64,000 bases of DNA, from contig JAGANL010000047.1 in NCBI GenBank assembly GCA_017624235.1, positions 62,001 to 126,000 of the forward strand. Direction: 5' to 3'. The position numbers and the translations under genes are program-made. The stretch's first letter is position 1. Each line of letters starts with the position of its first letter. Origin of the DNA: Lachnospiraceae bacterium. Lineage in GTDB: Bacteria; Bacillota; Clostridia; Lachnospirales; Lachnospiraceae. The notes below the pieces were generated by a model. It did not search any database. It was given only the letters and a program-made list of their open reading frames with translations, and was not told where the DNA came from. Positions 1 through 64,000 of the stretch are shown piece by piece.

Positions 1-2
1 TC

Positions 3-659
3 TGTTGTGTTATGGCATCTTATACGATGCCATCCTTTGTCAATGGATTAAAGAGCTTCACTCTGATTTTTAAGAGCCCGTCTTTGAATACTCCCCAGAT
101 TATTGCAAAGATCATAGAGTTATCCAATGTGGCAAGAAAAGAAGGTCTGCTGTCTTTGGAAGAGGCGGCAGGAGACCTCGATGATGTATTCCTGAAAAAA
201 GGAATCCTTTTGATTGTCGATGGTACGGATCCTGAGCTGGTGAGGGCTATCATGGAGACGGAATTGACCAGCGTGGATGACAGACATCGTAAGAATATCG
301 GCTTTTGGCAGGATGTTGCAGCGATGGGGCCTGCCTGGGGTATGATTGGTACCTTGATCGGATTGATCAATATGTTAAAGATGCTGGATGACCCATCCGC
401 AATCGGACCGAATATGGCCGTTGCATTGATTACGACCTTATATGGTTCTATTTTGGCAAACTGGATAGCTACGCCGACAGCGAACAAGCTGAAGGCATTC
501 AATAATGAAGAGATGTTAGTGAAGGAGATTATGATTGAAGGTCTTCTGTCTATTCAGGCAGGAGAGAATCCTCGTGTCATTGAAGAAAAGCTGAAATCCT
601 TCCTGGCACCGAAGGACAGACAGAACCCTCAGGAAGAGGGCGATGGGGGTGAAGAGTAA
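3..659 (+). CDS. motA: Flagellar stator protein MotA (5' truncated by window edge)
   Basis: This is the proton-channel stator subunit that, with MotB, converts ion flow into flagellar torque. The frame is open to the left edge, and codons upstream of the first ATG (position 12) continue a hydrophobic MotA-like segment. The true start, the first transmembrane helix and most of the second therefore lie outside the window. About 218 residues remain of the usual 260-270. Visible are the cytoplasmic loop, with the conserved stretch around RHRKNIGFWQDVAAMGPAWG, and the last two membrane helices (GMIGTLIGLINML and MAVALITTLYGSILANWIA). The acidic C-terminal tail is usual. The stop codon abuts the motB ATG, so the two are translationally coupled. 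Identification is firm; only the start is missing. Confidence 0.95.
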   Translation, partial: CCVMASYTMPSFVNGLKSFTLIFKSPSLNTPQIIAKIIELSNVARKEGLLSLEEAAGDLDDVFLKKGILLIVDGTDPELVRAIMETELTSVDDRHRKNIGFWQDVAAMGPAWGMIGTLIGLINMLKMLDDPSAIGPNMAVALITTLYGSILANWIATPTANKLKAFNNEEMLVKEIMIEGLLSIQAGENPRVIEEKLKSFLAPKDRQNPQEEGDGGEE

Positions 660-1451
660 ATGGCCAAGAGAAAGCCGGAAGAGTCACCGCCCGCAGCCGC
701 GTGGATGGCGACCTTTAGTGACTTGATGAACCTGCTTCTCTGCTTCTTTGTATTGCTCTTTTCCATGTCTACCGTGGATGCAGAGAAATTTGAAGCAATG
801 GCAGAATCCTTTTCTCAGACCTTCAGTATTTTTTCAGGAGGCGCGAGTGCAATTGGAGACGGTCTCTTAATCAGTAACGGAGTCAGTCAGTTAAATGAGC
901 TCGATCAATACATAAACAGCACAGGCAAAGCCGAGGATGTGGAAGCCGAGGATCCTGAAGCAATTGATAAAGCGGAAATGGAAAAGCTTGCCAAATCTGA
1001 GGAACTGGCAGAGAAAATCTCTGAGGCATTGGAGGAAAATAATCTGGAGGAAGTGGTAGATGTCACTTTCAATTCCCAATATGTGCAGCTTACTCTAAAG
1101 GGTGCTTTGCTCTTTGATTCGGGCAGCGACGAGCTGCGGGAGGAATCTATGCCTGTCGTATCCAAGGTGGCAGTGATTCTGGAGCGATATGCGGAAAGCA
1201 CGATAGAAATTGAAGGGCATACAGACAATGTGCCGATCCATAATGCAAGATTTGCCAATAATGATGAACTGAGCAGTTTCCGGGCGCTTGCCGTATTCCG
1301 TTATCTGGTTGAAAATACGGATCTGCAGCCTGCTATGATTAAGCATTCTGGCAGAGGTGAGTATGTTCCGGTAGCAGATAATGCAACACCGGAAGGTAGA
1401 GCGAAGAACAGACGTGTAGAGATTAAGATTTATCATACATTGAGTTCATAA
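660..1451 (+). CDS. motB: Flagellar stator protein MotB (OmpA-type peptidoglycan-binding)
   Basis: MotB anchors the stator to peptidoglycan and carries the ion-binding aspartate. The 263-residue protein has a short cytoplasmic N-terminus and a single transmembrane helix of the plug type with SDLMNLLLCFF, in which Asp21 is the expected ion-binding residue. A charged linker (about residues 60-130) follows, then a C-terminal OmpA/MotB domain with LLFDSGSDELR, IEIEGHTDNVPI and GRAKNRRVEIKI. Length is normal for the family. It begins immediately after the motA stop with no gap and is followed 21 bases later by fliL, as in other clostridial fla/che operons. Whether the motor uses protons or sodium cannot be decided from sequence alone. 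Confidence 0.97.
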   Translation: MAKRKPEESPPAAAWMATFSDLMNLLLCFFVLLFSMSTVDAEKFEAMAESFSQTFSIFSGGASAIGDGLLISNGVSQLNELDQYINSTGKAEDVEAEDPEAIDKAEMEKLAKSEELAEKISEALEENNLEEVVDVTFNSQYVQLTLKGALLFDSGSDELREESMPVVSKVAVILERYAESTIEIEGHTDNVPIHNARFANNDELSSFRALAVFRYLVENTDLQPAMIKHSGRGEYVPVADNATPEGRAKNRRVEIKIYHTLSS

Positions 1452-1472
1452 GGAATGTGAGAGGAAAGGGAA

Positions 1473-1988
1473 ATGAAAAAAAATATTTTATCAATCGTGA
1501 TTCTGGCATTGCTGATCGTAAATATTGCATTGACTGCGATTATGATGTTCAGTGTTACCGGCATGACGAAGAAAACAAGTGCGTTGGTGGATGATATTGC
1601 TTCCATCATCAAGCTGGATATGGCAAACGGTCTGGAGGAAGAACCGGCGGCAAGCATACCGATGAGTGATGTGGCAGTACATGAACTGCCGGAATCCATG
1701 ACAATTCCTCTGAAGATTGGAGAGGATGGAGAACAGCATTATGTAGTGGTAGCTGTTTCCTTATCTATGAATACCAAGGATAAAGATTATGAGACCTATA
1801 ATGCCAGCCTGCAGGAAAAACAGAGCCTGATTCAGAACCAGATCATTGACGTGTTTGGTTCTCATACCATAGAAGAGGCGCAGGGAAATCAGGATGCGCT
1901 GAAACGGGAGATTGTACAGAAGATTCAGGAAATGTATGATTCCAAGTTTATTTTTAATGTGAATTTCAGTGATATCAAATTCCAGTAA
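1473..1988 (+). CDS. fliL: Flagellar basal body-associated protein FliL
   Basis: FliL is a single-pass membrane protein that surrounds or stabilises the stator units at the basal body. The 171-residue product has an N-terminal transmembrane helix (about residues 5-28). Its extracytoplasmic domain contains the family's pattern of a beta strand (YVVVAVSLSMNTKD), a basic/acidic helix and the typical C-terminal ending with phenylalanine and NVNFSDIKFQ. An AGAGGAAAGGG ribosome binding site precedes the ATG. Its place between motB and fliM matches the Bacillus order. Sequence conservation in FliL is low, so identification rests on topology, C-terminal motif and position together. Confidence 0.9.
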   Translation: MKKNILSIVILALLIVNIALTAIMMFSVTGMTKKTSALVDDIASIIKLDMANGLEEEPAASIPMSDVAVHELPESMTIPLKIGEDGEQHYVVVAVSLSMNTKDKDYETYNASLQEKQSLIQNQIIDVFGSHTIEEAQGNQDALKREIVQKIQEMYDSKFIFNVNFSDIKFQ

Positions 1989-2027
1989 GCCTTTGGCTTG
2001 AATAAATGATGCAGGGAGGTGAGCCAG

Positions 2028-3008
2028 GTGGGTGAAGTCTTATCTCAAAATGAGATAGACAGGTTACTGGATGCGCTCAGTACCGGTGATCTGGATGTGG
2101 ATGAGATGCAGGAAAGGGACGAAAGGGTCGTAAAGGATTATGACTTTAAGCGTCCGGCCAAATTCTCGAAGGAGCATCTGCGTACACTGGAGATTATTTT
2201 TGAACATTATGGCCGGTTATTATCAACGAACCTGCCTGTCTATTTAAGAAAAACAGTGCAGGTTGCGGTGGTCAGTTCTGAAACGGTTACCTATTCCGAA
2301 TTTCAGAATGCCTTGTCCAACCCGGTAATTCTGGGAATTATCAACTTTCAACCGCTTAGCGGAACAATTTTGATAGAACTGGCCGCAAATATTGGGTTTG
2401 CCATGATAGACCGAATGCTCGGCGGGCAGGGAAATCCTTTGGAAAAGAACAGGGATTTTTCAGAAATTGAATTGATTATTCTGGAAAAAATCATGGTGAT
2501 CTGTATGCAGCTTTTAAGAGATCCATGGAAGAATGTTGTGGAAATCAGCCCGGTTTTGGAGCGTATTGAGACAAATTCACAGTTTGCGCAGGTTATTGCA
2601 CCTACGGATATGATTGCCATTGTCACCCTGAATATTAAGGTAGGAGACGTAGAGGGTATTATGAACATTTGTCTTCCCTACTTTACATTGGAAGGTGTTA
2701 TGGATAAATTGAATACCAAGTACTGGTATTCTACGATGCAGGATAAGAACGATGTGGATTATGAAGAAGCCATAGAATCGCTCATCAAGCGTGTGGATAT
2801 CCCATTGAAGGCTCTGCTCGGACAGACTGCGATTTCAGTCAATGATTTTATAAATCTGCAGTGTGGAGATATTATCAGACTTGGTTCCAAGGTAGACGAG
2901 GAGCTGCCCGTCTATGTTGGAAATATTAAAAAATTTACTGCACTTCCCGGTACGGATGATAAGCATTATGCCGTGCAGGTAATGTCAGTAATCAGAGAGG
3001 GGGAATAG
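2028..3008 (+). CDS. fliM: Flagellar motor switch protein FliM
   Basis: FliM is the C-ring subunit that binds phosphorylated CheY and sets rotation direction. I place the start at the GTG at 2028: it gives the family's canonical N-terminus, MGEVLSQNEIDRLLDAL, and sits 4-9 bases after the Shine-Dalgarno GGGAGGTGAG. A GTG nine bases upstream overlaps that site. The 326-residue protein has the CheY-binding N-terminal peptide, the CheC-like middle domain (FEHYGRLLSTNLPVYLRK, then GGQGNPLEKNRDFSEIE) and a C-terminal SpoA domain (IRLGSKVDEELPVYVGN). fliY follows after only 4 bases, and both proteins share the LSQ(N/D)EI peptide. Confidence 0.97.
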   Translation: MGEVLSQNEIDRLLDALSTGDLDVDEMQERDERVVKDYDFKRPAKFSKEHLRTLEIIFEHYGRLLSTNLPVYLRKTVQVAVVSSETVTYSEFQNALSNPVILGIINFQPLSGTILIELAANIGFAMIDRMLGGQGNPLEKNRDFSEIELIILEKIMVICMQLLRDPWKNVVEISPVLERIETNSQFAQVIAPTDMIAIVTLNIKVGDVEGIMNICLPYFTLEGVMDKLNTKYWYSTMQDKNDVDYEEAIESLIKRVDIPLKALLGQTAISVNDFINLQCGDIIRLGSKVDEELPVYVGNIKKFTALPGTDDKHYAVQVMSVIREGE

Positions 3009-3012
3009 GCCC

Positions 3013-4242
3013 ATGGATGGAATGCTGTCACAGGACGAGATTAACGCGCTATTGAATGGGATGACAGATAATTCAGACGGTGGAGGTACGGATAAGCCCG
3101 CTGACACAGGAGGAATTGATGAAGATCTTCTGACTGCAGAGGAGCGGGATGCCATTGGTGAAGTGGCTAATATCAGTATGGGATCCTCAGCAACGACCTT
3201 GTACTCATTGGTCAATAGAAAGGTCAATATCACCACACCGACGGTCAGTCTTGCAAACTGGTCAACCATGCTTGCTACATATGAGAAGCCCTGTGTTTTT
3301 ATACAGATCAAATATACGACGGGACTTGATGGCAGTAATATTCTGATTCTGAAGGAACAGGATGTTAAGATTATAACAGATCTGATGATGGGTGGAGACG
3401 GAACCAATATAGAGGGAGAAATCGGAGAATTGCAGCTGAGTGCGATTTCCGAGGCTATGAACCAGATGATGGGTTCATCGGCGACCTCCATGTCTTCCAT
3501 GTTAGGAAAATTGATTGATATCAGTCCGCCAGAGGCGAGCCGTATTGATTTATCGGAGAAGAATCCGGCAGATATTGCTTCTTTCCTGACAGGTACTTTT
3601 GTAAAAATTGAGTTCAGAATGCAGATTGATGATCTGGTGGATAGTACTATTTTACAACTGTATCCGATTGATTTTGCTAAATCATTGTATGATATTTTTA
3701 TCGGTAACATGGCGGGGGCTTCTACTCAGAGTGCTGCGCCTGAACCACAGCCACAGGCAGCGCAGACAGCCGGAAATGCTCCACAGCCGGAAGCAGCGCC
3801 ACAGGCAGCACAGGTATACGCACAGATGCCGCAGATGGGAATGCCTCAAATGGCTATGCCACAGATGGGGATGCCGCAGATGGGAATGCCACAGATGGGG
3901 ATGCCACAGATGGGAATGGCACCGCAGGGCTATGGTCAGATGCAGGGGATGGATATACAGCCGGCACAGTTTCAGAATTTTTCGACTGGCTTTAATCCAA
4001 TGCAGAGTCAGGAGAATATTGGACTGATTATGGATGTCCCGCTGGAGGTAACAGTAGAATTGGGCAGAACCAAGAAATCTATTTCAGAGATTTTGGATTT
4101 TGCACCGGGTACGATTATAGAGCTTGATAAAATCGCCGGAGAGCCGGTAGATGTTTTAGTAAATGGAAAGCTGGTTGCCAAAGGTGAAGTAGTAGTGATT
4201 GAAGAAAGCTTTGGCGTCAGGGTAACAGAAATTATAAAATAA
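3013..4242 (+). CDS. fliY: Flagellar motor switch phosphatase FliY (FliN-type)
   Basis: In Gram-positives FliY replaces FliN: it is part of the C-ring and dephosphorylates CheY-P. The 409-residue protein has four parts. An N-terminal CheY-P-binding peptide (MLSQDEINALL) resembles that of FliM. A CheC-like phosphatase domain (about 40-235) carries two active-site sets with conserved Glu and Asn, GEVANISMGSSA and SEAMNQMMGSSA; the first is followed 22 residues later by Pro, as in the CheC signature. A Pro/Gln/Met-rich linker (about 240-325) contains six copies of a five-residue repeat. The C-terminal SpoA/FliN domain (about 330-409) contains VPLEVTVELGRTKKSI. The linker is longer and more repetitive than usual. 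A GAGGGGGAA ribosome binding site precedes the start. Confidence 0.96.
   Translation: MDGMLSQDEINALLNGMTDNSDGGGTDKPADTGGIDEDLLTAEERDAIGEVANISMGSSATTLYSLVNRKVNITTPTVSLANWSTMLATYEKPCVFIQIKYTTGLDGSNILILKEQDVKIITDLMMGGDGTNIEGEIGELQLSAISEAMNQMMGSSATSMSSMLGKLIDISPPEASRIDLSEKNPADIASFLTGTFVKIEFRMQIDDLVDSTILQLYPIDFAKSLYDIFIGNMAGASTQSAAPEPQPQAAQTAGNAPQPEAAPQAAQVYAQMPQMGMPQMAMPQMGMPQMGMPQMGMPQMGMAPQGYGQMQGMDIQPAQFQNFSTGFNPMQSQENIGLIMDVPLEVTVELGRTKKSISEILDFAPGTIIELDKIAGEPVDVLVNGKLVAKGEVVVIEESFGVRVTEIIK
3829..3918 (+). repeat. Six tandem 15-bp repeats encoding PQMGM in fliY
   Basis: Six consecutive 15-base units of the form CC(A/G)CAGATGGG(A/G)ATG encode PQMGM, PQMAM and then four more PQMGM (residues 273-302 of FliY). 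The unit is a multiple of three, so gain or loss of copies would change linker length without a frameshift. The units differ mostly by silent changes; only the second unit changes the protein (Gly to Ala). Confidence 0.95.
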
Positions 4243-4262
4243 TCAGAACAGGAGAGGAAAAG

Positions 4263-4625
4263 ATGGCAAAAAATATTTTAATTTGTGATGATGCAGCATT
4301 TATGCGTATGATGATTAAGGATATTTTATCCAAAAACGGCTATAATATCGCCGGAGAGGCAGAAAACGGAATGGTTGCGGTAGAAAAATACAAAGAGTTA
4401 AAACCGGACCTTGTACTGATGGATATTACCATGCCGGAGATGGACGGAATTCAGGCGCTTAAGAATATCAAGGCAGCTGATCCGGGTGCAATGGTAATTA
4501 TGTGTTCTGCAATGGGTCAGCAGGCTATGGTTATTGAATCCATTCAGGCAGGAGCAAAGGACTTTATCGTAAAACCGTTCCAGGCAGATCGTGTACTGGA
4601 AGCAGTCAAGAAGGTTGTGGGTTAA
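4263..4625 (+). CDS. cheY: Chemotaxis response regulator CheY
   Basis: This is the single-domain receiver (120 residues) that carries the phosphoryl signal from CheA to the FliM/FliY switch. All catalytic residues are present: the acidic pair Asp9-Asp10 in LICDDAAFMR, phospho-acceptor Asp54 in LMDITMPEMDG, the switch hydroxyl Ser82 in MCSAMGQQ and Lys104 in FIVKPF. It lies between fliY and fliO, exactly where cheY sits in Bacillus. An AGGAGAGG site precedes the ATG. It is the flagellar CheY; a second, more divergent CheY is encoded near position 37500. Confidence 0.96.
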   Translation: MAKNILICDDAAFMRMMIKDILSKNGYNIAGEAENGMVAVEKYKELKPDLVLMDITMPEMDGIQALKNIKAADPGAMVIMCSAMGQQAMVIESIQAGAKDFIVKPFQADRVLEAVKKVVG

Positions 4626-4985
4626 ATGCTGCTTACGATGGGAAAACTGGATGCAGCCGCACAGTTTTTCACGGTTCTGATTATTTTTATCGCGGTTTTG
4701 GCTTTGACGTATTATACGACAAAGTGGACCGCGAGTTATCAGAAGGGCAGACTTTCCAGCAAAAATATTGAGGTTATTGAGACCTTTAAGCTGACGACAA
4801 ACAAATATATTCAGATCATACGGACGGGACAAAAGTATCTGGTCATTGCACTTTGTAAAGATACGGTAACCGTTTTGACTGAATTGGAAGAAGCAGAAAT
4901 TCAGAGGCTGGAAGCAACGGACGGAAACGGATTCCGGTTTCAGGACATTCTGGATAAGGCAAAAACGATGAAACCGAAAAAGTAG
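4626..4985 (+). CDS. fliO: Flagellar biosynthesis protein FliO
   Basis: FliO is a small membrane protein that helps assemble the FliP-FliQ-FliR export gate. The 119-residue product has one N-terminal transmembrane helix (FFTVLIIFIAVLALTYYTTK) followed by a cytoplasmic domain with the FliO pattern NIEVIETFKLTTNKYIQIIR and GQKYLVIALCKD. The ATG directly follows the cheY stop without a gap, so it is probably coupled; an in-frame ATG four codons later is an alternative start. Position directly before fliP supports the call. Confidence 0.9.
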   Translation: MLLTMGKLDAAAQFFTVLIIFIAVLALTYYTTKWTASYQKGRLSSKNIEVIETFKLTTNKYIQIIRTGQKYLVIALCKDTVTVLTELEEAEIQRLEATDGNGFRFQDILDKAKTMKPKK

Positions 4986-4996
4986 GCGCTTGGTGA

Positions 4997-5872
4997 ATGA
5001 AAAATTTATTTTCCGGAATTAAAAAAATAAGTATGGTATGCCTGCTCGTAGTGGTAGGCATATTCTGTATCAGCCCATGGAAGGTATATGCAACGGTACC
5101 GGATACCCATTTCGAGAATGAGACGGGGATGACAGATACCCGAACCAACATCGAGGGACCCGGTACGGCACAGACTCCGGAGGAGCTTCAGGAATTAAAT
5201 ATTGCAAATAATCTCACGATTACATATCAAAATGGCAATGGGGAAGTGGCAGGCACATTGAGAATCCTGATTATGCTGACATTGATTGCAATGGCACCGA
5301 TTCTCTTAATTATGCTGACTTCCTTTACCAGAATTATCATTGTGCTGCATTTTACAAGATCGGCCTTAAATACCCAAACAGCACCTCCGAACCAGGTTCT
5401 GATTGGGTTAACTTTGTTTTTAACCTTTTTCATTATGAGTCCGGTCATCTCCGAGATCAATACGGAGGCAGTGCAGCCCTTTGAAGCCGGGGAGATTACG
5501 CAGGAGGAGTTCTTTGAACGGGGGATGGCTCCGCTGCGTGAGTTTATGTATCCTCAGACACAGACTAAGGATGTGCGGATGTTTATGGAAATATCCGGTC
5601 TGGAGTGGGATGGTGAATCCATTGATGAGATACCGACTTCCGTTCTGATTCCGAGTTTTATCATCAGTGAGCTTAGAACTGCATTTATTATAGGCTTTTT
5701 GATTTATATACCATTTATTGTAATTGATATGGTAGTGGCATCAACCCTTATGAGTATGGGTATGATGATGCTGCCGCCTACCACGATTTCCATGCCGTTT
5801 AAGATATTATTGTTCGTTCTGGCGGATGGATGGAATCTGGTCATTGGAAATCTGGTAAAAACCTTTTATTAG
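4997..5872 (+). CDS. fliP: Flagellar export gate protein FliP
   Basis: FliP is the core pore subunit of the flagellar type III export gate. The 291-residue protein begins with a cleavable-type signal (KKISMVCLLVVVGIFCISP, cleavage probably after VYA). Membrane segments follow with the conserved FliP sequences LLIMLTSFTRIIIVLHF and NQVLIGLTLFLTFFIMSP, an extracytoplasmic loop, and the C-terminal helices containing PSFIISELRTAFIIGFLIY and MGMMMLPPTTISMPFKI. Length and motifs are normal for the family. It lies 11 bases after fliO and 26 before fliQ. Confidence 0.97.
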   Translation: MKNLFSGIKKISMVCLLVVVGIFCISPWKVYATVPDTHFENETGMTDTRTNIEGPGTAQTPEELQELNIANNLTITYQNGNGEVAGTLRILIMLTLIAMAPILLIMLTSFTRIIIVLHFTRSALNTQTAPPNQVLIGLTLFLTFFIMSPVISEINTEAVQPFEAGEITQEEFFERGMAPLREFMYPQTQTKDVRMFMEISGLEWDGESIDEIPTSVLIPSFIISELRTAFIIGFLIYIPFIVIDMVVASTLMSMGMMMLPPTTISMPFKILLFVLADGWNLVIGNLVKTFY

Positions 5873-5898
5873 AAGACGGCTAAAGGATAGGATAGCGT

Positions 5899-6168
5899 AT
5901 GTCAATTGACAGTGTTGTGGAAATTTCAAGAACTGCATTATATACCATTATCAAGACTTCGGCGCCGGTGCTGTTAATTTCATTGGTGATTGGTCTGATT
6001 ATCAGTATTTTTCAGACAGTGACTTCGATTCAGGAGCAGACGCTGACCTTTGTGCCCAAGATTATTTGTGTTTTTCTGGGGCTGATGCTGCTTGGACACT
6101 GGATGCTGCAGCAGATGGTGGAGTTTATGGAACAGCTTTGGGGAAATTTTGCTTATTATATCAGATGA
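5899..6168 (+). CDS. fliQ: Flagellar export gate protein FliQ
   Basis: FliQ is a two-helix membrane protein (89 residues) that packs around FliP in the export gate. It has the typical N-terminus SVVEISRTALYTIIK, a first helix LLISLVIGLIISIFQTVTSI, the conserved IQEQTLTFVPKI loop, and a second helix up to residue 75. The start follows an AAAGGATAGGATAG region. Its stop lies 13 bases before the fliR ATG. Confidence 0.95.
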   Translation: MSIDSVVEISRTALYTIIKTSAPVLLISLVIGLIISIFQTVTSIQEQTLTFVPKIICVFLGLMLLGHWMLQQMVEFMEQLWGNFAYYIR

Positions 6169-6181
6169 ATGGGTGCGGAGA

Positions 6182-6964
6182 ATGATTGATTTTTCTTTTT
6201 CCATGGCAGAGCTGGAATTTTTTCTGATGATTTTAGTCAGAGTGACCTGTTTTATATATATTGCGCCCTTTTACGGAATGAGTAATACTCCGGGAAGGGT
6301 CAAAATCGGACTTGGATTTTTTGTATCCGTCCTGTTGTATTATGCAATTACACCACATGAGGCGCTGCAGTATACGACGCTTTTGGGGTTTACTGCGATT
6401 GTGCTGAAGGAAGCGGCGGTTGGTCTGATCATTGGTTTAGGCGCTCAGCTTTGCACGATGATTGTGAACTTTTCCGGTACGTTGATTGATATGGAGATCG
6501 GGTTGTCCATGATGAATGAGTATGATCCGACTACGAAGCAGTCGCTTAGCATTTCGGCAGTATACTATAATTATCTGATCATGCTGATGCTGATTATCAG
6601 TGGAATGCATCGGTATATTCTTCGGGCGCTGATGGATGCCTATACGCTGATTCCGGTCAACGAGGCTGTGTTTCACGCCAACAGACTGCTGGAAAATATG
6701 CTGGAATTTATGAGTGATTATCTGATTATCGGATTTCGGATCTGTCTTCCGGTGTTTATTGTAACTACGGTAGTGAATGCCATTCTGGGGATTCTGGCGA
6801 AGGTGGCTCCGCAGATGAATATGTTTGCGGTAGGTATTCAGATTAAAATTCTGGTCGGACTTTCTGTGCTGTTTTTGACAGTCGGTATGCTGCCGGGAGC
6901 CGCTGATTTTATCTATACGGAAATGAAGCGCATGATAGTAGGATTTGTGGAGGCATTGATGTGA
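6182..6964 (+). CDS. fliR: Flagellar export gate protein FliR
   Basis: FliR completes the FliP-FliQ-FliR gate. The reading frame is open from 6092, inside fliQ, but homologous sequence begins at the ATG at 6182 (MIDFSFSMAELEFFLMIL), giving 260 residues, which is normal. The ribosome binding site there is poorly placed, so translation is probably coupled to fliQ; a GTG at 6173 is also possible. The protein is almost entirely hydrophobic, with the family patterns VRVTCFIYIAPFYG, IGLGAQLCTMIVNFSGTLID and ILAKVAPQMNMFAVGIQIKI. Its ATG-TGA end overlaps the GTG start of flhB by four bases. Confidence 0.94.
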   Translation: MIDFSFSMAELEFFLMILVRVTCFIYIAPFYGMSNTPGRVKIGLGFFVSVLLYYAITPHEALQYTTLLGFTAIVLKEAAVGLIIGLGAQLCTMIVNFSGTLIDMEIGLSMMNEYDPTTKQSLSISAVYYNYLIMLMLIISGMHRYILRALMDAYTLIPVNEAVFHANRLLENMLEFMSDYLIIGFRICLPVFIVTTVVNAILGILAKVAPQMNMFAVGIQIKILVGLSVLFLTVGMLPGAADFIYTEMKRMIVGFVEALM

Positions 6965-8073
6965 TACTTTCCTTGAATCTGCAGTTTTTTGCAAAGGATG
7001 GGCCCGGCGGAGAAAAGACAGAGCCGGCTACCGAGAAAAAGCTTTCAGATGCCAGAAAAGAAGGGCAGGTTGCCAAATCCCGCGAGATCGGGAATGGCTT
7101 TGCACTTCTGGGTCTGTTTCTGTTATTAAAATTCTGGGCAGGCAGTTTGGGAGAACGGATGTTATCTATTTTTCCGGCCTATTATGATAAGATGGCAGAG
7201 ACAATCAGGCTGTACAATGGTCAGATTGCAGAGGGTACGATTTCCAGTCTTTTATTACAGATGTTATTGAATACCCTTATCATGATTTTTCCGGTGCTGA
7301 TCGTCGGTGTAGCCATTACCTTAGTGACAGAGATTGCACAGGTTAAGTGGAAACCGACGGCGAAGCCGTTGCAGCCGAAATTCAGTAAACTGAATCCCGT
7401 GAAGGGGTTTCAGAAAATTTTTTCCTCACAGTCGTTGATGGAGCTGATCAAGTCGATTGCCAAGATTGGATTGATTACCTATATTGCCTATACGACCTTA
7501 AAGGATCAGGTCGGAATGATTTTTCGTTTGTATGACATGCCTTTGAAGCAGGCTATTGTGCTGCTTGGAGATGTCGTATCCAATCTGGGACTGAAAATTT
7601 CTGCTTTCTATCTGGTCATTTCCTTTGTTGATTTTGGCTATCAGAAATGGAAATTCAGTGAAGATATGAAGATGACCAAGCAGGAAGTGAAGGATGAGTA
7701 TAAAAATGCGGAAGGAGATCCGCAGGTCAAGGGAAAAATCCGCCAGAAGATGCGGGAGGTGTCTCAGAGGCGTATGATGCAGGCTCTTCCTGAGGCCGAT
7801 GTCGTAATTACAAACCCGACCCATTATGCGGTCGCTGTGAAATATGATGCAGAAAAATACGATGCCCCGATCGTCTTAGCCAAAGGTGAGGACTATCTGG
7901 CACAGAAGATAAAGGAAAAAGCACGGGAATGTCATATTGAAATTGTGGAAAATAAGCCGCTTGCCAGAATGCTCTATGCCAATGTTGAGGTGGGAGAGCT
8001 GATTCCGCCGGAGCTGTATCAGGCGGTGGCGGAGGTGCTTGCCATGGTATATAAAATGCAGGGCCGTGTATAA
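6961..8073 (+). CDS. flhB: Flagellar export switch protein FlhB
   Basis: FlhB selects export substrates and switches from rod/hook to filament proteins after self-cleavage. The 370-residue protein starts with GTG within the fliR stop (GTGA overlap). It shows the Firmicute N-terminus LNLQFFAKDG and the family signature EKTEPATEKKLSDARKEGQV. Four membrane helices (about 45-220) follow, then the cytoplasmic domain with the autocleavage motif NPTH at residues 285-288 in VVITNPTHYAVAVKY. Cleavage would fall between Asn285 and Pro286. The conserved C-terminal LARMLY segment is present. No unusual features. Confidence 0.97.
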   Translation: MILSLNLQFFAKDGPGGEKTEPATEKKLSDARKEGQVAKSREIGNGFALLGLFLLLKFWAGSLGERMLSIFPAYYDKMAETIRLYNGQIAEGTISSLLLQMLLNTLIMIFPVLIVGVAITLVTEIAQVKWKPTAKPLQPKFSKLNPVKGFQKIFSSQSLMELIKSIAKIGLITYIAYTTLKDQVGMIFRLYDMPLKQAIVLLGDVVSNLGLKISAFYLVISFVDFGYQKWKFSEDMKMTKQEVKDEYKNAEGDPQVKGKIRQKMREVSQRRMMQALPEADVVITNPTHYAVAVKYDAEKYDAPIVLAKGEDYLAQKIKEKARECHIEIVENKPLARMLYANVEVGELIPPELYQAVAEVLAMVYKMQGRV

Positions 8074-8090
8074 GATAGGAGGAAAAAGGC

Positions 8091-10124
8091 ATGAAAAAGG
8101 CAGATATTGGCGTAGCGTTATATGTGCTGGCAGCGTTCGTCATGTTGATCGTTCCGATTCCGAACTGGCTGCTCGATATACTGCTTGCCGTAAATATGTC
8201 CGTTGCCTTTTCGATATTATTCGGCTGTATGTTTGCCAGGGAAGTGTTGGACATGTCCTTCTTCCCGACCGTATTGCTGTTTACAACCATATTCAGAATT
8301 GCCCTGAATGTATCCTCGACCAGATTGATCCTGACGACAGGTGATCCGGGTAATGTCGTAGCAACCTTCGGCAATTATGTAGGTGGCGGTGATCTGGTTG
8401 TAGGTATTATCGTATTCATCATTTTGATTCTGATTCAGTTTATGGTTATCAATAAAGGTTCCGAGCGTGTGGCTGAGGTAACAGCCAGATTTACACTGGA
8501 TGCCATGCCGGGTAAACAGATGGCCATTGATGCGGATTTGAATACCGGTGCAATCAATGATGCGCAGGCTAAGGAACGCCGTGAGAAGATTCAGCAGGAG
8601 GCCAGCTTTTTCGGCTCCATGGATGGTGCTGTAAAGTACGTCAAGGGAGATGCGACCGCGGGTCTGACTATCACCTTTGTCAATATCATCGGCGGTATTG
8701 CCATGGGTATGCTTCGTCAGGGAATGGATATTGGAGCGGCATTGGACAAATATACGATACTGACTATCGGTGACGGTCTGGTCAGCCAGATTCCGTCTCT
8801 TCTGATATCACTTTCGACCGGTATTCTGGTGACGAAGGGATCGAAGGATGCGGATTTTGGTACAGTGCTCGTAAGACAGCTGTTTGGTGTGCCGAAGGTA
8901 CTTTATTTCGTGGGGGCTACGATTACGGTACTGGGTATTGTCACACCGTTAAATACGATACTGTTTGTGGGACTCGGCATTGCCTTTATCATTTCCGGAA
9001 GGGTGATTGCGGGTACCATTGAAACATCGAAAATCGAGGAAGAGGTGGATGCAGACGAGACGGCGGCGGAAAGCATGCGGCAGCCGGAAAATGTCAACTC
9101 GCTGCTGCAGGTGGATCCGATTGAACTGGAATTTGGCTATGGCATTATTCCGCTTGCGGATGTCAATCAGGGTGGAGACCTCTTAGACCGTGTGGTTATG
9201 ATCCGAAGACAGGTAGCTCTGGAGCTTGGTACGGTTGTACCGATCATCCGTCTGAGGGATAATATTCAGTTAAATCCGAACCAGTATATCATTAAAATCA
9301 AGGGAGTACAGGTCAGTGAAGGAGAAATTCTGTTTGACCATTATATGGCAATGAATCCGGGCTTTGTAGAAGAGGAGATTACCGGTATTCCGACCTTCGA
9401 GCCGTCCTTTCATCTTCCGGCAATCTGGATTACAGAAGGCCAGCGGGAGAGGGCAGAGAGTCTGGGGTATACCGTGGTAGATCCTCCGTCCATCATTGCG
9501 ACTCATCTGACGGAGATTATCAGACAGCACATTGCAGAGCTGCTGACAAGACAGGATGTACAGAACCTCATAAACAATATCAAGGAATCCAACCCATCCT
9601 TAATCGAGGAGCTGGTGCCGAAGCTGTTGGGGCTTGGCGAGATCCAGAAGGTACTGCAAAATCTGCTGCGTGAAGGCATTTCTATCCGGGATCTGCTGAC
9701 GATTCTGGAGACACTGGCGGATTATGCTTCAACAACGAGGGACACGGATATTCTGACCGAATATGTAAGGCAGAGCTTAAAACGTGCAATCAGCAGCAAA
9801 TATTTTCCGGCCAATGAAACGACCAGCGTGGTGACGCTCGATCCCAGGGTGGAACAGGAGATTATGGCCAGCGTAAAGCAGACGGAGCAGGGGGTCTATC
9901 TGACGCTGGACCCGGAGAGGTCCAAGGCAATCATTGCATCGGTGGAAGCGGAAGCCGACAAGCTGGAGAAGCTTGGAAAGAATCCGATTGTCGTGACTTC
10001 ACCGATTGTCCGCATGTATTTTAAGAAAATGACGGAAGATTATTTAAGGGATTTGATTGTGGTATCTTACAATGAAATAGAATCCAATGTTGAATTACAA
10101 TCAGTAGGGATGGTGACGGCATAA
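8091..10124 (+). CDS. flhA: Flagellar export gate protein FlhA
   Basis: FlhA forms the ring below the export gate that docks chaperone-substrate complexes and couples proton flow to export. The 677-residue protein has about eight N-terminal membrane helices (residues 5-310), the FHIPEP-family loop with DAMPGKQMAIDADLNTGAI and RREKIQQEASFFGSMDGA, and a large cytoplasmic domain (about 340-677) with PLADVNQGGDLLDRV and GYTVVDPPSIIATHL. An AGGAGGAAAAAGGC site precedes the ATG. Its TAA overlaps the flhF ATG by one base. Length is typical (about 680). Confidence 0.97.
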   Translation: MKKADIGVALYVLAAFVMLIVPIPNWLLDILLAVNMSVAFSILFGCMFAREVLDMSFFPTVLLFTTIFRIALNVSSTRLILTTGDPGNVVATFGNYVGGGDLVVGIIVFIILILIQFMVINKGSERVAEVTARFTLDAMPGKQMAIDADLNTGAINDAQAKERREKIQQEASFFGSMDGAVKYVKGDATAGLTITFVNIIGGIAMGMLRQGMDIGAALDKYTILTIGDGLVSQIPSLLISLSTGILVTKGSKDADFGTVLVRQLFGVPKVLYFVGATITVLGIVTPLNTILFVGLGIAFIISGRVIAGTIETSKIEEEVDADETAAESMRQPENVNSLLQVDPIELEFGYGIIPLADVNQGGDLLDRVVMIRRQVALELGTVVPIIRLRDNIQLNPNQYIIKIKGVQVSEGEILFDHYMAMNPGFVEEEITGIPTFEPSFHLPAIWITEGQRERAESLGYTVVDPPSIIATHLTEIIRQHIAELLTRQDVQNLINNIKESNPSLIEELVPKLLGLGEIQKVLQNLLREGISIRDLLTILETLADYASTTRDTDILTEYVRQSLKRAISSKYFPANETTSVVTLDPRVEQEIMASVKQTEQGVYLTLDPERSKAIIASVEAEADKLEKLGKNPIVVTSPIVRMYFKKMTEDYLRDLIVVSYNEIESNVELQSVGMVTA

Positions 10125-11371
10125 TGATCATCAAAAAATTTCAGGCAAAAACAGAAAATGATGCAGTTGAGGCTGCCAAAAAGGAAATGGGACCGGATAT
10201 GGTCGTCATGAGCGTGCGCAAGGTAAAGCCAAAGGGATTTTTTAAGTTCTTAAAACCGCAGCTGACAGAGATTACGGTAGCGCTGGAGGAAGAAAGCGAA
10301 AAAGCGGTAAAAAGAGAGCGCGTGGCAGGGCAGACAGCGAAGGAACAGAAGGCAGAGCCGCAGACGGAGCAGAAGCCGGAAAAGCAGGAAGAGGCGATGG
10401 TCAATAATCCGCCGGTACGTCATTTCCGGCAGGATGTAGTGGATGAGCCTCAGAAGGCTGCTGCGGAAAAAATGCTGGAGGAGCGTCTGAATAATCTGCA
10501 GAGCTTTTTGGAGAAGCAGCTAAAGGGTACAGAGGAAGAGCGGGAAGAGGAAACCATCGAGGAAGAAAAGAATGAATCCGTGGTTTTCATGCAGCTTCTG
10601 TATAATACCATGATTGAAAATGAAGTGGATGAAGCCTATGCCAATGAGATGATTGATGAAATTGAAAAGATCAAAAAGGAGAATATGCCCATTGATTATG
10701 TACTGGCGCATGTGTATCAGAAGCTGATTTTGAAGTTTGGAAAGCCTTCGGGTATCTCTCCGGCCAAGCAGGGGCCAAAGGTAGTCTTTTTTGTAGGGCC
10801 GACCGGAGTGGGGAAGACGACTACGATTGCCAAAATTGCCTCCCGCTTTACCGTGGATGAAAAGAAAAAGGTAGCTCTCCTGACAGCAGATACCTACCGG
10901 ATTGCGGCAGCGGAGCAGCTGCGCACCTATGCGGGCATTCTGGATATACCGTTCCGTGTCATATATGCGACGGAGGATCTGGAGGAAGGTGTCCGGGAAT
11001 TTAAGGATTATGATTACATTTTGGTCGATACAGCGGGACATTCTCATCATAATGAGGAGCAGAAGGAAAATATGAGCCGTCTGGTACACGGAGTGGACGA
11101 GATGGCAGAGAAGGAAGTATTTTTGGTGGTGAGTGCCACGACAAAGTACAGGGATCTGATCAGTATAGCGGATGCCTACAAGGTGCTGACGGACTACAAA
11201 TTGATTTTTACCAAGCTGGATGAGACGACGACACTTGGTAATCTGCTCAATTTGAAGCTGTATACGGGAGCGCCGCTGTCCTATGTGACCTGTGGTCAGA
11301 ACGTGCCGGATGATATAGAGAACTTTAACCCGCAGACTACGGTCAAGCAGCTTTTGGGCGGTAAAAAATAA
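10124..11371 (+). CDS. flhF: Flagellar SRP-type GTPase FlhF
   Basis: FlhF is a signal-recognition-particle family GTPase that sets flagellar position and number. The 415-residue protein has a basic N-terminal B domain starting IIKKFQAKTENDAVEAAKKE. A low-complexity Glu/Lys/Gln-rich linker (about 55-130) and an NG GTPase domain follow. G motifs are visible: P-loop GPTGVGKTTT at residues 225-234, ADTYRIAAAEQL, DTAGHS and TKLDETTTLG. It overlaps the flhA stop by one base (TAATG) and is followed by its usual regulator flhG. Confidence 0.96.
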   Translation: MIIKKFQAKTENDAVEAAKKEMGPDMVVMSVRKVKPKGFFKFLKPQLTEITVALEEESEKAVKRERVAGQTAKEQKAEPQTEQKPEKQEEAMVNNPPVRHFRQDVVDEPQKAAAEKMLEERLNNLQSFLEKQLKGTEEEREEETIEEEKNESVVFMQLLYNTMIENEVDEAYANEMIDEIEKIKKENMPIDYVLAHVYQKLILKFGKPSGISPAKQGPKVVFFVGPTGVGKTTTIAKIASRFTVDEKKKVALLTADTYRIAAAEQLRTYAGILDIPFRVIYATEDLEEGVREFKDYDYILVDTAGHSHHNEEQKENMSRLVHGVDEMAEKEVFLVVSATTKYRDLISIADAYKVLTDYKLIFTKLDETTTLGNLLNLKLYTGAPLSYVTCGQNVPDDIENFNPQTTVKQLLGGKK

Positions 11372-11386
11372 GCAGGAGGAAAAGGG

Positions 11387-12265
11387 ATGGATCAGGCAGA
11401 ACAATTACGAAATATTATTAAGGCCCAGAATCAGAAGCCGCGTCCTCTTGCACGTGTTATGGCAGTGACCAGCGGAAAGGGTGGTGTTGGGAAATCCAAT
11501 ACGGCAATCAATCTGGCAATTCATTTTCGGAAAATGGGGCAGCGCGTCATTATTCTGGATGCGGATTTTGGATTGGCAAACATTGAAATTATGTTTGGTG
11601 CAGTACCGAAATATAATTTATATGATTTGATTTATCAGGGAAAGAATATCAAGGAGATCATTACCTGGGGGCCTATGGATGTAGGGTTTATTTCAGGAGG
11701 CTCCGGGATTGCAGGTATGGCGAATTTGAGCAGGGATTATCTGGCGCTCATTATTCAGAATCTGACAGAGCTGGATTCCATTGCGGATGTCATTATCGTG
11801 GATACCGGGGCGGGAATTTCGGATGCGGTATTGGAATTTCTGGTGGCAAGCGGAGAGATTCTGTTAGTGACTACACCGGAGCCGACCTCGATTACGGACT
11901 CCTATTCGCTGTTAAAGGCACTTAACAGGCATCCCAGATTCCGGCCGGAAATGTCACAGATTCGTGTGATTGGCAACAAGGTAGAAACCCGGGAAGAGGG
12001 CAAGGTCATGTTCCAGAAGCTGAATACCGTGGTATCCAGATATCTCAAGCTTCCGCTTGTCTATCTGGGGAGCATACCTCAGGACACGAAGTTAGCCAAG
12101 GCTGTCATGCAGCAGATGCCGGTGTCCATTGACGAGCCGGGAGCAAAATCATCAGCTGCCTATGAGGAAATTGCTGCACTTCTGATGAATCGGGAATTGA
12201 ACAGTACTCTGAACAAAAGAGGAATGGCCGCTTTCTTTTCACATATTCTTACGGGAAAGAAATAG
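11387..12265 (+). CDS. flhG: Flagellar number regulator FlhG (MinD-like ATPase)
   Basis: FlhG (also YlxH or FleN) is a MinD/ParA-type ATPase that stimulates FlhF and limits flagellar number. The 292-residue protein has the deviant Walker A motif SGKGGVGKSN (residues 28-37), LDADFGLANIEIMFG as the A' region, and VIIVDTGAGISDAV. The N-terminus DQAEQLRNIIKAQ matches the DQAxxLR motif with which FlhG family members stimulate FlhF. The C-terminus ends in a short amphipathic stretch (MAAFFSHILTG), consistent with membrane association. An AGGAGGAAAAGGG site precedes the ATG. Confidence 0.95.
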   Translation: MDQAEQLRNIIKAQNQKPRPLARVMAVTSGKGGVGKSNTAINLAIHFRKMGQRVIILDADFGLANIEIMFGAVPKYNLYDLIYQGKNIKEIITWGPMDVGFISGGSGIAGMANLSRDYLALIIQNLTELDSIADVIIVDTGAGISDAVLEFLVASGEILLVTTPEPTSITDSYSLLKALNRHPRFRPEMSQIRVIGNKVETREEGKVMFQKLNTVVSRYLKLPLVYLGSIPQDTKLAKAVMQQMPVSIDEPGAKSSAAYEEIAALLMNRELNSTLNKRGMAAFFSHILTGKK

Positions 12266-12274
12266 GACTGCAGT

Positions 12275-13069
12275 GTGGAGGGAGGACTTTCACAGAGAAA
12301 TATATTCTGCATGGAAGGCATGCAGAGTATGGAAAGGCATGGTTGTTGTATGTTATCAAAATATGTGATGCCGGGGGATCGTATAGAAATCGCAGGAATC
12401 CAAAAGGGGAGCAATCAGGCAAAGAAGGAGAAGGTATATCAGAGTCAGGTCTATGACATTTTGTCGGAGGACAGACTGGAAGTCGTGATGCCGATGGAAA
12501 AGACTAAAATTGTTCTTTTGCCAATCGGAGGAGAGTATGAGGTATATTTTTATACCAAAGGGGGGCTGTATCAGTGCTGTGCAAGAATTGTGGAGAGATA
12601 TAAATCCAATAATGTATATTTGATTGCCATGGAGCTGATCAGCAATCTGAGCAAATATCAGAGAAGGGAATTTTACAGACTTGGCTGTGCGATTGATGCA
12701 AGAATTCGGAATATGACAGAGGAGGAAGAGCAGGCAGAGAAGAATCTGGAATGTCATTACGATGCAGAGGTACCAATGAACCAGGCGATTATCGTAGATA
12801 TCAGCGGTGGTGGAGTGAGATGTGTCGGTATGCAGCTGTATGAGGAGGAAGCCTATGTATATGTCCGTTTTCATCTGTTGATAGCAGGTACGTCCAAAGA
12901 ATACACCGTTGCCGGTACCGTACTGCAGGCCAGATCGATTGAGAGTCGGCCCGGAGCATATGAGCACCGAATCAAGTTTGAAAATATAAAGGTAAAGGAT
13001 CGGGAAGAGATTATCCGTTATATCTTTGATGAAGAAAGAAAATATCGAAAAAAGGAGAGAGGAGAATAA
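12275..13069 (+). CDS. PilZ-domain c-di-GMP receptor (YcgR/DgrA-like flagellar brake)
   Basis: A flagellar PilZ protein of the YcgR type, which on binding c-di-GMP slows or biases the motor. A YcgR-like N-terminal domain (about 30-130, starting MLSKYVMPGDRIEI) is followed by a PilZ domain. That domain carries the c-di-GMP signature: RRxxxR-like YQRREFYRLG and DISGGGVRCVG (D-x-S-x-x-G). The start is uncertain. The frame opens with GTG at 12275, seven bases after AGGA, but similarity to the family starts at the ATG at 12350, and the first 25 residues look uninformative. The gene sits between flhG and cheB, a position with no counterpart in the Bacillus operon, and ties c-di-GMP directly to the motor genes. 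Confidence 0.88.
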   Translation: MEGGLSQRNIFCMEGMQSMERHGCCMLSKYVMPGDRIEIAGIQKGSNQAKKEKVYQSQVYDILSEDRLEVVMPMEKTKIVLLPIGGEYEVYFYTKGGLYQCCARIVERYKSNNVYLIAMELISNLSKYQRREFYRLGCAIDARIRNMTEEEEQAEKNLECHYDAEVPMNQAIIVDISGGGVRCVGMQLYEEEAYVYVRFHLLIAGTSKEYTVAGTVLQARSIESRPGAYEHRIKFENIKVKDREEIIRYIFDEERKYRKKERGE

Positions 13070-13074
13070 CGAAT

Positions 13075-14154
13075 ATGGGCGAAAAGAAAAAAGTTCTGGT
13101 AGTTGATGACTCTGCACTTATGAGAAGGATAATGTGTGATATAATTAACCAAGACGAGCGATTCGTAGTGGCAGACAGAGCAGTAGACGGTCTGGAAGCA
13201 CTGGATCTTCTCACCAAAAAGACCTATGATGCAGTGGTTTTGGATGTGAATATGCCGAAGATGAACGGCATAGAGCTTTTGAAGGAACTGCAGAAGAGGA
13301 AAATTTCAGCCAGGGTAATGATGGCAAGTACGGATACCAGAGAAGGTGCCAAAGTCACCCTTGATTCTTTAGAGCTTGGCGCGCTTGATTTTATACACAA
13401 GCCGGATAGCGCAGCAGACTGCAGAGGAGATGGATTTAAAACTCAGTTCATTGATACGCTGGATGCGGTTACCCAGTCCAAGTCGCCTGTATTTGGAAAG
13501 ACCTTTGTCATGGAAGAAATCAAGACTTCCAAAAAGGTGGTCGAGCTGGTAGCAAGACACACATCAAACATCAGGGGGAATAAAATTGTTGCTTTGGCAA
13601 GTTCTACCGGAGGGCCGAAGGCACTTCAGCAGGTAATCCCGAGATTGCCGGCCAATCTGAAGGCAGCCGTTCTGGTTGTACAGCATATGCCGGCCGGATT
13701 TACCCAGTCTCTTGCAGAGCGTCTGAATACGCTGAGCGAGGTAGAGGTTTCCGAAGCGGTGGAAGGTGAGACGGTAAAAGAAGGGCATGTGTACATTGCA
13801 AGGGGCGGCAAGCATATGAATGCAGTGACCAAGGCAAATCGTACCGTGATTCATTACACGGATGAACCTGCCAGAGAAGGTGTGAAGCCATGTGCAAACT
13901 ATATGTATGAGTCATTGACAAGCAGCATGTACGACGAAATTGTCTGTGTGGTTTTGACCGGAATGGGGGCTGATGGCACGAAAGGAATCGCAAACTTAAA
14001 AGCAGCTAAAAAGACACATGTAATTGCGCAGAATCAGGAGACATGTGCAGTTTACGGAATGCCGAAAAGCGTTGTGACTGCAGGGCTGACCGATCAGGTC
14101 GTGCCGCTTGAACAGGTTGCGCAGGAGATTATTTTGAACGTGGGGGTAAGATAA
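13075..14154 (+). CDS. cheB: Chemotaxis protein-glutamate methylesterase/deamidase CheB
   Basis: CheB removes methyl groups from, and deamidates, chemoreceptors when phosphorylated by CheA. The 359-residue protein has an N-terminal receiver (Asp11-Asp12, phospho-Asp57 in VVLDVNMPKMNG, lysine in FIHKPDS). A linker leads to the C-terminal methylesterase with the Ser/His/Asp triad: Ser177 in ASSTGG, His in VVQHMPAGFT and Asp in TGMGADGTKG. A second CheB gene lies at 36386. No cheR accompanies this one in the flagellar operon, so its methyltransferase partner must be encoded elsewhere, possibly the cheR at 35565. Confidence 0.96.
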   Translation: MGEKKKVLVVDDSALMRRIMCDIINQDERFVVADRAVDGLEALDLLTKKTYDAVVLDVNMPKMNGIELLKELQKRKISARVMMASTDTREGAKVTLDSLELGALDFIHKPDSAADCRGDGFKTQFIDTLDAVTQSKSPVFGKTFVMEEIKTSKKVVELVARHTSNIRGNKIVALASSTGGPKALQQVIPRLPANLKAAVLVVQHMPAGFTQSLAERLNTLSEVEVSEAVEGETVKEGHVYIARGGKHMNAVTKANRTVIHYTDEPAREGVKPCANYMYESLTSSMYDEIVCVVLTGMGADGTKGIANLKAAKKTHVIAQNQETCAVYGMPKSVVTAGLTDQVVPLEQVAQEIILNVGVR

Positions 14155-14155
14155 T

Positions 14156-16255
14156 ATGGATACAAGCCAATATCTTGAAATTTTCCTTGATGAAGCAAAA
14201 GAGCATTTACAGAACCTGAATACCCAGATTTTGGAGCTGGAGCAGGATCCGGAAAATATGGATACGATCAATGAGATTTTCCGGGCGGCACATTCCTTAA
14301 AGGGAATGGCAGGCACTATGGGATATAAGCGTATGCAGACTCTGACGCATGATATGGAGAATGTCTTTTCAGAGGTGCGTAACGGACATATCAAGGTGCA
14401 GGCTTCTACGATAGATATTTTGTTCCAGTGTCTGGATGCTCTGGAAGAGTATGTGAACAGTATTCAGGAAAGTGCGGATGAGGGTACCAATGATAATGAA
14501 CCGATCATAAAGGCTCTGAATGAAATTTTAAATGCAAAGGGCGGCGCTGAGGAAGCAAAACCGGCTGCTCCGGCACCCAAACCGGTCGAAAAAGCCGTTT
14601 CTCAGGAAGCGGATCCGAAAAAGAAATGGTTAAATATTTCGCTTGGAACTGCGGAGAAGCATGTGCTCTCAGAGGCAAAAACAAAGGGAATGAATGTGTA
14701 CGGCATGACGGTTTTCGTACAGGAGTCCTGTATTCTGAAGGCAGCAAGAGCATTTTTGGTATTCAAGGCAGTGGAGGATTACGGGGAGATTATTGTTTCC
14801 GAGCCGAGTGCACAGGATATTGAGGATGAGAAGTTTGAATATGACTTCAGTCTGATTGTCGTATCCGATCAGCCTTTAGCAACCATTTTAAAGGCTGCTA
14901 AAAATGTATCGGAGATTTCAGAGGCTATTGGGGATGTACTGGATGTGGAGGCTGAACCTGTGAAGGAAGTAAAGAGTGAAGCAGTACAGACTGAGCAGAA
15001 GGCAGCGCCGGCAGGCAGACCGGCAGAAGCTGTCAAGGCTCCTGTAGCGGCAAAGCAGGAGAAGAAGCCGCAGGCAGCCAAATCGCAGGGCGGAAAACCG
15101 GTGGTAAACCGTACCGTGCGTGTGGATATTGAGAAGCTGGATGTTCTGATGAATCTGGTGAGCGAGCTGATCATTGCCAAAAACTCGCTGGTATCCCAGA
15201 CCAGTACAGAGGGAACCTCGTCCAGCAGCTTTAATGAACAGATAGAATATCTGGAGAGTGTGACGACAAATCTGCATGAATCGGTTATGAAGGTTCGAAT
15301 GGTGCCGATTGAAAGCGTAGTCAACAAATTCCCGAGAATGATTCGTGATCTCCAGAAAAAGTTAAACAAGAAGATGGAGCTGTATATGAGCGGTGAAGAT
15401 ACCGAACTGGATCGTACCGTAGTGGATGAAATCGGTGATCCGTTGATGCACTTGCTCAGAAATGCGGCAGATCATGGTCTGGAATCCAATGAACTCCGTA
15501 AGGAAAGAGGAAAGCCGGAGGTAGGTTCTATTTTCCTGGATGCTTATCAGGATGGCAATAATGTTGTTATTGAGGTCAGAGATGATGGTAACGGTATCGA
15601 TGTCGAGGCTGTAAAGACGAAGGCAATTGAACGTGGTACGATTACCGAGGAACAGGCAGCAAAGATGAGCGACAAGGAGATTATCAATCTGTTATTCCTT
15701 CCGAGCTTCTCTACGGCAAAGGAGGTTACGGATGTTTCAGGCCGTGGTGTTGGACTGGATGTTGTAAAATCCAAGATTGAGGCATTGAGCGGTGAAGTGG
15801 AAGTAAAGAGCAAGCTGGGTGAGGGAAGCACCTGGATTGTCAGACTGCCGCTTACCCTGGCAATCATTCAGGCACTTATGGTTTCCATCGGTAATGAAAA
15901 GTATGCCATTTCTCTTGGCTCGATCCAGACGATTGAGGATATTACACCTCAGGATATCAAGCTGGTTGAAAACAAGGAAGTCATTCATTTGAGAGGAACA
16001 GTTATTCCATTGATTCGTCTGAACGAGGTATTGGATATCGAGGCGAAGGAATCGGATGACGGACATGTCATTGTTGTCATTGTCAAGAAAGGGGACAAGC
16101 AGGCTGGTCTCGTAGTAGATGAACTGATGGGACAGCAGGAAATCGTTATCAAGTCTCTTGGCAAATACGTAAATAAGTGCAAGATCATCAGCGGTGCGAC
16201 CATTCTCGGTGATGGTGAGGTTGCTCTGATTCTTGATGCAAATACCTTATTTTAG
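14156..16255 (+). CDS. cheA: Chemotaxis histidine kinase CheA
   Basis: CheA is the receptor-coupled kinase that phosphorylates CheY and CheB. The 699-residue protein shows the five CheA domains in order: HPt P1 with phospho-acceptor His46 in FRAAHSLKGMAGT; P2 CheY/CheB-binding domain (about 155-265); P3 dimerisation (about 325-385, IEKLDVLMNLVSELI); P4 ATPase with HLLRNAADHG, VRDDGNGID and SGRGVGLDVV; and a C-terminal CheW-like P5 domain. Alanine/proline-rich linkers flank P2. It starts one base after the cheB stop, and cheW follows. Confidence 0.97.
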   Translation: MDTSQYLEIFLDEAKEHLQNLNTQILELEQDPENMDTINEIFRAAHSLKGMAGTMGYKRMQTLTHDMENVFSEVRNGHIKVQASTIDILFQCLDALEEYVNSIQESADEGTNDNEPIIKALNEILNAKGGAEEAKPAAPAPKPVEKAVSQEADPKKKWLNISLGTAEKHVLSEAKTKGMNVYGMTVFVQESCILKAARAFLVFKAVEDYGEIIVSEPSAQDIEDEKFEYDFSLIVVSDQPLATILKAAKNVSEISEAIGDVLDVEAEPVKEVKSEAVQTEQKAAPAGRPAEAVKAPVAAKQEKKPQAAKSQGGKPVVNRTVRVDIEKLDVLMNLVSELIIAKNSLVSQTSTEGTSSSSFNEQIEYLESVTTNLHESVMKVRMVPIESVVNKFPRMIRDLQKKLNKKMELYMSGEDTELDRTVVDEIGDPLMHLLRNAADHGLESNELRKERGKPEVGSIFLDAYQDGNNVVIEVRDDGNGIDVEAVKTKAIERGTITEEQAAKMSDKEIINLLFLPSFSTAKEVTDVSGRGVGLDVVKSKIEALSGEVEVKSKLGEGSTWIVRLPLTLAIIQALMVSIGNEKYAISLGSIQTIEDITPQDIKLVENKEVIHLRGTVIPLIRLNEVLDIEAKESDDGHVIVVIVKKGDKQAGLVVDELMGQQEIVIKSLGKYVNKCKIISGATILGDGEVALILDANTLF

Positions 16256-16288
16256 GTGTAAAGAATAGAGAAAAGGAGGAAATACACC

Positions 16289-16777
16289 ATGGATGAGTTA
16301 AAAGTTGTAGACAGAGAAAACGGTTCTGAAAAGAGCGAATATGATACAACGCAGTTTATTGTAATCAAGCTTGGCGAGGAGCAGTATGGAATCAATATCC
16401 AGTACATAGATAACATTGTAAGAATGCAGAATATGACGAGAGTGCCGAAGGTAGCGCCTTATCTGAAGGGAGTCATCAACCTGCGCGGTGAGATTGTTCC
16501 GGTCATGAGCATACGCCAGAAGATGGGGCTTCAGGTGGATGAGTATACAAAGGCTACGAGAATCATCATTTTGAAGCTGGAACAGCATGGGACCATCGGA
16601 ATCATTGTGGATGAGGTAAAAGAGGTTGTTACGCTCAATAACGCAGAGATTGAAAAGGTATCCTATGATAACAATGAAGAAAAATCTTCCTTTATTTCAG
16701 GAATCGGCAAACAGGATGGAAATCTGATTTCCCTACTGGATCTGAATGCAGTGGTAGCAGAGAAGGAAAATGCTTAA
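16289..16777 (+). CDS. cheW: Chemotaxis coupling protein CheW
   Basis: CheW links chemoreceptors to CheA. This 162-residue single-domain protein has the expected strands FIVIKLGEEQYGINI and VPKVAPYLKGVINLRGEI, the PVMSIRQKMGL segment and the C-terminal ISLLDLNAVV. An AAAAGGAGGAAA ribosome binding site is well placed before the ATG. It lies between cheA and cheC, as in Bacillus. A second CheW is encoded at 40078. Confidence 0.96.
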   Translation: MDELKVVDRENGSEKSEYDTTQFIVIKLGEEQYGINIQYIDNIVRMQNMTRVPKVAPYLKGVINLRGEIVPVMSIRQKMGLQVDEYTKATRIIILKLEQHGTIGIIVDEVKEVVTLNNAEIEKVSYDNNEEKSSFISGIGKQDGNLISLLDLNAVVAEKENA

Positions 16778-16800
16778 AAAGGAGCAGGTAGAGTAAGATT

Positions 16801-17418
16801 ATGGGTAATATGAATTTGGAACAAATGACTCACGAGTACTATGATGTACTGAAGGAGCTGGGTAACATTGGCGCAGGGAATGCGACGACTGCTTTGGCAC
16901 AGCTGTTGAACTGCAAGGTGGACATGAAGGTACCGCAGGTAAGACTGATGAATTTTCAGGAAGTTGGCGCCATGATGGGCGGTGAAGAACAGGTCATGGC
17001 CGGAATCTTTTTAAGCGTGGAGGGTGATATTTCCGGCAGCATGATGTTCCTTTTGGAGAAAGGAGCAGCAGCGCATCTGGTTTCCAAGCTGATGGGTGTA
17101 GAGGCAGATGCAGACCATTTCAGTGAAATGGAAATTTCCGCACTGAAGGAAATCGGAAATATCATTTCCGGATCTTATTTAAATTCGCTTTCGGCGATGA
17201 CGAATCTGAAGATTTATCCGACCGTCCCGGATCTCTGTATCGATATGGCGGGAGCGATATTGAGTGTGCCGGCGATTCAGTTCGGCATTATCGGAGACAA
17301 GATTCTGCTGATTCAGACACAGTTTACGGATGAATATGAATTGGATGGATATTTTATATTGCTGCCGGATCTGGAGTCTTATGAGAAAATTCTGATATCA
17401 CTTGGCCTGTCTGTGTAA
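16801..17418 (+). CDS. cheC: CheY-P phosphatase CheC
   Basis: CheC dephosphorylates CheY-P and is controlled by binding CheD, giving an adaptation route separate from methylation. The 205-residue protein has both active-site sets of the family: LKELGNIGAGNATTAL, whose conserved Glu19 and Asn22 are followed after 22 residues by Pro in MKVPQV, and LKEIGNIISGSYLNSL. Length is normal. It is encoded directly before cheD. FliY in the same operon carries a related phosphatase domain, so this species has at least two CheY-P phosphatases. Confidence 0.96.
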   Translation: MGNMNLEQMTHEYYDVLKELGNIGAGNATTALAQLLNCKVDMKVPQVRLMNFQEVGAMMGGEEQVMAGIFLSVEGDISGSMMFLLEKGAAAHLVSKLMGVEADADHFSEMEISALKEIGNIISGSYLNSLSAMTNLKIYPTVPDLCIDMAGAILSVPAIQFGIIGDKILLIQTQFTDEYELDGYFILLPDLESYEKILISLGLSV

Positions 17419-17459
17419 CAGCATGACCGTGTGAAGAGGGACGGAAGCTGGGGGTACAT

Positions 17460-17945
17460 ATGAGTGAAGTGATTAAAGTAGGTATGGCAGACTTAAAGGT
17501 CTGCGTCAGTCCAGACAGCATTACGACATTGGGCCTTGGATCCTGCGTGGGCATTGCCCTGCGGGATCCGGTAACGAAAATTGGAGGCTTGGCGCATATT
17601 ATGCTTCCGGACAGCACAGCAATTCGGAACAATTCCAATATCCCCAAATTTGCAGATACTGGAATTGAAGAATTGGTCAGACAGATTGTTGCCAGAGGAG
17701 CCAATCGTTCCAGACTGGTTGCAAAGATTGCGGGTGGAGCACAGATGTTTGCTTTTCAGACCAAATCGGAAATGGTAAGAATTGGCGAACGGAATGTAGA
17801 AGCATCCAAAAAGAAGCTGAAAGAACTTGGAATCCGTATTTTGGCTGAGGATACCGGTAAAGACTATGGCCGTACGGTTATCTTTTATCCGGAAACAGGG
17901 GATTTCGTGATTAAGGCGGTTGGACGTTCGCAGACGGTAATCTGA
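17460..17945 (+). CDS. cheD: Chemoreceptor glutamine deamidase CheD
   Basis: CheD deamidates glutamines on chemoreceptors and activates CheC. The 161-residue protein shows the catalytic set Thr23, Cys29 and His46 in TTLGLGSCVGIAL and GLAHIMLP, plus the family sequences VAKIAGGAQMF and GKDYGRTVIFYPETG. It lies 41 bases after cheC; the pair is the usual CheC/CheD partnership. No anomalies. Confidence 0.96.
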   Translation: MSEVIKVGMADLKVCVSPDSITTLGLGSCVGIALRDPVTKIGGLAHIMLPDSTAIRNNSNIPKFADTGIEELVRQIVARGANRSRLVAKIAGGAQMFAFQTKSEMVRIGERNVEASKKKLKELGIRILAEDTGKDYGRTVIFYPETGDFVIKAVGRSQTVI

Positions 17946-17970
17946 GGACAATCTGAGACGGAGAACAGAA

Positions 17971-18276
17971 ATGAAGACAAAACAGGTACCACCGATTGTA
18001 ATGCTTCTGGCAGGAGCAGTTGCCGTCATTGCCATGTATGTGCGGCACTATGAGCTAAGAACGCTTTTGTCTGTTCTGCTTGGAGTATTGATTGTTTCCT
18101 ATATAGCCGGATGGGTTATCAAGGCAGTGTTAGACAAATATGTGACGGCTCCTGAGCCGGAGGAAAGTCCGGAGGGGGACGTAATCGCAAAGGAATCCGA
18201 CAGAGATGAGACAGAAGGCGGCGGAGAAACGAAACAAACGGCTGACAGCAGGGAAGCAGAGCGGCCAAAGGGATAG
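17971..18276 (+). CDS. Small membrane protein of unknown function in fla/che operon
   Basis: I do not recognise a named family. The 101-residue product has two closely spaced hydrophobic helices (residues 9-27 IVMLLAGAVAVIAMYVRH and 34-54 LLSVLLGVLIVSYIAGWVI), a short basic segment, and then a strongly charged Glu/Asp/Lys tail. It sits between cheD and the flagellar sigma factor with short gaps on both sides, so it is almost certainly co-transcribed with the flagellar genes. The compact two-helix hairpin with a charged cytoplasmic tail would suit a small adaptor, but no function can be assigned. Confidence 0.75.
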   Translation: MKTKQVPPIVMLLAGAVAVIAMYVRHYELRTLLSVLLGVLIVSYIAGWVIKAVLDKYVTAPEPEESPEGDVIAKESDRDETEGGGETKQTADSREAERPKG

Positions 18277-18303
18277 ACAGAATGTGGATAGCCGGAGGAT
18301 ACT

Positions 18304-19074
18304 ATGGACGAAACAGGCAGATTAAAGCTATGGGATGAGTATGAGAAGCATAAGAGTATGGAAATAAGGGAAAAACTCATTCTGGAATATGCACCGTTAG
18401 TGAAGGTCGTTGCCGGAAGACTGAGCATGTATCTCGGTTATAATGTGGAATATGAGGACCTTGTCAGCTATGGTATTTTTGGGTTGATTGATGCAATAGA
18501 CAAGTTTGACAGTACAAAGGCTGTGAAATTTGAGACATATGCCAGTTTGCGGATTCGTGGTGCAATTCTGGATCAGATTCGAAAGATGGACTGGATTCCA
18601 AGGACTATCCGGCAGAAGCAGAAGAAAATAGATGCTGCCATGAAGGAAGTCGAAGCCAGACAGGGAAGAAATGCAACAGATGAAGAGATTGCACAGCAAA
18701 TTGGAATCAGTGAAGAAGAGCTGTTGGATTGGCAGGGACAGATGAAGATTACGAATCTGGTTTCCCTGAACGAATATTTGGAAAACGGAAGTGAAATTCC
18801 GAATGAGAAGTCAGTTTCGGGACATTTTGACAGCCCGGAGGAAGTACTGGAGCAGAGTGAATTAAAACAGATGCTGCGGGATGCGTTAGAGCTTTTGACA
18901 GAGAAGGAACGTAAGGTCATCGTACTCTATTATTATGAGGAGCTTACGCTGCGGGAAATCAGCAATATTCTTGGCGTATCGGAGTCCAGAATTTCACAGC
19001 TTCATACCAGAGGATTGCAGAAGATGAAGGGTAAGTTGGGCAGGTATATCGGTATTTTAAATGACCTGCAGTAG
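18304..19074 (+). CDS. fliA: Flagellar/motility RNA polymerase sigma factor (FliA/SigD/WhiG family)
   Basis: This is the sigma-28-type factor that directs late flagellar, chemotaxis and autolysin genes. The 256-residue protein has region 2 (LVKVVAGRLSMYL, EYEDLVSYGIFGLIDAI, KFETYASLRIRGAILDQIR), the family-specific DWIPRTIRQKQ, region 3, and region 4 with a helix-turn-helix (LTLREISNILGVSESRISQL). It is sigD in the Bacillus operon. Its own position in the fla/che operon implies read-through expression, with an anti-sigma FlgM probably encoded elsewhere. I found no clear sigma-28 promoter within this window. Confidence 0.95.
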   Translation: MDETGRLKLWDEYEKHKSMEIREKLILEYAPLVKVVAGRLSMYLGYNVEYEDLVSYGIFGLIDAIDKFDSTKAVKFETYASLRIRGAILDQIRKMDWIPRTIRQKQKKIDAAMKEVEARQGRNATDEEIAQQIGISEEELLDWQGQMKITNLVSLNEYLENGSEIPNEKSVSGHFDSPEEVLEQSELKQMLRDALELLTEKERKVIVLYYYEELTLREISNILGVSESRISQLHTRGLQKMKGKLGRYIGILNDLQ

Positions 19075-19092
19075 AAAACAGGAGGTCATCGC

Positions 19093-20682
19093 ATGAATGG
19101 ATATTTCCAGATCATCAATGGAGAGACGGGTTGTGGAATCAGATTATTTCCACCGACAGAAGGCGGAGAGAAGATTAATATCAATGAGATGGCGGAATAT
19201 CTGCAGGGCAGAAATCTGACATTTGATCTTCCGACGATGAACAGGGTAATGCAGGCAATGAAAGAGGAGCCTGTGTTATATCCTTTGCAGAAACAGAAGG
19301 GATTGCCGGAGAGAGAATGTTTTCACCTGTATCTTTCACCGGATAAAATGACTGCGGAAGGCAGATTTTATCCTCCGTCTAATGATGGAGGAAAATTGAA
19401 TAAGCAGGAAATACTGGATGATCTGAAATATCAGGGCATCGTTTTCGGTATTGATGAGTCAGCGATAGAAGATTATCTGAAAAAGAGAAATTATTGTGAA
19501 AATATTGTGCTGGCCAGGGGAAAAGAGCCGGTGCAGGGGCAGGATGCCAAAATAGAATATTTTTTCAATACGGATTTGCGAGCCAGACCAACGCTGTTAG
19601 AAGACGGCAGTGTGGACTTTTTTCATTTAAACACGATTAATCATTGTAAAGCAGGGGATGTGCTGGCAAGGCTGCATAAGGAAGTTCGCGGAGAAGCGGG
19701 CACCAATGTAACCGGAGGAAGCATTGCCCCAAGAGAAGTCAAGACGGCACGTTTTGCTTACGGAAAGAATATAGATCTTTCAGAGGATGGTCTTGTATTG
19801 ACCTCTCAGGTCAGCGGACATGTTTCTCTGGTAGAGGGACGTGTTTTTGTATCGGATGTTTTTACGGTAGAGAACGTAGATAACTCTACAGGTGATATTG
19901 AATATGAGGGAAGCGTTCAGGTAAACGGAAATGTATGCAGCAACTTTTCTATCAAAGCAAAAGGAAACGTCGAAGTAAAGGGTGTTGTAGAAGGCGCCAG
20001 AATTGAGGCGGACGGGAATATTACGATTGCCCGCGGCGTCAATGGAATGGGAAAAGGTCAGCTATCCGCAAAGGGCAATATTGTAGCTAAATTTATTGAG
20101 AATGCTTCGATTTCTGCCGGTGGCTATGTGGAGAGCGGTTCGATTCTGCACAGTCGTGTCAATGCCAAAACGGAAATTAATGTCAATGGCAAGAAGGGGT
20201 TTATTACGGGCGGAGAGGTTTGTGCAGCCCAGTGTATTAACGTAAAGACACTTGGTTCTCCGATGGGTGCGGATACTGTGGTCAGTGTCGGTGTGGACCC
20301 ACAGGTGAAGATAGAGCTTCAGCAGATACAGAAGCAGATGGGTGAAGCAGCCAAGGTTTTAAAGACCATTCAGCCTGTCATTCAGGCGACGACACAGAAG
20401 CTGAAACAGGGTGTGAAGCTGTCCCCGGATCAGGCGTCTTATATTAAGTCGCTAGTCCTGCTGGATAAACAAAAGCAGGAGGAGATGGAGAAGGCGACAA
20501 AACGGATGGAAGAGCTTCAGCAGGAAGTCAGCGAAGGCGAAGATGCGAAGGTATGTGTTACGGGAACGGTTTATCCGGGTACCAGAATTTTTGTTTCGGA
20601 CGCATCCCTGGTAGTACAGAAGGAATATAAATACTGCAAGTTTGTCAAGAGCGAAGGCGATGTCAAAATGACAGGCATGTAA
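19093..20682 (+). CDS. FapA (DUF342) family protein
   Basis: A 529-residue protein of the flagellar assembly protein A / DUF342 family. The N-terminal half is mixed; the central part (about 230-400) is a regular beta-repeat region rich in Gly, Asn and Val (SVQVNGNVCSNFSIKAKGN, VEGARIEADGNITIARGV, GMGKGQLSAKGNIVAKFIEN), as expected for the beta-helical DUF342 fold. A coiled coil follows (about 405-490), then a last beta segment with TVYPGTRIFVSDASLVV. An AGGAGG site precedes the ATG. Genes of this family often sit in fla/che operons next to the sigma factor. The biochemical role is not established; cytoplasmic location is likely since no signal is visible. Confidence 0.85.
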   Translation: MNGYFQIINGETGCGIRLFPPTEGGEKININEMAEYLQGRNLTFDLPTMNRVMQAMKEEPVLYPLQKQKGLPERECFHLYLSPDKMTAEGRFYPPSNDGGKLNKQEILDDLKYQGIVFGIDESAIEDYLKKRNYCENIVLARGKEPVQGQDAKIEYFFNTDLRARPTLLEDGSVDFFHLNTINHCKAGDVLARLHKEVRGEAGTNVTGGSIAPREVKTARFAYGKNIDLSEDGLVLTSQVSGHVSLVEGRVFVSDVFTVENVDNSTGDIEYEGSVQVNGNVCSNFSIKAKGNVEVKGVVEGARIEADGNITIARGVNGMGKGQLSAKGNIVAKFIENASISAGGYVESGSILHSRVNAKTEINVNGKKGFITGGEVCAAQCINVKTLGSPMGADTVVSVGVDPQVKIELQQIQKQMGEAAKVLKTIQPVIQATTQKLKQGVKLSPDQASYIKSLVLLDKQKQEEMEKATKRMEELQQEVSEGEDAKVCVTGTVYPGTRIFVSDASLVVQKEYKYCKFVKSEGDVKMTGM

Positions 20683-20697
20683 AGCGAGGTGGGCAAT

Positions 20698-21015
20698 ATG
20701 GCAATAGGACCGGTTACATTAAACGGTGCCATGTCCAGAGCACAGGATATGACGATGCTCAAGCACAATGAGGACATGAAGGGCTCCATAGATCAGAATA
20801 ATTTTCAAACGCAGTTTCAAAAGGAAGTAAAGGAGCACATGACGAAGGTGCGTCATTCGGATCATTCCGAAATGGAGCAGAAAAAATATGATGCCAGGGA
20901 AAAAGGCGATAATGAATATACCGGAGACGGCGGTAAACATCGCAGACAGCAGGAAGAAAAAAAGGATGGAAAGGTGATTGTCAGAGGGAGAAGCTCCTTT
21001 GACATCAAAATTTAG
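20698..21015 (+). CDS. Small hydrophilic protein of unknown function in fla/che operon
   Basis: A 105-residue, highly charged protein without signal peptide or membrane helix; no family recognised. I use the ATG at 20698 because GAGGTGGG lies seven bases upstream; an in-frame GTG at 20689 overlaps that site. The N-terminus is more ordered (MAIGPVTLNGAMSRAQD), the middle is rich in Lys/Glu/His, and the extreme C-terminus ends in GRSSFDIKI. It is tightly packed between the FapA gene and the SwrB-like gene. The composition suggests a mostly disordered or helical partner protein, but this is a guess. Confidence 0.7.
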   Translation: MAIGPVTLNGAMSRAQDMTMLKHNEDMKGSIDQNNFQTQFQKEVKEHMTKVRHSDHSEMEQKKYDAREKGDNEYTGDGGKHRRQQEEKKDGKVIVRGRSSFDIKI

Positions 21016-21024
21016 GGAAAGACG

Positions 21025-21855
21025 ATGGGAGCAATGGAGATTGTATTATTACTCATAGGAGTGATTCTGTTTGCAGCAGGATTTCTTCTGCCGGAAAGGA
21101 AGAATGACAGAGCTATCGACACCAGGCTGGAGGAAGAAAAAATCCATGCCTATGTGGAAGAGGAATTGAGGAATATCAAAAGCCAGATTTCGGATATCAC
21201 AGAGGAGACAGCCCAGTATTCTGTGGAGAAGGCAGAACGCTCGCTGGAGCGTCTGACCAATGAGAAGATGATGGCGGTCAATGAGTATTCGGATACGGTC
21301 TTAAAGGAAATACACCGGAATCATGAAGAGGTCATGTTCCTGTATGATATGCTCAATGATAAGCATGCAAATCTGAAAAATACGGTAAAAGAAGTGACGC
21401 GCTCAGCCAGGGAAGCCAAAGAAACAGCGCAGGATGCGAAAATTGCGGTAAAGGAAGCAGAGGAGACGGCTAAGAATGTTATGGAGACCGTAGCCGAAGC
21501 GGCAGAGAATGTAGAAGAGAAGGTTATTGCTCCGTTGGAGGTGCCAAAGCTTGAAAATCCCCAGAAAGGGAAAAAGGTGGTTCCGAAGAAGAGCGAAAAG
21601 ACTGCCGAGAAGAGCACCGTAAAGAAAGCGCAGAAGGCCGAGAAGACTACAGATACACCGGAAAAAAGTCTGAGAAAAGAGAATTTGGCAGGAAATGTGG
21701 ATATCCAGTTTGCAGGCAGTGATGAGCGTGCGAATAATAATGAGAAGATTCTGCAGATGCACAAAGCCGGAAAGTCTAATATGGCTATTGCAAAGGAACT
21801 GGGACTTGGCATCGGTGAAGTAAAATTGGTAATTGATTTATTTGAAGGGATTTAG
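21025..21855 (+). CDS. SwrB-like / DUF6115 membrane-anchored coiled-coil protein
   Basis: The 276-residue protein has an N-terminal transmembrane helix (EIVLLLIGVILFAAGFLLP), a long coiled coil rich in Glu/Ala/Lys (about 35-165), a Lys/Pro/Glu-rich linker, and a C-terminal helix-turn-helix-like segment, ILQMHKAGKSNMAIAKELGL followed by GIGEVKLVIDLF. This architecture and its location after the sigma factor and before rpsB match Bacillus SwrB (YlxL), which promotes assembly of the flagellar export apparatus. I infer a similar role. Sequence similarity outside the C-terminal motif cannot be judged by eye. Confidence 0.72.
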   Translation: MGAMEIVLLLIGVILFAAGFLLPERKNDRAIDTRLEEEKIHAYVEEELRNIKSQISDITEETAQYSVEKAERSLERLTNEKMMAVNEYSDTVLKEIHRNHEEVMFLYDMLNDKHANLKNTVKEVTRSAREAKETAQDAKIAVKEAEETAKNVMETVAEAAENVEEKVIAPLEVPKLENPQKGKKVVPKKSEKTAEKSTVKKAQKAEKTTDTPEKSLRKENLAGNVDIQFAGSDERANNNEKILQMHKAGKSNMAIAKELGLGIGEVKLVIDLFEGI

Positions 21856-21858
21856 AGG

Positions 21859-22458
21859 ATGAAACTGAAATATTATTTACGCGGGCTGGGAATCGGCATA
21901 GCAGTCACAGCGCTTGTGCTTGGACTGACTGGCGGGAAGGAATCCCTGACAGATGATGAGATTAGAGCAAGGGCGGCAGAGCTTGGCATGAGTGAAAACA
22001 CGGTTCTTTCTGAACTTCAGGATGATGGAAAGGCTATGTCGGAAGAAATGGAGGAGACGGCGGATAAGGAAGAACCGGAAGGCTGGGAAAGCGAAGCGGC
22101 AGAGGCACAGAGCACAGAGCCGCAGAGCACAGAGCCGGAAAGTGAAGATACACAGGAAGAAAGACCGGAAGTGACGGAGCAGGAAAGCGAAGAGAAGGAA
22201 ACTGTAAAACCGGAAGATACGCAGGAAGCAGATACAGAGGATGAAAATGAGGAAAAGGTAAGTATTACCGTTAAGTCGGGAGATACCTCCTGGCCGGTTG
22301 CGCAGAGAGTACATGCAGCCGGGCTGGTAAAGGATGCAGCTGCATTTGATGATTTTATGTGTGATAACGGTTATTCCAGATATCTTCGTGCCGGAGTTTA
22401 TGAGATTCCGGTCGGAGCGGATGAGGAAGAAATCGCCAGAATCCTGGCAAGAAAATAA
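21859..22458 (+). CDS. Membrane-anchored MltG/YceG-like domain protein lacking catalytic part
   Basis: A 199-residue protein with an N-terminal membrane anchor (YYLRGLGIGIAVTALVLGL), a long acidic linker (about 45-125, with a small internal repeat STEPQSTEPES), and a C-terminal 70-residue domain. That domain resembles the substrate-recognition subdomain of MltG/YceG endolytic transglycosylases (VKSGDTSWPVAQRVHAAGLV and YLRAGVYEIPVGADEEEIAR). The catalytic glutamate region of MltG is absent, so it probably binds, rather than cleaves, glycan strands. It starts 3 bases after the SwrB-like gene and is the last gene of the fla/che operon, followed by a hairpin. No experimental role known to me. 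Confidence 0.7.
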   Translation: MKLKYYLRGLGIGIAVTALVLGLTGGKESLTDDEIRARAAELGMSENTVLSELQDDGKAMSEEMEETADKEEPEGWESEAAEAQSTEPQSTEPESEDTQEERPEVTEQESEEKETVKPEDTQEADTEDENEEKVSITVKSGDTSWPVAQRVHAAGLVKDAAAFDDFMCDNGYSRYLRAGVYEIPVGADEEEIARILARK

Positions 22459-22492
22459 GAAACAAAAAATAGAAGAAATAGAAAAAATGCCG

Positions 22493-22518
22493 GAAAGTCC
22501 CTTGTCAGAGGGACTTTC
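22493..22518 (+). terminator. Hairpin ending fla/che operon, overlapping the rpsB promoter
   Basis: A perfect 9-bp stem, GAAAGTCCC (22493-22501) with GGGACTTTC (22510-22518), and an 8-base loop, 35 bases after the last fla/che gene. The following tract (TTATGTTATAAT) is T-rich but interrupted, so termination may be partial. The loop contains the -35 box of the next promoter. Confidence 0.7.
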
Positions 22519-22530
22519 TTATGTTATAAT
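22502..22530 (+). promoter_or_regulatory. Sigma-A promoter of rpsB-tsf
   Basis: TTGTCA (22502-22507), a 17-base spacer and TATAAT (22525-22530) with an upstream TG (extended -10) form a near-consensus housekeeping promoter. Start of transcription would fall near 22537, leaving a leader of about 160 bases before rpsB. This separates ribosomal protein expression from the flagellar operon upstream. Confidence 0.85.
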
Positions 22531-22536
22531 CTGTCT

Positions 22537-22698
22537 GTTGTGACAAAAAACACGTATTTTGATTTGCGGTCGGTGCTCCGATAACGCCGGGGTTGGCTGC
22601 AGAGTATGTCTGGGAAGCCGAAACAGATCCGGACAGAAAAGAAATGCGGAAGCACGCGCGCCAAAAGGCAGCGCAGAAAACCAAATGGAGGTATTAAA
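22537..22698 (+). promoter_or_regulatory. Long rpsB 5' leader with possible secondary structure
   Basis: About 160 untranslated bases separate the predicted transcription start from the rpsB ATG. They include short inverted repeats: TCGG-TGCT-CCGA near 22570-22581, and TGTCTGG (22607-22613) with CCGGACA (22629-22635). This could be an autogenous S2-binding leader, but I cannot match it to a known family. The reading frame that continues upstream of rpsB to 22606 is an artefact. Confidence 0.4.
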
Positions 22699-23448
22699 AT
22701 GAGCGTTATTTCTATGAAACAGTTATTAGAGGCAGGTGTTCATTTCGGACATCAGACAAGAAGATGGAACCCGAAAATGGCTCCGTACATCTTCACAGAG
22801 AGAAATGGTATCCACATCATCGACTTACAGAAGTCTGTTGGCAAGGTAGACGATGCTTACAAGGCTGTAGCAGATGTAGCAGCAGAGGGCGGCACCATTC
22901 TGTTTGTCGGAACCAAGAAGCAGGCTCAGGATGCTGTAAAGGCAGAAGCAGAGCGTTGTGGAATGTTCTATGTAAATGAGAGATGGTTAGGCGGTATGCT
23001 CACAAACTTCAAGACCATCCGCAGCAGAATTGAAAGATTGAAAGCAATCGAGACCATGGCAGAGGACGGAACCTTTGATGTTCTTCCGAAGAAGGAAGTT
23101 ATCCAGTTAAAGAAGGAATGGGAGAAGCTGGAGAAGAACCTTGGCGGTATCAAGGAAATGACAAGAATTCCGGATGCAATTTTCATAGTAGATCCGAAGA
23201 AGGAAAGAATCTGTGTACAGGAAGCACATTCTCTCGGAATCAAACTGATCGGTATTGCAGATACCAACTGTGATCCAGACGAGCTGGATGTAGTAATTCC
23301 GGGTAACGATGATGCCATCAGAGCCGTAAAGCTGATCGTTTCCAAGATGGCAGATGCTGTAATCGAGGCAAATCAGGGTGAGGCTGTTTACACAGAGGAA
23401 GATTTGGCTGTAGAAGCTACCGATATGGAAGAAGTAGCAGCAGAGTAA
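22699..23448 (+). CDS. rpsB: 30S ribosomal protein S2
   Basis: Ribosomal protein S2 of the small subunit, 249 residues. The ATG at 22699 follows TGGAGGTATTAAA and gives the canonical N-terminus [19 protein letters not shown]. Family sequences include [46 protein letters not shown] and [18 protein letters not shown]. The acidic C-terminal extension is common in Clostridia. Codon use is visibly more restricted than in the flagellar genes, as expected for a highly expressed gene. Confidence 0.99.
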
Positions 23449-23475
23449 TCCGGTATTTAGAGAAGAGAGTTTTTC

Positions 23476-23501
23476 AAAGGGACGATGCGAACCGTCCCTT
23501 T
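23476..23501 (+). terminator. Hairpin in the rpsB-tsf gap (possible attenuator)
   Basis: AAAGGGACG (23476-23484) pairs perfectly with CGTCCCTTT (23493-23501) around an 8-base loop. The downstream tract TGTGTGAATA is a poor U-tract, so this may only reduce tsf transcription or serve as an mRNA processing or stability element. Confidence 0.55.
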
Positions 23502-23541
23502 GTGTGAATAAGAAAGCAAATAGATAATGGAGGAAAACAAG

Positions 23542-24477
23542 ATGGCTATTACAGCAGCAATGGTAAAAGAGTTAAGAGAAATGACCGGCGCAGGAATGAT
23601 GGATTGCAAGAAGGCATTAAATGAAACAAACGGTGACATGGATGCAGCAGTAGAATTTTTAAGAAAGAACGGACAGGCTAAGGCAGAGAAAAAGGCTGGC
23701 AGAATTGCAGCAGAAGGTCTTTGCAAGGTCGTTGTAAAGGATGATAAGGTCGCAGCTGTTGTGGAAGTAAACTCTGAGACAGACTTCGTTGCAAAGAACG
23801 AGAAATTCCAGAATTTTGTTGCTGAGGTTGCAGAGCAGGCACTTGCTTCTGATGCAGCAGATATGGATGCCTTTATGGCTGAGAGCTGGAAGGCAGATGC
23901 TTCCAAGACCGTTAAGGATGTTCTGGTAGAGCAGATTGCAGTCATCGGAGAAAATTTGAACATCAGAAGATTTGAGAAGGTTACTGCCGAGAATGGCTGT
24001 GTGGTATCCTATACACATGGCGGCGGAAGAATCGGCGTTATCGTAGAGGGTATTACAGATGTTGTAAACGATGCGGTAAAAGAAGCTCTGACGAACGTTG
24101 CAATGCAGATTGCAGCCCTGAATCCGAAGTATGTTTCCACAGATGAAGTGTCTGAGGAATATAAGGCTCATGAGAAGGAAATCTTAATGGCACAGATTGC
24201 AAACGATCCGAAGATGGCAGGAAAGCCGGAGAAGGTGATCGAGGGCGCTGTAAACGGACGTCTTGCAAAGGAATTGAAGGAAGTATGTCTGTTGGAGCAG
24301 GTTTATGTAAAGGCAGAGGATGGAAAGCAGACAGTTGCCAAATACATCGAGCAGGTAGCAAAGGAAACTGGTGCAAACCTTTCCGTAAAGAGATTTGTTC
24401 GTTTTGAGACAGGCGAAGGTCTTGAGAAGAAGGAAGAGAACTTTGCAGCTGAGGTTGCAGCTCAGATGGGAATGTAA
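23542..24477 (+). CDS. tsf: Translation elongation factor Ts
   Basis: EF-Ts exchanges GDP for GTP on EF-Tu. The ATG at 23542 lies after the site GGAGGAAAACAAG; an ATG at 23527 overlaps that site and is rejected. The 311-residue protein begins MAITAAMVKELREMTGAGMM, the family signature, followed by DCKKALNETNGDMDAAVEFL and the core EVNSETDFVAKNE. Two core subdomains and a C-terminal segment ending in AAEVAAQMGM are complete. It is paired with rpsB as in most bacteria. Confidence 0.99.
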   Translation: MAITAAMVKELREMTGAGMMDCKKALNETNGDMDAAVEFLRKNGQAKAEKKAGRIAAEGLCKVVVKDDKVAAVVEVNSETDFVAKNEKFQNFVAEVAEQALASDAADMDAFMAESWKADASKTVKDVLVEQIAVIGENLNIRRFEKVTAENGCVVSYTHGGGRIGVIVEGITDVVNDAVKEALTNVAMQIAALNPKYVSTDEVSEEYKAHEKEILMAQIANDPKMAGKPEKVIEGAVNGRLAKELKEVCLLEQVYVKAEDGKQTVAKYIEQVAKETGANLSVKRFVRFETGEGLEKKEENFAAEVAAQMGM

Positions 24478-24499
24478 TTCCAAATTTTATAAAGATGTT

Positions 24500-24536
24500 A
24501 AAAACGCTGGAAGCCGTATGGCTCCGGCGTTTTTTA
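24500..24536 (+). terminator. Rho-independent terminator of rpsB-tsf
   Basis: A GC-rich hairpin 23 bases after tsf: AAAACGCTGGAAGCC pairs with GGCTCCGGCGTTTT (one bulged A, one G-T pair), loop GTAT, followed by TTTTTTATTT. A strong intrinsic terminator. Confidence 0.92.
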
Positions 24537-24553
24537 TTTCATAGCTTGCTGTT

Positions 24554-24583
24554 TTGCAGGAAATTGGCTATACTGAATATAAT
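24554..24583 (+). promoter_or_regulatory. Probable promoter of the flavin reductase-rubredoxin gene
   Basis: A perfect TATAAT at 24578-24583 lies 60 bases before the ATG. The best -35 is TTGCAG (24554-24559, spacer 18), which matches the consensus only in its first three bases. The preceding terminator means the gene needs its own promoter. Confidence 0.5.
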
Positions 24584-24643
24584 AGGAAAAAGTATTCCAT
24601 GGTGTTATCAAGTCAAAACGGATGAGAGAAAGGAGTTTGTTCT

Positions 24644-25264
24644 ATGGATAAAAAGGCGTTATATAGTTTAAGCTACGGAGTTTTTATGCTGTCAACAAAA
24701 GCAGGTGATATTACAAACGGTTGTATCACCAACACCTGTATGCAGGTGGCAAACAGCCCGACGAGAGTGGCAATCTCTGTCATCAATGCAAATTATACAT
24801 GTGAGCTGATAAAAAAGAGTGGGATTTTTGCCCTGAGTATGCTGGATCAGGCATGTACCTTTGAGACGATTAAGCACTTTGGGTTCCAGTCAGGAAGAGA
24901 TGTGAATAAAATGGCAGATTTGACACTGCCGGAAGATATCAATGGTATTCCGTATATGGGTTGGCACGCCTGCGCCGTGTTAAGCTGTAAGATAGTAAGC
25001 AGCCAGGATCTGGGAAGTCATACCCTGTTTATTGCTGAGGTAGAGGATGCGAAGGTATTAAGTGAGAATGCACCGCTTACTTATGCAGATTACCAGAGCA
25101 GGGTGAAACCAAAGACGGAAGCAAAAGTGCAGGATAAGAAAATTGTGGGCTGGCGGTGTAAGATTTGTAAATACGTTTATGAGGGAAGCGAGCTTCCAAA
25201 GGATTTCACCTGTCCGTTGTGTGGTCATGGGGCAGAGGATTTTGAACCTATTTATGAAGATTGA
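24644..25264 (+). CDS. Flavin reductase-rubredoxin fusion (high-molecular-weight rubredoxin type)
   Basis: A 206-residue redox protein with two domains. Residues 1-155 form an FMN-binding flavin reductase-like domain (KALYSLSYGVFMLSTKAGD, GCITNTCMQVANSPTRVAIS, NYTCELIKKSGIFALSML). Residues 165-206 form a rubredoxin with both iron-binding pairs, CKIC and CPLC, in WRCKICKYVYEG and FTCPLCGHGAEDF. Fusions of this kind (Hrb in Moorella) accept electrons from NAD(P)H and pass them to flavodiiron proteins or rubrerythrin in oxygen and peroxide defence. No flavodiiron gene is adjacent; ldh follows 13 bases later, so the two are probably co-transcribed. Confidence 0.9.
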   Translation: MDKKALYSLSYGVFMLSTKAGDITNGCITNTCMQVANSPTRVAISVINANYTCELIKKSGIFALSMLDQACTFETIKHFGFQSGRDVNKMADLTLPEDINGIPYMGWHACAVLSCKIVSSQDLGSHTLFIAEVEDAKVLSENAPLTYADYQSRVKPKTEAKVQDKKIVGWRCKICKYVYEGSELPKDFTCPLCGHGAEDFEPIYED

Positions 25265-25277
25265 AAGGAGAAAAGGA

Positions 25278-26222
25278 ATGACAGACTATAGAAAAGCGGT
25301 GATGATAGGATGCGGGTTTGTTGGTTCGGCTACCGTATTCAGCCTGATGCAGAGCGGTCTTTTTTCAGAGATTGCGATGATTGATGCTGATACCGGTAAG
25401 GCAGAGGGTGAGGCGATGGATATCAGCCACGGTATTCCATTTGCCAGACAGATGAAGGTCTATGCAGGTACTTATGAGGATGTGACTGATGCAGGGCTTG
25501 TCATCGTAACAGCAGGAGCCAACCAGAAGCCAAATGAGACAAGATTGGATCTGGTCAATAAGAATGTAGCTATTTTCAAACAGATTATCCCGGAAATCGC
25601 TAAAAGAAATTTTGAAGGCATCTTACTTGTAGTAGCCAATCCGGTTGATATTCTGACTCATGTGGCCCAGAAGCTGTCCGGATTGCCGGAAAACCGGGTC
25701 ATTGGTTCGGGAACCGTACTGGACACCGGAAGACTGAAATACAGTCTGGGAGAGCATCTTGGAGTGGACAGCAGAAGCGTTCACGCGTTTATTATCGGAG
25801 AGCATGGTGACAGTGAAATTGCGGCATGGAGCAGCGCCAATGTGTCCGGTATTCCATTAAATGACTTCTGCGAGATGCGTGGACATTTTCAACATGAAAA
25901 GGCGATGAAAGACATTGCCGAGCAGGTTAAGAACAGTGCCTATGAAATTATTCAAAGAAAGAAAGCCACTTACTATGGAGTGGCTATGGCAGTCAGGCGA
26001 ATCTGTGAGGTCATCGTCAGAGATGAAAAGTCCATTCTGCCAGTATCGACAGTCATGCGCGGGGAGCATGGAATTGATGGTGTGGTACTGAGCATGCCCT
26101 GCATTGTAGGCAGAGAGGGAATTGAAACAAAGGTCCCGATTCCATTAAGTGAGAAGGAAGAGGAACAGCTGAGAGAATCGGCAGAAGTCCTGAAGACCAT
26201 AGTAGACCGGCTGGACATTTGA
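25278..26222 (+). CDS. ldh: L-lactate dehydrogenase
   Basis: NAD-dependent reduction of pyruvate to L-lactate, 314 residues. The ATG at 25278 follows AAAGGAGAAAAGG and gives MTDYRKAVMIGCGFVGSAT with the Rossmann glycine motif; the frame upstream overlaps the rubredoxin and is rejected. Other features are ANPVDILTHVAQKLSG, the Arg of TRLDLVNKNV, catalytic His in FIIGEHGDSE, and SVHAFI. The motif TAGANQKPNETRLDL suits lactate rather than malate as substrate. Co-occurrence with an electron-carrier gene suggests redox balancing. A TATAAT at 26232-26237 just after the gene may start the next operon. Confidence 0.95.
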   Translation: MTDYRKAVMIGCGFVGSATVFSLMQSGLFSEIAMIDADTGKAEGEAMDISHGIPFARQMKVYAGTYEDVTDAGLVIVTAGANQKPNETRLDLVNKNVAIFKQIIPEIAKRNFEGILLVVANPVDILTHVAQKLSGLPENRVIGSGTVLDTGRLKYSLGEHLGVDSRSVHAFIIGEHGDSEIAAWSSANVSGIPLNDFCEMRGHFQHEKAMKDIAEQVKNSAYEIIQRKKATYYGVAMAVRRICEVIVRDEKSILPVSTVMRGEHGIDGVVLSMPCIVGREGIETKVPIPLSEKEEEQLRESAEVLKTIVDRLDI

Positions 26223-26270
26223 TCTATACGCTATAATAGTACTTAAGACAGGTAAACGGAGGAACCGGAT

Positions 26271-27335
26271 ATGAGCGAGGTTATTTTAGTAGTAGATGAC
26301 GACAGTGCAAATCTGATGCTGGCGCAAAAGATATTGGGAGGAAGCTATCGGGTTGCAGCCGCTAATTCCGGGGCAGCTGCCTTTAAGTATCTGGAGAAGA
26401 ACCGGCCGGATCTGATTCTGTTAGATATCAATATGCCTCAGATGAGTGGATTTGAAGCCATTCAGAAATTGAAAAGTGACGAAAATTACAGTTCGATTCC
26501 GGTTATCTTTCTGACTGCGGACAAGAGTGTGGAAACAGAGACGAAATGTTTTCAGGCGGGAGCGATTGATTTTGTCGGAAAGCCTTTTGTACCGGATATT
26601 CTAATCAGCAGGGTGCGCAGAACGTTGGAACTGGAAAGGTATCATTCCGGTCTGGAGGAGCTCGTCAAAGAGCAGACCAGGCAGTTGAAGGAGAGGGCAC
26701 AGAGAATCAATGAGATACAGAATCATGTCATTGTCGGGATGGCGAATCTCATTGAGAGCCGGGATGGCAGTACAGGCAAGCATGTCAAGAATACACAGCT
26801 TTACGTTACGATGATTGTAGATGAACTGAAAAATCTGGGGTATTTTTCGAAAATTCTGACCGAAGAGTACATACAGAATATCTGTAAGGCAGCTCCGCTT
26901 CATGATATCGGAAAGATTAAGATTCCTGACAGTATCCTTCAGAAGCCGGGAAGGCTTACGGAGGAAGAATTTCAGGAAATGAAGAAGCATACAGAATACA
27001 GCATGGAAATTATCCGAAATATCATTGGGGATGTCGAGGATGAGGAATATGTGAAGGTGGTAAGCGATATAGCCCTTTATCATCATGAGAGATGGGATGG
27101 AACCGGATATCCGAAAGGGCTTGCAGCAGAGCAGATTCCGCTGTGTGCCAGAATCATGGCGGTGGCAGATGTGTTTGATGCTCTGTATGAGGAGCGGTGC
27201 TATAAGTCTCCGGTGCGTCCGGTCGGAAAGGTGCTGGAGATTCTGGAAAAGGGAAAGGGCTCACAGTTCGATCCGGTCATTGTGGATGTCTTTGCGGGAT
27301 TGGAACAGAAATTGAGAGATATTTTGGGTGAATAA
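26271..27335 (+). CDS. Response regulator with active-looking HD-GYP c-di-GMP phosphodiesterase domain
   Basis: A 354-residue two-domain regulator. The N-terminal receiver has Asp9-Asp10, phospho-Asp51 in LILLDINMPQMSG and Lys in FVGKPF. A helix (about 118-150) leads to an HD-GYP domain that hydrolyses c-di-GMP. All metal-binding features are present: His170, His210-Asp211 in PLHDIGKIKIPD, His239, His270-His271 in HHERWDGTGYP, and Asp299 in VADVFDAL. Its TAA lies 8 bases inside the next gene, a hybrid kinase with an HPt domain, which is the natural phospho-donor. TATAAT 34 bases upstream with a poorly spaced TGGACA is a candidate promoter. Confidence 0.92.
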   Translation: MSEVILVVDDDSANLMLAQKILGGSYRVAAANSGAAAFKYLEKNRPDLILLDINMPQMSGFEAIQKLKSDENYSSIPVIFLTADKSVETETKCFQAGAIDFVGKPFVPDILISRVRRTLELERYHSGLEELVKEQTRQLKERAQRINEIQNHVIVGMANLIESRDGSTGKHVKNTQLYVTMIVDELKNLGYFSKILTEEYIQNICKAAPLHDIGKIKIPDSILQKPGRLTEEEFQEMKKHTEYSMEIIRNIIGDVEDEEYVKVVSDIALYHHERWDGTGYPKGLAAEQIPLCARIMAVADVFDALYEERCYKSPVRPVGKVLEILEKGKGSQFDPVIVDVFAGLEQKLRDILGE

Positions 27336-30186
27336 TGATAGGCTGGTGGCATACGTGAAAAAGAAATCTTATAAAATGGAAAATAGCAGGCCGATTGAAA
27401 TAATTATTTTGGTGATTTATACACTTTATACTCTTGCCATGTTTTTGATGACAGTTGTGATGGAGTGGGGAAGCTGGAGTGTGCAGATGATGCTGACCGG
27501 CCTGGTACTCAGTTGGGTGGTAACCATTCAGAAATATAAGGATTATAAGTTTCGGGCTTATTTTACGGCAGCAATGGTCTGGATGAATTTTATCATCTAT
27601 GGAATACATTCCCCAGGCTATGAAGGTCTGTTGTCCATGATGTGTGCGATAACTGTGCTTCTGGGTCTTTACTTTATTCCGGGCATTGTGCCCCTGTCAG
27701 CGGCAGCGTCTTTGTTTTTACTTTTGTACCATGCGTTTATTGTGTCGAGCATACAGGCCAGTTCTGTGAAGGATATTGTCCGCCTCGTGCTGCAGATTTC
27801 GGGAGTCGGCCTGACGACCTGCATTACCTGGTATCTGATTAAGATGCGTGCAGAAAGCAATGAGGAGCTTTTAGATACCATTGAGACTCTGCAAAGGGCA
27901 GAGAAGAGTAAGGATGATTTTCTGGCCAATGTATCACACGAGATACGAACCCCGATCAATACCGTATGCGGTATGAGTGAGATGGTGCTCAGGGAGGAAA
28001 TACCGGAGCGGGTAAGAAAGGATATTTTTAATATACAGACAGCAGGGAGGAACCTGCTGTCTGTTGTGAGTGATGTGTTGGATTTTTCAGAGCTGGAGTC
28101 CGGGAAGATGGAGCTTGTGGAAGAGCCGTATAATATTACTTCTACAATCAATGACATTATCAATATGAGTATTGCCAGAAAAAACGGCAAACGGATTGAA
28201 CTAATTGTAGACTGTGAGGCAACGATCCCGTGCGGGCTGGTCGGAGATGAGCAGAAGCTCAGAAGGGCAATCATGAATATCGTAGATAATGCCATCAAGT
28301 TTACCAGTGAAGGAGGAATTGTCATTACGGTTGCGTCCAGAAAGGAGAAATACGGCATCAATCTCTGTATCGGTGTGAGGGATACCGGCATCGGTATGAA
28401 TGCCGAAACGATTGAAAAGCTGTTTACCAGCTTTAATCAGGTGGATACAAAACGTAACCGTCAGGAGGGCGGTATTGGTCTGGGACTTGCCATCACATCG
28501 GCCATTGTGGATAAGATGGGCGGTTTCGTTTCAGTAAAGAGCGTTCCGGAAAAGGGAAGCGAACTGCAGGTGGTTATTCCCCAGAAGGTCTTTGATGAAC
28601 ATCCGATTATATCCGTGAGGGACTCTGAAAAGATTTACATTGCGTCCTACATTGACATGGAAAAATACGATTATATGTCGGTACGTGAAGGGTATCAAAA
28701 CATGATCCAGCATATGGTGGAGCAGCTTGGACTGTCATATCGTTCCTGTCAGAATCTGGCAGAACTGAAAAGGCGTATTGAAAAGGAAAATTTCACCCAT
28801 GTGTTTATCAGCTGGGAGGAATACTGTGAGGATCAGCAATATTTTGAAGAGCTGTCTTACCGGTTTAAGGTGATTTTAGTGCATGACAGAGAAAGCGAAG
28901 AGTGTACGGCAGGAGCAATGTTCCATATCTATAAGCCCTTCTACGTGCTTTCGATTGCCTCTGTACTGAACGGAGAAAATGTGGTTCAGAGTATGGATGG
29001 AAGTCATTATCAGAACCGGAGATTTGTTGCTCCACAGGCATCGGTGCTCGTGGTGGATGACAATGTGATGAATCTGCGGGTGGTGGAGGGGCTGCTTAGA
29101 CCATACCGGATCAAGGTATTTGTGGCAGGCAGCGGAAGAGAAGCGCTGCAGAAGATTGAGTCCATGGAATTTGATTTTGTCTTTATGGATCATATGATGC
29201 CGGAGATGGATGGTGTCGAGACGCTTCATCGAATACGTAAGAAACCTGGCAGATATTTTCAAGAGGTTCCGGTGATTGCACTGACAGCCAATGCAATTGG
29301 TGGAGCAAGAGAAATGTTCCTGTCGGAAGGCTTTGCGGATTTTGTGGCAAAGCCGATTGAGATTTCAGTATTAGAAAGGGTATTGCGCAGGCATATACCG
29401 GAAAAGAAGGTTATCAAGATCGAAGAGGCGGAAGGGCTGGAGGAAGCAGATGGAGCAGTGTCACCGGAACAGAGCAGTGTCACCGGAAAGCAGCAGCTGG
29501 AAGCTGTGGAAAGGAAAGCAGGAAAGTTTCAGATTGAGGACCTGGATGTAGAGACAGCACTGCACTATTGCGGCGGACAACTGGAGGATTATATTGACAT
29601 TGCGCGAATCTATTATACGAGCGGCCTGAAGAAAAAGGCAGAGATGGAAGAAGCATATGCGAAAAGGAACTGGAATGATTATGCGATTATGACACACTCT
29701 TTGAAGAGCATGTCCTTAAATATTGGAGCCCAGAAGCTGTCTGACATGGCAAAGGGATTGGAAACGGCCGCCAAAGCGGGGGAGGAAGCGTACATACTCC
29801 TGCATCATGCAGAAACAATCGGGGAATACAGCCATATACTTTCTGTCATCGGCAGTCATCCGGTTCTGTTTCCGGAGAAAAAGCAGGATACAGAGAGCGG
29901 TATAGAGCAGGCAACGGAAGCGGTTGCACAGGGACAGCAGGCAGCTGAGCAGAAACTGCCGGAGATGGAGAGAGAGGTGCTGTGGCAGGAGATTGATAAG
30001 CTGCAGGAACAGCTGGATCGTTTTGAATATGAGGAAGTACAGAAGGTATTGGACGGATTATGGGAAAAACAATATCAGGGAGTGGCCTTGAGTGAGCTTT
30101 TGCAGGAGGTGAAGGAAAAGGCGGATGCCTTCGACTTTATGGGAGCAGGAGAAAAACTGCAGGAAGCAAAAGAAAAAATGAGGTAA
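27328..30186 (+). CDS. Hybrid sensor kinase A1: membrane sensor-HisKA-HATPase-pseudoreceiver-receiver-HPt
   Basis: A 952-residue hybrid kinase for a multistep phosphorelay. About six membrane helices (residues 20-170) form the sensor. Next are the dimerisation domain with phospho-His204 in VSHEIRTPINTV and the ATPase with NIVDNAIKF, DTGIGM and GIGLGLAI. A receiver-like domain lacking the acidic residues (about 425-560) ends YKPFYVLSIASVLNG. The true receiver has Asp577-Asp578 and phospho-Asp621 in FMDHMMPEMDG. The HPt has His790 in THSLKS. A helical tail of 110 residues completes it. The GTG at 27328 overlaps the preceding regulator; GTG 27346 or ATG 27376 are alternative starts. A homologue with the same plan is at 42085. 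Confidence 0.9.
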   Translation: MNNDRLVAYVKKKSYKMENSRPIEIIILVIYTLYTLAMFLMTVVMEWGSWSVQMMLTGLVLSWVVTIQKYKDYKFRAYFTAAMVWMNFIIYGIHSPGYEGLLSMMCAITVLLGLYFIPGIVPLSAAASLFLLLYHAFIVSSIQASSVKDIVRLVLQISGVGLTTCITWYLIKMRAESNEELLDTIETLQRAEKSKDDFLANVSHEIRTPINTVCGMSEMVLREEIPERVRKDIFNIQTAGRNLLSVVSDVLDFSELESGKMELVEEPYNITSTINDIINMSIARKNGKRIELIVDCEATIPCGLVGDEQKLRRAIMNIVDNAIKFTSEGGIVITVASRKEKYGINLCIGVRDTGIGMNAETIEKLFTSFNQVDTKRNRQEGGIGLGLAITSAIVDKMGGFVSVKSVPEKGSELQVVIPQKVFDEHPIISVRDSEKIYIASYIDMEKYDYMSVREGYQNMIQHMVEQLGLSYRSCQNLAELKRRIEKENFTHVFISWEEYCEDQQYFEELSYRFKVILVHDRESEECTAGAMFHIYKPFYVLSIASVLNGENVVQSMDGSHYQNRRFVAPQASVLVVDDNVMNLRVVEGLLRPYRIKVFVAGSGREALQKIESMEFDFVFMDHMMPEMDGVETLHRIRKKPGRYFQEVPVIALTANAIGGAREMFLSEGFADFVAKPIEISVLERVLRRHIPEKKVIKIEEAEGLEEADGAVSPEQSSVTGKQQLEAVERKAGKFQIEDLDVETALHYCGGQLEDYIDIARIYYTSGLKKKAEMEEAYAKRNWNDYAIMTHSLKSMSLNIGAQKLSDMAKGLETAAKAGEEAYILLHHAETIGEYSHILSVIGSHPVLFPEKKQDTESGIEQATEAVAQGQQAAEQKLPEMEREVLWQEIDKLQEQLDRFEYEEVQKVLDGLWEKQYQGVALSELLQEVKEKADAFDFMGAGEKLQEAKEKMR

Positions 30187-30192
30187 TGCGGC

Positions 30193-32871
30193 ATGATAAG
30201 AAGATGGATGGAAAAATTATATGATGGAGATATCAACTTGCGGGAAAGACTCCTGAGGATTATCCTGGTCTTTTCTGTCATCACAACGGCTCTTTTTGTG
30301 ATGGCAGGACCATTTATGGGGATTTCGACAGTGGTGATATTGCCGATGGTGTTGGTATTGACGGCAGCATCCCTGAGTCTGTTTCTGGTTCGTCGTTATA
30401 AGAAAATTGATTTGGCCGCCTGCTTGATGGGGCTGATTATCAATGGACTGCTGCTTCCGGTCATCTATTTTACGTCCGGAGGCTTAGAGGGAGGCGCACT
30501 TGTCTGGTTTGTCTTTGGAGTGGTCTATGTTTATCTGATGTTTTCCGGAAGGCAGCTTTTATTTTTTCTGCTTTGGGCGAATGGATCCTTCCTGTTGACG
30601 ATGTATGCTTCCTATCTGCATCCGGAATGGGTTACGAGGTCCGATGTGACGGTGGTAAGCTATGTAAGCTGTGGACTGGCTATTTTGGTCGTGGGAACAG
30701 CCATTGGTGTGCTCATCAAGTTTCAAAAGGGCGGATATGACAAAGAGAACGAACTGGCAAATCAGCAGAAAATTGAACTGGAGCGCATGAGCCGGTCAAA
30801 AAGCGCTTTCTTTGCGAATATGAGTCATGAGATTCGTACACCAATCAATACGATTATCGGATTAAATGAAATGATCCTGAGAGAGGAGATTTCGGATGAG
30901 ATAGCAGAAAATGCCATGAATATCCAGAATGCCAGCAAAATGCTGCTGGCACTCATCAATGACATTCTGGATCTTTCCAAGCTGGAATCCGGGAAAATGG
31001 AAATTGTGCCGGTACAATATGAAACCGGTGCCATGTTCAGTGATCTGGTCAATATTATCTGGATACGTGCGCATGAAAAGGGATTGGAGTTCAAGCTGGA
31101 TATTGCAGCGGATATTCCATCCATGCTCTACGGGGATGAGGTCAGGATTAAGCAGGTATTGACCAATATTTTGACGAATGCGGTCAAATATACGGAAAAG
31201 GGTTCGGTCACACTTTCGGCAAAGGGAGAACGGGTTGGCAACAATAAGGTGCTGCTGCGCATTTCGGTGGAGGATACCGGAATCGGTATCCGAAAAGAGA
31301 GTGTGAAGGAACTGTTTTCCTCATTCCGAAGGGTGGATGAGGAGAAAAACCGCAATATTGAAGGTACGGGATTAGGATTGTCCATTTCCAAACAGCTCAT
31401 TGAAATGATGGGTGGAGAAATTTCCGTGGATAGTATCTATACAAGAGGTTCGGTGTTTACTGTTACAGTAGAGCAGGATATTGTGGATGCGAATCCGGTA
31501 GGAAGCGTGGACTTCATGATCAGGAAAAAAAGCCTTTACCGGGAAAGATATAAACAGAGCTTTGAGGCTCCTGAGGCCAGAGTGCTTATCGTGGATGATA
31601 ATGAAATGAATTTGATGGTGGCATGTAAGCTGTTGCGTGCTACGAGGGTACAGGTCGATACGGCTGTCAGCGGCAAGAAATGTCTGGAAATGACAAAAAC
31701 TAAGGCATATCATGTGATTTTCATGGATCACATGATGCCTGAAATGGATGGAGAAGAGACCCTGAGGCTTTTGAAGCAGCAGGAAAACGGCCATTGTCAG
31801 GATGTGCCGGTCGTTGCGCTGACGGCCAATGTCATGAATGGAGCAGAAAAGATATACCGGGATAAGGGATTTGCAGGTTATCTTGCCAAGCCGATCAGCG
31901 GGGCGCTGTTAGAAGCGACATTGTTAAAGTATATTCCAAGGGAGCTGATCGAATACAGTGTACAGGAGGCTGAAAAAGAGAATGCGAGGGAGACGATCAA
32001 GCTGATTTCCCCGGCAGGCAAGCGAAAGGTCATGATCACTACGGACTGCGTATGCGATCTGCCGGAAGCCTGGCTGGAACAGTTTGGCGTGAAGGTCATG
32101 TATTATTATGTCCTGACCAAAGAGGGAAGATTCTGTGATGGCAGAGAGGTATCTTCGGACAGCCTTTTGAAATATCTGGAGCAGTCGGGTAATACCGCCA
32201 GTTCTTCGGCAGCGTCGGTGAAAGAATATGAAGCTTTTATGGCGGGTGCTTTGGGTGAAGCGGATAAGGTACTGCATATCTCCATGGCTTCGGCTGTCGG
32301 CGAAGGGTTTCAAAATGCCACGGCTGCCTCAAAGGGCTTTGACAATGTCCGGGTATTTAACAGCGGGCATCTGTCAAGCGGTATGGGTCTTCTGGTGCTA
32401 TATGCCGCAAAAATGGCGAAGGACGGATGCGGCGTAGAGGAAATCTGTAAGAAGCTGGAAATGGTCAGAGGCAAAATCTCCACCAGCTTTATCGTATCCT
32501 CAGCGGACAGCCTGTACCGGAATCAAAAAATCGGTAAAGGCGTTATGAAGCTGTGCCATACCTGGGGCATTCATCCGGTACTCTATCTGTCACAGAACAG
32601 AATTAAGGTGCAGGGCGTGAAAATTGGAAAAGGAGATACTGCATTTAAGCGATATATCCGGCATCAGCTGCGACACAGGAAACAGATCGATACCAGAATC
32701 CTTTTTCTGACCTATGCCGGCTGTTCCTTAAAGCAGCTGAAGCAGATTCAGGAGGAAGTGGCAAAATATGTACGGTTTGACCGTATCGTGCTGCAGAAGG
32801 CATCAGCTACCATTTCCAGTAACTGTGGAATCGGAGCCTTTGGATTGATTTTTATGAAAAAAATAAAGTAA
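30193..32871 (+). CDS. Sensor kinase A2: six-helix sensor-HisKA-HATPase-receiver-DegV fusion
   Basis: An 892-residue protein with an unusual end. Residues 1-175 form about six membrane helices with a conserved loop, YFTSGGLEGGALVWF. A HisKA domain with His212 (MSHEIRTPINTI) and a complete ATPase domain (NILTNAVKY, DTGIGI, GTGLGLSI) follow. The receiver has Asp468-Asp469, phospho-Asp512 in FMDHMMPEMDG and LAKPIS. Residues 612-892 are a full-length DegV domain, a fold known to bind a fatty acid: ITTDCVCDLPEAWLEQFGVK and VRVFNSGHLSSGMGLLVLYA. The DegV loop normally TDS-x-A-D reads TDCVCD (Cys619, Cys621). It lies 6 bases after A1. I know of no described kinase-DegV fusion; a paralogue is at 44895. 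Confidence 0.88.
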   Translation: MIRRWMEKLYDGDINLRERLLRIILVFSVITTALFVMAGPFMGISTVVILPMVLVLTAASLSLFLVRRYKKIDLAACLMGLIINGLLLPVIYFTSGGLEGGALVWFVFGVVYVYLMFSGRQLLFFLLWANGSFLLTMYASYLHPEWVTRSDVTVVSYVSCGLAILVVGTAIGVLIKFQKGGYDKENELANQQKIELERMSRSKSAFFANMSHEIRTPINTIIGLNEMILREEISDEIAENAMNIQNASKMLLALINDILDLSKLESGKMEIVPVQYETGAMFSDLVNIIWIRAHEKGLEFKLDIAADIPSMLYGDEVRIKQVLTNILTNAVKYTEKGSVTLSAKGERVGNNKVLLRISVEDTGIGIRKESVKELFSSFRRVDEEKNRNIEGTGLGLSISKQLIEMMGGEISVDSIYTRGSVFTVTVEQDIVDANPVGSVDFMIRKKSLYRERYKQSFEAPEARVLIVDDNEMNLMVACKLLRATRVQVDTAVSGKKCLEMTKTKAYHVIFMDHMMPEMDGEETLRLLKQQENGHCQDVPVVALTANVMNGAEKIYRDKGFAGYLAKPISGALLEATLLKYIPRELIEYSVQEAEKENARETIKLISPAGKRKVMITTDCVCDLPEAWLEQFGVKVMYYYVLTKEGRFCDGREVSSDSLLKYLEQSGNTASSSAASVKEYEAFMAGALGEADKVLHISMASAVGEGFQNATAASKGFDNVRVFNSGHLSSGMGLLVLYAAKMAKDGCGVEEICKKLEMVRGKISTSFIVSSADSLYRNQKIGKGVMKLCHTWGIHPVLYLSQNRIKVQGVKIGKGDTAFKRYIRHQLRHRKQIDTRILFLTYAGCSLKQLKQIQEEVAKYVRFDRIVLQKASATISSNCGIGAFGLIFMKKIK

Positions 32872-32938
32872 AAAAATCGGTTTTTTGATAAAAACACAAA
32901 AAATTGACACATATTTATATAAATTACCATAAAATTAC

Positions 32939-32967
32939 TTGAATAATTGATACATATTATCTATAAT
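32939..32967 (+). promoter_or_regulatory. Sigma-A promoter of the second chemosensory operon
   Basis: TTGAAT (32939-32944), a 17-base spacer and a perfect TATAAT (32962-32967), 31 bases before the ATG at 32998, in an AT-rich gap of 126 bases. A second possible -35 (TTGACA at 32904) has no good -10 at normal distance. No sigma-28 element is seen, so this operon appears to be under housekeeping control. Confidence 0.75.
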
Positions 32968-32997
32968 TTTCTTATCTGGTGTTTGGAGGAAGGATTT

Positions 32998-34521
32998 ATG
33001 GATCAGAGTGGCCTGTTTCAGTTTTCTGCAGATCATGCGTTGGAAGACATTTTGATATTTGATGAGAGCGGCCGAATCTGCTATGTGAATCGGTCAGTGG
33101 AGCAGCATCTGGAATATAAGAAAGCAGAACTGTACGGATGTCTGATTACGGATATCTTTTCCGGTACCTGGGAACTGAAGGAAGGTAGAATCCGATGTGG
33201 TCAGGCTGACGGGAGTCTTCAGGATATGATGGCATATCGTAAGAACGGTACCTGCTTTCCTGTAAAAGCAAGGCTGCTTGTCTATCGTGATCTCCAGGAC
33301 GGGGCGGAAGGGCACAGAGCCTATATTTGTATGGCTCATGATGTCTCCAATGAAATCTTTCTGGAAAAGAAGGCCAGCCGGGCAGGACAGGAGGCAGAGG
33401 AAGCTCTGAAGGTAAAGTCGGAGTTTGTGGCCAATGTGACGCATGAGCTCAGGACACCGGTCAATGGAATTTTGGGCAATATACAGGAATTGATTCGGCA
33501 GGAGACGGAAACGGACAAATTGAAGCTTCTTCATCTGGTAGAACGAGGATGCCATGATATGAATGCCCTGATCAATAATATTCTGGATTTTTCCAAGCTG
33601 GAAGCCGGTAAGTTCACGTTGGAAGCACGCAGCTTTCCTTTTCGGAACATGGTTGATTACGTAAAGTCCAATCACAGCAGCAAGATTATTGAGAAGGGAT
33701 TGGAGTTTTCGGTTACGGTTGCACCGGATATTCCGGAGCATGTGATAGGCGATGAACTCAGAATCGTGCAGATTCTCAACAATCTGCTCTCCAATGCCTG
33801 TAAATTTACATCGGTCGGAAGCATTCACGTGGAGATTGTGCAGACTGCCCGTTCCGGTAACCGTGCCGAGCTGTTTTTTATTGTCACCGATACCGGAATT
33901 GGGATTTCCAAGACCGATCAGGACAAGCTGTTTCAGAGCTTTTCACAGGTGGATGCTTCTATTTCGCGTAAATATGGGGGCACCGGTCTTGGATTGAATA
34001 TTTGTAAGCAGCTGGTGGAGCTGATGGGCGGCAGCATTCATGTGGATAGTGAACCGGGAAAGGGAACGAGATTTTTCTTTCATATCTGGGTCGAGATACC
34101 GCAGGATGAGGCCGGAGTTTCCGACTCGGAACCGGAAACGATTCCGACGGATGAGCAGGAAATCGTCCGCAAGCTGAAAAATCTGACGGAAAGCAGCATC
34201 AGTGAAAAAATCTGGAGCTATGGTGAAAAAGAAAATCAGGAAGAATTAGATAAGAAAATGTCTAAGCTCATTCTCAGTGTAGAAATGGGAAATTGGGAAA
34301 AGGCAGAGCAGTTTATAGAAACGATAAAGCAGCTTGTGGAAGGAGCGCCCAGAGAAGTGAAAAGTGTGGCGCTCAGACTGAAGATGGCAGTGCAAAAGGG
34401 GGACTATGAGAAGACTACGATAGCCTTTGAAAAGCTGCAGCAGCTGTTACATAACATGGAGGAGCCGAATGATGGGGAGCGGAATGAACAAGGTGCTTCC
34501 GAGGATTCTGATCGTGGATGA
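32998..34521 (+). CDS. PAS-domain sensor histidine kinase
   Basis: The first gene of the second chemosensory operon: a 507-residue kinase without membrane helices. The ATG at 32998 follows TTTGGAGGAAGGATTT; the upstream extension is not coding. A PAS domain (about 10-125, [20 protein letters not shown], and [10 protein letters not shown] at its end) is followed by HisKA with His149 in [14 protein letters not shown] and an ATPase with [16 protein letters not shown] and GTGLGLNI. The last 110 residues are charged and helical, with no receiver. Being soluble, it probably senses an intracellular signal. It overlaps the next gene by about 50 bases, so the two are coupled, and the receiver-HD-GYP-like product is its likely partner. 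Confidence 0.9.
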
Positions 34522-35542
34522 CATGGAAGCAAACAGGTTTGCTTTAAGAGATATTATAGTGGATATGGGATGTCAGCCAATATTGACGGAGAATGGCAGA
34601 CAGGCACTGGAAATGGTAGAGCGTCTCAGGCCTCAGCTGATCATTCTGGATATTGCGATGCCGGATATGGACGGCTATGAGATATGTCGAAAAATCAAGG
34701 AAAATCCGGATACGAGGGAGATACCGATTATTTTCATTTCTGCCTATGATGAACCGTCGGATATTGTAAAAAGCTTTGAAATGGGTGGTGAGGACTATAT
34801 TACCAAGCCCTTTATTCCAGCTATTGTCAAGGCAAGAGTGGGTATGCACTTAAAGCTGTATGAGGCAAACCGCAGCATGGTGGAGATGAACCGTAAGCTG
34901 CAGGTATCACTCAGTGAGCAGCAGAAGCAGATTGAGATGGAACGGAAAAGTGTTCTTTATGCACTGATCCGGGTAGCCAGAGAAAATGCCTGTTATGATG
35001 AGGCTTATATGGACAGGCTCAGCTATAACTGCCGAATGCTGACAGAGGCCATGCAGCTGTCGGAAACGTATGAAGAGGTCATTTCAGACAGCTATGTGGA
35101 TACCATGGAATTGGCGGCGCCGCTTTGTGATTTGGGAAATATGGCGATTCCCACCAATATTCTGCAAAAGGAGGGAAGTCTGACGCCGGAGGAAAAAGCC
35201 GTCATGCAGACGCATACGGTGATAGGAGCCAGAATCCTGAAGGATATCGGAGAGATTGGAAATGATAACAGTTTTATCCGAATGTCGATTGAAATAGCAA
35301 ATTATCATCATGAGAATTGGGATGGAACCGGATATCCCAGTGGAAAAAAGGGAGAAGAGATTCCATTATCCGCTCAGATCGTATCAGTTGTCAGCGCTTT
35401 TTGTGCTTTGACGGAAAAGAGAACCTATCGGGAAGCGTTTTCGTTTGAAGAGGCTCTCGAAATTATGGATTATGTTTCCGGGAAAAAATTTAATCCTGAG
35501 ATTTACAGTATCTTAAAGAAGATTGTCAAGCAGTTCCATTAG
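34469..35542 (+). CDS. Response regulator with degenerate (probably inactive) HD-GYP domain
   Basis: A 357-residue relative of the regulator at 26271. I choose the ATG at 34469 because GGAGGAG lies five bases upstream; ATG 34484 is also possible. The receiver is intact: Asp17-Asp18, phospho-Asp61 in LIILDIAMPDMDG and Lys in YITKPF. The HD-GYP domain keeps HHENWDGTGYP (280-290) but has lost metal ligands. The HD pair is Cys220-Asp221 (PLCDLGNMAIP), the VADVFDAL site reads VSAFCAL (Ser309, Cys312), and the first conserved His is missing. It is therefore unlikely to hydrolyse c-di-GMP and may act as a c-di-GMP or protein-binding module. It overlaps both the kinase gene before it and nearly reaches cheR. 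Confidence 0.88.
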   Translation: MMGSGMNKVLPRILIVDDMEANRFALRDIIVDMGCQPILTENGRQALEMVERLRPQLIILDIAMPDMDGYEICRKIKENPDTREIPIIFISAYDEPSDIVKSFEMGGEDYITKPFIPAIVKARVGMHLKLYEANRSMVEMNRKLQVSLSEQQKQIEMERKSVLYALIRVARENACYDEAYMDRLSYNCRMLTEAMQLSETYEEVISDSYVDTMELAAPLCDLGNMAIPTNILQKEGSLTPEEKAVMQTHTVIGARILKDIGEIGNDNSFIRMSIEIANYHHENWDGTGYPSGKKGEEIPLSAQIVSVVSAFCALTEKRTYREAFSFEEALEIMDYVSGKKFNPEIYSILKKIVKQFH

Positions 35543-35564
35543 CGTAGACATCGGAGAAGGCAGT

Positions 35565-36383
35565 ATGACAGAAGAGGAATTTAGAAGGATTTATCGTTTT
35601 TTAAAAGCACGGTATGGAATTGATATGAGCCGTAAAAAGGAAATCATGCAGGGACGTCTGGAAAATTATGTCCGGGCTGGCGGTTATCAAAGCTTTAGTG
35701 ACTATATGAATGCCGTAGAAAGTGATTTTACAGGGAAAATGGAACGGGAGCTGGTCAATATACTGACCACCAACCATACCTTTTTTATGCGGGAATTTGA
35801 GCATTTTGATTACCTCAGGTCGAAGGTGCTTCCCAAGTTAAAAAGAAAAGAGGAACGGAAAAGGGATCTGTGTATTTGGTGTGGTGCTGCTTCCACGGGG
35901 CAGGAGCCATATATGCTGGCCATGCTGCTCAAGGATTTTTTCGGTTTGGAGCATGAGAAGTGGGATACAAAGATTCTGGCGACGGATGTGGCAGTGGAAG
36001 CACTGCAGTATGCAACAGCAGGCATTTATGATAAGGAACAGATCGATCCCCTGCCGGAACCGTGGAAACGGCGGTTTCTGAGGCCGCTTGCGGGAGGCAT
36101 GCAGTATGAAATAACAAGGGAAATTAAGGATGAGGTACTGTTCAGACAGTTTAATCTTATGGATGTCTTTCCGTTTAAGCGAAAAATGCACATCGTTTTT
36201 TTGCGGAATGTGATGATTTATTTTGATAAGGATACCAAAAGGCAGCTGATGCAGAAGGTATATGATATTATGGAGCCGGGGGGCTATCTGTTTATCGGCA
36301 GGACAGAGACGATTGACAGAAGCAGCACTCCCTTTGAATTGATTCAGCCGTCCATTTTCCGAAAACAGGAAGGGAAGAAGTAA
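35565..36383 (+). CDS. cheR: Chemotaxis protein methyltransferase CheR
   Basis: CheR methylates chemoreceptor glutamates using S-adenosylmethionine. The ATG at 35565 follows CGGAGAAGGCAGT; an upstream in-frame start at 35523 lies inside the previous gene. The 272-residue protein has the small helical N-terminal domain (EEFRRIYRFLKARYGID), the ILTTNHTFFMREFEHF segment, the SAM-binding loop IWCGAASTGQEPYMLAM, ILATDVAVEALQYA, and HIVFLRNVMIYFD with MEPGGYLFIGRTE. It is the only CheR in the window, so it may also serve the flagellar receptors. Confidence 0.95.
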   Translation: MTEEEFRRIYRFLKARYGIDMSRKKEIMQGRLENYVRAGGYQSFSDYMNAVESDFTGKMERELVNILTTNHTFFMREFEHFDYLRSKVLPKLKRKEERKRDLCIWCGAASTGQEPYMLAMLLKDFFGLEHEKWDTKILATDVAVEALQYATAGIYDKEQIDPLPEPWKRRFLRPLAGGMQYEITREIKDEVLFRQFNLMDVFPFKRKMHIVFLRNVMIYFDKDTKRQLMQKVYDIMEPGGYLFIGRTETIDRSSTPFELIQPSIFRKQEGKK

Positions 36384-36385
36384 GG

Positions 36386-37414
36386 ATGCAGCGGATAAGA
36401 GTATTGGTAGTAGAGGATTCTCTGGTATTCAGAGAACTGCTGGTGCAGAATCTGAATGCGGATCCTGCCATAGAGGTGGTAGCAACCGCAAAGGATCCCT
36501 TTGAAGCAAGGGATGCCATTGTGAAATACCGGCCGGATGTGATGACATTGGATGTAGAGCTTCCGCGTATGAGCGGAATTGAATTTCTAAGGAAGCTGAT
36601 GCCGCAGTATCCGCTTCCGGTAGTGGTCATCAGTTCATTAAGTGATAAGGTATTTGATGCGCTGAATGCCGGGGCCGTGGATTTTGTGGCGAAGCCGTCG
36701 GGTGCAAGCAGAGCGCAGCTGGAGTTATTTATGAAAAATGAGCTGCGTGTGAAAATCAAGGTAGCTTCCATCGCGCGGGTCAGCAGCCGCAAGAAAGTGC
36801 CTTTGCCTTCCCGAAATCAGACCCTGCTAGGGAATAGCCGGGAAATGGTTGTGGCAATCGGAGCTTCTACAGGAGGAACGGAGGCTATTGCATCGGTCAT
36901 CAAGGAGTTTGATACGAATATTCCGGGAGTAGTGATTGTGCAGCATATGCCGCCGGGATTTACGGAAATGTATGCGAAAAGACTGAATGACCAGTGCCGG
37001 GTGATTGTAAAGGAGGCAAAGACGGGGGATGCCGTACTGCCGGGGCAGGTATTGATTGCGCCGGGTGGAGATGCACATATGCAGCTTGTGAAAATGAACG
37101 GGGCCTATCAGGTATCGATCCGTCAGGGAGCCAAGGTGAACGGACATTGTCCCTCCGTGGATGTGCTGTTTCAATCGGTTGCCAATGTGGCAGGCCCACA
37201 TGCACTTGGAATCATATTGACCGGAATGGGCGGCGATGGTGCCAAAGGGCTGCTTGCCATGAGAAAGGCAGGGGCTAGGACGATCGGGCAGGATGAATCC
37301 ACCTGTGTTGTCTACGGAATGCCTAAGGTAGCCTGGGATCTGGGGGCAGTGGAGTATCAGGAAAAACTGCCGGATATTGCAAAGAGGACATATTCCTTGC
37401 TCAATAAGATGTAA
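36386..37414 (+). CDS. cheB: Second protein-glutamate methylesterase CheB
   Basis: A 342-residue CheB encoded 2 bases after cheR. The receiver has Glu10-Asp11, phospho-Asp56 in MTLDVELPRMSG and Lys in FVAKPSG. The methylesterase domain has Ser161 in IGASTGGTEA, His in VIVQHMPPGFTEM and Asp in LTGMGGDGAKG, so it should be active. It is clearly distinct in sequence from the flagellar-operon CheB at 13075, consistent with two parallel systems rather than a recent copy. Pairing with CheR points to a methylation-based adaptation loop for the receptor at 40581. Confidence 0.95.
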   Translation: MQRIRVLVVEDSLVFRELLVQNLNADPAIEVVATAKDPFEARDAIVKYRPDVMTLDVELPRMSGIEFLRKLMPQYPLPVVVISSLSDKVFDALNAGAVDFVAKPSGASRAQLELFMKNELRVKIKVASIARVSSRKKVPLPSRNQTLLGNSREMVVAIGASTGGTEAIASVIKEFDTNIPGVVIVQHMPPGFTEMYAKRLNDQCRVIVKEAKTGDAVLPGQVLIAPGGDAHMQLVKMNGAYQVSIRQGAKVNGHCPSVDVLFQSVANVAGPHALGIILTGMGGDGAKGLLAMRKAGARTIGQDESTCVVYGMPKVAWDLGAVEYQEKLPDIAKRTYSLLNKM

Positions 37415-37475
37415 CAGAAGAGCAAAGGTGTGAATGGATAGATTACGTGTGCGGAGCACACAGATGGGAGCAGAT

Positions 37476-37868
37476 ATGAGAATTTTATTGGCGGAAGATG
37501 ATTTTGTAACAAGAAAATTTATGACGAGCTTTCTGTCCAAATACGGAGAATGTGATGTGACCGTAGACGGCATGGAGGCTGTGGATGCCTTCATGATGGC
37601 ATTGGAGGATGACGAGCCATATGATCTGGTTTGTCTGGATATCATGATGCCGGTCATGGATGGTTATCAGGCCTTGATGGGTATCCGCAATCTGGAGAGG
37701 GAGCGTAACGTTCCCAAGGAAAAGACGGCAAAGGTCATCATGACGACGGCTCTGAATGATGAGAAAAACGTCAAGATGGCATTTGATCTGGGATGTACGA
37801 TTTATTCAGGAAAACCGATCAATCAGGAAAGATTTGAACAGGCGCTGAAAAAGCTTGGTCTGGTATAG
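37476..37868 (+). CDS. CheY-like single-domain response regulator
   Basis: A 130-residue receiver. The ATG at 37476 follows GGGAGCAGAT and gives MRILLAEDDFVTRKFM; the longer frame from 37434 has no family similarity. Glu7-Asp8-Asp9, phospho-Asp55 in LVCLDIMMPVMDGY, Thr in IMTTALND and Lys in YSGKPINQ are all present. It has an insertion between the fourth helix and strand compared with the flagellar CheY (RNLERERNVPKEKTAK), so it probably does not simply duplicate it at the motor. It is encoded between cheB and cheA of the second system. Confidence 0.88.
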   Translation: MRILLAEDDFVTRKFMTSFLSKYGECDVTVDGMEAVDAFMMALEDDEPYDLVCLDIMMPVMDGYQALMGIRNLERERNVPKEKTAKVIMTTALNDEKNVKMAFDLGCTIYSGKPINQERFEQALKKLGLV

Positions 37869-37896
37869 AGAAATGTGCTATAGAAAGGAGCGCTAA

Positions 37897-40050
37897 ATGG
37901 CAGAAGAGTTTAATACACAGGGAATGCTGGACATGTACCTGTTTGAAAACGGACAGCTGCTGGAACGGCTACAGGAGATTGTGCTGGAACAGAAGGATGC
38001 GGAATGCTTTGATGAGGAGAGCATCAATGAAATCTTCCGTACCATGCACACAATCAAAGGCTCCTCCGGAGTGATGATGTTTGATGAGATTACCAAGGTG
38101 TCGCATAAGCTGGAAGATGTCTTTTATTATCTGCGTGAATCTCATCCCCAAAAAGTACCGCATCTGAAGCTGGTGGAGCATGTGCTGGAGGTAGCAGATT
38201 TTATTACCGATGAAATGGAGAAAATCCAAAATGGGGAGAATGCGGATGGAGATGCCGGTAAACTGGTGGCAGAGCTGGACAGCTTCCTGACGCAGATCAA
38301 GAGCGGTAAAGGAGAAAAGGAGAAGAAAATACAGGAAAATGTGCACGAGGAGCCGCAGCAGTTCTACATAGCACCAATGGCAACCAGTGCCAGTCATTTC
38401 TATAAGATTTATCTGACCTTTTATCCGGATGTACAGCTGGCAAATGTGCATGCGTACAAGATTGTCTATGCCCTGAAGGAGATTGCAGAGGATTTGCTGT
38501 ATTATCCGGAGGATATCATTTCGGATGAGAGCAGTGCTCAGGAGATTCTGGAAAACGGTTTTAAGATTCTACTTCAGGCTCAGTGCAGTGAAGCGGAACT
38601 GCGTGAGATTATCAAAGAGGGCTATGAGCTGAAGAAGGTTGATATTTACGAATGTACGGCGAAGGAATATCAACAGGGCTTCGACAGCATCGGTTCGGAG
38701 ATTCGGATCGATCTGGAATCCAGCGTGGAGGAAATCGAAGCCAGAACAGACACAGCAGCGTCAGAGGAGGAAAATAAGCAGGAAGAGGATAAGAAACCGA
38801 TTGCTCCCGGTGATTTTGTCATTGCATCCAAGGAACCGGGCAAGGGCAAGAAGCTGGCTAAGGATAAACCAAAGAAGCAGGAAAAGGCAGCATTTATCAG
38901 TGTAGATGTCCACAAGATGGATATGCTGATGGATCTGATCGGAGAGCTGGTCATTTCCGAATCCGTAGTATTGCAGAATCCGGATTTGAAGGTGGAAGGC
39001 CTGAAACTGGACAATTTCAATAAGGCAGCAGCCCAGATGTCCAAGATATCCACTGATCTCCAGAATGTGATTATGAGCATGCGCATGATGCCGCTGACGA
39101 ATACCTTCCAGAAGATGAACCGTATTGTTTTTGATGTGTCAAGAAAGCTGGGAAAGGACATTGAATTTGAAATGTCGGGAGAGAATACGGAGGTCGATAA
39201 GAATATTATCGAGCATATTTCCGATCCACTTATGCATCTGGTGCGCAATGCGGTCGATCATGGTATTGAGACGGTGAAAGAGCGTAAGGCCAGCGGTAAG
39301 ACCGAAAAAGGTAAGGTTACTTTATGGGCCAAGACGGAGTCAGGAAAGGTATGGATTGGCGTACAGGATAACGGTAAGGGACTGGAGAGGGATAAGATTC
39401 TCGCAAAGGCCAAAAAGCAGGGACTGTTAGATCCCCGCAGGGAGGAAAAGTCCTACAGCGACAAGGAGGTCTATCAGTTTATCACACTGCCGGGCTTTTC
39501 CACCAATGAAACCGTTACAGAATATTCTGGCCGTGGTGTCGGAATGGACGTGGTGGTTTCCAATATCCAGGCTATAGGCGGAGCGCTGGAAATTGAGAGT
39601 ACACCTGGACAGGGAAGTCTGATGGTTCTGAAGATACCGTTGACACTTTCCATTATCGATGGAATTGTCATGGAGGTAGGACATTCCTATTTCGTCATCG
39701 AGACCGGAGCCGTGAAGGAGTTTGTAGGAGTGAGGGGAAATATGCTCATTCACGAGCCAAGCGGCGAGGAATTTGTGATGATACGTGGAGAATGCTATCC
39801 GGTCCTCCGTCTTGGAGAGTGGTATCATCTGGATGGGTATGAAGCAGATATGGAAGACGGTATGCTGGTGCTGATAGAGGTAGAGAAGCAGATTGTGTGT
39901 CTGTTTGTGGATCGCCTGATCGGCAAACAGGAAATCGTGGTCAAGCCGATTCCGGATTACATAAAGAAAGTGAAAGGATTGTCGGGATGTACCCAATTGG
40001 GAGATGGAAGCATTGCTCTGATATTGGATGCATCCGGATTGATCGAATAG
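37897..40050 (+). CDS. cheA: Second chemotaxis-type histidine kinase CheA
   Basis: A 717-residue CheA homologue. Domains: HPt with His51 in FRTMHTIKGSSGVM; a P2-like domain (about 165-260); a Lys/Glu-rich linker; P3 dimerisation (VDVHKMDMLMDLIGELVIS); ATPase with HLVRNAVDHG, VQDNGKGLE and SGRGVGMDVVV; and a C-terminal CheW-like domain ending LGDGSIALILDASGLIE. Sequence and linker lengths differ well beyond strain variation from the flagellar CheA at 14156. The ribosome binding site AGAAAGGAGCGC precedes the ATG. It probably phosphorylates the neighbouring CheY-like protein and CheB. Confidence 0.95.
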   Translation: MAEEFNTQGMLDMYLFENGQLLERLQEIVLEQKDAECFDEESINEIFRTMHTIKGSSGVMMFDEITKVSHKLEDVFYYLRESHPQKVPHLKLVEHVLEVADFITDEMEKIQNGENADGDAGKLVAELDSFLTQIKSGKGEKEKKIQENVHEEPQQFYIAPMATSASHFYKIYLTFYPDVQLANVHAYKIVYALKEIAEDLLYYPEDIISDESSAQEILENGFKILLQAQCSEAELREIIKEGYELKKVDIYECTAKEYQQGFDSIGSEIRIDLESSVEEIEARTDTAASEEENKQEEDKKPIAPGDFVIASKEPGKGKKLAKDKPKKQEKAAFISVDVHKMDMLMDLIGELVISESVVLQNPDLKVEGLKLDNFNKAAAQMSKISTDLQNVIMSMRMMPLTNTFQKMNRIVFDVSRKLGKDIEFEMSGENTEVDKNIIEHISDPLMHLVRNAVDHGIETVKERKASGKTEKGKVTLWAKTESGKVWIGVQDNGKGLERDKILAKAKKQGLLDPRREEKSYSDKEVYQFITLPGFSTNETVTEYSGRGVGMDVVVSNIQAIGGALEIESTPGQGSLMVLKIPLTLSIIDGIVMEVGHSYFVIETGAVKEFVGVRGNMLIHEPSGEEFVMIRGECYPVLRLGEWYHLDGYEADMEDGMLVLIEVEKQIVCLFVDRLIGKQEIVVKPIPDYIKKVKGLSGCTQLGDGSIALILDASGLIE

Positions 40051-40077
40051 AAAATACAGGAAAGGAAAAGGGTGCAT

Positions 40078-40584
40078 ATGGGTGGACATGATACACAGCA
40101 GAATAAATATGTAACCTTTAAATCGGGGAACGAATATTTCGGACTGAAAATTGAGTATGTGAATGAGATCATTGTTTTTCAGGAAATTACGGAGATTCCC
40201 GAGAGTGAAGATTACATCAAGGGGCTGATTAATTTACGAGGTAAAATCATACCGGTGATTGATGTCAGAATCCGGTTCAAACAGGCTCCGTTAGAGTATA
40301 ACGACAGAACCTGCATCATTGTAATCAATGTAAAGGATACGGTAGTAGGACTGATTGTTGAGAAGGTGGCTGAGGTAGTGGAGATTCCGGAGGAAAATAT
40401 CCTGCCGTCTCCGAAAATCGGACATGAAGAAAAATCCCAGAACAGATATGTGTATGGAATCGGAAAAGTAGGAGAAAGCGTAAAGCTTTTGCTGGATCCG
40501 GATAAGCTGCTTCGGGACGAAGAGCTGGAAATGCTGGAGAAGGCAAGTGAAGATACGGTAGGAGAAGGAGAAGTGATACTATGA
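40078..40584 (+). CDS. cheW: Second chemotaxis coupling protein CheW
   Basis: A 168-residue CheW-domain protein coupling the adjacent receptor to the adjacent CheA. The ATG at 40078 is placed after AAAAGGG; an in-frame GTG at 40072 overlaps that site. Family strands are [38 protein letters not shown] and [10 protein letters not shown]-like [11 protein letters not shown]. The C-terminus has a short acidic extension. The last four bases (ATGA) overlap the receptor start, a sign of translational coupling and of dedicated pairing. Confidence 0.94.
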
Positions 40585-41933
40585 AAAATGTAAAAATGCA
40601 CTTGAAGCTGGCTATTGGTTTTATTATGATTGATATTTTACTGGTTCTTTCCCTGTGGCTGAGCTACAGTACAGCATCCAGCATCATAACGGTGGAGGAT
40701 CCGGTCAGGTATCTGAATAATTATGGAATGTTTGTTATCGTACAGTTCCTGATATTCATGACGATTACCGGATATATTTCAATCTCGCTGCTTAGAACGA
40801 TCCGTAAATCCATGGCAGAGCTGACCAAAGCGGCAGATGCGATAGCAGCAGGCAGGGTAGATATCACAATGCGTAAACGGGGCAATGATGAGTTCGGGAT
40901 ACTGATGGATGATTTCCAGAGAGTTGTGGACAATATGAGCTACGAGGCTCAGGTCGCTCAGGAGGTAGCCGACGGAAATCTGACCGTGGATGTGCGTATC
41001 CGTTCTGAAGAGGATGTCATGGGACTTGCACTCAAAAAGCTGGTTCAGAATAATCATCATGCAGTCAGCAATATTCAGGATGCAGCTTATCAGGTAACAA
41101 CCAGCTCCTCCCAGGTGGCAAGTGCCAGTGAAGCGCTTGCACAGGGATCTACTGAGCAGGCCAGTGCAATCGAGCAGATTACTGCATCCATTGGAGATAT
41201 TGCAGACCGGACGAAACAGAATGCTTCTCAGGCCAATGCAGCAGCGGATCTGATGGCTCAGGCCATTGCAGATGTCAGGAAGGGAAATGAGGAGATGCAG
41301 GATATGGTAGTAGCTATGCAGGATATCAATAAATCCTCCGAAAGCATCTCGAAGATTATCAAGGTGATTGATGACATTGCATTCCAGACCAATATTCTGG
41401 CATTGAATGCAGCAGTGGAGGCTGCCAGAGCAGGGGATGCAGGCAAGGGCTTTGCGGTAGTGGCTGAAGAGGTTAGAAATCTGGCTGCCAAGAGTGCATC
41501 GGCTGCTGCCGAAACAGCGGAAATGATTGAAGATTCCATTCAAAAGGTGAATGCCGGTTCCAGAATTGCAAATGAAACAGCACAGGCATTGGAAGAGATC
41601 ACTGCGGTTGTGAAAAAGAGTGAGACAATTATTACGGAGATTGCCGAAGCATCCAATTATCAGGCAACGGCTATTGCGCAGGTGGATCAGGCTATAGAAC
41701 AGGTATCGCAGGTGGTACAGACCAATTCTGCTACCAGTGAGCAGTGCGCTGCAGCCAGCATGGAATTATCCAATCAGGCCAGCCGGGTAAGGGATCTGCT
41801 TTCCATATATAAACTGGATGGAGGTTCTCAGCAGACTGTGGGAGCAGCTGAGGACAAGGAATATCGGGCAGAGAGCAATGCGGATAAGAATGAACAGATT
41901 ATTTCATTGAAGGATGGCTTTGGCAAGTATTAA
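40581..41933 (+). CDS. Methyl-accepting chemotaxis protein without a sizeable sensor domain
   Basis: A 450-residue receptor. Two transmembrane helices (about 8-30 and 48-72) are separated by only about 18 residues, so there is no extracellular ligand domain. A HAMP domain (about 75-125, [20 protein letters not shown]) and a cytoplasmic signalling region follow, with the hairpin tip [20 protein letters not shown] and [19 protein letters not shown]. No C-terminal CheR-tethering pentapeptide is evident. With such a small input region it may sense membrane state, or receive input from another protein such as the kinases nearby. It overlaps cheW by four bases and ends the operon. Confidence 0.93.
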
Positions 41934-41966
41934 ATACCGGGGCTGAATGGAAGGATAAGCATACGA

Positions 41967-42036
41967 GATCTGCACTTGTTGTTTCCAACAAATCACAAAG
42001 AGAAACAGCAGGTGCAGATTCTGGTATGTTTTTTTA
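41967..42036 (+). terminator. Strong terminator of the second chemosensory operon
   Basis: A long imperfect hairpin. GATCTGCACTTGTTGTTTC (41967-41985) pairs with GAAACAGCAGGTGCAGATTC (42002-42021) through about 19 base pairs including two G-T pairs and one bulge. A run of seven T follows (42029-42035). It lies 34 bases after the receptor gene and 49 before the next kinase gene. Confidence 0.92.
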
Positions 42037-42084
42037 TACAACAGTTCTTTTCAAGGCATTTTATAGGGCACAAGAGGAGGATTT

Positions 42085-44922
42085 ATGATCGAAAAGGTAA
42101 CCTATGAAGGAGAGAATCAAAAAAAGATAGAGAGGTATCTGCTGACTGCCTACAGTGTTTATATTCTCTTTCTGCTTGCGGTGCCACAGGAGCAAAAGTG
42201 GAACACATGGGGGGACTATTTGATGATTGCAGGAGTGGCAGCCTGCTGGATGATTCATATTGGTGAATATGGCACTTATTTGTTTCGTGCCGGATTTACA
42301 GCGGTTATGATGCAGATTAGTTTGATTTTTTGCGCGGTACATGCAGAAGAGCTGTCAGATGTTCTGCCATTTTTGCTGGCCTCTGTCATATGTCTGGGAT
42401 TGTATGGTAAGGAGGAGATTGTTTACATAGCGGTCGCTTCCACCATTGTGATTTTTTTCTATCACGAGATTATCAGGGGACACATCTTTGAGACATCTGC
42501 AAAGGGACTTCTCTACACGGGATTGCAGCTTGTAAATGCGTTGCTGGTGGAAAATGTGGTGTATAACTGGACGAAGCGAAACCGGAAGGGAAGCAAGTTC
42601 CTGCTGGGTGCCATTGATGAGTTAAAGGAAGCGGAAAGCAGCAAGGATGATTTCCTTGCGAATGTCAGCCATGAGATTCGGACACCAATCAATACGATCT
42701 GCGGAATCAGCGAAATCCTTTTGCAGGAGGAATTACCGCAGCATATGCAGGTAAATGTGCGCAATATACAGCTTGCGGGACGTAATTTGATGGATGTGGT
42801 CAGCAATATTCTGGATTTTTCGGAGCTGCAATCCGGTGATATGGAATTGGAAGAGGAGGCCTATAATATTGCCTCTACCATCAATGATATCATCAATATG
42901 GCGATGGCAAGACGAAATGAGAAGCCGATTGAATTGATTGTGGACTGTGATGCCAACCTGCCCTGCGGTCTGATGGGGGATGAGAAGAAGGTACGCAGGG
43001 TGATCATGAATCTGGTGGATAATGCAGTCAAGTTCACAGAGGAAGGATGTATCAGCATCGTAATCGGGTTCAGACGGGAGAGCTATGGAATCAATCTGAT
43101 CATTCGGATAAAGGATACCGGAATCGGTATGGATGAGACCAGCCTGGAAAAGCTGTTTACCAGCTTTAATCAGGTAGATACCGGCAGATGTCGACAGGAG
43201 AGCGGTCTGGGACTCGGACTGGCTATAGTCCAGGAACTGGTGCAGAAAATGGGCGGTGCGATTACGATAAAGAGCAAAAAGAACAAAGGAACTGTGGTAA
43301 AATTCGTGGTTCCGCAGAAAGTGCTGGATGATACTCCGATTGCATCCCTGCGCGACAAGGACGCAATCAATGTGGCAACCTATATTGACATGGAACAGTT
43401 CAGGATGGCAGCAATCCGTGATGAATATTCGGCCAATATCATGCACATGGCGGAGCAGCTTAGGGGAAAATGTCACATGTGCCGTAATTTGGCAGAGCTG
43501 CAGAGAAGGGTGCAGAGGGAACATTTTTCACATATTTTTATCAGTCCGCCGGAATACCATGAGGATCAGGCCTTTTTTGATGCTTTGTCGGAGCAGGTAA
43601 AGGTTGTTCTGGTATTGTACAGAGAGGAGGAAAAGGATATCAGCAATCCGAGACTGTTGAAAATTTATAAGCCCTTTTATATTCTTTCGATTGCTTCCGT
43701 GCTGAACAGTGAGCAGATGGATGAACAGGGGGGCGTCCGCCCGGGAAAATTTATCACCAGGAATGCGCATGTGCTCGTAGTGGATGATAATCATATGAAT
43801 CTGCAGGTAATTGGAGGGCTTCTGGAGCTTTATAAGATACGGGTCACAAAGGCGGAAAGCGGCAGTCAGGCATTGGAAAAAATTACTTCGATGGATTATG
43901 ATTTTGTCTTTATGGATCATATGATGCCGGAAATGGATGGAGTGGAGACTTTGCATCGTATCCGAAACAAGGTAGGTACCTATTATCAGAAGGTACCGAT
44001 TGTGGCCTTGACGGCAAACGCTGTAGCGGGTACAAGGGAAATCCTGATAGGAGAGGGATTTACTGATTTTTTGGAAAAACCTATCGAAAAATCCGTGCTG
44101 GAACGGGTGTTGAAACGGAATCTTCCGCCTGAGAAGATTATAACAAGGGAGGTATATGAAGAGATGCCTGTTCCAGCAGAAGATGCGAAGGAAAAGGCAG
44201 AAAATATCCGGTTGGAGCAGGAGGAGAAAAAAACGGAGGATAAGGAATGGGAGAAGGAGCTTGAGGAAGCAGGGCTGGATGCCGGTCAGGGAATGGTTTA
44301 TTGCAGCGGGAAGGAGCAATATATTCAGGTGCTGCGGGGCTTTCTGGAGGATTATCCGGTATCTGCTTCTCAGGCAGAGCGATTGTTTTTACAAAAGGAG
44401 TGGAAGGATTATACCATCGTAGTGCATGGCATCAAGAGTGCGATGAAGAGTATCGGAGCATTTTCTGTTTCAGAACTTGCCAGACTGCAGGAGCAGGCCG
44501 GCAGAGAAGGACGAACGGATGATATTTTGGAACGGCATGCAGGGCTTATGGAAGCCTATCAGGCACTTTTTACGGCCTTACGGAAGCTGGACTGGCTACA
44601 GCCGGACAGCGTAGAAGAGGATGCGGATAAAACAGAAGAGACGGGGAAAGAAGCTCTTGAGCAGGAACAGTTTGAAAAGCGGCTTCTGGAGATGAAGGAT
44701 GCAGCGTATGATCTGGATGAAGAACGGCTGCTGAAAATGATTACGGAGCTGCAGCTATATACCTATCGTGGCATTTCGCTGGAAGCACTGATGACCCGTG
44801 TAAAGAAGAAGGTGGAAATGTCGGATTATATGTCGGCGGTGGAAATGGTGATGCGTCTGAAGAAGGAACTGGAAGAAAAGGAGGGGGAGGAAGCGTGTGG
44901 AAAAGAATCATCCGTTTTATAG
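42085..44922 (+). CDS. Hybrid sensor kinase B1: membrane sensor-HisKA-HATPase-pseudoreceiver-receiver-HPt
   Basis: A 945-residue paralogue of the protein at 27328, with the same order of parts. About five or six membrane helices (20-165) are followed by phospho-His196 in VSHEIRTPINTIC and an ATPase with NLVDNAVKF, DTGIGM and LGLGLAIV. A receiver-like domain without acidic residues ends IYKPFYILSIASVLN. The true receiver has Asp567-Asp568 and phospho-Asp611 in FMDHMMPEMDG. The HPt has His781 in VHGIKSAMKSIGA. A helical tail completes it. The ATG follows AGAGGAGGATTT. Its end overlaps the next gene by 28 bases. The membrane sensor has diverged from A1 more than the signalling domains have, suggesting a different signal. 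Confidence 0.9.
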   Translation: MIEKVTYEGENQKKIERYLLTAYSVYILFLLAVPQEQKWNTWGDYLMIAGVAACWMIHIGEYGTYLFRAGFTAVMMQISLIFCAVHAEELSDVLPFLLASVICLGLYGKEEIVYIAVASTIVIFFYHEIIRGHIFETSAKGLLYTGLQLVNALLVENVVYNWTKRNRKGSKFLLGAIDELKEAESSKDDFLANVSHEIRTPINTICGISEILLQEELPQHMQVNVRNIQLAGRNLMDVVSNILDFSELQSGDMELEEEAYNIASTINDIINMAMARRNEKPIELIVDCDANLPCGLMGDEKKVRRVIMNLVDNAVKFTEEGCISIVIGFRRESYGINLIIRIKDTGIGMDETSLEKLFTSFNQVDTGRCRQESGLGLGLAIVQELVQKMGGAITIKSKKNKGTVVKFVVPQKVLDDTPIASLRDKDAINVATYIDMEQFRMAAIRDEYSANIMHMAEQLRGKCHMCRNLAELQRRVQREHFSHIFISPPEYHEDQAFFDALSEQVKVVLVLYREEEKDISNPRLLKIYKPFYILSIASVLNSEQMDEQGGVRPGKFITRNAHVLVVDDNHMNLQVIGGLLELYKIRVTKAESGSQALEKITSMDYDFVFMDHMMPEMDGVETLHRIRNKVGTYYQKVPIVALTANAVAGTREILIGEGFTDFLEKPIEKSVLERVLKRNLPPEKIITREVYEEMPVPAEDAKEKAENIRLEQEEKKTEDKEWEKELEEAGLDAGQGMVYCSGKEQYIQVLRGFLEDYPVSASQAERLFLQKEWKDYTIVVHGIKSAMKSIGAFSVSELARLQEQAGREGRTDDILERHAGLMEAYQALFTALRKLDWLQPDSVEEDADKTEETGKEALEQEQFEKRLLEMKDAAYDLDEERLLKMITELQLYTYRGISLEALMTRVKKKVEMSDYMSAVEMVMRLKKELEEKEGEEACGKESSVL

Positions 44923-47558
44923 CGGGAAGAGACTATGAGTTACGGGAGAGACTGTTTCGCTTCATTATTCTGGTCGGAGGAGTGGTTTCATTGATTGCAG
45001 CCGTAGAAACCTTCCTGATGATGAAAACCGGTATGCCAATGTTGCTGGCGTTGTGCATACTTTTAGCACTGAGTATCGGAATGCTTGCGACCTTTAAATA
45101 CCGAAAGATTGAATTGGCGGCTCTGTTAGTAGGGCTGGTTATCAGTAATGTGATATTTCCAATCGTATTTTTTACGAACGGAGGTGTGGAAAGTGGCGCA
45201 ACGGTCTGGTTTGTGCTGGGTATCTTATATTTTTCCGTCATGTTCAATGGGAAAAAGCTGGTATTCTTGATGGTACTGAATCTTCTGAGCTACGCTGTGA
45301 CCTATGGAATCGGCTATTATTTTCCGGAAACGATTATACCGATGGCATCCAGGGGTGCTGTTTTCAGTGATTCTTTGTTTTCTGTGCTGGCAGTCGGATT
45401 GTGCGGCGGCATGATTTTGAAAATACAGATGAGAGTGTATGAGGCAGAGCATCGGGTGACAATAGAGCAGAAGGAAAAGCTTGAGCAGGGAAGAAATTCC
45501 CAGAATGTTTTTTTTGCAAATATAAGCCATGAGATACGCACACCAATCAACACCATTATCGGTCTCAATGAACTCATCCTGCGGAGTAATCCGAAGGGGG
45601 AGCTGAAGGAATATGCTCAGGATATACAGCTGGCAAGTAAAATGCTCTTGAGTCAGGTGAATGATATTCTGGATCTGTCACAGATGACGATGCAGAAGAT
45701 GAGGATTCTTCCGGGAGATTACCGTACTGTGGAACTGTTTGACGAGCTGGCGGATCTGATTCATGTGCGGGTGGAGAAGAAGGGACTGGTTTTTTGCCTG
45801 AACATGGATTCGAATCTGCCGTCTGTGCTAAACGGGGATGCCAAACGACTGAGACAGGTTTTTTTGAATATTCTGGATAATGCAGTAAAGTACACAAAGG
45901 AAGGGTCCGTAACCCTGGCGGTACAGGGAGAGGAATGCGGTGACGGCGACCTCCTGTTAAAGGTGAAAGTCACGGATACCGGGGTTGGAATCCGTAAGGA
46001 GGATATGGATTCTATTTATGATTCCTTCAAACGGGTAGATGAGAAGAAAAATGAACGGATTGAAGGAAGCGGTCTTGGGCTGGCAATTACCAGACAGCTG
46101 GTGGAGCTGATGGATGGAGAGATAGCGGTAGACAGCATCTATACCAAGGGTACTGTGTTTACGGTGACTCTGAAACAGAAAATAGTGGATGTATCACCAA
46201 TCGGCAATATACACTTCCTGCATAGGAAAAGAAGAGAGGATGAAATCTATCAGCCCAGCTTTGAAGCTCCAGACGTCAGGATACTGGTGGTAGATGACAA
46301 CCGAATGAATGCCAGGGTAGCTGAAAGGCTGTTACAGCCTACCAGAGTGCAGGTGGATATTGCAGCCAGCGGAGAAGAGTGTCTGGAGATGACCAGGAGG
46401 AAATACTATCATGTCATTTTGATGGATGGTATGATGCTTGGCATGAGCGGCCCTGAAACCATGAAGTGCATTCGCAGTCAGGAAAACGGTCTGTGCAGGG
46501 ATACTGCTATTATTATCATGACCGGAAATACGCTTTCGGGTGCCAGGCAGATGTATCTGGAGGAGGGCTTTGACGGGTACATCGAAAAGCCGATAATGGG
46601 CGAGGTGCTGGAAGCAGAGATTTTGCGTCTGCTGCCTGCGGATCTGATTGAATATCAGGAGAGTGGGACGGTAGAAACCGGAAGCCAGATTCAGAGGATA
46701 TCGATGAGGAAGCGTAAAAAGGTCTATATTACGACGGAATGCTCCTGTGATATCCCAGCTGAGCTTCTGGAAAAATATGATATTCAGCTCATGTATCTCT
46801 ATATCAAGACACCCTTCGGACGTTTTGCGGATACCAGGGAGATAGATTCGGACAGCCTGAACCAGTATCTTTCCGGGGACAGCAGCAGCGCCTATGCAGA
46901 GAGGGCGACCGTGGAGGAGTATGAGGAATTTTTTGCGGAGAGACTGACGGAGGCAGATAGTGTCGTACATATAGCCATCGGCTCCTGTACCGGTCAGAGC
47001 TGTCAGATGGCTCAGACAGCGGCAAAGGGCTTTGACCATGTGCATGTCATCGATTCCGGTCAGATATCCTGTGGTCAGGGGATGCTGGTACTGTATGCAG
47101 CAAAGATGGCACTGGAAGGGAAAGGGGCAGAGGAAATCTGTGAAGAGATTGAAAGGAAGAAGGGAGCGATTCAGAGCTGCTTTATCATGCCGGCGGCAGA
47201 TATTTTTTATCAGAACGGCCGTACGCGGTCCATTACGGCAAAGGCCTGTAGAGTATTCCATCTTCATCCGATGTTTAAGCTGCATAAAAAGAAGGTTTCT
47301 ATTGTCGCACTTTTGGGTGGCAGCATAGAGGATGCCTGGAGACAGGGAATACGCTGGCATCTGAAAAGAAAACGAAGAATATGCAGGGATGCTGTTTTTA
47401 TCACGTATATTGGCTGTACGGTTAAGCAGCAGAAGTATATCCGAAAGGAGATCAAGAGATGTGTTCCGTTTGCCCAGGTCATCATGCAGAAGGCATCCTT
47501 TTCCAGTGCATGCAATACGGGGCTGCAAACGATCGGAATCGCCTATTTCTCTATGTAA
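44895..47558 (+). CDS. Sensor kinase B2: six-helix sensor-HisKA-HATPase-receiver-DegV fusion
   Basis: An 887-residue paralogue of the protein at 30193. A GTG start at 44895, after GGGGGAGGAAGC, overlaps B1. Residues 1-175 are membrane helices with the conserved loop FFTNGGVESGATVWF. The kinase has His212 (ISHEIRTPINTI), NILDNAVKY, DTGVGI and GSGLGLAI. The receiver keeps its phospho-Asp, but the usual MPEMDG reads MLGMSG. Residues 609-887 are a full DegV domain: ITTECSCDIPAELLEKYD and VHVIDSGQISCGQGMLVLYA. As in A2, a Cys-x-Cys pair (Cys616, Cys618) replaces the usual Ser/Ala positions of the DegV loop. Both copies keep this pair although their overall sequences have diverged, which suggests function. 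Confidence 0.88.
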   Translation: MWKRIIRFIAGRDYELRERLFRFIILVGGVVSLIAAVETFLMMKTGMPMLLALCILLALSIGMLATFKYRKIELAALLVGLVISNVIFPIVFFTNGGVESGATVWFVLGILYFSVMFNGKKLVFLMVLNLLSYAVTYGIGYYFPETIIPMASRGAVFSDSLFSVLAVGLCGGMILKIQMRVYEAEHRVTIEQKEKLEQGRNSQNVFFANISHEIRTPINTIIGLNELILRSNPKGELKEYAQDIQLASKMLLSQVNDILDLSQMTMQKMRILPGDYRTVELFDELADLIHVRVEKKGLVFCLNMDSNLPSVLNGDAKRLRQVFLNILDNAVKYTKEGSVTLAVQGEECGDGDLLLKVKVTDTGVGIRKEDMDSIYDSFKRVDEKKNERIEGSGLGLAITRQLVELMDGEIAVDSIYTKGTVFTVTLKQKIVDVSPIGNIHFLHRKRREDEIYQPSFEAPDVRILVVDDNRMNARVAERLLQPTRVQVDIAASGEECLEMTRRKYYHVILMDGMMLGMSGPETMKCIRSQENGLCRDTAIIIMTGNTLSGARQMYLEEGFDGYIEKPIMGEVLEAEILRLLPADLIEYQESGTVETGSQIQRISMRKRKKVYITTECSCDIPAELLEKYDIQLMYLYIKTPFGRFADTREIDSDSLNQYLSGDSSSAYAERATVEEYEEFFAERLTEADSVVHIAIGSCTGQSCQMAQTAAKGFDHVHVIDSGQISCGQGMLVLYAAKMALEGKGAEEICEEIERKKGAIQSCFIMPAADIFYQNGRTRSITAKACRVFHLHPMFKLHKKKVSIVALLGGSIEDAWRQGIRWHLKRKRRICRDAVFITYIGCTVKQQKYIRKEIKRCVPFAQVIMQKASFSSACNTGLQTIGIAYFSM

Positions 47559-47653
47559 TCCTGTTATAGGGGGGTGACAGGGAACGGTAATGCAGTGGCA
47601 TATTTCGCGGAGTAGGGTTATATATTGAAAAAAAGACCGGAAGAGCAGAACGG

Positions 47654-49078
47654 ATGACAGAAATTCTTAAGGTTTTGGATGCCATGGTATGGGGCCCGGT
47701 GACGATTGTATTCCTATTGGGTACAGGCCTGTATCTGATGTTGAAAATGCGGTTTATGCCGCTGCGCAATCTTGGTTATGCGCTCAGATGTGCGGTAGGA
47801 GGAGAAGGGAAGAGGAAATCGAAAGGAAAAGGAGAGACTTCGGAGGGAGATATATCCCCCTTTGCTGCACTGATGACAGAGCTGGCTGCAACGATTGGAA
47901 CCGGGAACATTGTAGGAGTGGCAACAGCCATGGTAGCAGGCGGGCCGGGAGCGCTTCTTTGGATGATGCTTTCTGCCCTGATTGGGATGAGTACCAAGCT
48001 GGCCGAGAGTACTCTGTCAGTGAAGTACCGGATTTGCAATGAACAGGGAGAAATGGCAGGAGGACCGATGTATGTCATGGCCTGCGGTCTGAAGAACAGA
48101 CGGATGGGAAGGATTCTTGGAACTGCCTTTGCTTTGTTTGCGGTGTTTGCATCCTTTGGCATGGGAAATATGACACAGTCGAATTCTATTTCACAGGCAA
48201 TGCAGGAAAGCTTTGGCATTCCGGCAGAACAAACAGGTTTGGCTGTGACCCTGTTGACCATATTGGTGGTGCTTGGTGGAATCGGCAGCATTTCCAGAGT
48301 AACCAGAGTAGTAGTGCCAGGTATGGCAGTTTTTTATATACTGGGAGCATTAGTGGTCATAGCGGTGAACCTGGAGCATCTGCCCCGGGGAATCCTTCAG
48401 ATCGTGCAGCTTGCATTTTCTCCAAAAGCAGTGGCGGGAGGCGTGGGTGGCACGATTATGGTGTCAATGCAGCAGGCTCTCAGGTGGGGTGTGGCAAGAG
48501 GGGTTTTTACCAATGAAGCCGGGCTTGGCGCCGCAGGAATCAGCGCGGCAGCAGCACATACGGATGAGCCGGTCAGGCAGGGCTATATCAGTATGACCGG
48601 AGTGTTTCTGGATACGATGGTGATCTGTATGCTGACAGGGCTTGCCATTGCGGCTTCCGGTATGCTCGGACGGACAGATGCTTCCGGAGAACTGTTAAAC
48701 GGAGCGGCATTGACGATGGCAGCCTTTTCCACGGCCTTTGGGAAAAATGGTGGCAGAATGGTAGGATCCGGCATCGTACTGTTTGCCTTTGCTACTATTT
48801 TAGGTTGGGAATATCAGGGAGAAAGAGCCTTTGAATTTTTGGCGGGGCTGCGAAGTGGCAGAGAAAGAAGAAAAACAGCAGGGGCTTGTCTGGGCTACCG
48901 TTTTGTTTATGCGCTTATGACCTTTGTGGGAGCGGTATGTACACTGGAGACGGTCTGGTGCTTTTCCGATATCATGAATGCCCTGATGGCAGTGCCGAAT
49001 CTGATCGGTATCTGGATGTTGTCGGAAGAAGTGTGCAGAGATGTGAAGGATTATCAGAGTAAAATAGAATTGAAGTAA
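47654..49078 (+). CDS. Sodium:alanine (AGCS family) symporter
   Basis: A 474-residue polytopic membrane protein of the alanine/glycine:cation symporter family. It imports alanine or glycine with sodium, although substrate cannot be fixed from sequence. Family features: WGPVTIVFLLGTGLYLMLKM, FAALMTELAATIGTGNIVGV with the conserved GTGNI substrate and cation region, GGPGALLWMMLSALIGMSTK, AGGPMYVM, and GVARGVFTNEAGLGAAGISA. About ten to eleven helices are visible. The gap before it (95 bases) shows no convincing promoter or terminator, so it may be partly read through from the kinase genes. A receptor with a Cache domain follows. Confidence 0.93.
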   Translation: MTEILKVLDAMVWGPVTIVFLLGTGLYLMLKMRFMPLRNLGYALRCAVGGEGKRKSKGKGETSEGDISPFAALMTELAATIGTGNIVGVATAMVAGGPGALLWMMLSALIGMSTKLAESTLSVKYRICNEQGEMAGGPMYVMACGLKNRRMGRILGTAFALFAVFASFGMGNMTQSNSISQAMQESFGIPAEQTGLAVTLLTILVVLGGIGSISRVTRVVVPGMAVFYILGALVVIAVNLEHLPRGILQIVQLAFSPKAVAGGVGGTIMVSMQQALRWGVARGVFTNEAGLGAAGISAAAAHTDEPVRQGYISMTGVFLDTMVICMLTGLAIAASGMLGRTDASGELLNGAALTMAAFSTAFGKNGGRMVGSGIVLFAFATILGWEYQGERAFEFLAGLRSGRERRKTAGACLGYRFVYALMTFVGAVCTLETVWCFSDIMNALMAVPNLIGIWMLSEEVCRDVKDYQSKIELK

Positions 49079-49192
49079 AATTTGGCAATATAAATGCAAA
49101 ATGGAAAAAGAATTTGTGCAAAATCTATAGAAACATCAGTAGAAAAGTGATACAATAAAGCTAATAAATTTTTCAGTGGGAGTGGAGTACTA

Positions 49193-50971
49193 ATGAAGAA
49201 CATTAAAGTAAAAGTAAAAATGCTGATTTTGGTCTTATGTGTCATATGTATGGCCGGTTTTAGCCTGATGTTTGCAATGTATTACCTTGACGATATGAAG
49301 GAACAGGCTTTAGAGCATATGGAGACACAGATTCGGGAGGATTATGATGAGACGATTAAAGAGCAGGTAGAATGTGCCATTTCCATGCTGAGCGGAGTGA
49401 ATGCACAGTATGAGGCAGGAGAGCTGACTGAGGAGGAGGCAAGGAAACTTGGAGCGGATCTTCTGCGGGAGCTGCGCTATGGCGAGGCCGGCTATTTCTG
49501 GGCAGACCAGACGGACGGCACCAACGTGGTTCTGCTTGGCAGTGACACAGAGGGGACGAACCGTATGGATACACAGGACGCCAGCGGCTATAAGATGGTT
49601 CAGGACATCATTGCGGTCGGACAGCAGCCGGAGGGTGGTTTTACGGATTATGTTTTCCCCAAGGAGGGTGAGACGGAGTCTTCGCCGAAGCGTTCCTACA
49701 GTAAGCTGTTTGAGCCGTTTGGTTGGGTTATCGGTACCGGTAATTACACAGATTACATAGACGATATTATTTTACAGAGAGATCAGGAATATGAAAGTGA
49801 ATATCAGACGAATGTGATAAAGCTTGCAGTTGTCACCTTTGTCCTGCTGATTATCATTATGATTATTGCAGTCAAGATTTCAGGTGATATTACCAGGTCT
49901 GTCAAGGAAATTATGGATGGGATTGGTTTTATTGCAGAGGGAGACTTTTCACAGGAAACAAAGCCGGCTCTGTTAAAGAGAAAGGACGATTTCGGTATTC
50001 TGGCACAGGCGCTTGAAAAGATGCGGCAGGAGATGCAGGTATTGATCAGTAAGGTCAAGGATCGTTCCGAAAGACTGGATGAGCTTGTAATAGGCATCCG
50101 AAACAATGTCAGTGTGATGAATGAAGAGGTAGAGGATGTATCGGCTACGACAGAGGAGCTGGCAGCCAGCATGGAAGAGACAGCAGCATCCTCTGAGGAA
50201 ATTTCCGCAATGTCTCAGGAAATCAGTGATGCAGCGAAGAATATAGCCAACCGGGCACAGGATGGTGCAACGCAGGTGGTTACCATTCATGAACGCGCGG
50301 AGAGGGGTAAGCAGGAGACGATTGCCCGGAGAAAGCAGCTGATTAGTATTCAGAAGGAAATCGGGGGCAGCCTGGAGAAAGCATTGCAGGATGCCAGAGT
50401 CGTAGAGGAAATCAATGCACTGGCAGAGTCCATCATGAGTATTACCTCTCAGACGAATCTGCTTGCTTTGAACGCATCCATAGAAGCTGCCCGTGCGGGA
50501 GAGGCCGGAAAGGGCTTTGCCGTGGTAGCAGATGAAATTCGAAATCTTGCAGAGCAGTCCAAAACAACCGTAACCCATATTCAGGAGGTCACCGGCAATG
50601 TTACTGCAGCAGTAAAAAATCTGGCAGAGGATTCGGAAAAGCTTTTGAACTTTGTGGCTGTGGATATTTCAGAAAGCATCGATGGATTTGAGCAGATGGC
50701 AGATCATTACAACGAAGATGCCGGTTATCTGAACGGACTGGTCATGGATTTCAGTGCGACCTCGCAGGAGCTGCTTGGCTCGATCGAAGGCATCCTGGGT
50801 GCAATCGGTGAAGTCAGCACGGCCGCAAATGAGGGTGCGGACGGCACGACCAACATTGCACAGAAAACGGTCAACGTGGCTTCCAAGTCCACAGATATTT
50901 TGAAGAGTGCAGGAGGTGCGGAAGAGGTTGCAGCTCACCTGAAACAAAATGTGGCACGGTTTAAGGTATAA
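49193..50971 (+). CDS. Methyl-accepting chemotaxis protein with single Cache (sCache_2) sensor
   Basis: A 592-residue chemoreceptor. TM1 (about 8-28) is followed by an extracellular single Cache domain of the sCache_2 kind (about 35-195; [18 protein letters not shown], and ending [19 protein letters not shown]). Then come TM2 (about 203-223), HAMP (about 225-280) and a signalling domain with [19 protein letters not shown] and [19 protein letters not shown]. sCache_2 domains usually bind small carboxylates or amino-acid-like ligands. Its position next to an amino-acid symporter fits, but this is only suggestive. TACAAT with an upstream TG at 49151 is a possible extended -10 element. A perfect 16-bp hairpin terminator follows at once. 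Confidence 0.95.
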
Positions 50972-51012
50972 AACAACAGAGAGCGTTCTACAACGCTCTC
51001 TGTTGTTTTTTT
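50972..51012 (+). terminator. Terminator after the Cache receptor gene
   Basis: A perfect 16-bp stem, AACAACAGAGAGCGTT with AACGCTCTCTGTTGTT, four-base loop CTAC, continuing into seven T. It begins at the base after the stop codon. Confidence 0.96.
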
Positions 51013-51047
51013 CTGCTGTTTTCCCTGTGTTTGAGGGCGGCTGGACA

Positions 51048-51076
51048 TTGACAAGCCGCCTGATTACATCTATAAT
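51048..51076 (+). promoter_or_regulatory. Consensus sigma-A promoter of alaS with flanking inverted repeat
   Basis: A full-consensus promoter: TTGACA (51048-51053), 17-base spacer, TATAAT (51071-51076), about 40 bases of leader before the alaS GTG. A perfect 7-bp inverted repeat, GGCGGCT (51036-51042) and AGCCGCC (51054-51060), brackets the -35 box and could be an operator. The leader is too short for a T-box. Confidence 0.9.
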
Positions 51077-51124
51077 AAATTGCATTGAGATTTTTTTGAC
51101 GAAGGAAATTTGGAGGAAATACAC

Positions 51125-53761
51125 GTGAAAGCATATGGTGTAAATGAATTACGAAAAATGTTTTTGGAATTCTTCGAGAGCAAGGGACATCTTGCGATGA
51201 AGAGCTTTTCTCTGGTACCCCATAATGATAACAGCCTGCTGCTCATCAATTCTGGTATGGCACCGCTGAAACCGTATTTTACAGGACAGGAGATTCCGCC
51301 GAGAAGAAGAGTGACCACCTGTCAGAAATGTATCCGTACCGGTGATATTGAGAATATCGGTAAAACGGCCCGCCATGGTACCTTTTTTGAGATGCTCGGA
51401 AACTTTTCCTTTGGAGATTACTTTAAACATGAAGCAATCGGCTGGACATGGGAATTTTTAACCGAGGTAGTAGGTCTGGACCCGAACAGACTTTATCCGT
51501 CCGTTTATGTGGATGATGATGAAGCATTTGAAATCTGGAATAAGGAAATCGGAATCCCACAGGAGAGAATTTTCCGTTTTGGTAAGGAGGACAATTTCTG
51601 GGAGCATGGCTCCGGTCCGTGTGGCCCTTGCTCTGAGGTATATTATGACCGCGGAGAAAAGTATGGCTGTGGTAAGCCGGGCTGTACCGTAGGCTGTGAC
51701 TGCGATCGTTATATTGAGGTATGGAATAACGTATTTACCCAGTTTGATAATGACGGACACGGCAACTACACAGAGCTGGAGCAGAAGAATATTGATACCG
51801 GTATGGGTCTGGAGCGTCTGGCAGCAGTGGTACAGGATGTACCGTCCATTTTTGATGTGGATACGATTCGTGCTCTGCGTGATCATGTATGTAAGCTTGC
51901 AGGAAAAGAGTATCAGAAGGAATATAAATGGGATGTTTCCATTCGTATTGTGACCGACCATATCCGTTCCGCAACCTTTATGATTTCGGACGGAATCATG
52001 CCGACCAATGAAGGAAGAGGCTATGTACTCCGTCGTATTATCCGTCGTGCGGCCCGCCATGGCAGACTGCTCGGTATTGAGGGAGAGTTCCTGGCAGAGC
52101 TTGCCGGAACAGTCATTGAGGGCAGCAAGGACGGCTATCCGGAATTAGAGGAAAAGAAAGACTTTATTTTAAATGTTCTGACTCAGGAAGAGCATAAATT
52201 CAACAAGACGATCGATCAGGGCTTGAATATCCTGGCTGATATGGAACAGGCAATGGAACAGGAGGAGAAAAAGGAGCTTTCCGGTGCAGATGCCTTCAAG
52301 CTCTATGACACCTATGGCTTCCCGCTTGATCTGACGATGGAGATTTTGGAGGAGAAGGGTTTTACAGTAGATGAGAAGGGCTTTGCTGAGGCAATGGAAG
52401 AGCAGAAGGTCAAGGCCAGAAATGCACGTAAGGTAACGAACTATATGGGTGCGGATGTGACAGTATATGAATCGATTGATCCGTCCATTACCTCTGCTTT
52501 TGTCGGATATGACCGATTAGAGCATACCTCAAAAATTTCAGTGATGACAACAGAAACGGAAGTAGTACAGGCTTTGACAGACGGTGAGGTAGGAACCATC
52601 ATCGTAGGTGCGACACCGTTCTATGCAACCATGGGTGGACAGTGTGCTGATACCGGTGTGATCACCACTGCAGATGGAGAATTTCAGGTAGAGGATACCG
52701 TGAAGCTCTTAGGCGGTAAGATTGGACACATCGGAAGGGTGACAAAGGGCATGTTCAAGACCGGTGATTCAGTCACCTTAAAGGTGGATGCAGAGAGAAG
52801 AGCAGATACCTGTAAGAACCATTCTGCGACACATTTATTGCAGAAGGCTCTCAGAACAGTGCTCGGTACCCATGTAGAACAGGCAGGTTCTTATGTGGAT
52901 AAGGACAGGCTTCGTTTTGACTTTTCTCATTTCTCTGCTATGACGCAGGAGGAAATTGCAAAGGTAGAAGCCATTGTCAATGAAGAGATTGCAGCAGCAC
53001 TTCCGGTTGTGACGGAGGTTATGGATATTGAAGAGGCCAAGAAGAGCGGTGCGATGGCGCTGTTCGGAGAAAAATACGGCGAGAAGGTGCGAGTGGTGCG
53101 TATGGGCGAGTTCTCCACAGAGCTTTGCGGCGGTACTCATGTAGCCAATACCGGATTGATTTCTTCCTTCCGCATCATTTCCGAGAGCGGTGTGGCAGCC
53201 GGTGTGCGCAGAATCGAAGCTCTGACTGGAAACGGTCTGAACGAATATTACCGCAGCCTTGAGGAAACCCTTTTAAAGGCGGCTAAAGCCGCCAAAACAA
53301 CACCGGCAGCTTTGGTGGAGCGTATTGAACATATGACGGCAGAGCTGAAGGAACTGCATTCTGAGAATGAATCCTTAAAGAGCAAGGCGGCCAAGGAGGC
53401 TCTGGGGGATGTCATGGACAATGTCGTAGAAGTGAAGGGAATGAAGCTTCTGGCAACCAGAGTGGCAGGCGTGGATATGAATGGTCTGCGGGATCTGGGC
53501 GATTCGTTGAAGGAAAAGCTGGGCGAGGGAGTGATAGTACTCTTATCCGAGTGTGATGGCAAGGTCAATATGGTGACTATGGCAACCGATGGAGCTGTGG
53601 CAAAGGGGGCACATGCAGGAAATCTGATTAAGGGCATTGCCGCTTTGGTAGGCGGCGGTGGCGGCGGACGTCCGAATATGGCTCAGGCCGGCGGAAAGAA
53701 TCCTGCTGGTATTGATCAGGCTATTGCAGAGGCTGCCAAGGTGCTGGAAGGCCAGTTATAA
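51125..53761 (+). CDS. alaS: Alanine--tRNA ligase
   Basis: Charges tRNA-Ala with alanine and edits mischarged products. The GTG at 51125 follows TTTGGAGGAAATACAC and gives MKAYGVNELRKMFLEFFESK; the TTG at 51110 overlaps the site. The 878-residue enzyme has the class II catalytic core (HNDNSLLLINSGMAPLKPYF, TGMGLERLA) and the tRNA-recognition region. Its editing domain carries zinc ligands in HSATHLL and ELCGGTHV, and the C-terminal oligomerisation domain contains a glycine run (GGGGGGRPNMAQAGGKNP). Length is normal. Confidence 0.99.
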   Translation: MKAYGVNELRKMFLEFFESKGHLAMKSFSLVPHNDNSLLLINSGMAPLKPYFTGQEIPPRRRVTTCQKCIRTGDIENIGKTARHGTFFEMLGNFSFGDYFKHEAIGWTWEFLTEVVGLDPNRLYPSVYVDDDEAFEIWNKEIGIPQERIFRFGKEDNFWEHGSGPCGPCSEVYYDRGEKYGCGKPGCTVGCDCDRYIEVWNNVFTQFDNDGHGNYTELEQKNIDTGMGLERLAAVVQDVPSIFDVDTIRALRDHVCKLAGKEYQKEYKWDVSIRIVTDHIRSATFMISDGIMPTNEGRGYVLRRIIRRAARHGRLLGIEGEFLAELAGTVIEGSKDGYPELEEKKDFILNVLTQEEHKFNKTIDQGLNILADMEQAMEQEEKKELSGADAFKLYDTYGFPLDLTMEILEEKGFTVDEKGFAEAMEEQKVKARNARKVTNYMGADVTVYESIDPSITSAFVGYDRLEHTSKISVMTTETEVVQALTDGEVGTIIVGATPFYATMGGQCADTGVITTADGEFQVEDTVKLLGGKIGHIGRVTKGMFKTGDSVTLKVDAERRADTCKNHSATHLLQKALRTVLGTHVEQAGSYVDKDRLRFDFSHFSAMTQEEIAKVEAIVNEEIAAALPVVTEVMDIEEAKKSGAMALFGEKYGEKVRVVRMGEFSTELCGGTHVANTGLISSFRIISESGVAAGVRRIEALTGNGLNEYYRSLEETLLKAAKAAKTTPAALVERIEHMTAELKELHSENESLKSKAAKEALGDVMDNVVEVKGMKLLATRVAGVDMNGLRDLGDSLKEKLGEGVIVLLSECDGKVNMVTMATDGAVAKGAHAGNLIKGIAALVGGGGGGRPNMAQAGGKNPAGIDQAIAEAAKVLEGQL

Positions 53762-53794
53762 TTTTGGATTTTTTCAAAAAATTGAAAAAACTGG

Positions 53795-53822
53795 TTGACG
53801 AACAGGAATAATCTGTTATAAT
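53795..53822 (+). promoter_or_regulatory. Promoter of rpsU with upstream A-tracts
   Basis: TTGACG (53795-53800), 16-base spacer and TATAAT (53817-53822) with TG one base upstream (extended -10). A/T tracts (53769-53790) directly upstream of the -35 resemble an UP element. Transcription would start near 53829, leaving a leader of about 88 bases. Confidence 0.85.
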
Positions 53823-53916
53823 ATTAGTTGTGCATGCGGATAGGATATTCGTGTGTAAAAAATTACCCGGTCAGTCGAAGCACGAGAAGGGACTGAAGGG
53901 AGGTTAGGTGTGAATC

Positions 53917-54093
53917 ATGTCAAACGTAATCGTAAAAGAGAACGAGACTTTAGATAGCGCTTTACGTCGCTTTAAAAGAAGCTGCGCAAAAGCTGGTATC
54001 CAGCAGGAGATTCGTAAGAGAGAGCATTACGAAAAACCGAGCGTAAGACGTAAAAAGAAATCTGAAGCAGCAAGAAAACGTAAATATAACTAA
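53917..54093 (+). CDS. rpsU: 30S ribosomal protein S21
   Basis: A 58-residue, very basic protein of the small ribosomal subunit. It reads [20 protein letters not shown], then the family core [11 protein letters not shown] and [20 protein letters not shown]. The ATG follows GGGAGGTTAGGTG. It is complete with its own promoter and terminator. The high Lys/Arg content and length are typical. Confidence 0.98.
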
Positions 54094-54101
54094 TAAAAAC
54101 T

Positions 54102-54139
54102 AAAAAGTCCTTGGCATGTATCGTGTCAGGGACTTTTTC
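54102..54139 (+). terminator. Terminator of rpsU
   Basis: AAAAAGTCCTTGGCA pairs with TGTCAGGGACTTTTT (about 15 bp with two G-T pairs), loop TGTATCG. The T-run is part of the 3' arm. It lies 8 bases after rpsU. Confidence 0.88.
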
Positions 54140-54190
54140 ATTCCGATGTGTTCGTGCCCGGAGACATCGCAAGTACGAGGTGAGGAGAAT

Positions 54191-54784
54191 ATGTGGACAA
54201 GGGAGCTGTTTGGAACGGATTTTTATCATCTGGTTTCCGCTTTTTTGATTTATAGCGTTTTGGGCTGGCTGGTGGAGTCGATTTACATGTCCATCTGCAA
54301 CCGCAAGCTGACCAACAGGGGATTTTCAAAGGGGCCGTTCTGTCCGATTTACGGGTTTGGCGCAGTGGCGGGTTATGTACTTCTGCATCCATTGGCCGGA
54401 AGCTATGTGACACTCTATCTGGTGGGAGCTGTGTTAGCGACCATATTTGAGTTTATTGTAGGCAAGATCATGATTAAGCTGTTTGGCGAGCTGTGGTGGG
54501 ATTATAATGATAAGCCGTGCAATTATCAGGGAATTATCTGTCTGGAAAGTACCGTTGCATGGGGCTTTTATGCGGTCTTTATTATTATGTTCCTGCATTC
54601 CAGGGTCATGGGCTTTATTGACCATTATTCCTATGAAATGGGACTGCGGGCATGTAAGCTGGTATTGGTGATTGCAGCGATTGATTTTACATATCATCTG
54701 TTTACAGCATTACATATTGATGTCAGAAAGTATACCGGTAAGCTGATGGATAAATATCATTCCTTTAAAGCAAGATGGTATTAA
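54191..54784 (+). CDS. PF06541-type membrane protein (putative ABC-transporter type IV)
   Basis: A 197-residue integral membrane protein with about five helices, of the family annotated as putative ABC transporter permease (PF06541). Family marks are FLIYSVLGWLVESIYMSI, the NRGFSKGPFCPIYGFGAV motif and a conserved aromatic stretch, ELWWDYNDKPCNYQGIICLE. The ATG at 54191 follows GAGGTGAGGAGAAT; the upstream extension runs into the rpsU terminator. The transporter assignment of this family is weak: no ATPase gene is adjacent, and function should be regarded as unknown. Confidence 0.82.
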   Translation: MWTRELFGTDFYHLVSAFLIYSVLGWLVESIYMSICNRKLTNRGFSKGPFCPIYGFGAVAGYVLLHPLAGSYVTLYLVGAVLATIFEFIVGKIMIKLFGELWWDYNDKPCNYQGIICLESTVAWGFYAVFIIMFLHSRVMGFIDHYSYEMGLRACKLVLVIAAIDFTYHLFTALHIDVRKYTGKLMDKYHSFKARWY

Positions 54785-54808
54785 AAAGAATAATCGAAAA
54801 GAACACTG

Positions 54809-54879
54809 AAAAAGAGCAGAATGGTTTTGAACGCAGGCAGAATATATGCCATGCAGTCACAACTGTCCTGCTCTTTTTT
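54809..54879 (+). terminator. Long-loop terminator hairpin
   Basis: AAAAAGAGCAG (54809-54819) pairs with CTGCTCTTTTT (54868-54878) across a 48-base loop, and the 3' arm ends in six T. It lies 24 bases after the PF06541 gene and before the carboxypeptidase ATG. It also argues against an upstream start at 54775 for the next gene. Confidence 0.75.
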
Positions 54880-54945
54880 GCATGGATTTTTGGGCCTCGG
54901 CGGATGCTTTGGAAGGGGTGGAATATTTTCAGGGAATGGTTACAT

Positions 54946-56238
54946 ATGATGATAACAGAACGGAAAAGCGGGAGCGTGAATACGGTGTCGGCATGTAACA
55001 GGTTTTGGATAAGAGGAACTGCTCTTTTTCTGGCAGCGGTCATTGGATGGGGAAATATAGCTTACGCAGAAACCGTCGGGAATACGGAAAGTACAGAAGC
55101 GGAAAGCAGTATTGCGGAAGAAAATACAGAAGCAGGTGCAGAGCAGGCGTCAGCGAATTTATCCATCGCAGCGCCTTCCGGAATCCTGATGGAGGCATCG
55201 ACCGGGCAGGTCATCTATGAGAAGGATGCGGATACACGCAGAAGCCCTGCAAGCGTGACCAAGGTCATGACCATGCTTTTGACCTTTGAGGCATTGGAGC
55301 AGGGAAAGATCAAGCTTACCGATGAGGTAATTACGAGTGCACATGCAAAATCCATGGGCGGCTCGCAGGTCTTTCTGGAGGAAGGAGAGATTCAGAGCGT
55401 AGAAACATTAATGAAATGTATCGTGGTAGCCAGCGGCAATGATGCCTCTGTGGCAATGGCCGAGCACATTGCCGGCAGTGAAGAGGCATTTGTGGCCATG
55501 ATGAATGAAAAAGCGGCAAAACTTGGCATGGAAAATACCCATTTCGAGGACTGCTGTGGACTGACGTCATCGGATAACCATTATACGACGGCAAGAGACA
55601 TTGCGGTGATGTCCAGAGAGTTGATTACGAAATATCCGCAGGTGTTCCAATATACCAAAATCTGGATGGAGGATATTACGCATACGACTGCCAAAGGAAG
55701 CAGTCCATTCACACTTTCCAGCACCAACAAGCTGTTGAAACAATATGAGTGGGCAACGGGGCTAAAGACCGGATCTACGAGCAAGGCGAAATATTGTCTC
55801 TCTGCAACGGCCAACCGGGATGGTATTGATATGATTGCGGTGGTCATGGCAGCACCGGATTATAAGGTGCGTTTTCAGGATGCAATTACGATGTTAAATT
55901 ATGGGTTTGCGGTTAGTCACGTATATGTGGATGAAAATAAGGATACACTGGAGAATCAGCCGGTAACGGGAGGAATTGTGGACAGCGCTGCTTTAAAATA
56001 TGCAGGTGAATTTCGTTATCTGGATACGGCGGGCAATGATTTGAATGGAATCGAGAAACAGCTGCATCTTCCGGCGAGCGTCAACACTCCGGTAAAGGAA
56101 GGAGATAAGGCAGGAGAAGCCGTTTACCTGTTAAATGGAAAACAGATTGGCATGGTGGATATTCTGTTTGCGGAGAGTGTAGAGAAGGCGGTATATAAAG
56201 ACTATTTACAGAAGGTGATGAGGTATTTCCTTTTATGA
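54946..56238 (+). CDS. D-alanyl-D-alanine carboxypeptidase (DacF type), first copy
   Basis: A penicillin-binding protein of low molecular weight that trims the terminal D-Ala from peptidoglycan pentapeptides outside the cell. The 430-residue protein has a signal peptide (helix WIRGTALFLAAVIGWGNIA, cleavage near AYA). An acidic linker and the S11 peptidase domain follow, with the three active-site motifs SVTK (SPASVTKVM), SGN (VVASGNDAS) and KTG (TGLKTGSTS). The C-terminal PBP5-like domain comes next (about 325-415), then a short hydrophobic end that may anchor to the membrane. The frame is open from 54775, but that part contains a terminator hairpin and no homologous sequence. ATG 54949 is an equal alternative start. 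Confidence 0.93.
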   Translation: MMITERKSGSVNTVSACNRFWIRGTALFLAAVIGWGNIAYAETVGNTESTEAESSIAEENTEAGAEQASANLSIAAPSGILMEASTGQVIYEKDADTRRSPASVTKVMTMLLTFEALEQGKIKLTDEVITSAHAKSMGGSQVFLEEGEIQSVETLMKCIVVASGNDASVAMAEHIAGSEEAFVAMMNEKAAKLGMENTHFEDCCGLTSSDNHYTTARDIAVMSRELITKYPQVFQYTKIWMEDITHTTAKGSSPFTLSSTNKLLKQYEWATGLKTGSTSKAKYCLSATANRDGIDMIAVVMAAPDYKVRFQDAITMLNYGFAVSHVYVDENKDTLENQPVTGGIVDSAALKYAGEFRYLDTAGNDLNGIEKQLHLPASVNTPVKEGDKAGEAVYLLNGKQIGMVDILFAESVEKAVYKDYLQKVMRYFLL

Positions 56239-56318
56239 AATGGAGAGTTGTGATATAGTAAAGTAAAAAGAACGGAATCCGGCAATAGTGTTCGGAGCAG
56301 AGGAATAGGAGAGCAGGT

Positions 56319-57191
56319 ATGGTAATAGGATTGGGCATTGTGGCAGGGATTTTGCTGCTGTGGTTTGTCATAGTCTGGATACGGGATGTAAACCGGTTCG
56401 TGACGGTAGAATATGAGATAGAGGTGGAGGGGCTGAAAAAACCATGTACCCTTCTCCTGCTCTCAGACCTGCACAATAAGCGGTACGGAAAAAAGAATCA
56501 AAGGCTGGCGGAGACGATTCGTAATCTTTCGGCAGATGCGATTTTGGTGGCAGGTGATATGTATACTTCCAAAAGTGGCGGGGGTTTTGACGCGGCAGTC
56601 GAGCTGTTTGAACAGATTGCCGGAAAATGTCCGATTTATTATGCCAATGGAAATCATGAGCATAAGACAAGGGTGCATAAAGATGTGTTTGGAACAATGT
56701 ACGAGGATTACTGGAAAGAGATGGATAAGCTTGGAATCCGTCCTCTGTGTAATGAGCATGTGTGGCTCCCGGAGTATGGGATGGATATCTGCGGTCTGGA
56801 AATCGGAAGAGAGTACTTTAAACGGCTGAGAAAACAACCCTTTGCAGAGCATTATCTGGAGCAGACCATTGGAACACCAAGGAAGGATGCCTGTCAGGTG
56901 CTGATTGCACACAATCCGGATTACTTTCCCGAGTATGCTGAGTGGGGAGCGGATGTGGTGGTGTCCGGTCATGTACATGGAGGGGTGGTAAGGCTTCCCC
57001 GGCTGGGTGGCGTGCTTTCCCCGGCATTGCATCTTTTCCCCCAATATGACGGCGGACTCTTTCAGGAGAAGGGGGCTTTTATGGTACTTGGAAGAGGGCT
57101 TGGAATGCATACCATTCCGGTCAGAATGTGGAATCCGGGCGAACTTCCGGTCATACATCTGGTGCCAAAGCGCGTATCGGAAAAAGCGTAG
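56319..57191 (+). CDS. Membrane-anchored metallophosphoesterase (YkuE-like)
   Basis: A 290-residue calcineurin-type phosphoesterase with an N-terminal membrane helix (LGIVAGILLLWFVIVWI). The metal-binding motifs are complete: DLH in LLLLSDLHNKRYG, GD in ILVAGDMYTS, GNHE in YYANGNHEHK, His in LIAHNPDYF, and GHVHGG in VVVSGHVHGGVVRL. Relatives such as Bacillus YkuE act at the membrane or cell wall; the substrate here is unknown. The stop codon is directly followed by one arm of a 33-bp inverted repeat. TATAGT with an upstream TG at 56254 is a possible promoter. Confidence 0.92.
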   Translation: MVIGLGIVAGILLLWFVIVWIRDVNRFVTVEYEIEVEGLKKPCTLLLLSDLHNKRYGKKNQRLAETIRNLSADAILVAGDMYTSKSGGGFDAAVELFEQIAGKCPIYYANGNHEHKTRVHKDVFGTMYEDYWKEMDKLGIRPLCNEHVWLPEYGMDICGLEIGREYFKRLRKQPFAEHYLEQTIGTPRKDACQVLIAHNPDYFPEYAEWGADVVVSGHVHGGVVRLPRLGGVLSPALHLFPQYDGGLFQEKGAFMVLGRGLGMHTIPVRMWNPGELPVIHLVPKRVSEKA

Positions 57192-57366
57192 CAGTTCATC
57201 CAGCGCCAGTCTCAGCCCTCCCCGTGCAGGGATGCACATGGAATCTGCCCCGGTCGGATGTCAATATTTTTCTGCTCCATTTAGAAAACTCCAGTCCGAA
57301 TGTTGTCTTGAATTTTTTTCCGTGCAGCTGGGCCGGGGAGGGCTGAGGCTGGCGCTGGATGAACTG
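57192..57366. repeat. 175-bp element with 33-bp terminal inverted repeats (MITE-like)
   Basis: Left arm 57192-57224 and right arm 57334-57366 are inverted copies with one mismatch in 33 bases (left begins CAGTTCATCCAGCGCC; right ends GGCGCTGGATGAACTG). The 109-base centre is AT-rich in its middle and shows no convincing gene, although reading frames run through the arms by chance. The element fills most of the 295-base gap between the phosphoesterase gene and scpA. It could be a miniature transposable element or a long-hairpin RNA. No target duplication is obvious. Confidence 0.8.
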
Positions 57367-57399
57367 TTACAAAAAGTTTTCAAAAGAACAGAGGTTCTC

Positions 57400-57428
57400 T
57401 TGTCAAATGGAAAGAAAGTTAGTACAAT
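57400..57428 (+). promoter_or_regulatory. Promoter of scpA-scpB
   Basis: TTGTCA (57400-57405), 17-base spacer and TACAAT (57423-57428), 58 bases before the scpA ATG. It lies 34 bases outside the right arm of the inverted-repeat element. Confidence 0.75.
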
Positions 57429-57486
57429 ATCTTGTATCGCACTTAAAAAGGAATACATGTATTTGTAGAAAGACAAGGGAAACATT

Positions 57487-58236
57487 ATGGCATTATCGGT
57501 CAAGCTTGAGGCATTTGAGGGGCCGCTGGATCTGCTCCTTCATTTGATTGAGAAAAATAAAGTAGATATCTATGACATCCCGATTGTGGAGATTACGGAG
57601 CAATATCTGGATTATATCCGTCAGATGGAGACGGAGGATATGAATGTCATGAGCGAATTTCTCGTTATGGCGGCTACTCTGTTAGATATCAAGTGCAAGA
57701 TGCTTCTTCCGAAGGAAGTCAATGAGGAAGGCGAGGAAGAGGATCCGAGAGCAGAGCTGGTGCAGAAGCTATTGGAGTTTAAGATGTATAAATATATGTC
57801 CTATGAATTGAAGGACAGGCAGGTAGATGCGGAAAAAGCATTTTATAAGCAGCCAACGCTGCCGAAGGAGGTAGCGGATTACCGACAGCCGATTGATTAT
57901 GAAGAGCTGATTGGGGATATGACCTTACATAAGCTGCATGAGATTTTTAAATCCATGATGAAGAGGCAGGTTGACCGGATTGATCCGATTCGAAGCACCT
58001 ACGGAAAGATTGAGAAGGACGAGGTCAATATGGAGGAAAAGGTCTCCTATGTAGAGGATTATATCCGGGGACATAAGCATTTCAGCTTTCGGGCGCTGCT
58101 GTCAAAGCAGCATGGCAAAATGGAGATTATCGTCACTTTTCTGGTGATTCTGGAAATGATGAAGACCGGCAGGATCAACATTGTACAGGAAGAGATTTTT
58201 GATGATATCATGATTACATCCAACGAGGCAGCTTAG
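57487..58236 (+). CDS. scpA: Segregation and condensation protein A
   Basis: ScpA is the kleisin that joins the SMC heads in the bacterial condensin complex. The 249-residue protein has the N-terminal kleisin signature VKLEAFEGPLDLLLHLIEKN, followed by DIYDIPIVEITEQYLDYI, FLVMAATLLDIKCKMLLP and the C-terminal winged-helix part with IVTFLVILEMMKTGRINIVQ. The ATG follows AGACAAGGGAAACATT. It forms the usual pair with scpB, which starts 38 bases later. Confidence 0.97.
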   Translation: MALSVKLEAFEGPLDLLLHLIEKNKVDIYDIPIVEITEQYLDYIRQMETEDMNVMSEFLVMAATLLDIKCKMLLPKEVNEEGEEEDPRAELVQKLLEFKMYKYMSYELKDRQVDAEKAFYKQPTLPKEVADYRQPIDYEELIGDMTLHKLHEIFKSMMKRQVDRIDPIRSTYGKIEKDEVNMEEKVSYVEDYIRGHKHFSFRALLSKQHGKMEIIVTFLVILEMMKTGRINIVQEEIFDDIMITSNEAA

Positions 58237-58274
58237 GGCAGTCGTTGGAAATGAGCAATAAGGAGTTTTAGGGA

Positions 58275-58844
58275 TTGGAAAGAGAAAGACAGGAAGCGGT
58301 ATTGGAAGCGATACTGTTTACCATGGGGGAATCGGTGGAAATCAGCAGATTGGCTGATGTCATTGAAGAGGATGTAAAAAAGACCCGTGCTATTTTACGG
58401 GAGATGGCAGAAAAATATAAGGAACAGAACCGGGGAATCGATATCATCGAACTGGACAATTCCTTTCAGATGTGTACGAAGAGTGAAATGTATGAGTATC
58501 TGATCAGGATTGCCAAGGCTCCAAAGAAGCTGGTGCTGACGGATACCCTGTTGGAGACGCTTTCCATCATCGCCTATAAACAGCCGGTGACGCGTCTGGA
58601 AATCGAAAAAATTCGAGGGGTGAGCTGTGACCACGCAGTCAATAAGCTGATTGAATACAATTTGATTCATGAGGTCGGCAGGCTGGATGCGCCGGGAAGG
58701 CCGTTGTTGTTTGGCACGACGGAGCAATTTTTAAGAAGCTTCGGTGTGAAGTCTCTGGAAGAGCTTCCTTCCCTGAACCCGGATCAAATAGAGGTATTCA
58801 GGGAACAGGCGCAGGAAGAAGCGCAGATGAAGCTGGATGTATAA
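58275..58844 (+). CDS. scpB: Segregation and condensation protein B
   Basis: ScpB forms a dimer that binds ScpA in the SMC condensin. The 189-residue protein starts with TTG at 58275, nine bases after AAGGAG (no ATG is available). It contains the two winged-helix domains of the family: LEAILFTMGESVEISRLA, then LLETLSIIAYKQPVTRLEIE, VNKLIEYNLIHEVGRLDAPG and LFGTTEQFLRSFGV. The C-terminus is acidic. Length is typical. Confidence 0.96.
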   Translation: MERERQEAVLEAILFTMGESVEISRLADVIEEDVKKTRAILREMAEKYKEQNRGIDIIELDNSFQMCTKSEMYEYLIRIAKAPKKLVLTDTLLETLSIIAYKQPVTRLEIEKIRGVSCDHAVNKLIEYNLIHEVGRLDAPGRPLLFGTTEQFLRSFGVKSLEELPSLNPDQIEVFREQAQEEAQMKLDV

Positions 58845-58865
58845 AAGTGAAAAGAAAAAGGATGT

Positions 58866-58894
58866 AAAGCGGCAGAAAAAATCTGCCGCTTTTT
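58866..58894 (+). terminator. Terminator of scpA-scpB
   Basis: AAAGCGGCAGA (58866-58876), five-base loop of A, TCTGCCGCTTT (58882-58892), perfect 11-bp stem with a T-run of five at its end. Confidence 0.93.
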
Positions 58895-58920
58895 CAAACT
58901 TTTTGGAGAGACTATACGTC
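58894..58920 (+). promoter_or_regulatory. Candidate ECF-sigma autoregulatory promoter
   Basis: TCAAAC (58894-58899), a 17-base spacer and CGTC (58917-58920) followed by TATAA resemble ECF-type promoters (consensus TGAAAC, then CGTC about 16-17 bases later). It lies 86 bases before the ECF sigma gene and immediately after the scpB terminator, as expected for self-activation. Confidence 0.6.
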
Positions 58921-59005
58921 TATAAAGTGAAAGAACAAAAAAGACAAATTGGAAGCATCACAGGCAGGAGAAAGGAGCCGGTGTGAAGGGAAAGGTGGAG
59001 AGAAT

Positions 59006-59491
59006 GTGAAAAAGAGTAAATATGATGTAATAGTGAAGCATATTTTGGAAAATCAGGCAAAGAGCTATCGGATTGCATACAGCTATGTACCGGAAAAGGA
59101 GGCAGCACTTGACATTGTGCAGAATGCCATATGCAAAGCCTTGGAGAATTATAGCAGTCTTCGGAAGGAAGAGGCAGTAAAAAGCTGGTTTTATAAGATT
59201 TTAGTCAATGAGGCGGTGCAGTATATCCGAAAAAACAGGAGAGAGATTTCCTGTGAGCCTGAGAAAATCAAAGAGGAAGTGTATGTGGAACGGGCATATG
59301 AACCGGGAGAAGAGGTGTACCGGAAGGTCTGTGAGCTGCCGGAGCAGATGAGAACTGTGGTATTGCTTCACTATTTTGAACAGCTTACCTTAAAAGAGAT
59401 TGCGGAAGTGACAGATACCAATCTGAATACGGTCAAGACCAGATTGTATGCGGCGCTGAAGCGGTTGAAAACAATGGTAGAGATAGGTTGA
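59006..59491 (+). CDS. ECF-type RNA polymerase sigma factor (SigV-like)
   Basis: A 161-residue extracytoplasmic-function sigma factor. Region 2 is visible as YSYVPEKEAALDIVQNAICK and AVKSWFYKILVNEAVQYIRK, and region 4 as ELPEQMRTVVLLHYFEQLTL and LKEIAEVTDTNLNTVKTRL. The GTG at 59006 follows GGTGGAGAGAAT; a TTG-started extension at 58949 adds no conserved sequence. It is paired with an RsiV-like anti-sigma gene 13 bases downstream, the arrangement of SigV-RsiV, which in Bacillus and enterococci responds to lysozyme. Such a role here is inference. Confidence 0.92.
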   Translation: MKKSKYDVIVKHILENQAKSYRIAYSYVPEKEAALDIVQNAICKALENYSSLRKEEAVKSWFYKILVNEAVQYIRKNRREISCEPEKIKEEVYVERAYEPGEEVYRKVCELPEQMRTVVLLHYFEQLTLKEIAEVTDTNLNTVKTRLYAALKRLKTMVEIG

Positions 59492-59504
59492 AAGGAGCAT
59501 GAAT

Positions 59505-60494
59505 ATGAATAAAAATAAGAGGATAGAAGAAGCAAGAGATTTTTATGAGAACATTGAGATTCCGAAGGAGCTCTCCGAAAGGGTAGAGAAAGCGATTGCA
59601 GAGCACCCTGAGAAGGAGGAAAGGGCGGAAAAAAAGATACTGTCTATTGGAAGAACGATTACGGCAGCAGCGGCGGCAGCTGTAGTCTGCTTTACCGCAG
59701 CACTCAATACGAGCGAAGCATTTGCCAAAGAAGCGGGAGAGCTGCCGGTCATTGGCGGTCTGGCAAGGGTTCTTACCATACGCTCCTATGAATCGCACGA
59801 GAATGATGTCAATATAGCGGTGCGGGTTCCAGCAGTAGAGGTGGAAGAGAATGCAGGCAGCCAGGAAAATCTGTCGGAAGCAGAACAGGAGACTCTGCAG
59901 GAGGGCGGTATGGAGACTATGACGGCGGAACAGCTTGCGGAGCAAAAAGAGTTTACCGGAGATATCAATGCGGAAATTGAGAAGATCGTGGATGAGTTTG
60001 TAAAGAAAGCGGAGCAGGATTTTGCAGAATCTAAGGAAGCATTCTTTGCTACCGGAGGCACGGAGGAAGAATGGGGCGGTCGCGAGATGGATGTGCAGAC
60101 AGATTATGAGGTCAAATACCAGAAGGGATCGGTTCTGTCCATGGTGCTGACACTGAATGAAGTATGGGTTGCAGCTTACGGTGAGCAGTATTATTATAAT
60201 CTGGATCTTTCTACGAACCGGGAGCTTACCCTAAAGGATGTGCTGGGTGAGGATTATCAGCGCATTGCAGACGAAACGATTGTTGCTCAGATGTATGAGA
60301 GAGCTGAAAGCGAAGGTTATGTATACTGGGGCGTAACCGATACCGACGATGAGATTGATATGGGAGGATTTGACGGAGTAGATGAGGAGACGAAATTCTA
60401 CCTCAATGAGCAGGGCAATCCGGTCGTATGCTTTGCGAAGTATGAGGTTGGCCCCGGCTATATGGGGGTACAGGAATTTGAAATTGTAAAATAA
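59505..60494 (+). CDS. RsiV-like anti-sigma factor (DUF3298/DUF4163 type)
   Basis: A 329-residue single-pass membrane protein. The cytoplasmic N-terminus (about 1-45) would hold the sigma factor. The helix (about 47-70, ITAAAAAAVVCFTAALN) spans the membrane. The extracellular part includes an acidic linker and a C-terminal DUF3298-like domain (QTDYEVKYQKGSVLSMVLTL, YYYNLDLSTNRELTLKDVLG, FYLNEQGNPVVCFAKYEVGP). In Bacillus, RsiV binds lysozyme through this region and is then cleaved to free SigV. The ATG at 59505 is chosen because AAAGGAG lies seven bases upstream; ATG 59499 is too close to it. A terminator follows. Confidence 0.88.
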   Translation: MNKNKRIEEARDFYENIEIPKELSERVEKAIAEHPEKEERAEKKILSIGRTITAAAAAAVVCFTAALNTSEAFAKEAGELPVIGGLARVLTIRSYESHENDVNIAVRVPAVEVEENAGSQENLSEAEQETLQEGGMETMTAEQLAEQKEFTGDINAEIEKIVDEFVKKAEQDFAESKEAFFATGGTEEEWGGREMDVQTDYEVKYQKGSVLSMVLTLNEVWVAAYGEQYYYNLDLSTNRELTLKDVLGEDYQRIADETIVAQMYERAESEGYVYWGVTDTDDEIDMGGFDGVDEETKFYLNEQGNPVVCFAKYEVGPGYMGVQEFEIVK

Positions 60495-60529
60495 AGAAGT
60501 GATGAAAGGTGCCTGAAGGCAGTTTGCTT

Positions 60530-60569
60530 CACCCCAGCTACAGTGAACTCTGGCTGGGGTGATTTTTTC
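60530..60569 (+). terminator. Terminator of the ECF sigma/anti-sigma operon
   Basis: CACCCCAGC (60530-60538) with GCTGGGGTG (60553-60561), 14-base loop, followed by a run of six T. Confidence 0.93.
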
Positions 60570-60645
60570 AGGCCGGAGTTTTTTTATGAGGGGGGAATAC
60601 ATATATATTATAGGAAAAGATATATGACAAAGGCAATGGACAGAA

Positions 60646-61968
60646 GTGGAAAATGTTGTAAAAGGGATATTGACAAGGCTGCGTGTTGTGGCAGCCATGC
60701 TTCTCGTAACCGTGATGGCAGGAAGCTGCCCGATTGTATGTCTGGCGGAAGAAACAGGGGAGCCGACCGAACTGTATGCCAGGGCGGCAGTACTGATGGA
60801 TGCGGACAGCGGCAGGGTGCTCTATAGTAAAAATGGCGAAGAGGTACTGCCGATGGCAAGTACGACCAAGATTATGACCTGTATTGTAGCGTTGGAAAAT
60901 GGTAATCCGGAGGATCAGGTCACGGTATCATTCTATGCGGCAGGACAGCCTAAGGTGCATCTGGGGCTGGTGAAAGGACAGAAAATCCGCATGGAGGATC
61001 TTTTCTATTCCATGATGTTGGAGTCACACAATGATTCTGCGGTGGCGATTGCAGAGCATATCGGAGGAAAGCTGCTTTCACTGCCGGAAGAAGAAATACG
61101 GAGTCAGGAAGAAAGTAAACAGGCCGTGGCTGCTTTTGCTTGTCTGATGAATCAGAAGGCGAGGGACATCGGCTGTTTTCAAACCTTTTTTGTGACTCCG
61201 AACGGATTGGATGCGGTCTGGAGGGATGAGAACGGAACAGAGAGAAGCCATGCGACAACGGCCAGGGATCTGGCGGCTATCATGCGCTATTGCATCAGGC
61301 AGTCGGAACAAAGGGAGAAGTTTCTGGAGATTACCAGGACTTCTTCTTATTCGTTTACGGATGTTTCCGGGAACAGAAGCTATTCCTGCCAGAATCACAA
61401 TGCCTTTTTACAGATGATGGAGGGGGCTCTGTCCGGTAAGACCGGTTTTACCAATGCAGCAGGCTATTGTTATGTGGGTGCATTGGAAAAAGACGGGAAA
61501 TGCTTTACCGTGGCGTTGCTTGCCTGCGGCTGGCCCAATCACAAGACCTGGAAATGGAGTGATACGAAAAAGCTGATGGCTTATGGGCTCTCTGATTACA
61601 GCTATCATTCCTTTGAAGAAAGAGAACCGGACAGAGAATGGTGTGAGCCGATACCGGTAGAAAACGGGAAGACCGACCATATCGGGGAAGAAGCCTTTAC
61701 AAACGTCAGAATAGAGACAGCCGGAGATGCCAGAGAGGGAATGCTTTTAAAGAAGGGGGAGCAGATTGAATTAAAATGTCAGAAAAAGAGAAGTCTTACG
61801 GCTCCGGTCACAGCGGGGGAGGAGGTCGGACAGATATCTTATCTGGTAGACGGGAAGGTATTTCGGATGGATCTCCTTGTCACAGAAGATGCAGTGGAGC
61901 CGATTGATATGGGGTGGTGTTTGGAGAAGATTCTGGACAGATTTCTGTTGAATGGAATCGCTTTTTGA
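60646..61968 (+). CDS. D-alanyl-D-alanine carboxypeptidase (DacF type), second copy
   Basis: A 440-residue S11-family peptidase acting on peptidoglycan outside the cell. The signal peptide (VVAAMLLVTVMAGSCPIVCLA, cleavage near LAEE) is preceded by a GTG start with only a weak ribosome binding site, so the start is uncertain. Active-site motifs are STTK in MASTTKIMT, SHN in MLESHNDSA (Ser-x-Asn) and KTG in LSGKTGFTN. An inserted segment near 150-165 is rich in Glu/Gln. A PBP5-like C-terminal domain ends in a hydrophobic/amphipathic helix. It is only distantly related to the copy at 54946. Being next to a SigV-RsiV-like pair, it might belong to the same cell-wall stress response, but a terminator separates them. 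Confidence 0.92.
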   Translation: MENVVKGILTRLRVVAAMLLVTVMAGSCPIVCLAEETGEPTELYARAAVLMDADSGRVLYSKNGEEVLPMASTTKIMTCIVALENGNPEDQVTVSFYAAGQPKVHLGLVKGQKIRMEDLFYSMMLESHNDSAVAIAEHIGGKLLSLPEEEIRSQEESKQAVAAFACLMNQKARDIGCFQTFFVTPNGLDAVWRDENGTERSHATTARDLAAIMRYCIRQSEQREKFLEITRTSSYSFTDVSGNRSYSCQNHNAFLQMMEGALSGKTGFTNAAGYCYVGALEKDGKCFTVALLACGWPNHKTWKWSDTKKLMAYGLSDYSYHSFEEREPDREWCEPIPVENGKTDHIGEEAFTNVRIETAGDAREGMLLKKGEQIELKCQKKRSLTAPVTAGEEVGQISYLVDGKVFRMDLLVTEDAVEPIDMGWCLEKILDRFLLNGIAF

Positions 61969-62132
61969 CGGAAAAGCGGGAAACTGGTTTACATTTTGCT
62001 AAAATTTTTCAATTTTTACTAGGCGATTTGACGGAAGTGTGTTATACTTCTAAAGTACGCGAAAGTGTGGGAGTCTCTGCGCTTTTGTAAAAATGTTTTA
62101 TATTTAATTATTATAAATGGAGGGCTGAAAAC

Positions 62133-63560
62133 ATGAGTACTACTTCAAAAGCGAGTCAAAGAATAGCAGCTTTACTCGATGAAAACAGTTTCGTTGAAAT
62201 CGGTGCGCTCGTTACAGCAAGAGCAACGGATTTTAATCTGAAACAGACGGAAACTCCTTCTGACGGTGTTGTAACCGGTTATGGAGTGATTAACGGCAAT
62301 CTTGTGTATGTATACAGCCAGGATGCATCCGTATTAAACGGCTCCGTTGGTGAAATGCACGCAAAGAAAATTGCAAACCTCTATGATTTGGCTATGAAGA
62401 CAGGAGCACCTGTCATCGGGCTGATTGATTCTACAGGACTTAGATTGCAGGAGGCTACCGACGCACTGAATGCTTTCGGTGAGATTTATTTAAAGCAGGT
62501 GAATGCATCCGGTGTGATTCCGCAGATTACAGCAGTTCTGGGAACCTGTGGCGGCGGTCTTGCTATTATGCCGACACTGACAGACTTCACTTTCATGGAA
62601 GAGAAAAATGCGAAGTTATTCGTAAACTCTCCAAATGCACTGGAAGGAAATAATGATTCCAAGTGTGATACTGCATCTGCTGCATTCCAGAGCACAGAGA
62701 CAGCAAATGTAGATGTGGTTGCAGATGAGGCAACTATTTTTGCAAAGATTCGTGAACTGGTTTCCCTGCTTCCGGCAAACAATGAGGATGATATGTCCTT
62801 TGAAGAGTGCACAGATGATTTAAACAGAGCAAGTGCAGAGCTTGCAAACTGTGTGGGAGATACCTCTATCGCACTTTCCATTCTTTCTGACAACAATGTT
62901 TTCTTTGAAGTAAAAGAGAACTATGCAAAGGATATGGTAACCGGATTTATCAAATTAAACGGTGTGACCGTAGGTGCTGTTGCAAACCGCAGTGAGGTTT
63001 ACGCTGACGGCGAGGTAAAAGAGAAATTTGAGGCAGCTCTTTCCGTAAGAGGATGCGAGAAAGCGGCTGATTTCGTAAACTTCTGTGACGCATTCGGTAT
63101 TCCGGTACTGACACTGACCAATGTAAAGGGTTATGCAGCTACCGTATGTGCTGAGAAGAAGATTGCAGCTGCAGTTGCAAAGCTTACATATGCATTCGCA
63201 AACGCTACCGTTCCGAAGGTAAACGTAGTAATCGGACAGGCATTCGGAAGCGCATACGTTGCTATGAACTCCAAGGCAATCGGCGCTGACATCACCATGG
63301 CATGGCCGGATGCACAGATTGGCAGCATGGATGCGAAAAATGCAGCCCAGATTATGTACGAAGGCCAGGGCGCTGACGTGATCAAAGAGAAGGCAGCAGA
63401 GTATGCAGCGCTTCAGACAAGCGCAGCCAGCGCAGCAAGAAGAGGATATGTGGATCAGATTGTAGAGCCGGCTGACACCAGAAAATATGTCATCGGTGCA
63501 TTCGAGATGCTGTTCACAAAGAGGGAAGACCGCCCGGCGAAAAAACATGGTACCGTTTAG
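62133..63560 (+). CDS. Biotin-dependent carboxyltransferase / acyl-CoA decarboxylase alpha subunit (MmdA type)
   Basis: A 475-residue protein of the acyl-CoA carboxyltransferase family (crotonase fold, two halves). N-terminal half: RIAALLDENSFVEIGALVTA, GVVTGYGVINGNLVYVYSQD and a glycine-rich oxyanion loop, GTCGGGLAIMPTLTDFTFM. C-terminal half: FIKLNGVTVGAVANRSE, VIGQAFGSAYVAMNSKAIGA and ITMAWPDAQIGSMDAKNAAQ. The family includes MmdA, GcdA and PccB; the small size and the following lipoprotein gene (18 bases later) favour a membrane decarboxylase that drives sodium export. The exact acyl-CoA is not readable. Codon use is like that of rpsB and tsf, suggesting high expression. A TGTTATACT extended -10 at 62040-62048 is a possible promoter. 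Confidence 0.9.
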   Translation: MSTTSKASQRIAALLDENSFVEIGALVTARATDFNLKQTETPSDGVVTGYGVINGNLVYVYSQDASVLNGSVGEMHAKKIANLYDLAMKTGAPVIGLIDSTGLRLQEATDALNAFGEIYLKQVNASGVIPQITAVLGTCGGGLAIMPTLTDFTFMEEKNAKLFVNSPNALEGNNDSKCDTASAAFQSTETANVDVVADEATIFAKIRELVSLLPANNEDDMSFEECTDDLNRASAELANCVGDTSIALSILSDNNVFFEVKENYAKDMVTGFIKLNGVTVGAVANRSEVYADGEVKEKFEAALSVRGCEKAADFVNFCDAFGIPVLTLTNVKGYAATVCAEKKIAAAVAKLTYAFANATVPKVNVVIGQAFGSAYVAMNSKAIGADITMAWPDAQIGSMDAKNAAQIMYEGQGADVIKEKAAEYAALQTSAASAARRGYVDQIVEPADTRKYVIGAFEMLFTKREDRPAKKHGTV

Positions 63561-63577
63561 AAAGGATGATACTTAAT

Positions 63578-64000
63578 ATGAAAAAATTTCTACTTGTATT
63601 AGGTATGATCACCTGTATGATCGGAATGACAGCATGCGGCAAGCAGGCTGAGGAAGCAAAGCCGATTATGGATGAAGCTACAGCAACTGCGACTGCAGAA
63701 TATACCGTGGAGCAGATCGCACAGATCGTTTCCAGCGGTCTTTCCGAGCAGTATGCAGAGGATCCGGTTATTGCAAAGGCTCTGGAGAGCTGGGAAAAGG
63801 CTTTGGCTGATATAGGTGATTATAAGCAAATAGTTGGTTCAGAGGCAGAAATCGATGATGAACAGGCCATCGTAAATGTTTCCATCCAGGGAACAAATCA
63901 CGACGCGGTTGTAGAAGTCATCATGGGTAAGGAAGCTTATACAAGCATCACGACAAACGTTACCTATTCCTTTGGAGAGCTGATGACAAAGGCAGGTCTG
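63578..64000 (+). CDS. Lipoprotein, possibly OadG-like decarboxylase subunit (3' truncated by window edge)
   Basis: The first 141 codons of a gene that runs past the window. The N-terminus is a lipoprotein signal (MKKFLLVLGMITCMIGMTAC with Cys20 as lipidation site). A domain rich in Glu/Ala/Thr follows, resembling DUF3887-type small extracellular domains (WEKALADIGDYKQIVGSEAE). In Lachnospiraceae such lipoproteins downstream of MmdA-like genes can end in an OadG-type membrane helix; whether this one does cannot be seen. Co-transcription with the carboxyltransferase is very likely (18-base gap with AAAGGATG). Confidence 0.7.
   Translation, partial: MKKFLLVLGMITCMIGMTACGKQAEEAKPIMDEATATATAEYTVEQIAQIVSSGLSEQYAEDPVIAKALESWEKALADIGDYKQIVGSEAEIDDEQAIVNVSIQGTNHDAVVEVIMGKEAYTSITTNVTYSFGELMTKAGL

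Follow-up and report, generated by a model that had tools for sequence, protein, structure and literature searches.

Within the window, a 64,000-nucleotide stretch of a Lachnospiraceae contig, two cassettes of paired membrane hybrid histidine kinases flank a chemosensory operon, and all features mapped between positions 26271 and 47558 lie on the forward strand. Each cassette couples a kinase carrying an HPt domain (HPTK) to one carrying a DegV domain (DEGK). HPTK_A (27328–30186; Pfam, hydropathy and catalytic residues) is followed after a 6-base gap by DEGK_A (30193–32871; Pfam and hydropathy), whose DegV domain of FakB fold occupies 32023–32868 (Pfam and alignments). HPTK_B (42085–44922; Pfam and hydropathy) overlaps DEGK_B (44895–47558; Pfam and hydropathy) by 28 bases, and the DegV domain of the latter, with a more altered pocket, spans 46710–47555 (Pfam and alignment). 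An earlier note had described both cassettes as tightly coupled and identical in domain order; the coordinates, order and coupling agree with the open reading frame list, and Pfam returns HisKA–HATPase–REC–HPt for the genes at 27328 and 42085 and HisKA–HATPase–REC–DegV for those at 30193 and 44895. Just beyond the range covered by that note, a REC-HD-GYP gene with intact catalytic residues (26271–27335; Pfam) forms the first gene of cassette A, and its orthologues lie directly upstream of HPTK_A.

The genes between the cassettes, assigned by Pfam, encode a PAS histidine kinase (32947–34521; likely start 32998 by eye), a REC-HD protein (34427–35542; likely start 34469–34484 by eye), CheR (35523–36383), CheB (36386–37414), a CheY-like receiver (37434–37868), CheA (37897–40050), CheW (40072–40584) and an MCP (40581–41933) which by hydropathy has two closely spaced hydrophobic segments and almost no outside domain. 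The gene list previously given for this interval stood, except that the HD domain encoded at 34427 is degenerate. This operon, che2, is the second che array of the genome and holds a complete set, including a CheA with domains P1–P5; the flagellar che operon is separate, at 8091–20682 of the same window. Che2 does not show the marks of a flagellar che operon (a place among flagellar genes, cheC, cheD), and Pfam found neither cheC nor cheD among its eight genes. Accessory che arrays likewise contain cheR, cheB, cheY, cheA, cheW and mcp, but che2 adds the PAS-kinase and REC-HD genes, with a kinase pair attached in some loci. Of the 27 related che2 loci in which the sequence upstream of cheR/cheB could be read, 23 had both added genes (hand count; the exceptions are L105, L108, L109 and L126).

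The two HD-domain proteins of the region differ in their catalytic residues. HD-GYP domains are marked by the motif HHExxDGxGYP, and the protein encoded at 26271 has both this motif and the HD pair. It resembles NosR-type REC-HD-GYP phosphodiesterases in these intact HD and GYP residues, and its NosR-type NCBIfam match is below cut-off. The HD pair and GYP glycine were kept in all 22 copies that precede an HPTK. Unlike these phosphodiesterases, the REC-HD protein encoded at 34427 lacks the HD pair, a cysteine replacing the HD histidine (LCDLGN), and this histidine was lost in 22 of 28 copies (24 in che operons and the four discussed below as left behind). It is a probable pseudo-phosphodiesterase inside a che operon.

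Transcription of 26271 to 47558 as one operon appears doubtful. A strong terminator-like hairpin (41957–42031, −38.8 kcal/mol, z = −7.9), which with its T run extends to 42036, separates mcp from HPTK_B, and similar hairpins were seen by eye, rather than by folding, in L034, L035 and L091. A promoter-like site, identified by consensus match only, lies at 32939–32967 before the PAS-kinase ATG at 32998, in a region whose number of promoter-like matches is near shuffle level (37, against a mean of 31.5 and standard deviation of 5.7). The SigD-type pattern matched once, on the other strand, and at least one such match occurred in 34 of 100 shuffles. A pattern scan of relatives found no promoter common to their PAS-kinase genes (sigma-70-like in 2 of 15, L115 and L123; SigD-like in 0 of 15), and a screen for riboswitches and other RNAs brought no Rfam family to its gathering threshold.

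We then considered the kinase pair as a unit. HPTK_A and HPTK_B share 44.7% identity (939 columns) and DEGK_A and DEGK_B 44.2% (875 columns), and all four have hydrophobic, probably membrane-spanning N termini by hydropathy. An HPt-type kinase lies directly upstream of the DegV-kinase in 95 of 100 cases, establishing the cassette as a real, conserved module. Active-site histidine, ATP boxes, receiver aspartate and HPt, the features expected of a hybrid-kinase phosphorelay, are all present: across 92 pairs, DEGKs invariably keep the HisKA histidine, the N-box asparagine and the REC aspartate and lysine, and HPTKs keep the HisKA histidine in 88 and the REC aspartate in 91. The HPt matches of HPTK_A and HPTK_B are weak (Pfam E = 5e-4 and 5e-3, both under the curated cut-off), and the HPt histidine is present in both sequences.

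The distribution of HPt domains within pairs was exclusive. Using a local profile on the same 92 pairs, which include the two of the window, we detected an HPt on the HPTK only in 69, on the DEGK only in 21, on neither in two and on both in none, so that 90 pairs have exactly one. The switch of partner maps to one change on the DEGK tree, with DEGK-borne HPt domains confined to one clade. Pfam searches on four pairs of this kind placed the HPt on the DEGK in all four (one below cut-off) and on the HPTK in none, with DegV sitting between REC and HPt. Because a single HPt is found per pair, and on the other partner in one clade, the pattern points to one phosphorelay shared by HPTK and DEGK. The order HisKA–HATPase–REC–HPt is that of BarA, ArcB and TorS, and BarA and TorS are the best NCBIfam matches, far under their cut-offs. 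In contrast to those kinases, the present system has two different paired kinases with one HPt between them, a DegV domain and, in the HPTKs, a receiver-like stretch without the acceptor aspartate between HATPase and REC (read from the sequence; Pfam finds no domain there).

Studied DegV/FakB proteins are carriers for fatty acid kinase. In the DEGKs, the match to PF02645 is strong (E = 2e-42, 145.7 bits in DEGK_A; E = 2e-30, 106.3 bits in DEGK_B; cut-off 27 bits), both pass the NCBIfam DegV domain model, and a sequence profile covers the full-length fold with E = 5e-29 to Staphylococcus aureus FakB1 (PDB 6mh9; see also 6alw). What differs from FakB is that the domain is fused behind the HK–REC of a membrane kinase and that the positions of R205 and H270 are changed in nearly all copies. 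At T62/S95/R173/R205/H270 of FakB1, DEGK_A has S/G/K/I/N, a second alignment giving G at R205. A passage of PMC8892158 gives the FakB fatty-acid carboxylate network as T62, S95, S171 and H270; by alignment this network is not kept in DEGK_A (S/G/N/N) or DEGK_B (A/G/N/N). Across 102 DegV domains of DEGKs, a set that counts the two copies of the window twice, the position of R205, which docks FakA, is arginine in one, that of H270 is histidine in two and asparagine in 90, and that of T62 retains a hydroxyl in 81; the 92-pair set gave asparagine in 82 and the T62 hydroxyl in 75. The same genome also encodes free-standing DegV proteins; of the three found, two have retained T62, S95, R173, R205 and H270. 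As the FakA-docking arginine and the pocket histidine are lost while the fold is kept, the domain is probably a sensor or gate rather than a carrier. The B clade has the most altered pocket (T62 is Ala in 9 of 15, S95 is Gly in 14 of 15), and the DegV domain of cassette B may thus bind something else or nothing.

Two other readings of the domain bear on these data. DegV could be an output domain, receiver phosphorylation controlling the capture or hand-over of fatty acids, which would make the cassette a regulator of lipids and not a lipid sensor. Its position directly after REC is the usual one for an output domain, but the missing FakA-docking arginine and the mostly replaced histidine argue against this, as does the placement of DegV inside the relay, not at its end, in the four pairs with a DEGK-borne HPt that were checked by Pfam, and we judge it improbable. 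Ordinary hybrid-kinase shuffling, with DegV a dead remnant without ligand, would fit the many hybrid-kinase matches in genomes of the family and the loss of most FakB hydroxyls in B-clade pockets. However, many DegV positions are strongly conserved among the compared DEGKs, which were chosen for near-full length, and even the altered DEGK_B retains its highly significant PF02645 match, which leaves this reading quite unlikely beside that of a sensor or gate.

We next asked how widely the fusion occurs. Scoring 9 candidates per genome and counting by hand, we found a full-length DegV-kinase in 12 genomes among 60 from the family, a total that includes the window's own genome and the frame-split copy of G001, and in none of 38 genomes from outside the family but within the order. 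A sample of 199 genomes from the phylum, with 4 candidates scored in each, yielded one, the window's own. Some records carry labels at odds with a strict family limit: Oscillospiraceae (L018, L023), Ruminococcus (L047), Ruminiclostridium (L062) and Alistipes (L007). No title or abstract returned by searches of an open-access library, which mostly leaves out subscription journals, takes the fusion or this che operon as its subject.

The earlier note had proposed that a duplicated module was built up around the array. A tandem duplication around che did not hold up: the two cassettes are ancient paralogues that belong to separate clades, and A was not seen beside che in the relatives read. In the stretches covered, the A-type loci L006–L014 gave no match to CheA, CheB, CheR or CheW, with a single MCP-like gene on the other strand in L008, and cassette A lay within a few kilobases upstream of the PAS-kinase in none of seven che-linked loci read. 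One genome (G101) carries an A-type locus, L009, and a che-plus-B locus, L114, on different contigs. Adjacency of A and che was seen only in the window's genus; the two cassettes stand side by side here as a feature of that genus and do not make up an obligatory island.

A che operon with a kinase pair after mcp, by contrast with cassette A, is a recurring locus, found in eight linked relatives (L016, L030, L034, L035, L048, L067, L091 and L114), seven of them in the B clade; in L067 a cassette of another, distant clade occupies the same place. The earlier island required cassettes and che genes to keep company regularly, and comparison of neighbourhoods showed that A rarely does and that B does in part: by hand tally, of 26 genomes that have che2 as well as a DegV-kinase, eight have them linked and 15 apart, and in the three entered as undecidable other loci make them look apart too. 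With at least 15 of 26 apart, cassette A away from che in the seven che-linked relatives read and a terminator-like hairpin preceding HPTK_B, adjacency could be hitch-hiking by an independent cassette whose position has no function, an explanation we regard as less likely than not. Against it stand the second cassette lineage at the same spot in L067 and the sister genome G001, in which the intervening 12 kb is missing, this locus has neither che2 nor HPTK_B, and DEGK_B is a decayed remnant. Four loci without che (L025, L026, L027 and L029), which suggest an old linkage in the B clade, also speak against it: their REC-HD genes lie directly before HPTK_B, cluster with che-linked REC-HDs (98% SH-aLRT) and do not group with the REC-HDs in the che operons of the genomes that carry them, and che-linked L048 joins these loci on the DEGK tree (96%; all trees come from quick searches, with SH-aLRT as the sole measure of support). 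As branching order within the 98% clade is not settled, that these four genes were left behind is something we infer. Together, the eight linked relatives and the REC-HD genes at the four che-less loci indicate that cassette B and che probably share a line of descent.

Receivers frequently adjoin the pairs. A soluble receiver (<560 aa) neighbours 46 of 90 pairs, and among distant genes 71 of 583 (12%) carry a receiver; eight further pairs are che-linked, 10 adjoin a larger receiver protein, 19 have none and seven lie at edges, leaving 19 of 83 non-edge pairs without a detected neighbouring receiver gene. Taking these observations together, we consider it reasonably probable that HPTK and DEGK work in the membrane as a single signalling module, presumably a heteromer, in which phosphate would pass from kinase histidine to REC aspartate, to the single HPt histidine and on to the aspartate of a soluble receiver encoded next door. 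The DegV domain, descended from fatty-acid-binding proteins of the FakB type but no longer serving fatty acid kinase, would bind a ligand and act as a sensor or gate. Cassette A would most likely set cyclic-di-GMP breakdown through the REC-HD-GYP protein (26271), and cassette B would most likely feed the second array through CheY2, CheB2 or the pseudo-enzyme REC-HD. More tentatively, and with considerable doubt, lipid or fatty-acid occupancy of DegV might gate REC-to-HPt transfer in the two-kinase complex, letting gut Lachnospiraceae steer cyclic-di-GMP (A) and the second array (B) by membrane or dietary lipid.

An HPt on either neighbouring kinase, never on both, is a clear natural sign of one two-kinase relay, and it opens the sequence of phosphotransfer steps to a direct test. 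From sequence comparison, the DegV-ended kinase pair and the apparent che descent of one copy suggest a lipid-linked signalling relay. If true, the DegV/FakB fold would be used in signal transduction, and gut bacteria would have a candidate route linking lipid state to motility and cyclic-di-GMP.

In the window, which spans positions 62001-126000 of contig 4 in a 2.33 Mb, 80% complete genome (G000), our ORF list placed the four kinase genes where the earlier note had put them, and Pfam confirmed that two cassettes share an identical domain order: the genes at 27328 and 42085 (HPTK_A and HPTK_B, membrane hybrid kinases with an HPt domain) read HisKA-HATPase-REC-HPt, and those at 30193 and 44895 (DEGK_A and DEGK_B, membrane hybrid kinases ending in a DegV domain) read HisKA-HATPase-REC-DegV. 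The HPt matches of 27328 and 42085 fell below the curated cut-off; the HPt histidine is nonetheless present. Cassettes A and B are 44.7% (HPTK) and 44.2% (DEGK) identical over alignments spanning almost full length. As also claimed, Pfam identified the intervening genes as PAS-kinase, REC-HD, CheR, CheB, CheY, CheA, CheW and MCP, an operon we call che2. An intact REC-HD-GYP gene (26271) overlaps HPTK_A by 8 bases; further upstream, at 24644-26222, a flavin reductase-rubredoxin gene overlaps a lactate/malate dehydrogenase frame.

Both CheA genes found in the host genome lie inside the window, the second within a flagellar/chemotaxis cluster (8091-20682) a few kb upstream of cassette A. This cluster encodes an FHIPEP protein (FlhA), an SRP54-type GTPase that we take to be FlhF-like, a ParA/MinD-like ATPase, CheB, CheA, CheW, CheC, CheD, a sigma factor and FapA. 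Four flagellin-type and 12 GGDEF matches in the genome suggest that the host has flagella and employs cyclic-di-GMP. The che2 MCP (40581-41933) is almost devoid of an extracytoplasmic domain, so its input probably comes from the membrane or the cell interior. Directly 3' of DEGK_B lie a sodium:alanine-type symporter and a Cache MCP (47654-50971); at L060, L064, L069, L072, L081 and L101, too, DEGK is followed closely by a symporter of this family, distantly related to the window's.

Scanning species genomes with DEGK_A returned at least 591 relatives, and we retained the 80 best loci; adding stretches from further genomes gave 100 near-full-length DEGK genes for comparison. HPTK was directly upstream in 95/100, mostly overlapping by 4 bases or at most 50 bases apart. 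The other five comprise two that must be the window's own cut stretches (L004, L005), two no more than 600 bases from where their own stretch begins (L056, L095), and L052, where the overlap exceeds the limit set for adjacency. The unit is thus the HPTK-DEGK pair.

We searched 92 pairs for HPt with a local HPt profile: 69 carry it solely on HPTK and 21 solely on DEGK, two gave no match, and no pair has it on both partners. One of the two lacking a detected HPt, L078, has an extra short frame at the contig end that may carry it; the other is L045_17099. The 21 HPt-on-DEGK pairs and L078 form one clade of 22 (SH-aLRT 100%), with HPTK of ~685 aa and DEGK of ~1150 aa; among four pairs of this clade, Pfam placed HPt on DEGK in 4/4 (below cut-off in L071) and on HPTK in 0/4. 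Because HPt switched partner once on the tree and no pair holds two, the distribution is best explained if HPTK and DEGK use one common phosphorelay. DEGK catalytic residues are present in 92/92 at seven positions, and HPTK residues are kept in 88 to 92 of 92 across the eight kinase/receiver positions tested; in an extra receiver-like stretch of HPTK, read by eye, the acceptor place, likewise chosen by eye, holds Asp in 2/92. A third DEGK relative in the host genome (L086:464-2704, contig 35) shares the membrane-HK-REC part and ends in HPt, not DegV.

A profile built from 24 DegV domains matched structures of FakB, the fatty-acid-binding partner of the kinase FakA (e.g. 6mh9 at 5e-29). According to PMC8892158, FakB holds the carboxylate through T62, S95, S171 and H270, uses R173 as latch and catalytic residue, and binds FakA through R205. 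Across 102 kinase DegVs, in which the window's two copies enter twice, the T62 position is S/T in 81/102, S95 is Ser in 53/102 and Gly in 30/102, R173 is Arg in 38/102 and Lys in 15/102, H270 is Asn in 90/102 and His in 2/102, and R205 is Arg in 1/102. Free-standing DegVs on G000 contigs 40 and 25 keep the FakB residues except S171; the one on contig 10 (L003/L112) has lost R205 and H270 as well, and such loss is therefore not peculiar to the kinases. By these residues, the kinase domains are probably not FakA partners. The T62 position is Ser in 12/13 rows of the A clade (assigned by us, omitting L041 and L089), and Ala in 9/15 rows of the B clade, where S95 is Gly in 14/15; an acyl ligand is still possible for the A DegV and doubtful for the B DegV.

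In eight relatives (L016, L030, L034, L035, L048, L067, L091, L114) che2 is followed by HPTK-DEGK directly after mcp; L016 has no cheR match and the L030 stretch begins within cheW. Including the window, linkage occurs in 9/82 decidable pairs, a pattern that takes three or more changes on the tree. The proposed co-occurrence of cassette B and che holds in part: among 26 genomes with both, mostly picked for holding DEGK and related by common ancestry, they are linked in 8, apart in 15, and were entered as undecidable in three (G030, G106, G012), which also look apart on closer inspection. Given this choice of genomes and their relatedness, a binomial figure for the counts does not make a fair test. 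The cassettes of G030 (L089, L094) and G106 (L014) follow REC-HD-GYP, and no kinase pair was seen in the 8.8 kb after cheA at L108 (G012). At L025, L026, L027 and L029, a REC-HD lies directly 5' of HPTK_B without che. These REC-HDs cluster with che-linked ones (SH-aLRT 98%, branching order inside the group not settled), separate from those of other che2 operons in their own genomes, and in the DEGK tree che-linked L048 groups with the same four loci (96%); we infer that they are scars of lost che linkage. L067 belongs to the HPt-on-DEGK clade, yet its cassette occupies the same spot after mcp, which points to a separate linkage event or a replacement.

The two-cassette signalling island of the earlier note proved to be a local arrangement: cassette A is absent from the few kb upstream of PAS-kinase at seven che-linked loci, and A-type loci L006-L014 show no CheA, CheB, CheR or CheW match within at most 10 kb on each side. 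The sister genome G001, of the same genus as the window, reads REC-HD-GYP, HPTK_A, frame-split DEGK_A, frame-broken DEGK_B pieces, then the window's symporter, MCP and AlaRS, and lacks the che2 and HPTK_B stretch of ~12 kb at this place; no CheA2 turned up anywhere in G001 (88% complete). The A-che-B order is thus known in the window's genus only. Loss of HPTK_B with decay of DEGK_B in G001 fits mutual dependence, in one case. The G001 DEGK_A (L087:9683-12362) occupies two frames, broken between REC and DegV near an A run, which is real or an assembly error. Between mcp and HPTK_B in the window lies a hairpin with a T run (-38.8 kcal/mol, z -7.9, equalled by 0/200 shuffles), and to the eye L034, L035 and L091 carry similar sequence; the mcp-to-HPTK gap is 3 bases in L016 and 9 in L067. 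Given this hairpin and a promoter-like site ahead of PAS-kinase, of a kind about as frequent in shuffles, two or three transcription units appear more likely than one for the stretch from cassette A to cassette B.

Around 90 pairs, the window's two excluded, a soluble receiver protein lay upstream in 35 and downstream in 11, while 8 were che-linked, 10 had a larger receiver-bearing protein, 19 had none and 7 were at an edge, the gene picker overlooking some receivers, such as the REC-HD-GYP of L011. As background, 71/583 genes more than 3 kb distant from pairs carry a receiver. The neighbour is REC-HD-GYP for cassette A and part of other clades; other types are single 120-aa receivers (L021, L092) and 251-260 aa proteins with a C-terminal receiver (L071, L074), and some neighbours are unrelated to signalling (e.g. 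galactosidase, uracil-DNA-glycosylase). The HD pair is kept in 22/22 REC-HD-GYP proteins preceding HPTK; the REC-HD histidine is lost in 22/28 copies (24 in che operons, four directly before HPTK_B).

We found the module in 12/60 genomes of the family vs 0/38 from other families of the order; a few named records with it bear other family labels. No published description of it appeared among the titles and abstracts returned by our searches of open-access papers. From sequence, we read the module as a new kind of hybrid-kinase phosphorelay variant, one with a FakB-derived domain. What is of value here is the che-plus-B locus, together with the shared HPt.
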